Positions 1 to 30,108 of a stretch of DNA of 30,108 nt are shown here, one piece after another. Under the pieces are notes generated by a model. The model did not search any database. It saw nothing but the letters and a program-made list of their open reading frames with translations, and was not told the DNA's origin. Position numbers and translations under genes: made by a program. The stretch spans positions 1 to 30,108 of the IMG/VR virus record IMGVR_UViG_3300046007_011613; one strand, 5' to 3'. Origin of the DNA: a virus. Within the stretch, counting starts at the first letter, position 1. Each line of letters opens with the position of its first letter.

Positions 1-20
1 ATCTGAGTGTTTATGTCCAT
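1..20 (-). CDS. Possible start of the gene downstream of gp17 (partial)
   Basis: On the minus strand the gp17 stop codon and an ATG share bases in the string TAATG, a common form of translational coupling in phage operons. The ATG opens a frame reading M-D-I-N-T-Q before the window ends. In T4-like phages the tail sheath gene gp18 often follows gp17, but these six residues do not resemble a known gp18 start. It could be a small unrelated gene or no gene at all. Confidence 0.3.
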
Positions 21-1669
21 TACATATATTCCCACATATATGACCTATCTCCATATTCATCAACAAACCATCTATCTCCATCATTATCTACAAAACTACT
101 ACTATCTAATCCATCAGATACAAAACCAAATGGTGCCATATCTTGTTCTATTTGGTTTTTTTGCTCTTCATATAACCGTTTTCTTACGTCCTGATCTGTA
201 AGTTCTTTAAAATAATCTTGAGCTACTAACCAAGCATATATTACTAAGCACATTGCAAGATCATCATTACATCCCTCTTCTGCTTCAAATGAATTGTGTT
301 TTTGGATAAATGTGGTGAGTTCTGCAATAATCTCATAATCATTTAAAAATAACTTATTCTCTTCAATCATTGTTTTGAGATTAAGACATCCGACTTTTTT
401 TACTGTCTTTGACATCTTGACCCCAAGTTGAGTTTTCTTTCCAGAAAATCCTTGACCTACAATTTGACCTGCTCTTCCCCTCATTGAGCACATTAGTAAA
501 TTTTTATATTCTAAATCATATTGAAGAATGCTTGCTACTTGATCTCCAACATCATTAACTTCACATAACACATATGCATCATTGTAACTTTTTCCAACTT
601 CATCAATGATACTTGGAAAAAGCATAGGTTTTATTTCATTATTTCTATACTTTGCAACTACTTTGTGGGGAAATTCAGTTATATCAACAACAGTAAATGC
701 AGAGTAATCATTTCCTACTCCTCTTGCAACATCTACTGTAATAAGATAATCATGGTTATCTTCAGGATCCACATAAACATCCAATCCCGCACTGCGCGTC
801 TTGGGGTGATCATAAACAAGGGATCTTAATTTTGATGGAGCAATTAAAGTATCTACAGATCCTAAAAATTCACATTCAAACTCAACTTTAAATTGTTGTT
901 CCGAAGTGTTTGATATGGTTTGCTTTTTCCATTCCTCATCTCTTCCAGGAACTTCACTCCAATGAACGTCTGTGAATACATACTCATTCTTACCTTTTTC
1001 TGCATCATGCCACATTCGGTAGAAATGATTCATACCATGTGGAGTTGATACTATAATTACTTTTGTATTTTTACCTGAAGTAATCGTAGGATAAACCGAA
1101 GCAAAGAATGAATCTGCGATATGATTTGGGACGAACGCAAATTCATCCAAAAATAAAATGTTGAATGACATACCACGAACTGCAGAAGCAGAAGTAGAAG
1201 CAGCCAAGATTTTACTTCCATTTTCAAGTTCCAAAGAACCCTTGTTCCAAGAGATAATTCCTTGTTGCATCCACTTTGGTAAATTTTCATATGCTGTCTG
1301 CAATCTATCTAACAGTTCTCTAGCGGTCGCTGCTTTGTTTGCTAAGATGCCTATATTTACATTATCATTGAATACTGCATAGTGTAAGAGAAAAGATACT
1401 ACGGTAGTTGATTTTCCCGTCTGACGAGGCATCTTGCAGATATTAAATCTATGCTCGTGAAATCTATTTACAAGTTTTTCTTGAAATGGATACATTTTAA
1501 ATGGTTGTAATCCATGATCAAGAGTTACAATTTTTACATAATTTTTTGCAAAATAAACAGGATCACTCATGCATTTGGAGATTTCAAGAATTTGATCTTC
1601 AGTAAATTCGTGAGTGGTATTCGCTTTTTTTAATAACGGATTGCCAAGATAAACATCATTATTTGCCAT
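20..1669 (-). CDS. gp17: Terminase large subunit, packaging ATPase and nuclease (gp17)
   Basis: This is the motor that pumps DNA into the prohead and cuts the concatemer; it acts at the portal with gp16. The 549 residues are slightly shorter than T4 gp17 (610). The ATPase domain shows a Walker A motif PRQTGKST (residues 81-88), a Walker B motif ILFLDEFAF (171-179, with D175 and E176) and the coupling motif STP (208-210). The C-terminal RNase H-like nuclease domain has candidate catalytic acids D313 (in TVDVARG), E370 (in LCEVND) and D469 or D470 (in EGCNDDLAM), matching the D-E-D triad of T4 gp17. The start is supported by an AGGAG ribosome site 6 bases upstream. The acidic C-terminus ending near YMWEYM looks lineage-specific. 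There is no sign of an intein or frameshift. Unlike in T4, gp16 is not the immediate upstream neighbour, since a 1950-base gene intervenes. Confidence 0.97.
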   Translation of the reverse strand: MANNDVYLGNPLLKKANTTHEFTEDQILEISKCMSDPVYFAKNYVKIVTLDHGLQPFKMYPFQEKLVNRFHEHRFNICKMPRQTGKSTTVVSFLLHYAVFNDNVNIGILANKAATARELLDRLQTAYENLPKWMQQGIISWNKGSLELENGSKILAASTSASAVRGMSFNILFLDEFAFVPNHIADSFFASVYPTITSGKNTKVIIVSTPHGMNHFYRMWHDAEKGKNEYVFTDVHWSEVPGRDEEWKKQTISNTSEQQFKVEFECEFLGSVDTLIAPSKLRSLVYDHPKTRSAGLDVYVDPEDNHDYLITVDVARGVGNDYSAFTVVDITEFPHKVVAKYRNNEIKPMLFPSIIDEVGKSYNDAYVLCEVNDVGDQVASILQYDLEYKNLLMCSMRGRAGQIVGQGFSGKKTQLGVKMSKTVKKVGCLNLKTMIEENKLFLNDYEIIAELTTFIQKHNSFEAEEGCNDDLAMCLVIYAWLVAQDYFKELTDQDVRKRLYEEQKNQIEQDMAPFGFVSDGLDSSSFVDNDGDRWFVDEYGDRSYMWEYM

Positions 1670-1675
1670 AACAAA

Positions 1676-1680
1676 CTCCT
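1676..1680 (-). promoter_or_regulatory. Ribosome binding site for gp17
   Basis: AGGAG on the minus strand, six bases before the gp17 ATG. It lies in the 16-base gap after the stop of the upstream 649-residue gene and fixes the start codon. Confidence 0.7.
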
Positions 1681-1685
1681 AAAAA

Positions 1686-3635
1686 TTAATTACAATTCCA
1701 ACGTCTAAGTGCTTTATTAATTCTACTATCTGGATCTCTTGCTGTTTTTGTTGAAGTAAGTTTGGACTTCATTCCAGACATACGACGGCAAAATGATTTA
1801 CGACGATCAGATCTCTTACCTGTAGGATTTTTTTCAGTTACTGCAGTTTGAAGTTTTGAACCGGGATTTTCTCTACGATATGCCTTTACTGCAGCAGAAC
1901 TCAAACCATCAGTTCTATCTTGACGATTTACTTTTTGCCAGTCTTCGTCAATCTCAACTTCTTCCCCCATCATTCCGATTGGTTTTACATAATTTCTACT
2001 AGGACCAGGTTTTGCTGCACTTCCACCTTGAGGTCCAAATGCCTGGATTAAAGGTTGTCCTGGTTGAATTTCAGAGACGGAATGATAAATTGTGATGCAC
2101 CCAGGATAAACTTTTTGGAGTTCATTATTTATTTCTTTACGTGTTGGAAGTTTGACCTGAGGGAAAAACATTTTAAGAGAATAATATTTTCCTCTCCAAT
2201 TTAAAGTGACTCCAATTACATTCCCTGTTTGTGCTTGCATTCTTATTGCTTCATTTACTTGAGACTTAAATCCTTTAATTGGTTCAGGTTTAATAATATC
2301 AATAACTTCCGCAAATGTATTTCCATTTGCATCTTCAATAGAAACATTTTCTGATTTTACGCAAGAACCTTTTTCGAATTTAGAAGTTCCTTTTTTTCTT
2401 TTATAACCTTTCCAACATGGACCACTTTCTCCTAGTTCTGATAAAATTTTATCTACTATGGATGGTTCGTATTCGGCATTTATGTTTCTGATATTAGTAT
2501 CTCCAGGTCTTACTAAAGGTATTTTGGGATCTTTTCTTTTTGATTGTGCCGCCTCTCTTTCTCCTTCAGTTGCACCTTGCAGAGAAAGATTTCTAATACT
2601 TGTAGAACGTTTAGATTTTCTAATATCTTTAGGATTTACTTCAAAACTTATTCCCTCTTCCATCTCACCACTTGCGATATAATCTGCTGCAGTATCAATA
2701 TAATCTGCTGCTTTAGTGATTTTTGATTGAACCCATGCTTCTAGATCTCCTTCACCTTTACCAACTTTTGCTTTAAGTCTTTTTACCGCATCTTCAATGG
2801 TTTTAAGTTCTGATCTTGCCATTGAATATTCTTCATCTTTAATTGAGATTTTATCCCAAACTTTTTCTCCGTAAGAACATTCAGATCTTGTTTCTCTTTT
2901 ATCACATAAAGGACAGTATCTTTCTTCTTCATGCATAGTTTCCTCAGATTTAGTTCCCCAGTTTGCAGCACCAACTTTACGGCATTTTACAAGTGCTCCG
3001 GACGCATATGCACTCGGCCAAACATCATATCTAGACTTTACTTTATTATAGCACGCATCTTTTTTTCCAGACTTCTTTTTTTCTTGTAAATCCATTTCTT
3101 CAGTTCTTACGTTAGTTGGTTTTGATGCGTTATTTTTTTCTGGTTGATTTGGATCGTTTCTATTCTTTCTTCTAAATGCTTTTTCTTCCTCTTCTGGAGA
3201 AAGATTTGCTGCCATTTTAGAACTTCCACATTTTGGTGTAGAAGTTTGACCTGGCTGGCGAGCACAAGGAGCACCAGCAAATGGACCTCCTAGTTGAACC
3301 CATCCTTTCACCTTTCTTCCTGTTTTTGGATCTGTTCCACTAGATTTTTTAAACCAATCACGGAGACTTTCATCTCCCGATTTAGTTTCTTCTTTCACAT
3401 CCTTAAATTTTTTATGATTCTTTTTAGCGGATGCTTCCATTTTTTTCAAACGAGTATAATAATCTGGAATCTCATCAAGATGTTGAAGAGCAATATGACG
3501 TGCTAATTTATGATCTTTAGTGTGTTCGTGCTCAATAGGTTCTCCCATATCAAGTTGATTTTGTATAAAGGAAACATCAAGACGATGTTTTTTTGCAATT
3601 TGCTCAACTGTTTTATGAGATTTCAACTTAGGCAT
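1686..3635 (-). CDS. Basic, cysteine-containing multidomain protein of unknown function between gp16 and gp17
   Basis: I do not recognise a function. The 649 residues read as a string of short conserved blocks that I associate with hypothetical proteins of marine T4-like phages and some giant viruses. In order: a helical block HEHTKDHKLARHIALQHLDE (36-55, DUF5661-like); SLRDWF with GWVQLGG and CARQPGQ (90-130); ACYNKVK plus PSAYASGALVKCR (194-219); a possible zinc knuckle CPLCDKRETRSEC (241-253); WVQSKITKAADYIDTAADYI (301-320); CWKGYKR (407-413); a mixed region with IIKPEPIKGF (447-456); and a very basic C-terminus with SFCRRMSGMK and DPDSRINKALRRWNC (614-648). The basic charge and Cys pairs suggest nucleic acid or metal binding, but this is inference. 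No signal peptide or membrane segment is seen. No strong ribosome site precedes the ATG, but a late-promoter-like box lies about 25 bases upstream. The position suggests a late role in head filling or assembly, or simply an accessory gene inserted in the block. Confidence 0.85.
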   Translation of the reverse strand: MPKLKSHKTVEQIAKKHRLDVSFIQNQLDMGEPIEHEHTKDHKLARHIALQHLDEIPDYYTRLKKMEASAKKNHKKFKDVKEETKSGDESLRDWFKKSSGTDPKTGRKVKGWVQLGGPFAGAPCARQPGQTSTPKCGSSKMAANLSPEEEEKAFRRKNRNDPNQPEKNNASKPTNVRTEEMDLQEKKKSGKKDACYNKVKSRYDVWPSAYASGALVKCRKVGAANWGTKSEETMHEEERYCPLCDKRETRSECSYGEKVWDKISIKDEEYSMARSELKTIEDAVKRLKAKVGKGEGDLEAWVQSKITKAADYIDTAADYIASGEMEEGISFEVNPKDIRKSKRSTSIRNLSLQGATEGEREAAQSKRKDPKIPLVRPGDTNIRNINAEYEPSIVDKILSELGESGPCWKGYKRKKGTSKFEKGSCVKSENVSIEDANGNTFAEVIDIIKPEPIKGFKSQVNEAIRMQAQTGNVIGVTLNWRGKYYSLKMFFPQVKLPTRKEINNELQKVYPGCITIYHSVSEIQPGQPLIQAFGPQGGSAAKPGPSRNYVKPIGMMGEEVEIDEDWQKVNRQDRTDGLSSAAVKAYRRENPGSKLQTAVTEKNPTGKRSDRRKSFCRRMSGMKSKLTSTKTARDPDSRINKALRRWNCN

Positions 3636-3659
3636 TGAACTATATTAAGTACCTTTTTA

Positions 3660-3667
3660 TATTTATT
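3660..3667 (-). promoter_or_regulatory. Late-promoter-like box AATAAATA
   Basis: AATAAATA on the minus strand fits the NATAAATA type of late promoter reported for T4-like cyanophages (T4: TATAAATA). It overlaps the end of gp16 and could start a transcript for the 649-residue gene and gp17. The surrounding sequence is very AT-rich, so chance matches are expected; only the placement before a gene start supports it. Confidence 0.4.
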
Positions 3668-4094
3668 ATTCTATACTTTCTTGGGATTGTTGCTTTAAAA
3701 ATTTTGCTAGTTCTGAGGTAGATCCAACAAACAATGCATTATTGACTGTTGTTGGTCCTTTTATTTTATTTTCTTCTACGTCTTTTAATTTTTTTTGAAG
3801 TTCCATTAATTTATCTGTGGCATCTGCAACACTTTTAATAAGTTGTCCAGCAACCTCATATGCTCTAGGCATTTCACTTTCTTGTGCCAATTCAAGAATA
3901 CCATTAATAGCTTCTTGTCCCTTTTCTATTAGTGAATATAAATTTCCCCTAGTATATTCATAATCTTTTTTAATATCATCTGAAATACTAGAAGTATGTG
4001 TCTCTATATTTTCTATATTAGTATCTATTTTTTTAGATATAATTTCAGCACTTGTGTTAAAAGTCTGATTTAGGTTATCAAATTTTTTTGTCAT
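3666..4094 (-). CDS. gp16: Terminase small subunit (gp16)
   Basis: The small terminase recognises DNA for packaging and stimulates the gp17 ATPase, probably as an oligomeric ring. The 142 residues (T4 gp16 is 164) match the T4 layout: a variable N-terminus; a long helical hairpin starting at DYEYTRGNLYSLIEKGQEAI, then AQESEMPRAYEVAGQLIKSV and LMELQKKLKDVEE, comparable to the T4 stretch with SPRHMEVFATLMGQM; and the C-terminal motif NALFVGSTSELAKFLKQ, comparable to NATVFMGSPTELMDE in T4. The central part should form an antiparallel coiled coil. The gene begins 12 bases after the gp15 stop. The N-terminal 45 residues are rich in Asn, Ile and Ser and share nothing obvious with T4. The upstream ribosome site is weak, so coupling to gp15 translation is likely. 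Confidence 0.88.
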   Translation of the reverse strand: MTKKFDNLNQTFNTSAEIISKKIDTNIENIETHTSSISDDIKKDYEYTRGNLYSLIEKGQEAINGILELAQESEMPRAYEVAGQLIKSVADATDKLMELQKKLKDVEENKIKGPTTVNNALFVGSTSELAKFLKQQSQESIE

Positions 4095-4106
4095 TTTCTA
4101 TAAAAG

Positions 4107-5108
4107 TTATAAATTTGAACCACTAAAACCAAAATCATCACCATCTTCTATTAACATATTGTCGGAAGTTGTTATAGACTTTACTTCTGCGCCGATTAAA
4201 TGAGAGGTAATTGGTGTTCCATCTCTACCTCTTTCTACTGTAATAGCATTTCCGGAAACAAGTTTTACGTATACTTCTTCTCCCTCAATATCGAGATATG
4301 TATTGGAAACTATAGATGACGAATCGCTAACATAAATTAGTATATCTTCTGTACTTGCATCTTTGGTTAATGTTGTTAAAACATTTCCCGTATAATTTCT
4401 GATTGCTCTTGGTTGAGCAGAATAAACAATTTCTCTTGCTGGAGAATTTGTAGTATCTCCAGCAATATAACCAATTGTAGTTTTTTTGATAATATCTTTT
4501 GTTGCAGAAGAAACTGGTCCAAAAAGATAAGTTTTTGCAGTAAATCTTAATGTATATAATAATACTCTTCTCGATAAAAAGTTTCCTTCATAATCATCTT
4601 GCATCGCAATGCTTTCTAAGATTATAGGAATATCTCTTTTTTCATTAATTTCATTAATTAGTTCTACCGTCATAGTATATGCGGGTTGAAAATATGGTAA
4701 AATTTGCTCTATGATTTGTAGTGCATCATCATTTAGCTTAGACATAATACTAAGCTCAAATTGCATATTATAAGGAACTGGTAGATATGCTTTTTTTGTC
4801 TCAGCACCATTTGAAGAAGACTTCAAAGTAAATGTTTGAGTTGTTGTTGCCTTTCTTGATGGATCATAGGTCAATCCAGTAAATTCAAAAGACATTCTTG
4901 GGAGTGTAATTTGTACCGGTTTATTCAAATCTGGCGATTGTTCTAATCTAGCAAGAAATTTTTGAGTTGGTCCATATGCAAGAGGAACCTTAATGACACT
5001 TTTTACATTTTTATTACTATCAGTATGTTTAATACTTATATCATTAAATAGAGAACCAAATGCAACCACTGTGCTTCTTAAAACTTCGTGATAAAAATAT
5101 TCAAACAT
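4107..5108 (-). CDS. gp15: Tail completion and sheath stabiliser protein (gp15)
   Basis: In T4, gp15 forms a hexameric ring that caps the finished tail tube and sheath and provides the surface for joining the head. This protein matches T4 gp15 in its N-terminus (MFEYFYHEVLRS, compared with MFGYFYNSSFRR), in LPRMSFEFTGLTYD, and in IIEQILPYFQPAY (132-144), nearly identical to the T4 IVEQILPYFQPHF. The block NFLSRRVLLYTLRF matches T4 NLSRRRIEWSLTF. At 333 residues it is longer than T4 gp15 (272). The extra length includes residues 242-312, a module with YLDIEGEEVYV and ERGRDGTPITSHLIGAEV that also occurs in the two giant proteins of this window. The extreme C-terminus (IEDGDDFGFSG) is acidic. 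A TAAGGAAAG ribosome site at 5116-5124 supports the start, and a late-promoter-like box lies about 46 bases upstream. Confidence 0.93.
   Translation of the reverse strand: MFEYFYHEVLRSTVVAFGSLFNDISIKHTDSNKNVKSVIKVPLAYGPTQKFLARLEQSPDLNKPVQITLPRMSFEFTGLTYDPSRKATTTQTFTLKSSSNGAETKKAYLPVPYNMQFELSIMSKLNDDALQIIEQILPYFQPAYTMTVELINEINEKRDIPIILESIAMQDDYEGNFLSRRVLLYTLRFTAKTYLFGPVSSATKDIIKKTTIGYIAGDTTNSPAREIVYSAQPRAIRNYTGNVLTTLTKDASTEDILIYVSDSSSIVSNTYLDIEGEEVYVKLVSGNAITVERGRDGTPITSHLIGAEVKSITTSDNMLIEDGDDFGFSGSNL
4173..4385 (-). other. Extra module in gp15 ('IEGE ... RGRDGT' type)
   Basis: Residues 242-312 of gp15 read as a small beta-rich unit: strand ILIYVSDSS, then YLDIEGEEVYV, then ITVERGRDGTPITSHLIG. 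The same order (strand, 'LxIDxEI', 'RGxxGT ... H/A ... G') recurs in the gp7-position protein (about 27525-27746 and 19700-19890) and in the DUF4815 protein (about 8835-9035). T4 gp15 has no equivalent. The function is unknown; a surface-exposed adhesive or stabilising domain is inference. Confidence 0.6.
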
Positions 5109-5115
5109 ACTTTAA

Positions 5116-5124
5116 CTTTCCTTA
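5116..5124 (-). promoter_or_regulatory. Ribosome binding site for gp15
   Basis: TAAGGAAAG on the minus strand, 7 bases before the gp15 ATG. It lies in the longest non-coding gap of the window, 48 bases between gp14 and gp15. Confidence 0.65.
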
Positions 5125-5153
5125 CTATATTAATAAATTGATTGATTATTTTC

Positions 5154-5161
5154 TATTTATG
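5154..5161 (-). promoter_or_regulatory. Late-promoter-like box CATAAATA
   Basis: CATAAATA on the minus strand contains the gp14 stop codon TAA and precedes gp15 by about 46 bases. It has a clear ribosome site downstream, which makes this the best-supported late promoter candidate here. Confidence 0.5.
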
Positions 5162-6560
5162 GCATCCCAAAGGGATTTCTTTCACTAAAATCTATTATTT
5201 CATCTGCTTCATCTTCAATTTCGTCATTATTTGTAAAACCATCTTTAACCGAAAGGGTTTCTACTCTTCTCAAATAATGAGAAGCACTTGATGCAGTTCC
5301 TACTATGTTTTCTCCTGGCGTAAATTGCCCATTTATATTAGAGACCTCTAACACATTTGTAATAGAATTCCAAGATCTAACTCTAGCAGTTACTCCACTT
5401 TGATTTCCTGTTACAATTTCGTTGAATATAAAACTTCCACTTGAAGTAATTGAAGGACTACTAATAGTAATCGTTGGAGTCTGTGTATATCCAAGACCGG
5501 CATTCGTGATTCTAATAGAAGTAATTGATCCGGCAACCGAAACAACTGCTGTTGCTGCCGCAGAGACTGATGAAATGCCCGTAAAGGTTATTGTTGGTGG
5601 ATTTACATATCCTGAACCTGAATTAGTAATAGTGATAATTCCTACTATTCCATCTCCTAGAGTTGCTCTTGCAGTTGCTCCATTGCCACCTCCACCAATA
5701 AACCTAACTCCGGGAGTTGTGGTGTATCCATATCCTGGGTTTGTGATTTCCACACTTTGAACAGATTGTGCTTGAGGATTTGTATTGTCATTACATACAA
5801 CTATTCCTCCAATCATCTTAGCAATTGCGGAAGCAGATTGTGTATTTGCTGGAGCAGAAGAAATTCCAACGGCAGGTACGCTAGTATAACCTCCTCCTCT
5901 ATTGGTTACCGTTATAAATCTAATTCCTCCAGTTACTATTCCAGTGCTTGCAGTTGCGGTTATACCTATCCCTATCATTTGGAGTTTTTGTATTGGACCG
6001 ATCGGCACATCTCCTCCTGTGTCACCATTTATATTGTCATCAATATCTGATATTCCAGTATCAATAATTTCATCTTCGTAGCGGAACAATTCGCATTTTA
6101 ACTGATAAGTATATAGTCCTTGGAGTTGATAAAAAGGTTTTTCGTGCTCGACATATTTTATTTCAAAAATTCTATCCCCGAGAGGAAAATAAATTAAATC
6201 ACCTTCCTTTGGTCTTGTGGATAATTTAATGTTTGGTATGTTCTCTATTAATGGAGAAATATAAGTTTTAAATCTCTCTCTAGAAATTATCAAATTAATT
6301 TCATTAAGTGCTTGTATTCCAAATTTAGATAATATAGTTGTATTATCGCCATATCCTTCAAAATTATCCAAATAAGCTTCTATTGGATATGCATTTGAAA
6401 ACTCAGATTCAATAACCTCTCTAATTACCTTTTTTTCTGTTATATATTTTCTTGGTAGATAATAAACTTCAATACCATACATTCTCAATTGTTCATTGAT
6501 CAAGTCCTGTATAAGACCTTGTTCTGATTTTGATCCCTGGAGAAAAAATGGATTTAACAT
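5157..6560 (-). CDS. gp14: Neck protein (gp14) with a repeat-bearing insertion
   Basis: In T4, gp14 sits with gp13 at the neck, joining the filled head to the tail. The first 165 residues match the family: LRMYGIEVYYLPRKYI (26-40, T4 has IQMRGVEVFYVPREYV), YLDNFEGYG (63-71), FGIQALNEINLIISRERF (80-97), PKEGDLIYFPLG (117-128) and LFEIKYVEHEKPFYQLQ-like FEIKYVEHEKPFYQLQG. The end, EADEIIDFSERNPFG (451-465), matches the conserved gp14 tail. Between these ends, residues about 195-430 form an insertion with four GxGYxxxP repeats and one SGVTARV-type module. The protein is therefore 467 residues against 256 in T4. The start has no ribosome site of its own and lies 3 bases after the gp13 stop, so translation is probably coupled to gp13. 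Confidence 0.93.
   Translation of the reverse strand: MLNPFFLQGSKSEQGLIQDLINEQLRMYGIEVYYLPRKYITEKKVIREVIESEFSNAYPIEAYLDNFEGYGDNTTILSKFGIQALNEINLIISRERFKTYISPLIENIPNIKLSTRPKEGDLIYFPLGDRIFEIKYVEHEKPFYQLQGLYTYQLKCELFRYEDEIIDTGISDIDDNINGDTGGDVPIGPIQKLQMIGIGITATASTGIVTGGIRFITVTNRGGGYTSVPAVGISSAPANTQSASAIAKMIGGIVVCNDNTNPQAQSVQSVEITNPGYGYTTTPGVRFIGGGGNGATARATLGDGIVGIITITNSGSGYVNPPTITFTGISSVSAAATAVVSVAGSITSIRITNAGLGYTQTPTITISSPSITSSGSFIFNEIVTGNQSGVTARVRSWNSITNVLEVSNINGQFTPGENIVGTASSASHYLRRVETLSVKDGFTNNDEIEDEADEIIDFSERNPFGMP
5271..5978 (-). repeat. Repeat insertion inside gp14
   Basis: Residues about 195-430 of gp14. Four units follow the plan 'I-x-x-I-x-I-T-N-x-G-x-G-Y-x-x-x-P-x-[VI]': ITVTNRGGGYTSVPAV, VEITNPGYGYTTTPGV, ITITNSGSGYVNPPTI and IRITNAGLGYTQTPTI. 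They are followed by a module with GNQSGVTARVRSW and GQFTPGENIVG. The units are likely short beta strands and turns, perhaps a beta-solenoid or stacked Ig-like fold (inference). The DNA of the copies has diverged, so this is not a recent tandem duplication. Confidence 0.75.
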
Positions 6561-6563
6561 AAA

Positions 6564-7412
6564 TTAACCAATCATGTCTAATGGTGGAAGTTCATAAGTG
6601 TTTGACATTTTTTCCATCAAAATATCAATTTCTTTTTGGGCATCATCATACATTTGTCTTCCATTTAACTCTACTCCTCCTGGAAGTTTAACTCCAGTAA
6701 ATTTCATCATATTTTGTCCCCATTGTCTTTTAATAAGAGAAGTTAAATATGGTTTTATAAATGAATCATTCCAAACTCTAGAATAATCGTTTGGGTCTAA
6801 CGTTGAATAGCAATCTATAACAAAATAATGATTTTCTGTTACTGATCCCCAATCAATATCTAAATACAATCTATCTTGTCTTTTGTTGAATCTTATTTGT
6901 TTTTGTGTATTTAATAAGAAATCTAAATCTTCCAAATAAGTTTTTACCATTGCATAACTTAAAAGTTCAGTAGTTCCCCAATAATAAACATCATTTAAAA
7001 ATAATTGATATTTTACACTAAACATATTATGAGTTATTGTATTAGATCCATCAAAAGTAAAAATTTTATTTACTCCTATAACATTAGGGGGAACTTGTAA
7101 ATAATTGCTATTTTCTTCATAAGAAAAAGTAGTAGCAGTTCCTACTATACTAGTTGTTACGCTAGTTGTCGCAATACCTACAGAGTTTTGATTTAATCCT
7201 CTTGCCCGTCCTCTAGCGATGTCTTGTGCTGTTACTTTATACTTATAGAATGTGGGATAAACTCCATCAAAATGCCGTTCTTGAAAAAATTGTACAGCAT
7301 CATCTACCAAGTCTTCAATTTGTTCATCTGCAACATTTATCTCTAAAACTGGAGCACCAAGTTTTCTTTTGCAATAATCTATTAATTCTTGCCTGGTAGA
7401 TGGTTGTGCCAT
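6564..7412 (-). CDS. gp13: Neck protein (gp13)
   Basis: T4 gp13 completes the head after packaging and forms the neck ring on which gp14 and the tail assemble. The N-terminus MAQPSTRQELIDYCKRKLGA, followed by PVLEINVADEQIEDLVDDAV and FFQERHFDGVYPTFYKYKV, is the typical start of gp13 in marine T4-like phages. Further conserved parts are FDGSNTITHNMFSVKYQLFL and a C-terminal region ending in ELPPLDMIG. The 282 residues are close to T4 gp13 (309). Unlike gp14, there is only a small insertion, a Thr/Ser-rich stretch around residues 77-95 (GIATTSVTTSIVGTATTFSY). A strong ribosome site (AAGAGG at 7421-7426) supports the start. Confidence 0.95.
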   Translation of the reverse strand: MAQPSTRQELIDYCKRKLGAPVLEINVADEQIEDLVDDAVQFFQERHFDGVYPTFYKYKVTAQDIARGRARGLNQNSVGIATTSVTTSIVGTATTFSYEENSNYLQVPPNVIGVNKIFTFDGSNTITHNMFSVKYQLFLNDVYYWGTTELLSYAMVKTYLEDLDFLLNTQKQIRFNKRQDRLYLDIDWGSVTENHYFVIDCYSTLDPNDYSRVWNDSFIKPYLTSLIKRQWGQNMMKFTGVKLPGGVELNGRQMYDDAQKEIDILMEKMSNTYELPPLDMIG

Positions 7413-7431
7413 TTTTATTACCTCTTAAAAA

Positions 7432-7439
7432 TATTTATG
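7432..7439 (-). promoter_or_regulatory. Late-promoter-like box CATAAATA
   Basis: CATAAATA on the minus strand contains the stop codon of the 60-residue gene and lies about 20 bases before the gp13 ATG. The ribosome site AAGAGG follows it closely; a transcript starting 6-7 bases downstream of the box would have a very short leader that may begin inside the ribosome site. That weakens the case for gp13 as its target. Confidence 0.4.
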
Positions 7440-7617
7440 AAAAATTAATAAACGAAAGATTTGATATAACCTCTTGTTGTTTCAAGTATAACTTGTAATA
7501 ACATTTTGCAATATCTTTTAGTTTATCAGCATTATCAATAGAATCTATTTCTGAGCAATATTTAAAGTACTCAAAACTTTTGCTTAAATTTTCCAACTTA
7601 ATTTCATCAGGATTCAT
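7435..7617 (-). CDS. Small helical protein, 60 residues, unknown (faint NblA-like pattern)
   Basis: A strong AAGGAG ribosome site lies 6 bases before the ATG, and the gene overlaps the 3' end of the 74-residue gene by 11 bases, so it is very probably real. The protein should be two helices: KLENLSKSFEYFKYCSEI and LKDIAKCYYKLYLKQQEVI, with the connecting segment DSIDNAD. The spacing (LE near the start of helix one, then a turn, then a 'Y-x-K-L-Y-x-K-Q-Q-E' helix) recalls cyanobacterial NblA, a ~60-residue adaptor for phycobilisome breakdown that some cyanophages carry. The match is by eye and weak; a conserved small virion or assembly protein of T4-like phages is equally possible. No signal peptide or membrane segment is seen. 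Confidence 0.75.
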   Translation of the reverse strand: MNPDEIKLENLSKSFEYFKYCSEIDSIDNADKLKDIAKCYYKLYLKQQEVISNLSFINFS

Positions 7618-7831
7618 TTATTAAACTCCTTAGTAGAGATTTTATTTCATTAATATCGTCTTTGATATTATTCAAATCATTTTCAAAATTCTGTAATTTT
7701 TTAATCTCAGCATCTCTATCCATTTTCATAGATAAGTATCTTTGATATTCATTTACATTGGTATTGATAATAGAATTTGTGGTAATATCTCTTACCAGAT
7801 CACCATTATCTTTTACTTTAATATATTTCAT
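7607..7831 (-). CDS. Small coiled-coil protein, 74 residues, unknown
   Basis: The first 30 residues (MKYIKVKDNGDLVRDITTNS, then IINTNVNEY) look like a short beta hairpin. The remaining residues are a charged helix (DRDAEIKKLQNFENDLNNIK, then DDINEIKSLLRSLI) with regular hydrophobic spacing, so a coiled coil is likely. I associate similar small proteins with the tail gene block of marine T4-like phages, but I know of no assigned role. The ATG lies 3 bases after the stop of the DUF4815 gene, with no clear ribosome site, so translation is probably coupled. It may be a chaperone or a minor structural protein of the neck or tail (inference). Confidence 0.75.
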   Translation of the reverse strand: MKYIKVKDNGDLVRDITTNSIINTNVNEYQRYLSMKMDRDAEIKKLQNFENDLNNIKDDINEIKSLLRSLINES

Positions 7832-7834
7832 AGT

Positions 7835-10800
7835 TTATGCAAGAGCAATAACTCTTAAGTTTTTAACTCTAGGAACATGAACTTGATTGCTCGATGTTCC
7901 TATCAGTTTTATTCTGTAATAACGGAAAGATGGTAAATTATTTGCAGTAAATGTATATTCTCTAAAACTAACCCTGTCAAGTGATAATATTGTTGAAGGT
8001 GCAATATAATCATCTGGAAGACCGTCACTATCTTCAAAATTTATAACTTCTTTACGTTGGTTTAAATTCAAATATCCCGGGAATGGTATGAATATTGGCG
8101 AAAAATTAGGATTATCGCTAATTGCATAAAAAGCACGAATATTTGAGCTTGAAGTTATATAAGCATCTAATAAAATTTTTATAGATGTGGAAGAGGTTTC
8201 TAATTGAACCTCTTTCGTAATGTATTTGAATGCGGTTGGATCATCAATTGGACTATTAACTCTATTATCTTGAGCATAGTCATCTATAACGGAATTAATT
8301 CTATTTGTAACCAGAGTAATTGAGGATGCTCTTGCATCAATCGTTGGACTTAATAACCTATCAGTAGAAGACAAATTGATTCTCAAGTTGAATGATTTTT
8401 GTCCAGATAAATTATTAACCTCATTTACATCTGAACATACAATTCTTGGAGAATCTAGAAAATTATTTTCATATATTGAAATTGGTTCAAAACCAGCATC
8501 TACAAAAGAGGGTTCGTTGCCACTTATGCTTGTTCCTTTAGTAGTTCTAATTACTCCACTTATTGATGTTCCAGTAACCGTAGTGTTTGGAATTAATGGT
8601 TGAATTAATTCAAATTGCATATTTTCGGATGCAGAAATATTCGATCCTCCCGTTGATTTGGATTCATTTATATAAAGTTTCGGTAAAGATGTTTGTACAG
8701 ATCTATCAATTCCATCAGAAGACATGTCAAGTTTAATATGATATGAATCAAATTCTATTGGGTTCTTAATAATTGAAGTATCAACAGAAAATAAACTATG
8801 TTGCTTATTAATTCTTCTTAAAGACACTCCACCCAACTCATACTTATAAACTAAAGTTCCTACTGCATAATCTCTTCGAGGTCTTGTGACCAATCCATTA
8901 ATTGTTCCATTTGAAGTAGATTGGTATGGTATTATTTCATCTCCAATAAGTAAATATCCTGGATTTGTTGAAGCTACCCCAACATTTTCAAAAGTTTGAA
9001 AGTCGCTAGAGTCATCTACAGATATTGAACCTCCGGAGGTTATTGTGCTTGCAACAATACTTTGGGACAGTCTTGTTGGTCTTATATCACTTTCAACACC
9101 AGAAATAATTACATCATTTTGGGGAGAATGCATTCCATGATTTTTTTGATTTATTTTTATATGCAAACCATCAGAAACTGCAATTATATTACTTACTGCA
9201 AGATTTAGATTTACAGTTGAACCAACGTTATTTTTATATTGAAGCGATGGTGTTTCAGAAACTATAAAGTCTCCCTGAACATTATCTACTATTAATTCAT
9301 TTACTGAAGATATGCTTGATATAGAAACTCTTGCACCAGATCCTACATTTAGTGATCCAATAGATGAAATTCCAAGAACATCGCCAATCTTGTATCCCAT
9401 TCCACCATTAACAATAGTTGCTACACCCACTCCACCATTAGTGATGGTAATATTCGCAGTTGCATTTCTTCCATCTCCAGTAATAGATTCTAGGTTTATA
9501 TTAGAAAATGAAAGAGTTCCCGAAGATGGGGTATATCCTATTCCTGCGTTAATTAAAGATAATGTACCAAAAGCAGACCCTGCATTTCCGATATAATTTC
9601 CAACACCTTTTGAATTTGATTGTAAAATGGTGTTTCCTATTATTAGTCCAGAATTGCTTGGTAGGGATGATGCTAATCCAATTCTAATCTTTCTAGAATT
9701 TAGTATAACTGAATCTGGGAATAATTTTTTGGAATGAGTTAAAGTCTGATTAGTGAGTTTCGGATTATAGAAATTAACAAAACCAGAGCTAACAAAGTCT
9801 GCTCTCCAAAGTTGATATTTTAAATCTTCCCACTGACTTGGTTCCCAAGTCGTTCCATTTTGAGATTTAAACAGGGATCCAAAATCTTCTTGGTTTGAAT
9901 GAGATGCATTTGTAATTAAATCAGTTTCATTAACTCTTGAAATAAATACCTTATAATCTGCAGATTTAGATAATAAAACTATTGCGTATTCTTTATTTGC
10001 ATCCAAATAGACGGGACGCTTGAATCTAAATTCAGTTCCTACTGAACCATCATTTGAAAGATTAACTTCGGAGGGTAATTTTGAAACTTGAGAACCATCT
10101 AAAATATAATTTGATGGTTCTGTTCCACTGGATACAGTTCCATTTGCCATAGATCTAATTTCAAAATCTACAGCAATACCTTCAGTTAATGGTTTGGCCT
10201 GGAAATAAATAACACACTTGGTTAAAAATACTCCCTTTGACCCTACAGTAAATGATTGAGCTAAAGGATCTGTTGGGCAAATATTTGCTCCCCTTGCTCG
10301 AAGCCTAGATACTATTCTATCACCCAATTCTTGTGATAGATGTCCACTAGGAAGTCTTTCAAAATTATTAATTCCAAGTTGTTCTGCTATTTGACCTAAA
10401 GTTCCAGTTAGTCCTACACTAGCCGCTGCTTGTATCAATCTTTGTTGAGCAGCAGCAGCATAAACAGGTCCATCATAATTAATCTGTGTGGGTGGTGTAG
10501 GTGGTGGTGGTTGTGTAGGTTGTGTAGGTGTAGGTGTAGGTTGTGTAGGTTGTGTAGGTGTAGGTGTATATACTGGGGGCGGAGATGGTGGTGGAGTATT
10601 ATCAACAACAGTAACGGATGTAATTTGTTGAGTTACATCTGTACCAAGAATTCTTTCTTGGTCTTGTCCTGTTTCTGTTACTTCATTTGATACTACTGAA
10701 TAAGTTCTTGTAGAAATTGTAGTAGGTTGAACAGTTTCTATAAATCCACTAGCAGTAAAGTTTTCTTGTGCTTCTGTTGTAGATTGATTGGTCAATTTAA

Positions 10801-13800
10801 ATGTCCTTGTTCCCGTGCCAAATCTGGTCGATCTGCCTCCCGCTGGATATATAAAGAAACTGCCCATAACAACGGCACTATAATCTACTTTCAATCTTTT
10901 TCGAAGAACTCTAGCTTTTGCTCTAGAAGTAACACCCTCTAGAATCATATTTGGAAAAATAACTCCACTATATTCTATTGAAGCTGTTTCTGATAAAAGA
11001 TAAGTATCTACGTTTAAAATATCGGATGTCTCACTATACGCATTTGGAATTTCCACATTTGTGTAGGGATTGATTTTAAAGAAAGTTCTAAAATCGTTTT
11101 GGTTTATAGTTGCATGAGGTCCAGATTTATGTCTTGGGTGACAAACTCTCAATGTGGCACTGAGTTGTAAAGAAGGACCACTAGCAAGAGTAGCAATAAC
11201 ATTTTCCCCAATTTGGAACCTTCCTGTGCCGGGAAGCATTTCTATTTCAAGTAATTTTGGAAAACAATCGTCTGTAACATCAACACCATCAAAGTATGCC
11301 TTTAATTCAGTCCCCGGAAGAAGACCCTTTCCTTCAAATTGAATATTTCTGGACCTTATGTATTGGGAATTATCTCTTCTAACTACTCTTTGTCCTACAC
11401 TTATTGGGGGACTGATAACAGGTTGTAATGAAAGTTGAGTTCCTGTTCTTACTGTTTCTCCAGTTTCATAATTAGTAGTAGTTGTTTGATTATAGGTTGT
11501 TGTAGTCGTGACATAACCGCTACTAGTTGTTGAAGTTAAATTATTTTGAGTATTTGTAGTTGTTCTATCAGGAGTTCCGGACCATGTAGTTTGCCAATTA
11601 TTCCAGGTAGTTAATGTTCCAGATTCATTTAGATTATATGCTCGTCGGTATAAATCAACATCTCCAATATCAACAATAAAGTTTTGTGCTTCCAATATTA
11701 TTGGGGAATCAAACCAAGTATCTGTTGATGGGATGAGTTCTATTGATCCTTTCCAGTAATTTAAGATAAAAGGTGTTACGCTTTCTGCCCTAGTCGCTAT
11801 ATTTTGACTTCTCCATAGTGAATCTGTGTATCTTAAGGTAATAATACCATCATTAATAACTACATTTTCTCCCTCTATAGAATTATTATTATCTACAGAA
11901 GTTGTTTTATCGTTAAATGGAAGTAAACTGATATTTTGAGTATCTACATTGGGTCTTAATTCTTGTGATGTTGGATCTATAGAATTATTTTTTCCAAAAG
12001 TAAGATCCTGAATTGGTGCCTTTTCATCGGAAAAATTATCTACAAAAAATCCAGATTTGAATTTATTTAATCCATTAGAATCTTGGATTAAAAGATTTGA
12101 AGTTTTTGATTCAAGAAGAGAAAGGCTTGTATAGTACTCTAAATTTCTTATTCTATCTTCCAATACTTTAATATCATGCATTCTATATCTTTTATGTTCA
12201 GCGAGATTTATAACTGCAGATGAAGTATCGTAAAGATATGGTGGTAAATTAATAGTCGCTATTTCTAAAGAATCATCTATTGGAACTGGTTTTTCTGGTT
12301 TTTCTGCAGATGTTCCTATTTTTACTTGCAAAGTTCCGGTCTTATTTAAATATATTACATCTATTCTTCCAAGATAAAATGAATAATTTAGCACAAGGGA
12401 TTCGTCTGACGCTAAAGAATTTTTGGCAGAATTTCCGGATGATGTAAATGATCTTCCATAAAACTCTAGTGGAGATCTAGTATCAACTGTTGTAGTATAA
12501 GGAGAAACTCTTGGTCTAATGTCAATAGTATCGGTTAATTTAACATTATCAACTACTCCTACTTCCTTCGAATAATCATATTCAAGATAAGAGTTTCTTG
12601 TTGTTATATCCCCACTGTCTGAAGAATCGTAGTATGCATTAGAAAAATAAATTTTCAATTGTCTAGTCGGAAAATTAAAATTAGATTTCTTTAGTACAGT
12701 AGAATAATCATAGAAAGTTGATCTTTGACCAGAATTAAATGAATAATGAGTGGTAATATCATTACTGTCAAAATTTTCAGATGCCAAAATACATCTAATA
12801 TTAGATTCCTCAAATAATAAGGTTTCTCCTATTGCAAATTGAGTAGTATTCTTTGAGGCATAACTAATTTCAGAATCTGTTTTTCTTTCTAACAAAATAG
12901 CAACTGATCCACTAGACTCTCCTATAATTTTTTCTCCGATTATTAAATCCGAAGTTTTTCCACTTTGACTTCCTATTGAAGAAAGTAAAAGTGATGGGGG
13001 ATTGGCGGCAGAAGTTCCCTTAGATTCAAATATTCCATGAATTTCAATTACATCTGGATAATTTAAAGAAATTAGATCATCTTCAACTCTTGTCCCATAA
13101 GGATAATTTCCATACACTAATCCATTATTTGTTGTATCTTGTCCAGTACCAGAACCCTCTAATATTGACTTGTTAACAATTACATAATTGATTCTATTTT
13201 TCTTTTTAATTTTTTCTTTTGGTTTGCTTTTTCTAATAGTAGCAACCAAAGTGGAACCAGTAGAATCATTTGAAACATTACTAATTGTTAAAGTATTTCC
13301 ATCGATAGAAAACTTATCTCTTGTTAATGTCTGTATAGACCCATTTGAATTTGTTAAAGTATATCTTTCCTCATCAAATGGCAGAAATGTTTCATCTTGA
13401 TCACTTAAAGAGACTATTAATTTATTTGATGATATTATCTGATTATCAAAAGTTTTTCTAATTGTTAATGTGCAATTTGTTAAATCTACATTTGAAATAT
13501 TACTTTTTGGTAATTTTGAGTATAAAGTATTATCTTGAGATGATATTAGGGATGTCGTTAAGATTTCTAAGTCATTTACTGAAATATTTGATGCTGGAAC
13601 ACCACCTGCAACGAAATTTGCTACAGTTGTAACTCCAACTGCTTCTATTGAGGTTGCATTAACTGTACTGACCTTGGCATAATATGGTAGAGATGTATTT
13701 GTGGGATTTGTATATTTTACTATCTCTCCCACTTTTATATTAGTTCCAGAAAAAATTGGATTTGTGCTTGTAATAGAAATAAAAGAACCATTTGATACTA

Positions 13801-15538
13801 TACTTGCTATTCCAACCCTAATTTTAGTTGTTTGGACAACATCTGCGGAGAAAGTTTTTCCAGACCCTACTGTTCCATATACCGACCTAACATCAGAAAT
13901 CCCATATGAGGTTACATTACTGCAAATTCTACTGACTGCCTCATTGCCATCAAAAATCAGAGATTCAAATTTTGAAAATTCTCCTGTTGTTTGATAAAGA
14001 ACAATTGAAGTACTATTACTTACGGAGTCTTTTAAGAATCCAGTAGCTCCACTATTATTTCCTTTAACAAAGGTAGGAGTATTTAATGTTATTGCTTCGT
14101 TTAAAGTTATTTCTGTAGTTGTTTGAATATCATATAATGATATGTTCCATTCATTGAGATTTGGATAATTGCTGTCATATGATCCAGATTCTAACCTGAA
14201 ATCATATACTCGCGCAACACCAATCTCTTTTCCTTCTGAAGTTATTCCTGTGCTACCAACTCTAGAATCTCTAAGACTAAGGACATAATCATTTCCAATT
14301 CCAACTTTCGGGGAACCATAAACTCTATTTAGTTTAAAAGTTGATCCAGTATTATATACAATAGTTTGATTTTCTAATGTTTTTGTTTCTCTTGGTTTAA
14401 GAACATCAATAAGAGAAGTACTTAGGGTTTCGAGTTCATAACCTCTTACATAGGCTTTTCCTGCGGAAATTTGATACAACGCTAGACTATCTGAAGGTAC
14501 TGAACCACCATCAGTTAAATCTGTGGAATTAAATATTCCACCATTACCAAGTTTATCATTCAATGAATTTTTTAAAACAACATCAAAAGGTTTTACATAA
14601 TAATCTCCAGATTCATCATATGTTCTTCTGGCAAATTCTTCTGCCAAAACATTGTATTGAGTATACTTATCAGTAGAATATTTAATAATACCAGATCTTA
14701 CTCTTGCTAATTCAATGAAATTAGTGTCATCAAAGTCATCTAAACTTTTTTTAAATAAAGAAACCGTGATTTTTAGTCTATCTGCTCCAGGAGAAGAATA
14801 ATTATTAAATCCTTGAGAATTATCGTTTAAGTTCTCGTCTAAATATGAAGTTATAATTTCCTCGTTTATAAAAAACCCAATTCTATAATTTGGCAAAAAT
14901 GAATATTGATCCAATATCAAGGATTCTTTATTTACATTTACAAAATGTCCTCTAATAAAATATACACCCTCAGAAATAGAAAATGAAGATCCTCTCGAAG
15001 TGCAATTTCTAGAGACAGTTACCCCAAACGGCTCCCCTACTGGAATATTTAAAGTTCCTAGTAATTGGGAAATTACAATACTATTTGAAGATAGTTGTTC
15101 ACCTTCGACAAATCTAGTTTCAGACCCAACTGTACTGGATTGAAGATAATTGATATATAAGGTTAGGTTTCCTCTTTCGGAATTTTGGGGAAGTAAAACT
15201 TGATTTACGGTAGCAGTTATTCCAGAAGTTAATCCTGTTATTATAGAACCTACCAATTGGTCTGCATAAGAAGATACTGGAATCCCCAAATACGTATTTT
15301 CTAATATTACACACTCATAAAAGTTGTTATAAAAAGTATTTCCTGGAATTACCTTCGCACCATCTTTGAAAAAATGCTGACCAAATTTTTCTATTTGATT
15401 TTGTAAAATTGATTGAAGTGTAGTTAATTCCCTTGCCTGTACAGGATATCCTGGTTTAAACAGAACTTTATAATAGTCATTATTTGCATCAAAATCATCA
15501 AAATATGGGGATACATTTAAATTCGTTTGGTGTGACAT
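7835..15538 (-). CDS. Giant DUF4815-type virion protein in the gp9-gp12 position
   Basis: The N-terminus has the DUF4815 pattern: PYFDDFDANNDYYKVLFKPG, VQARELTTLQSILQNQIEKF and GQHFFKDGAKVIPG. Such proteins are common in marine T4-like phages as large virion proteins of the baseplate edge or fibre base. The 2567 residues include: the DUF4815 region (about 1-500); a conserved middle with YRMHDIKVLEDRIRNLEYYT and RSRNIQFEGKGLLPGTELKA; a Pro/Thr/Gln-rich linker near residues 1650-1690; a short helical unit (AAAAQQRLIQAAASVGLTG to LGDRIVSRLRARG, about 1690-1750); then DPLAQSFTVGSKGVFLTKCV, the start of a conserved C-terminal half that ends in a beta domain (FRYYRIKLIGTSSNQVHVPR). GxGY repeats occur near 9320-9590, an RG-type module near 8835-9035, and 'SGATG'/'SSGSVA' modules near 14030-14080 and 12880-12950. 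The gene lies directly after gp8. Its place suggests it replaces the T4 gp9 to gp12 set (inference). Confidence 0.88.
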   Translation of the reverse strand: MSHQTNLNVSPYFDDFDANNDYYKVLFKPGYPVQARELTTLQSILQNQIEKFGQHFFKDGAKVIPGNTFYNNFYECVILENTYLGIPVSSYADQLVGSIITGLTSGITATVNQVLLPQNSERGNLTLYINYLQSSTVGSETRFVEGEQLSSNSIVISQLLGTLNIPVGEPFGVTVSRNCTSRGSSFSISEGVYFIRGHFVNVNKESLILDQYSFLPNYRIGFFINEEIITSYLDENLNDNSQGFNNYSSPGADRLKITVSLFKKSLDDFDDTNFIELARVRSGIIKYSTDKYTQYNVLAEEFARRTYDESGDYYVKPFDVVLKNSLNDKLGNGGIFNSTDLTDGGSVPSDSLALYQISAGKAYVRGYELETLSTSLIDVLKPRETKTLENQTIVYNTGSTFKLNRVYGSPKVGIGNDYVLSLRDSRVGSTGITSEGKEIGVARVYDFRLESGSYDSNYPNLNEWNISLYDIQTTTEITLNEAITLNTPTFVKGNNSGATGFLKDSVSNSTSIVLYQTTGEFSKFESLIFDGNEAVSRICSNVTSYGISDVRSVYGTVGSGKTFSADVVQTTKIRVGIASIVSNGSFISITSTNPIFSGTNIKVGEIVKYTNPTNTSLPYYAKVSTVNATSIEAVGVTTVANFVAGGVPASNISVNDLEILTTSLISSQDNTLYSKLPKSNISNVDLTNCTLTIRKTFDNQIISSNKLIVSLSDQDETFLPFDEERYTLTNSNGSIQTLTRDKFSIDGNTLTISNVSNDSTGSTLVATIRKSKPKEKIKKKNRINYVIVNKSILEGSGTGQDTTNNGLVYGNYPYGTRVEDDLISLNYPDVIEIHGIFESKGTSAANPPSLLLSSIGSQSGKTSDLIIGEKIIGESSGSVAILLERKTDSEISYASKNTTQFAIGETLLFEESNIRCILASENFDSNDITTHYSFNSGQRSTFYDYSTVLKKSNFNFPTRQLKIYFSNAYYDSSDSGDITTRNSYLEYDYSKEVGVVDNVKLTDTIDIRPRVSPYTTTVDTRSPLEFYGRSFTSSGNSAKNSLASDESLVLNYSFYLGRIDVIYLNKTGTLQVKIGTSAEKPEKPVPIDDSLEIATINLPPYLYDTSSAVINLAEHKRYRMHDIKVLEDRIRNLEYYTSLSLLESKTSNLLIQDSNGLNKFKSGFFVDNFSDEKAPIQDLTFGKNNSIDPTSQELRPNVDTQNISLLPFNDKTTSVDNNNSIEGENVVINDGIITLRYTDSLWRSQNIATRAESVTPFILNYWKGSIELIPSTDTWFDSPIILEAQNFIVDIGDVDLYRRAYNLNESGTLTTWNNWQTTWSGTPDRTTTNTQNNLTSTTSSGYVTTTTTYNQTTTTNYETGETVRTGTQLSLQPVISPPISVGQRVVRRDNSQYIRSRNIQFEGKGLLPGTELKAYFDGVDVTDDCFPKLLEIEMLPGTGRFQIGENVIATLASGPSLQLSATLRVCHPRHKSGPHATINQNDFRTFFKINPYTNVEIPNAYSETSDILNVDTYLLSETASIEYSGVIFPNMILEGVTSRAKARVLRKRLKVDYSAVVMGSFFIYPAGGRSTRFGTGTRTFKLTNQSTTEAQENFTASGFIETVQPTTISTRTYSVVSNEVTETGQDQERILGTDVTQQITSVTVVDNTPPPSPPPVYTPTPTQPTQPTPTPTQPTQPPPPTPPTQINYDGPVYAAAAQQRLIQAAASVGLTGTLGQIAEQLGINNFERLPSGHLSQELGDRIVSRLRARGANICPTDPLAQSFTVGSKGVFLTKCVIYFQAKPLTEGIAVDFEIRSMANGTVSSGTEPSNYILDGSQVSKLPSEVNLSNDGSVGTEFRFKRPVYLDANKEYAIVLLSKSADYKVFISRVNETDLITNASHSNQEDFGSLFKSQNGTTWEPSQWEDLKYQLWRADFVSSGFVNFYNPKLTNQTLTHSKKLFPDSVILNSRKIRIGLASSLPSNSGLIIGNTILQSNSKGVGNYIGNAGSAFGTLSLINAGIGYTPSSGTLSFSNINLESITGDGRNATANITITNGGVGVATIVNGGMGYKIGDVLGISSIGSLNVGSGARVSISSISSVNELIVDNVQGDFIVSETPSLQYKNNVGSTVNLNLAVSNIIAVSDGLHIKINQKNHGMHSPQNDVIISGVESDIRPTRLSQSIVASTITSGGSISVDDSSDFQTFENVGVASTNPGYLLIGDEIIPYQSTSNGTINGLVTRPRRDYAVGTLVYKYELGGVSLRRINKQHSLFSVDTSIIKNPIEFDSYHIKLDMSSDGIDRSVQTSLPKLYINESKSTGGSNISASENMQFELIQPLIPNTTVTGTSISGVIRTTKGTSISGNEPSFVDAGFEPISIYENNFLDSPRIVCSDVNEVNNLSGQKSFNLRINLSSTDRLLSPTIDARASSITLVTNRINSVIDDYAQDNRVNSPIDDPTAFKYITKEVQLETSSTSIKILLDAYITSSSNIRAFYAISDNPNFSPIFIPFPGYLNLNQRKEVINFEDSDGLPDDYIAPSTILSLDRVSFREYTFTANNLPSFRYYRIKLIGTSSNQVHVPRVKNLRVIALA
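10511..10570 (-). repeat. Tandem 30-base duplication coding a Pro/Thr/Gln linker
   Basis: Bases 10511-10540 and 10541-10570 are identical except for the last two positions. On the minus strand they code two copies of a ten-residue unit of the form TPTPTQPTQP, within a longer proline-rich stretch (about 10485-10605). This is the only near-identical tandem duplication I see in the window, and it probably reflects slippage at a flexible hinge. Confidence 0.85.
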
Positions 15539-15544
15539 GATTCT

Positions 15545-17095
15545 TTAAAACTGCAAAATGACTTTAATATCTTCTTTTTGATTTGTTGATCTGGTAATAG
15601 ATGGCCTATTATCAACATAAATTATATTTCCAGAATATTTTTGAACTTCTGGTTGAGCAACACCGCCAACAAAATTTTGTCCCAAATAGTATTTCTTATT
15701 ATTTATTGTTGTATCTATACCAGTAAATCCAGAATCAATATTCAAAATTCCTCCAGTATTGCCCGTAATTGTTAGACTACCTCCAGATGATATTGAACTT
15801 GTAAATTCATTCAAATTAAATCCATATATGGGATTTGTTTGTTGGGATCCGTCAGTGTTAATTCCTGCTATAGATCTATCTTGCCAGTATTTTAAAACAC
15901 CCGTGTTTTGATCGTAACTAACTACTCTTCCTGCTGCAGTAACTCCAGTTCCTATTGTTTGCGTTATTACAGAATCTGGAGTAAAAGATGCGGTATTGTA
16001 TGAAGAACCGGTTAATTTTAATGCGTAAGTAGCACTTGCCTTATCTGATGATAATATAGAACCATTAGATTCTCTTGGGCTGTTAATAATTCCAACTCTT
16101 GCAATTTGGTTTCCTGTTATAAAATCTGGATTTTGAACATCATTTTCCAATCTAGAATAAATTAATGCATTAAATGCCCCCAATTCTCTGTAAATATCAA
16201 ATCCATGACCTCCTTTAGGTGGAATTATAACGTCAAATGTCGGTCTAGTATCAAAAGTGGTTATTCCACCAGCAATTAAATCAACACTGCCAAAGGTATA
16301 TCCTGATCCTTGATTTGTTATTGTTATTGATTCTACTTTTTGTTCTGAATTAGTTACTATTGTGCATTCTGCCCCAGTTCCATCTCCTTTTATAGGAACA
16401 TTTTTGTAAATTTGATTTCCAGATCCTACAGAGACACCTCTATTTGTTATGATTATAGTTTTAATTGATCCATCTGTTGAATTATTCTTAATCGCAGCAT
16501 TTTCTACATTTGATTCCCAATCCGAAGGAACTGGTATATAATCTGTGGATTCGAATTTTACAATATCCGAAGGTTTTATTGTATACAAATATTTCCAAAT
16601 ATACCCATCATTACTAGATCCGGCGGGTCTTGGTTCTAAGTCTACAAATGTTGGTTCATCTAATGAGGGTTTACCTTTTTCATTTTCTGGATTTGTCCCA
16701 TTCTCTAGGCAAATATAGACACGATAATCGCTATTTAATACATAAAAAAATGAAGTATATAAAGTAGAAGAATCTGATATTTTAGGACGATTTGAAATTG
16801 TATAATCGTTCCTATAATAATCATAAATTCTTCCGGAAGACCAAATTATTTTTGGTATTACTAATCTAACATCACTACTATTAATCTTTTTCAATGATAT
16901 CATTGTTTCCCAACAAATATTCTCATCATTAAAACTGTCTTTGTGGGATGGGGGATCGGAATCCCAATTAGATTCCACCTCTGATGGATTCGGTAGACCT
17001 ACAAAGGTATAGTATGAATTTTGAGTGGAAGAAATTGAACTCAAAAAATTTTTAGCATTTAATATTCTAAATTGATCAGTTATAATTGCCGACAT
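15545..17095 (-). CDS. gp8: Baseplate wedge protein (gp8) with insertions
   Basis: T4 gp8 is a dimeric wedge component that links gp7, gp10 and gp6. The ends match closely: IITDQFRILNAKNFLSSI at the N-terminus (T4 has IVTSKFRTEKMLNFYNSI) and GNIIYVDNRPSITRSTNQKE at the C-terminus (T4 has GEMIYMENRPPIIMAMDQTE). The block DGYIWKYLYTIKPSD (163-177) matches T4 DGYVWEYLFEIPPD. The protein is 516 residues against 334 in T4. The extra length holds GxGY-type repeats at residues 210-275 (IIITNRGVSVGSG, ITITNQGSGYTFG) and a module with GTGVTAAGRVVSYDQNTGVL (382-401). Between them, PPKGGHGFDIYRELGAFNAL (292-311) looks conserved in marine relatives. No ribosome site is clear, but ATAAATA boxes lie just upstream. 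Confidence 0.92.
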   Translation of the reverse strand: MSAIITDQFRILNAKNFLSSISSTQNSYYTFVGLPNPSEVESNWDSDPPSHKDSFNDENICWETMISLKKINSSDVRLVIPKIIWSSGRIYDYYRNDYTISNRPKISDSSTLYTSFFYVLNSDYRVYICLENGTNPENEKGKPSLDEPTFVDLEPRPAGSSNDGYIWKYLYTIKPSDIVKFESTDYIPVPSDWESNVENAAIKNNSTDGSIKTIIITNRGVSVGSGNQIYKNVPIKGDGTGAECTIVTNSEQKVESITITNQGSGYTFGSVDLIAGGITTFDTRPTFDVIIPPKGGHGFDIYRELGAFNALIYSRLENDVQNPDFITGNQIARVGIINSPRESNGSILSSDKASATYALKLTGSSYNTASFTPDSVITQTIGTGVTAAGRVVSYDQNTGVLKYWQDRSIAGINTDGSQQTNPIYGFNLNEFTSSISSGGSLTITGNTGGILNIDSGFTGIDTTINNKKYYLGQNFVGGVAQPEVQKYSGNIIYVDNRPSITRSTNQKEDIKVILQF

Positions 17096-17109
17096 TTTTT
17101 ATGAGGTTT

Positions 17110-17125
17110 TATTTATTTATTTATT
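17110..17125 (-). promoter_or_regulatory. Triple overlapping ATAAATA boxes before gp8
   Basis: The minus strand reads as three overlapping ATAAATA units, a tetranucleotide (AAAT) repeat, beginning at the stop codon of the gp7-position gene and ending about 15 bases before the gp8 ATG. It matches the late promoter consensus three times over, which could give several start points, or it could be a simple AT repeat. Confidence 0.45.
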
Positions 17126-20100
17126 ATACAACATAATCAGTATATCTTAATGGTTTAGATCTTATGACAACCGCACTAGTACTCAATCCAATGATACCAT
17201 TATTTCTATATGAAGAATATTCATTGGAAGAAGATCTTTGTTGTAGTTCTATTTTACCCCAACTATACTCTCCATAAAAATCACTAAATCCTAATCCGGT
17301 TAGGTTATTATACGACGCTAGACTGACTACAACTTTTAATACTGAAGATTGTCCTCCACTGGGAACAAAAGATGACCCAACAGAAACTGATTGCGCAATA
17401 TAAACATTATCTAACCCGGAAGTTCCGACACCAACTATGCTTCCTGTAGAATTTAAAGAAGTTACTCCATTTCCAACTTTAGAATTATAAACAACAAAAT
17501 AGTCTCCAGTTTTAATTCCGCTTATAGTAGTTGCAGTTCCACTTATGGAACTATTTCTAAGATAAGAATTATTTGGTATGAACAAATCAAATACCAATCC
17601 AGTGACAGCAACGCCAACTATTGATGTAGTTGCAATACCCGTAATAATTCCATGATCTCCAAAATAATTAGATACGGTACATTTTTCTGTTTTAATTGAA
17701 GGTGGTTCAATTAAAACTTGAGGTGGATTTGTGGTTTCATACATACTTCCGCCATAAGTCACTGTAATATTTGATATTTTTCCTCCATTAATTGACGAAG
17801 ATGCTGAAGCTCTAAAAGTAGTTCCTAGACCAACTGGGGATTCTAAAATAACAGAAGGTGCAGACACATAACCACTGCCCGCATTCGTAATATTAATTGA
17901 AGTAACTGTTCCTGCTAAAGATACTACAGAAGATGCTCTGGCAAATTCTGTTGCGTCTTGGGATAATAAAGATACTTCATATTGAAAATTTAAATTACCT
18001 GAAGATGATTCTTTTGGTGAATTAAAAAACGGTCTTATATTATCAACATAAACAATGGTTGAATTTACACCAACTGAGTTTATAATATATGCACTTGGAT
18101 ATATTGCAGGCTCATAAGTTATTCTATTTTTAGAAACAATAGTAAAATCTATGAATTTATCTTCAGTTTGTTTTCTCCAAAATGTTGGGCGATATAGTGT
18201 CGGATCTTCAGAGATTCCCTGCCCAAAATATAGTTCAGTTTCTGCCGAATTGCTGTATAATGAAGTTATTGTTCTTTTATTTTGATCTAAACTTTGTGGT
18301 TGATTTGAAAAAATATCGTATGAAAGTCGTAGTTCATCGCCCTCTTTAATGGTTTCTACTATATCAACTGTATTAGTATCGTAAGCAGAATTTCCAATAT
18401 AGAAAAGAATTTTGCAAATATCCCCAGAAATTACATTATCTGAAGATTTTCCTTTAGGTGCTTCATTAAAAATTATTTTATCTCCTCTTGTAAAACTGTA
18501 AGATTCCCCAGGAACTTGCAAAACATCATTTATGAACACTAGTAGGTTATTTTCAAGGTTTATTTTTGATCCTTGGTTAGAAATTAAAGAATATCTTTGA
18601 TTTCCTATAGATAATGGAAATCTTTTTCTAACTCCATTGAAAAGACCACTTATGTTATCAAATACTTTAATTCCGCCAATAAACCATCCAGAGAACTTAT
18701 CAGATCTTATTTCTTCAACAAAAATATTGAATTCTTTAAATTGTTTAGTTGTATCTGTAGGAATTCCTATAGTACCACCAATAGGAATAGTTAAAATATC
18801 TCCTTTTTTATAGTTATAACCAAAGTTTTTTATTTCAAAATTTATTATACTAGATCCATTTCCAACAATAACATCAATTTCTGCTTGAGTTCCTATGCCA
18901 GATGACCGTGATGAATAAATGAGGGGAATGTTTGAATAAGGTAGAGGGTCATCAATAGTCAATATAGGAGGATTGGATTGGGAGTATCCAGATCCTGGAT
19001 TAGTTATAGATACACCAACTATATTTCCTTCGCTTACTGTTGCTATTCCAATATAAGTAATTTTATTATCTTGCCCATATTGAGTTATGACGCCAACCCT
19101 AATCGGACTTTGTATTCCTGATCTATATCCAGATCCACTATTTCCGATTGAAACTGAGGAAATCGTTCCAGATATTGAAACAATAACAGTTCCCCCCGCA
19201 GAAACTAATGGTTGATATCCAAGACTATCGCTAGATCCAACAGATACTATAACTCCTTTTATGGGTAAATTCGCAGTGTTAATGTCAGTTTGATTTGGAA
19301 TACTATTAGATCCTACAAAAAATACTGTAGTAACACCAGATCTTTCGGACAAATAATAATTATCTGTTAGGGATATTTCGTTTGTTGTTACTGATGGTAT
19401 TTGTGGAATATTATTAATTAATAATATTATATTATCTGTTGATATTCCAGAAACATTCGTTTGGTTGTTTTTAAGAATGAATCCACTAGAAATTCCCGTA
19501 AAAGAGTCTGAAACGTCGTCAAAAATATAATTATTGCTATATGTATCTTTGATTTGGTCAGGATTGCCAGATTTTATAAAAGATCTTCCGTGGAATTTGG
19601 ATTTTTGTGTTAAGAATGCGTCTAAAGGATCTACTAGTGATAATGGAGGTGATGCAAAATTGATAGTATTTTCATTTATGTTATAGTTTCCAATAATTTT
19701 TGTAATTATTGATCCTTGAGAATGTGATTCTGGATCTGTTCCTAATACAGATCGATCTACTTTTATTAAATTTGTAGATCCAATACCTACAGAATTAATT
19801 TTCATTATTTCGTCATCAATTTTTATAAAATCTCCATTAAAAAATGAGGAAATGCCTGTGACATAAACAAAATCTGTTGATATTGAAATATTTCCAGATA
19901 ATGAACTTTTTAACGATGTTATTGTAATTGGCGATTGAATAATTCCATCTATAGAAATTAATACTCTAGAATTTTGATTAAAACAAGAAAAATAATGAGT
20001 TGTTCCTATACCAACACTAGTGATGTCTAAAGTTTTTGGTGTGGAATTTAACGCATCTTCTGCATTTCGTGATAGTTTTATTTTATTATCGTTTATTTTT

Positions 20101-23100
20101 ACTACATATAGTTCATTTGGTAATTTATTTGTCGTTCCTATTCCCACTCCAAAGTAAGTAGAAGCAATTCCAATTGAATTGGATACTGAATTTGTTCCGT
20201 TAAAGTAGGAAATTTTTTCTCCAGTAACAAAAAAGTGATTTTCTATTTCTATAGTATCTGAGGTAATATCTACGATAGACTGATCATTTCCTTTAAAAAC
20301 CCTCTTAAATATCGGATAATCGTTACTGGTTAAAATAAAATCTTTTTTAGATACATTATCACTGCTATCAAATTGAGAACTTATATCATCTATACTAAGA
20401 ACTTTATTTCCGAATGATAAAATATAATCTTGTACTACTTTATTTTTAAATATAATTTCATTTGAGGTTAATTTTGAGTCTATATTGAAGCTATTTTCTG
20501 AAGAAAGATCAAAATAATAAGTATTAAAATCGGATTTGCTAAAAATATCTAATATGACGGAAAGATCAGATTGTTTAGTTGTTGATATTCCAGCATATTG
20601 AGTGGATTCTAATTGATAATCAGAAAAAACTTTAAACCCTTTGGGGTGATTTAAAGTTAAAACGGAGTCTTTCCAAGTATCATAATCTACTTTTGATTTT
20701 ATTGAATATGAAAAATTTTGATAATAGAAACTATCTTGAATTTTTTGAATGTCATCATTCAAAAATCCACTATTTTGTTGCCATCCTTTATTCAACTTTG
20801 TTTTTGAAGAAATACTAGTCGTAGAATCTGTTTTGTATATGTTTAAAATTTTTGATTTTGCCCCAGTAGAATCTCCCTGAATTACTTCACCAATTTGAAA
20901 TTCCTTAGTTGGATTTGAAATAGTTAAAAGACTAGAATATTCATCCCAATCGGATACATAACCTTCTTTTTCTTGAGATGACTCTGATTTAATATTTTCT
21001 CCAATTAAATACTGACCTCTTTTTAAAGTAACAATAAATGAAGGAAAATATTTTTCAGGAATAATTCTACCCACAGAATTGATATTATCAAAAATACCAG
21101 GATCTTCTTCAGATTCTAAGTAATCTTTTAAACTGTAAGTTATTGTTCCTTGCCCTAATCCAACATCTTCAGTTAATTCTTCTATAGTGAATAGACTATA
21201 ATTGTAATTTTCGGAATTATATCCTTTACTTTCGCTGCTAGAAACCTTTACATTTTCAATAAGTATTTTCTCATTAAGAGAGAATGGAAAAACGTCGGCA
21301 TATGGAAAAGTAATTGTAACAAGTTTGGTGATAGAATTAAACGCTATGGAGTTTATTTTTAATCCATTGTTATTTTCTATTGGTATTATTTTTGGAATCA
21401 ATCCACTTAAATTGGAAGTATTCTTTAATATTTTTACTATAGTGTTGCCTAGAGAATACTCCAAGTCCAAATCTTGTATAACTTCATTAGTTTTACTATC
21501 TATTGCCAGTAATTTTGGTGGCGTATTATAATTTATCCCAAAGGATGAAACTGCTATTGTATCAACAGAATATAGAGATTCTAATTTTACTACTAGTATA
21601 GGATAATTCTTTGGTAGTAAAGTAGTATCAGATGAAAAATCAAATCCTATATTATTAATTTCAGATCCTTTTATTTTTCCAACAGACTCGCTAAAACATT
21701 CTAATAAAGCATCTTTTCCCGTAATTGAATTTATTTTCAAAATTCTTGGTAAAGAGTAATAATTTTTCCCCGGATCTACTACCTTTATTTCTGAAATGGG
21801 ACCAAAAGCACTGATAGAATTTGTACTGTAACTTAATGTTGATATTGTTGATGAATATGAAACAACCTCCGGGTTATTGGGCAATAAGTACTCAAAAGAA
21901 GTTGTAGAACCAACACCAACAAAAACTGGGTAATCTCCTATATAACCACTTCTCAATAAATCTAGAGTATTGTTTGATTCTATTAATAAATTATCAACTA
22001 TAATTTCTCTTTTATTTTCTGGATAAGCAATTCCATTAGTAAATACTGGAACTAATCGGTAATACAATTTGTCAGGAAGATCACTCTTTATGTTTAAAAT
22101 AACCTTTGCGTTTTGACTAATTCCAATAGTTCCTTCTTGAATAATATTAAATTCTTCGTATTCTTCTGTTTTATTGAAAACATTTTTAAAATATGGGTCG
22201 GTATAAAGTTCAAATTTAAAGGCTGAATATTGATTGTTATTTGATGTATATGCTAGAGAAGAATCCGACAAATCAAAAGTAACATCAGATTCTTTATATA
22301 ATTTTATTAAAGGATTAATTGGAGAAATTGATCCATTAGAAACAGAAGTTATTTTTATTGTTTTTGGGTCTGGAGAAATAGAGTCATAATAAGAATCACA
22401 TAATTTTATAGTATTTTCATCTAAAACTAAAATGTAATAAATTTCATTATTGGTCAAATTTTGTGTTGAGGTATCTGTTTTGTAAATTATTTTTTGCCCT
22501 GTTACAAATCTGTGATCATCAATAGTAATAGTACTATTCAAAGTACTAACACCCGAAGATATAAAATTCTTTGGATTTATAATAACTCTTCTTTTTTGAT
22601 CATCATATTTTACAATTACTGAGGTTGATGTTTTTGGATTTACATCTATGGATACTATGTCATTAGTTGCCAATCCATGAGTGCTTGATGTGGATACAGT
22701 AACAACATTTTTTGACACCGTTCCATATATTTTTTCATAATTGGTTTTAAAACTATGATTAGTTCCAGTTCCTATACCAGAAAAATACAAAGTTGTAGAA
22801 TTTTTTGTTGTACTAGTAATCCCAACAAATCCGCCTGTACTACCAATTCCTACCTTAACGGTCGAAACTCCTATAATATCATCAGAAATCTTTGCCACAA
22901 AAAGTTTTGTGTTATTGGATAAAGAAAAATTTGAAGATCCATTTATAGAGACTTGTATAGTAGATCCTCCATTGGAAGAATATATTAACTCATCTCCAGT
23001 TTTTAATCCATGATTTGGAAAATAAATTGATTTACTTGGAATGAACAATGTTGTTACGCCACTTCCTGGATTTGAAAAATTTAAAGTATACCCAATTCCA

Positions 23101-26100
23101 ACACCCAATCCCAAAGAATCTTTTGGATTAAAATAGAGTTCATCATTTAGTTTATATTCGAATTTTGGCGAATATTGATTTTGGAATATTATTTTCCTTG
23201 ATTTTTCCTCTAATACCTCTAGTGCTGAATGGGCAGAACCAACAGTTTCATGAACAGACCTTAAAACTCTTATTCTAGAAGATAAATTGTCAGTATTTAA
23301 AACTTTAACTTTTTCAGTTCCTATTCCTAAAATGTCATTAGATTTAAAATTATTAATATTACCAAAAACAGAAAAATAAGTTACTATTCCTGTGGAAGAA
23401 ACACTACCTACATTTTCTCTTAGTATTAAAGCGTTACTTGGAACATCAATCCGGTGTAATCCATCGAAAGTATAAGTCGTAGTACTCAATCCAGATATTG
23501 TTACTACTTCGTCATCTTTAAACTGATGTGGGTCATTAAAAATTCCTAAAAATGAATTATTCACAAAATCTGGGTAGAATTCAACATTACTAACACCAGT
23601 CGTTGCTACACTTATATTTTGTATCGCTTTTCCAAAAACTTTAGAGACTTTTGCGGCAGCATTGTATCCAGATGTTCCTTGGTTATCAAATATTATATTA
23701 TCCCCTACCCTGTAATTTTCTCCAGAATTTAATATTTCTACCTTTTCAATATATCCCGGAGAAATGGATTTAACTTCAGAGAATTGTATTTTATAATCTT
23801 GAGTATTCAAATATTCATAGATAATATTTTTATCATCCAATCCATAAGAATTTGTATTTCTTAAACATTCGATTTCATTCAAATCAAGTTTTTCTTGATT
23901 TGAACCCGAAACAAAATTAAATCCATTTGGTTTTGATCGGTAGAAATTTCCTACAAAATAAGGAAATTTTGGTTTTTTGTATCCATTAAATTCGCTAGAT
24001 GTAGTTAAATCTAATGTAGAAAAATAAGCATATACTCCTAGGGGAAATTCTGGAGTAATACAAAATCTTCCATTGTATTCATCGAGATAATTTTCGTCAT
24101 TTTTGTTTTTATACTCATAATCTTCTATAAAAAATCCTAATGGAAATTCTGGTCTATTATTTTGAGGAGATGTTTTTAGTAAGTAGCTGGAGTTTAATTG
24201 AACTATTCCACCACTACCATCTTTTTTGTTGTATCCATAAGGACCATATATGGGATTTCCATCGTATGCCCATCCTATTAAAGGAGAGTGTGATAACACA
24301 TTTGGATTTGTATTATCATTCAAAATTTCCTTAAATTTTCTTGGATAATACAAATGTCCATACTGCAATTCATCTTCTTTAGAAATTGATTTAAATAATG
24401 CGCCATCATCTAACTGACTAAAAGATTTTAAAAATCTTTCTACTAAATTGATAGTCCATGTTTGAATCTTTGGATATAATTTAGCGCCGCTGCCATTTGC
24501 TATCGCAGTTATTTGTGTTCCGCTTTGACTATACCCAAATCCACTTTCTATAACCTTAACAGAAGTTATAGATCCTCCACTTATTATTGGATTTAAAACT
24601 GCACCAATTCCATCACCTATCACTGAAATGACGGGAGAAGAGTTATAATCTTGTCCTGAAGAAATAATGGAGACATCCACTATTTTTCCTTCTTTTATGA
24701 TAGGACTTAAAACTGCTCTAGAACCAGATTCCAAAGAAATTTCAGGTAATCTATTGAAATTTAAAATATCTGGAGATCCATAATTAGTTCCTTTATTATT
24801 AAGATGAATAGAAGAAACTTTTCCTCTAAACTTTGGATTTACTTTAGATTTAAAAACATCCTTTGATATTGATCCACCTACAGTAGATACTCCAATTTCT
24901 CCAATAATACTCACATTTATTTCTGGATAATTGAAAATATGAGTACCGACTCCAACAGAATTAAATTTAATATACTGTGCTGATTTGTAATAAAAATCTT
25001 TCTCTGTAATTCCTACCCCAACTTCCGAAAGAGTAAAACGATCTTCATTCAGTTTTGTTACAAAGTATTCTTTATTTGTAGATAATCCAGAAATTGCAGT
25101 TCCTTCTACTGAATATTTTAATATTTCTCCAGATTCATATCCATGATTTTCAATAAAAATTGCCCCATATCCAGTGAAAGTACTAATCCCAGAAGAAGAA
25201 GTAGTTCTTTTTTTATTTTGATATCCGCTTCCTGGATCGATAATACTAATAGATCCTACAGTAATTTTTTTATTATATGTCAAAATTTTATGTTCACCTA
25301 CTCCCAGAGAAGTAAAAGATATTGCAATTCCAGAATTAAAGTTTTCTATATCAGAATGTAGTTGTATTTCAGTAGGTGATTTTACTGACACATAGTATGA
25401 CGCATTAGTAGATATGCCTCCAATTGAAGAATATCCATTAGTCTTGTAAATTACTCTTTCGCCATTTCTAAATTTATGATAAGTAGAAAACCCTATTTTT
25501 GATGCAGTTGAATTTCCTGTGGTTACATTTTTTTGAGCGTCAAATAAGACTTCATGGTCAACTAATTTGATATTTGCCACAGCATTGGCACCGGTGCCGT
25601 TTCCTCCTGTAATGGATACTATGGGTGTCTCTACGTAATCAAATCCAGGATCTATAACTTCAATATCTGCTAATATACCCTCCACCGAGCAATAACCAGA
25701 TACTCCACTTCCTAAAGAATCTTCTACTTTTAAAATAGGTGGATTTATTACGTCATAATCATTTTCGGAAGACAATATATCTATAGATTCAATTTGCCCA
25801 TAATATATTTTGTCCGTGGATTTATAATTGAATATTTCTGTTCCGTTTATTAGTGTTCCAATTGCCCCAGGAAAAGATTCATAATCATTACTGTCATTTG
25901 TTGGCGTAGGAATTACTCTAAGTAATTTTTGAGCATTTAAGGATTTTGAAGCAAAATTATTAAATTCTATTTTACACCCGTCTGCGTCATCATAAGTAGA
26001 ATTTTCATCTAAATTTAATTCAACAAAATCTGATTTATAAATTGATGATCTACTCTTACATAAGTTAAATTGAGTGTCATTTTGTTTCTTTACAAAATAA

Positions 26101-27974
26101 ATTCCTTCCTCAAGTAAATTTTTGGCTTTCTCATTATTTGCTGGAGTGAAATATACTGCATCTCCGCTCTCAAAATAATGACCACCTTCTATTTGTATTG
26201 TACTAATTCCAATAAAATTGCCAGTGACTGAAAAGTCATTAGTACTTAAAGGCAAATCCTCATACTTCGGTAAAGAATTTGTTGCAACTATTAATTGATT
26301 ATCTTTTTCGTATATATTTTGTACATCTGATGAAATTTTTAATAGATTGGAGTACTTTGAGGATTGTATATTTACCTTAGATATTTTTCTTCTTATTGAA
26401 TATAGAATATTTGGTGATAAATCAATTCCTTTGATCGAAAATGAGGTTTTATTGAATACTTCATCCACTTTCGCGTTAGAGTTTATATTTTTAATTTCTA
26501 CAAAATCACCTTTTCTTATAATATTATTTGATTTTGTGGTTATAGTGTATTTTTTCTCTTGAGAATTTGTCAATTCTACCGAACAATTATTATAAGTTGG
26601 GGAAGTATTGAAAATCCAATTATTGAACGAAAAATTATTATCATCATTAAATCCTAAAGATTTAACTGATATTTTTGTATTGGGATTATGATAAAAATTA
26701 TCAGTGTTGGTTTTTAATTCTACTTGATTCAGTATAGAATTAATTTTAACCTTTATTACTTCTGAATTTAGGGGACTTCCATAGGCAAAGGTGTTTATTG
26801 ATACTTTAGAACCATTTGAAATTGATCCAATACTACTTCTATCTACACTAAAACACCCATAAAATTGATTTACTGATTTTGATGTATATGAAACTATTCC
26901 AGAAGTTCCATCTGTATAATCAACACTCAAATGTCCATTTTTGGGAAATCCTAATGTTGAGTCTACAGTAATTACATCTGATAGTTCTGGATGATCATCA
27001 ATTACTTTAGTTTTGGGGTGAATTGAAAACTCACCATAAACAGAACCATCTACACTAATATCCCTAGAATACCCCGCATCTACACTTAATTGATAATATT
27101 TTTCTCCAGATTTTGTGATAAGTGATTGTACTTTTGTAATTGGGGCATATGATTTTACATAATTTCCATATTCATATGCATCTTGATATAAAGTAAAATT
27201 CACTAAATCTAATGGATTTCCTTCCACAGACTCCACGACAAAATCATAAGTTACATTATACTGAGCATCTGATGGTTTAAATAAGTAATCTTTTGGTCTT
27301 ATAATCTTCACACTTTGTCCATAAAGACATTTAAATAATATGTTAAAAGATTCATCTGTTCCTTTTGAAGAATAAAAATCTTGTCCTTGTTTAATGAAAA
27401 GTTTTTCATTGACTGAAGAATATAAATTCTTTTTCTCAAATCCGGGTAAAAGTTGATACTTGGTTTTTTTTAAAAACTCATTTAAAAATAATACACTTAA
27501 ATTAATTATTTTTGAACCAGATTTATGGGCGTCTGATAGTGAAGTTTTAAATAATACTTCATCTGAAGATCCTTCTGCTTCATAAGAAACAATACCACTA
27601 AATCCTCTAACACACCCAATAAAAGAATCTTGGGATGTTTCTTTATAAGTGATGATTTCGTTATCAATTTGTAACAATCCGTATGATTTTGGAAATCCTT
27701 GAGTTCCTGTTGGATTTTTTTCCAAATCAATAGTGATTACCTCATCAAAAAATGATATATCTTCTTTTAAAATTACATCACTTATATTCTCTGCAGATGT
27801 ATCAATTTTAGTGTATTGATCAATATTCTGAATCAAATCTGCAGGAGATCCTTGATATTCATTAGAAATATAATATTGCGTTAAAAATTCTGAAAAAAGA
27901 GGAAACTCCTCTTTAATATATTCTGGAAGTTGATTTTCAACAATATTAGAGAATTTAATTCTGGTTTCTGACAT
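17124..27974 (-). CDS. Giant virion protein in the gp7 (baseplate wedge) position
   Basis: At 3616 residues this is over three times the size of T4 gp7 (1032). It has no clear sequence match to T4 gp7; the assignment rests on its place between gp6 and gp8. The N-terminus (residues 1-240) is a recognisable baseplate-type domain of marine T4-like phages: LPEYIKEEFPLFSEFLTQYY (16-35), LLPGFEKKNLYSSVNEKLFI (175-194), FYSSKGTDESFNILFKCLYG (200-219) and IRPKDYLFKPSDAQY (225-239). The body is a mosaic: about 14 GxGYxxxP units (for example VIESGFGYS, ITNPGSGYSQSNPPI, ITNAGSGYVSAPSV), seven or eight 'H-x-F-x-x-GE' units, RG-type modules, and a YHYH-like domain (about 1227-1319). The C-terminal block GLGFSDFYGEYSWGKIEL (about 3560) looks conserved. 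No signal peptide or membrane segment is seen. The frame is open throughout. It likely forms wedge bodies or long arms around the baseplate (inference). Confidence 0.88.
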   Translation of the reverse strand: MSETRIKFSNIVENQLPEYIKEEFPLFSEFLTQYYISNEYQGSPADLIQNIDQYTKIDTSAENISDVILKEDISFFDEVITIDLEKNPTGTQGFPKSYGLLQIDNEIITYKETSQDSFIGCVRGFSGIVSYEAEGSSDEVLFKTSLSDAHKSGSKIINLSVLFLNEFLKKTKYQLLPGFEKKNLYSSVNEKLFIKQGQDFYSSKGTDESFNILFKCLYGQSVKIIRPKDYLFKPSDAQYNVTYDFVVESVEGNPLDLVNFTLYQDAYEYGNYVKSYAPITKVQSLITKSGEKYYQLSVDAGYSRDISVDGSVYGEFSIHPKTKVIDDHPELSDVITVDSTLGFPKNGHLSVDYTDGTSGIVSYTSKSVNQFYGCFSVDRSSIGSISNGSKVSINTFAYGSPLNSEVIKVKINSILNQVELKTNTDNFYHNPNTKISVKSLGFNDDNNFSFNNWIFNTSPTYNNCSVELTNSQEKKYTITTKSNNIIRKGDFVEIKNINSNAKVDEVFNKTSFSIKGIDLSPNILYSIRRKISKVNIQSSKYSNLLKISSDVQNIYEKDNQLIVATNSLPKYEDLPLSTNDFSVTGNFIGISTIQIEGGHYFESGDAVYFTPANNEKAKNLLEEGIYFVKKQNDTQFNLCKSRSSIYKSDFVELNLDENSTYDDADGCKIEFNNFASKSLNAQKLLRVIPTPTNDSNDYESFPGAIGTLINGTEIFNYKSTDKIYYGQIESIDILSSENDYDVINPPILKVEDSLGSGVSGYCSVEGILADIEVIDPGFDYVETPIVSITGGNGTGANAVANIKLVDHEVLFDAQKNVTTGNSTASKIGFSTYHKFRNGERVIYKTNGYSSIGGISTNASYYVSVKSPTEIQLHSDIENFNSGIAISFTSLGVGEHKILTYNKKITVGSISIIDPGSGYQNKKRTTSSSGISTFTGYGAIFIENHGYESGEILKYSVEGTAISGLSTNKEYFVTKLNEDRFTLSEVGVGITEKDFYYKSAQYIKFNSVGVGTHIFNYPEINVSIIGEIGVSTVGGSISKDVFKSKVNPKFRGKVSSIHLNNKGTNYGSPDILNFNRLPEISLESGSRAVLSPIIKEGKIVDVSIISSGQDYNSSPVISVIGDGIGAVLNPIISGGSITSVKVIESGFGYSQSGTQITAIANGSGAKLYPKIQTWTINLVERFLKSFSQLDDGALFKSISKEDELQYGHLYYPRKFKEILNDNTNPNVLSHSPLIGWAYDGNPIYGPYGYNKKDGSGGIVQLNSSYLLKTSPQNNRPEFPLGFFIEDYEYKNKNDENYLDEYNGRFCITPEFPLGVYAYFSTLDLTTSSEFNGYKKPKFPYFVGNFYRSKPNGFNFVSGSNQEKLDLNEIECLRNTNSYGLDDKNIIYEYLNTQDYKIQFSEVKSISPGYIEKVEILNSGENYRVGDNIIFDNQGTSGYNAAAKVSKVFGKAIQNISVATTGVSNVEFYPDFVNNSFLGIFNDPHQFKDDEVVTISGLSTTTYTFDGLHRIDVPSNALILRENVGSVSSTGIVTYFSVFGNINNFKSNDILGIGTEKVKVLNTDNLSSRIRVLRSVHETVGSAHSALEVLEEKSRKIIFQNQYSPKFEYKLNDELYFNPKDSLGLGVGIGYTLNFSNPGSGVTTLFIPSKSIYFPNHGLKTGDELIYSSNGGSTIQVSINGSSNFSLSNNTKLFVAKISDDIIGVSTVKVGIGSTGGFVGITSTTKNSTTLYFSGIGTGTNHSFKTNYEKIYGTVSKNVVTVSTSSTHGLATNDIVSIDVNPKTSTSVIVKYDDQKRRVIINPKNFISSGVSTLNSTITIDDHRFVTGQKIIYKTDTSTQNLTNNEIYYILVLDENTIKLCDSYYDSISPDPKTIKITSVSNGSISPINPLIKLYKESDVTFDLSDSSLAYTSNNNQYSAFKFELYTDPYFKNVFNKTEEYEEFNIIQEGTIGISQNAKVILNIKSDLPDKLYYRLVPVFTNGIAYPENKREIIVDNLLIESNNTLDLLRSGYIGDYPVFVGVGSTTSFEYLLPNNPEVVSYSSTISTLSYSTNSISAFGPISEIKVVDPGKNYYSLPRILKINSITGKDALLECFSESVGKIKGSEINNIGFDFSSDTTLLPKNYPILVVKLESLYSVDTIAVSSFGINYNTPPKLLAIDSKTNEVIQDLDLEYSLGNTIVKILKNTSNLSGLIPKIIPIENNNGLKINSIAFNSITKLVTITFPYADVFPFSLNEKILIENVKVSSSESKGYNSENYNYSLFTIEELTEDVGLGQGTITYSLKDYLESEEDPGIFDNINSVGRIIPEKYFPSFIVTLKRGQYLIGENIKSESSQEKEGYVSDWDEYSSLLTISNPTKEFQIGEVIQGDSTGAKSKILNIYKTDSTTSISSKTKLNKGWQQNSGFLNDDIQKIQDSFYYQNFSYSIKSKVDYDTWKDSVLTLNHPKGFKVFSDYQLESTQYAGISTTKQSDLSVILDIFSKSDFNTYYFDLSSENSFNIDSKLTSNEIIFKNKVVQDYILSFGNKVLSIDDISSQFDSSDNVSKKDFILTSNDYPIFKRVFKGNDQSIVDITSDTIEIENHFFVTGEKISYFNGTNSVSNSIGIASTYFGVGIGTTNKLPNELYVVKINDNKIKLSRNAEDALNSTPKTLDITSVGIGTTHYFSCFNQNSRVLISIDGIIQSPITITSLKSSLSGNISISTDFVYVTGISSFFNGDFIKIDDEIMKINSVGIGSTNLIKVDRSVLGTDPESHSQGSIITKIIGNYNINENTINFASPPLSLVDPLDAFLTQKSKFHGRSFIKSGNPDQIKDTYSNNYIFDDVSDSFTGISSGFILKNNQTNVSGISTDNIILLINNIPQIPSVTTNEISLTDNYYLSERSGVTTVFFVGSNSIPNQTDINTANLPIKGVIVSVGSSDSLGYQPLVSAGGTVIVSISGTISSVSIGNSGSGYRSGIQSPIRVGVITQYGQDNKITYIGIATVSEGNIVGVSITNPGSGYSQSNPPILTIDDPLPYSNIPLIYSSRSSGIGTQAEIDVIVGNGSSIINFEIKNFGYNYKKGDILTIPIGGTIGIPTDTTKQFKEFNIFVEEIRSDKFSGWFIGGIKVFDNISGLFNGVRKRFPLSIGNQRYSLISNQGSKINLENNLLVFINDVLQVPGESYSFTRGDKIIFNEAPKGKSSDNVISGDICKILFYIGNSAYDTNTVDIVETIKEGDELRLSYDIFSNQPQSLDQNKRTITSLYSNSAETELYFGQGISEDPTLYRPTFWRKQTEDKFIDFTIVSKNRITYEPAIYPSAYIINSVGVNSTIVYVDNIRPFFNSPKESSSGNLNFQYEVSLLSQDATEFARASSVVSLAGTVTSINITNAGSGYVSAPSVILESPVGLGTTFRASASSSINGGKISNITVTYGGSMYETTNPPQVLIEPPSIKTEKCTVSNYFGDHGIITGIATTSIVGVAVTGLVFDLFIPNNSYLRNSSISGTATTISGIKTGDYFVVYNSKVGNGVTSLNSTGSIVGVGTSGLDNVYIAQSVSVGSSFVPSGGQSSVLKVVVSLASYNNLTGLGFSDFYGEYSWGKIELQQRSSSNEYSSYRNNGIIGLSTSAVVIRSKPLRYTDYVV
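24016..24295 (-). other. YHYH-like domain within the giant wedge protein
   Basis: Residues about 1227-1319 of the giant protein contain SHSPLIGWAYDGNPIYGPYG, then YEYKNKNDENYLDEYNGRF, then CITPEFPLGVYAYF. This is the pattern of the YHYH domain (Pfam YHYH family: 'G-x-A-x-D-G-x-P-I-Y-G ... D-x-x-N-G-R ... T-x-E-x-P-x-G-x-Y-A-Y'), found in secreted bacterial proteins and some phage virion proteins. Its biochemical role is not established to my knowledge. Confidence 0.75.
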
Positions 27975-27978
27975 TTTT

Positions 27979-29889
27979 TTAAGATCTTACTAAATTTCCA
28001 TTACCATAGCTTGAAGATACAATATAGTTTGATGCTGAAGGATCTGCTCCAGAAGAAATTTCATCAACTACCATTTCAAATAAACTGCTATTAATATCTA
28101 GTTGCAAATATAAATCCTGCAATCCAATTACATCATTTGATTTTGGAATTGCGGATATTTGAATAGTTGGTTGTCCATTTATTATTTTTTCAGTAGATAT
28201 TATATTTAATGGATTTAAATTAATTATACCTTTCTTATAATCTATGGTTCCAACATTTCTCCTAACAATGGTTGGATTAGTTGAGGATTTATTTGGTAGA
28301 CTGAAGAAAAATATGATCCCAGTTTCCCTATCAGTGTTTGGTATATCTGATAAGTAAAGATCTTCTTGTATCCCGGTTATTCTAAATGCAGTCGATTTAA
28401 TATTGAATCCGTTTAGATCTGAAATATGAAATTGATTTCCAAATCCAATTGAATATGTTGCAAAAGAATTTGCTACTATTCTTAAATCCCTACGAATAGA
28501 AATTTTTGTAATGTTAGATGTAATTGCACTATGACTGTCATCTATAATTTTTAAAAATTTACTATATTTAAATCTTGCCCCATACTTATTCAATTCAGTA
28601 GATTTTGCATATTTATTTACATTATAGTTAATTGTAGTTAATACCTGATCTGATCCTGAAGATAAGTTAGGATTATAATAAATTTTAGAATCTGTTTCTA
28701 CGTAAAGATACTTTAAATCTAGAATTTCTGGAACTATTCCTGCAACAGAATATTGCTTTAGATTTAATTTTATATTTTCTTTGATTAAATTTGGTAGAAA
28801 ATCACCAGTCCTTGGCTTAATACTAATAAAAACTTTTCCATACTGAGGGGGAATCAATTCTTCTCCGCCGAAAACAGAAATGGATTCTGTTTCTGGATAT
28901 ACTACATTTTTGATAAGAGATTCGTAATCATTTGATGTTACTGCTCTGTTTTGAGATGCGTATATCCTTCCTGAGTATTTTTTAATAGATTCAATTTCTT
29001 CTATATCTTCTCCACCAGATGAGATTAACCCAGTTGATAACAAAGAAATCCCAGAGGTAATACTTTGGTTATTTGAAGATGTCAATGTACCAGAAAAAGA
29101 AAATTGCGATATTCCATTTCCAGACTCGCCATTGGACACAATATAAGAAACTTCTATTTGATCTCCATTTTGTAGAGATTCTCCAAATACACCATCACCA
29201 AAAATTATTTCATATCTTTCATCTTCTACTTCTTGTATGAAAAATACTTTGGAATTTCCATCTATGTCTAGTATATTTTTGTGAAGCATATAATTTGATT
29301 TGATGCCATCTCTATCCACAGAGACGGAAAGTAAATCAGTATCAATACCAGGATTGGGTAAAATAAATCTTTGATTTAAATTATTAGTATTATATGCAAA
29401 TTTAGTTGTAATTAGAGAACCTTCATATATTTTAACATCATCAAAAGATGCAATCCCATTGAAGATTGGTTTTGTAATATTCTCTAAGATTGAAAATACA
29501 AATGATTGGTTTGAAAATGTGTTTGAACTTGAAGATACTATTCCTTTTTTAAGAGTTATTGTAGAACTTTGTATATTCGAGTTTGAAAGATCTACAAAAA
29601 AACTTACTGTTGCTCTTGCTGATTTTTTGGATCTTGGAACATATCCAATGTTTCTCGCAAGAGCAACAACATTTTCTCTTAATGTCGCACTATCTATAAA
29701 AACCTCATTTGCAACCATATTTGCATTATATGAAGTAATATATGTATTATATGCTAATACATCTAAAATTGTAGATAAATTAGATCCTTCAAAATTATAG
29801 TCAGTAAAATTTGAGTTTGATCTCAAATAATCTTTTAGTGTTGTCTTGATCTGGTCGAAATCTAAATTTGAGAAATTTGTTAATGTCAT
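27979..29889 (-). CDS. gp6: Baseplate wedge protein (gp6)
   Basis: T4 gp6 forms the continuous ring of the inner baseplate and interacts with gp25 and gp53; the family is related to gpJ of other contractile phages. The 636 residues compare with 660 in T4. Recognisable parts are FDQIKTTLKDYLRSNSNFTD (11-30), FEGSNLSTILDVLAYNTYIT (33-52), ANEVFIDSATLRENVVALAR (60-79) and NIGYVPRSKKSARATVSFFV (80-99), the typical gp6/J N-terminus. Later blocks include YEIIFGDGVFGESLQNGDQI, SGGEDIEEIESIKKY and AVTSNDYESLIKNVVYPETE, a hallmark of J-like wedge proteins. No GxGY repeats are seen here, in contrast to gp8 and the giant proteins. The gene begins directly after the gp25 stop (TAA then ATG), without a clear ribosome site, so it is probably translated by re-initiation. 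Confidence 0.95.
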   Translation of the reverse strand: MTLTNFSNLDFDQIKTTLKDYLRSNSNFTDYNFEGSNLSTILDVLAYNTYITSYNANMVANEVFIDSATLRENVVALARNIGYVPRSKKSARATVSFFVDLSNSNIQSSTITLKKGIVSSSSNTFSNQSFVFSILENITKPIFNGIASFDDVKIYEGSLITTKFAYNTNNLNQRFILPNPGIDTDLLSVSVDRDGIKSNYMLHKNILDIDGNSKVFFIQEVEDERYEIIFGDGVFGESLQNGDQIEVSYIVSNGESGNGISQFSFSGTLTSSNNQSITSGISLLSTGLISSGGEDIEEIESIKKYSGRIYASQNRAVTSNDYESLIKNVVYPETESISVFGGEELIPPQYGKVFISIKPRTGDFLPNLIKENIKLNLKQYSVAGIVPEILDLKYLYVETDSKIYYNPNLSSGSDQVLTTINYNVNKYAKSTELNKYGARFKYSKFLKIIDDSHSAITSNITKISIRRDLRIVANSFATYSIGFGNQFHISDLNGFNIKSTAFRITGIQEDLYLSDIPNTDRETGIIFFFSLPNKSSTNPTIVRRNVGTIDYKKGIINLNPLNIISTEKIINGQPTIQISAIPKSNDVIGLQDLYLQLDINSSLFEMVVDEISSGADPSASNYIVSSSYGNGNLVRS

Positions 29890-30108
29890 TTATCTAGAAG
29901 GCAGTAATACAAATTCTAACTGTTGTGGTTGTACATCTGCACCAATAATTCTATAGATTATTGTTACGTTAAAAGTATTGTTATCATAATCTGGGACAGC
30001 ACTAACATTAATTAATTCGACTCTTGATTCATAATTTCGAATAGAATTTTCTATTTCATCTTTAATTGTAATTGATGTGAGATCATCAACGTTTTCAAAT
30101 AACGATCT
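29890..30108 (-). CDS. gp25: Baseplate wedge protein gp25, C-terminal 72 residues (partial)
   Basis: The frame is open to the window edge, and its stop codon directly abuts the gp6 start. The visible part reads RSLFENVDDLTSITIKDEIE, then NSIRNYESRVELINVSAVPD, then IIYRIIGADVQPQQLEFVLL, ending in PSR. This is the C-terminal half of the lysozyme-like-fold (GPW/gp25) family: the 'I-x-x-x-I-x-x-Y-E-x-R-V-x-[IL]' helix and strand, followed by a 'Y-x-I-x-x' strand and 'QQLxFVL'. In T4, gp25 joins gp6 and gp53 in the wedge core and starts sheath assembly. The N-terminus lies outside the window. Confidence 0.88.
   Translation of the reverse strand, partial: RSLFENVDDLTSITIKDEIENSIRNYESRVELINVSAVPDYDNNTFNVTIIYRIIGADVQPQQLEFVLLPSR

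Follow-up and report, generated by a model that had tools for sequence, protein, structure and literature searches.

A tail gene cluster raises the question of whether one short GxGYxxxP repeat is shared by virion proteins from different parts of a phage and, if so, how it came to be there and what it does. The initial annotation had proposed that the neck, wedge, and outer baseplate proteins encoded here carry a single repeat type, spread by recombination between the genes of one phage.

Tail module genes and repeat sites

The window, by which is meant the whole stretch of DNA analysed, is a virus record of 30,108 bases in itself. It contains a T4-like tail module with the main genes all on the minus strand, encoding gp6, a gp7-position protein (3,616 residues), gp8, a DUF4815 protein (2,567 residues), gp13, gp14, and gp15. 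Further open reading frames (ORFs) are a 142-residue ORF at the gp16 position, a 649-residue ORF, and an ORF at the gp17 position, where the names gp16 and gp17 are assumed by us from gene order. The window belongs to a marine virus of cyanobacteria. Among named phages, S-SM2 (Kyanoviridae) comes closest in gp14 (65.6%), and for gp8 the nearest relative is marine virus AG-345-O18 (65.3%), followed by S-SM2 (64.3%). Pfam matches were obtained for gp14 with T4 gp14 neck protein (PF11649, 103.8 bits, cut-off 25), for gp8 with T4 gp8 (PF09215, 62.6 bits, cut-off 25), and for the DUF4815 protein with PF16075 (176.3 bits, cut-off 30), and the core of the gp14 model aligns with T4 gp14 (Z 11.5, 125 residues, 3.8 Å). 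The gp7-position protein is placed by the gene order gp6-gp7-gp8, which is the same as in S-SM2, and by a match to phrog_2885; the Pfam wedge model gives 23.8 bits with this protein, below the cut-off of 27. The repeat sites are collected in Table 1.

Table 1. Genes bearing the GxGY repeat and positions of the repeat sites in the window
Feature	Window position	Strand	Basis or remark
gp14 gene	5157-6560	-	
gp14 residues 374-438, C-terminal part of small barrel	5247..5441	-	structure alignment of model; N-terminal part about 5940-5993
gp14 residues 208-373, four-GxGY-repeat array	5442..5939	-	profile matches at 211, 265, 303, 343; insertion relative to T2 gp14
DUF4815 protein gene	7835-15538	-	
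DUF4815 protein residues 1990-2062, repeat pair	9353..9571	-	sites 1992, 2034 by profile comparison
gp8 gene	15545-17095	-	
gp8 residues 205-297, repeat pair	16205..16483	-	sites 208, 252; missing from T2 gp8 in alignment
gp7-position protein gene	17124-27974	-	
gp7-position residues 3354-3430, repeat pair	17685..17915	-	97% and 96%
gp7-position residues 2935-3067, three repeats	18774..19172	-	76%, 95%, 50%
gp7-position residues 2058-2160, two repeats	21495..21803	-	89% and 92%
gp7-position residues 1406-1440, one repeat	23655..23759	-	86%
gp7-position residues 904-1172, repeats at 905, 1051, 1095, 1134	24459..25265	-	profile matches; copy at 1134 has 8.7 bits by profile but 0.5% in profile-profile comparison
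gp7-position residues 725-806, two repeats	25557..25802	-	site 765 (97.6%); first repeat by eye only

Detection of the repeat in four virion proteins

The repeat unit comprises about 40 residues in the order strand A (VxxIxIT), N-x-G-x-G-Y-x-x-x-P loop, strand B (PxVxI), glycine-rich loop, and strand C (ATAxV). The strict GxGY motif occurs four times in gp14, five times in the gp7-position protein, and zero times in gp8 and the DUF4815 protein, and the average in shuffled proteins is 0.000–0.002. In single-sequence searches, a repeat profile made solely from gp14 units (76 non-redundant ones out of 302) gives four matches of 42–56 bits in gp14, in agreement with the four copies originally annotated, matches of 32.6, 18.7, 13.3, 8.8, and 7.9 bits plus weaker ones in the gp7-position protein, and matches of 18.4 and 5.4 bits in gp8. 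The best value for the DUF4815 protein is 3.6 bits, which is at noise level. Shuffling of the whole proteins gives a maximum of 4.2 bits (2.8 bits for DUF4815 shuffles), so the refuting outcome, scores no better than for shuffled sequence, does not hold for the gp7-position protein and gp8; shuffling in blocks of 20 residues gives up to 9.2 bits in gp14 and at most 4.5 bits elsewhere. With an iterated profile the DUF4815 protein reaches 4.5 bits and gp7 shuffles up to 6.4 bits, and by single-sequence score the DUF4815 protein is at the edge of noise.

Profile-profile comparison, in which each protein is represented by an alignment, detects two sites in gp8 (65 and 53%) and two in the DUF4815 protein (46 and 36%), with seven controls (gp6, gp13, gp15, gp17, and three other DUF4815 segments) at 0.2% or below. 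With a wider profile the values are 89 and 27% for gp8 and 82 and 21% for the DUF4815 protein, 12 sites in the gp7-position protein exceed 5%, the 15 site-free segments reach no more than 1.3%, and two of the four gp14 copies are among the matches listed. Further gp7 copies at about residues 727, 2095, and 2900 are seen by eye only, and together with the 12 sites they make the earlier count of about fourteen a fair one. The gp14 alignment matches the gp7-segment alignment at 96% over 174 columns. The inclusion of the DUF4815 protein is convincing mainly because its homologues carry clear GxGY units at the corresponding place. Judged by these comparisons, all four proteins carry one homologous repeat type, the DUF4815 protein by profile comparison only. 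Strong matches had been anticipated in all four, and they were obtained for gp14, the gp7-position protein, and gp8; the pair of copies predicted for gp8 is confirmed, whereas that predicted for the DUF4815 protein is recovered at the profile-profile level and is lost in noise at the single-sequence level. Chance composition as the source of the pattern is ruled out for gp14, gp7, and gp8 by the shuffles and for the DUF4815 protein by profile comparison only. The repeat was not found in gp6 and gp13 of the window, as had been noted; gp6-like proteins of other phages do bear it.

Structure of the unit and of neighbouring barrels

AlphaFold models were built on 75 sequences for gp14 and on 48 sequences for gp7 residues 700–1200. 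The gp14 region 191–430 has pLDDT values of 80–93 per ten-residue block, except for 55 at residues 251–260; the whole-protein gp14 model has a pLDDT of 75.7 and a pTM of 0.49, and the gp7 model has a mean pLDDT of 89 and a pTM of 0.78. DSSP assigns three strands per unit in the same A-B-C order in the two models; the agreement is one of strand order, and the common fold foreseen for gp14 and the gp7-position protein is a putative one. Conservation within the repeat falls in turns and strands, with no conspicuous catalytic or binding motif.

The gp14 model range 183–443 aligns with 9f4a_A0, a chain of a Klebsiella phage baseplate-tail entry (Z 8.4, 83 residues, 4.5 Å), and with EF-Tu-like domains over fewer residues (Z about 5). 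Judged from the aligned range, the array seems to be flanked on both sides by parts of a small barrel (about residues 190–207 and 374–438). In the gp7 model, a barrel at 805–901 aligns with a ubiquitin-activating enzyme domain (Z 9.4, 77 residues, 1.9 Å) and one at 919–1017 with phi92 endosialidase (Z 8.0, 74 residues, 2.4 Å) and K1F-type endosialidases (Z 6.8–7.0), with phage endosialidase identity of 21–24%; barrel Z values of such size can mean a common arrangement. The barrel at 919–1017 appears in the model to be nested between two successive GxGY units, those at 905 and 1051. Searches of the PDB with Foldseek and VIA-align gave rows for the gp14 neck core, the gp14 barrel, and the two gp7 barrels and none attributable to the repeat, an absence that does not amount to a new fold.

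Other modules were seen in the same proteins. A relative of the gp14 barrel lies at gp7 residues 2320–2379 (window 20838-21017; 23.0 bits, shuffles at most 5.9), and a barrel repeat resembling the phage endosialidase and ubiquitin-activating enzyme barrels is present at six gp7 places (window 24915-25541 and residues of about 590, 1650, 1810, and 2600). A module common to gp15 residues 240–318 (window 4155-4391) and gp7 residues 2691–2760 (window 19695-19904) scores 21.6 bits, with shuffles at most 9.6, and weakly resembles the Pfam Rider domain (E 0.066, below cut-off). A YHYH domain (PF14240) lies within gp7 residues 1225–1325 (window 24000-24302; 85.4 bits, cut-off 25).

Insertion and conservation of the repeats

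In the alignment, the gp14 array is preceded by the neck domain and followed by a C-terminal peptide; T2 gp14 finishes in a similar peptide, and the repeat region is therefore internal. T2 gp8 is without the stretch that holds the gp8 pair. The absence of the repeat from T4 gp14 and gp8 noted at the outset agrees with T2, standing in for T4, in which no match was found. The gp8 of phiM12 and Melnitz has divergent pairs, though the gp14 of these phages is without the repeat, so the gp8 pair may be older than the gp14 array, as far as this sequence distribution can indicate.

Of 93 gp14 ORFs, 80 of which were fetched as close relatives and in which S-SM2 is present twice, 88 have four copies above 10 bits and two (S-RIM8 and ACG-2014f) have two copies, with no copies in T2, phiM12, and Melnitz. 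Among relatives of the S-RIM8 type, gp14 has two copies in 77 of 80 and one in three. The variability among related phages that had been expected is therefore not seen within types, where the number is fixed, although it differs between phage types (0, 2, or 4). The average identity among 62 close gp14s is 67% for the repeats, 78% for the neck core, 59% for the barrel, and 31% for the linker. Across eight four-copy phages, repeats at the same gp14 position are 50.5% identical between phages compared with 34.9% for other positions. A structural part for gp14 is favoured because the copy number is fixed and the repeats are 67% identical, and the fixed number together with the conservation by position would favour a structural collar over an interchangeable adhesin.

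Even copy numbers

Arrays were counted in loci 338–497, with one modal value per cluster of related flanks. The 76 clusters comprise 68 even ones (40 of size 2, 11 of size 4, 12 of size 6, three of size 8, and one each of sizes 16 and 18), six odd ones above one (three of size 5, two of size 7, and one of size 15), and two single ones. Above two, 28 clusters are even and six are odd (one-sided binomial p 1e-4), and under a smoothly falling size distribution odd numbers would be favoured in this range. For bacterial clusters above two the counts are 22 even and four odd, and for viral clusters six even and two odd (p 0.14). Without thinning, 15 settings of threshold and gap gave 113–120 even and 29–38 odd arrays above two; thinning by array sequence gave 71 even and 27 odd of 98 arrays longer than two; and dereplicated internal arrays comprised 113 even, 23 odd above one, and 19 single. 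Several odd internal arrays contain a doubled gap or a split match. Because the loci were fetched with a consensus of 2.7 units, the sampling behind these counts is not random. Two of the arrays detected in the gp7 of the window have odd counts, of one and three units.

Alternation between two types of unit was looked for. Odd and even units show no difference in spacing (p 0.49) and a modest difference in sequence, the largest being threonine at profile position 5 (22 versus 41%), and neither comparison points directly to alternation in pairs. The even bias suggests the pair as the folding and insertion unit.

Distribution beyond this phage

The repeat occurs well beyond these four proteins and this phage. 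With tblastn, the consensus gave no matches in phages and plasmids, a result that probably reflects the low-complexity filter and does not speak for absence. A search with the gp14 insert of the window matched 17 phage records, and 10 of 12 whole phage records had matches at E 0.001, the exceptions being T2 and phiM12; with another profile, phiM12 gp7 shows one unit at 12 bits. Eight of the match places were looked up in phage records. Five fall within genes that have a virion or tail annotation (virion structural protein, putative major tail protein, S-SSM7 gp14, tail fibre, and baseplate hub lysozyme) and three in hypothetical ones, among them a 6,395-residue frame of S-RIM8 beside a wedge gene. 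The tail fibre of phage B23 bears repeats. Relatives of the consensus are found in genome contigs titled as many bacterial phyla plus some archaea. All 80 loci kept from these contigs hold a repeat above 12 bits, which their selection with the consensus would lead one to expect, and the same is true of 80 of 80 viral loci.

The carriers span neck, sheath, tail tube, cement, adaptor, and baseplate proteins as well as SusD proteins and multicopper oxidases. Domain matches among 42 hand-picked viral carriers include T4 neck (6), sheath (4), gp8 (3), wedge (3), SU10 adaptor (3), gp6 (2), BW3TFN (2), nozzle (1), lactonase (1), and fn3 (1). For 19 hand-picked carriers from bacterial contigs they are tail sheath (1), tail tube (2), cement or minor capsid (1), DUF3383 (1), DUF2589 (1), beta-helix (1), baseplate wedge (1), gp8 (1), SusD (3), multicopper oxidase (4), and no family (3). 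A large group of viral carriers (e.g. L418) has no Pfam match; we take these to be P22 gp10-like, on the basis of a structure search that reached a protein named P22 gp10-like (E 6.7e-9, TM 0.17). By a crude hydropathy rule, a signal-like N terminus is present in 44 of 74 bacterial-contig carriers compared with 81 of the 445 remaining ORFs of those loci; the 30 carriers without it include some phage proteins, and 0 of 93 viral carriers look exported by this rule.

Several single carriers may be recorded. A tail sheath protein of Nostoc foliaceum (L380, 3990-6089) has six repeats just ahead of the sheath domain matches. In three SusD proteins (L378, L389, and L395), a repeat pair falls at closely similar positions (about residues 433–523). 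The BFVD entry A0A3G5AH46, whose assignment to Sylvanvirus sp. could be wrong, was matched by the gp14 model (E 1.3e-6, 25% identity over 264 columns, TM 0.16).

Comparison with known modules

The repeat has no credible match in Pfam, in NCBIfam, or among PDB sequences. PDB sequence searches returned only unrelated weak matches (best E 0.31 with the consensus and 0.096 with the profile), and the best NCBIfam value for the consensus, E 0.0053, is far below the cut-offs. Ig-like domains of lambda gpV, T5 pb6, and YSD1 protrude from the tail tube, and the inserted YSD1 beta-sandwich domain stabilises the ring, according to passages of PMC8718954. Phage Ig-like domains (Big_2, Big_1) resemble GxGY in being small beta modules added to virion proteins, and the GxGY pair in the carrier L416 lies C-terminal of a tail tube domain, as does the lambda Ig-like domain. 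In contrast to Ig-like domains, GxGY units are about 40 residues long and form tandem arrays that are mostly even and mostly internal. No Ig-like or FN3 model matches gp14, gp8, the DUF4815 protein, or gp7 at E 0.1, the consensus matches fn3_5 at E 0.68, below its cut-off, and the fn3 match in one of the 42 viral carriers was counted anywhere in the protein. In structure comparisons of the models, which would bear on an Ig fold, the matches are occupied by non-repeat domains. The BACON repeats that crAss-like phages carry in tandem, as described in literature excerpts, are likewise small domains in a phage protein and are also known from bacteria, but constitute a separate family; Pfam scans, whether of the window proteins or of the consensus, show no BACON model.

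The consensus matches 20 PHROG virion families at E 0.001 (including phrog_460, 438, 708, 2885, 701, and 1922), and these profiles thus already contain the repeat; they are whole-protein families with profile lengths from 385 to 6136 and not a repeat model. Among open-licence papers on cyanophage necks, baseplates, and repeats, no title or abstract opening describes the GxGY repeat, and the passages of the cyanomyovirus genome paper (PMC3037559) on repeats and gp7 do not concern it.

Possible role and origin

In the reading we regard as probable, with considerable room for doubt, the repeats form a paired beta module that has been inserted where the carrier protein is exposed and that makes ring or surface contacts, much as phage Ig-like domains do. 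Two units would form one folding and insertion unit: with three antiparallel strands, one unit would leave the chain on the far side and the second would return it, and since the chain is back on the entry side after two units, pairs would suit the loops of host proteins. The cassettes of the neck protein gp14, of gp8 and the gp7-position protein in the baseplate wedge, and of the DUF4815 protein would most likely face outward, by analogy with known Ig-like additions and from the nature of the carriers. There they would contact neighbouring ring subunits or, at low affinity, the cell surface; a putative surface or ring-stabilising role is plausible. That the GxGY pair is a hitherto undescribed, insertion-ready cassette fitting loops in nearly any exposed protein, and that many phage types and exported bacterial proteins take it from one pool, with one shared purpose on phage neck, sheath, tube, cement, and baseplate, is a tentative proposal that we would sooner doubt than accept.

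An adhesive function, in which weak binding to polysaccharide or host envelope is multiplied by copy number as proposed for phage Ig-like domains, is rather unlikely. It would fit the three SusD outer-membrane proteins and the many exported-looking proteins among the bacterial carriers, the B23 tail fibre, and the two PHROG tail fibre families matched by the consensus, but the fixed number and conserved positions of the gp14 copies are unlike a variable adhesin, and the repeat, conserved in turns and strands, shows no conspicuous binding or catalytic motif. The repeats could instead be neutral passengers, a soluble and insertion-tolerant module that spreads since it does little harm, without a common function. 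The very wide spread across unrelated carriers, the even bias, which is compatible with mere insertion tolerance, and the gp14 copy numbers of 0, 2, or 4 by phage type all agree with this; we consider it improbable, however, given a gp14 array nearly as conserved as the neck core and repeat positions kept across phages.

Multiplication within one phage lineage through recombination between its virion genes, as the initial annotation had it, is the origin to which we give least credence. All four proteins bear the repeat, and gp7 has other modules in common with gp14 and gp15. Across ten phages, however, the identity between gp14 and gp7 repeats is 33.3% within phages (204 pairs) and 33.0% between phages (1,812 pairs), with permutation fractions of 0.18 for identity and 0.053 for BLOSUM score, the latter leaving room for a weak trend towards similarity within a phage. 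None of the DNA repeat families of at least 24 bases pairs two repeat sites. Recent exchange is not seen, because identities within and between phages are alike and no DNA repeat joins the sites; the gp8 pairs of phiM12 and Melnitz beside repeat-free gp14 and the abundance of the repeat outside these phages also argue against such an origin. Ancient exchange between genes is possible.

The repeat is thus common on virion proteins and exported bacterial proteins, yet the searched copies of Pfam and NCBIfam contain no model for it. Annotation consequently leaves it without a name, and unrelated PHROG families match each other through it. A repeat profile could flag virion proteins in uncharacterised phages, and the even-number rule is a clear structural prediction. 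T4 has a whisker collar at its neck, and a structure would show whether these T4-like phages bear a ring of the gp14 module in its place.
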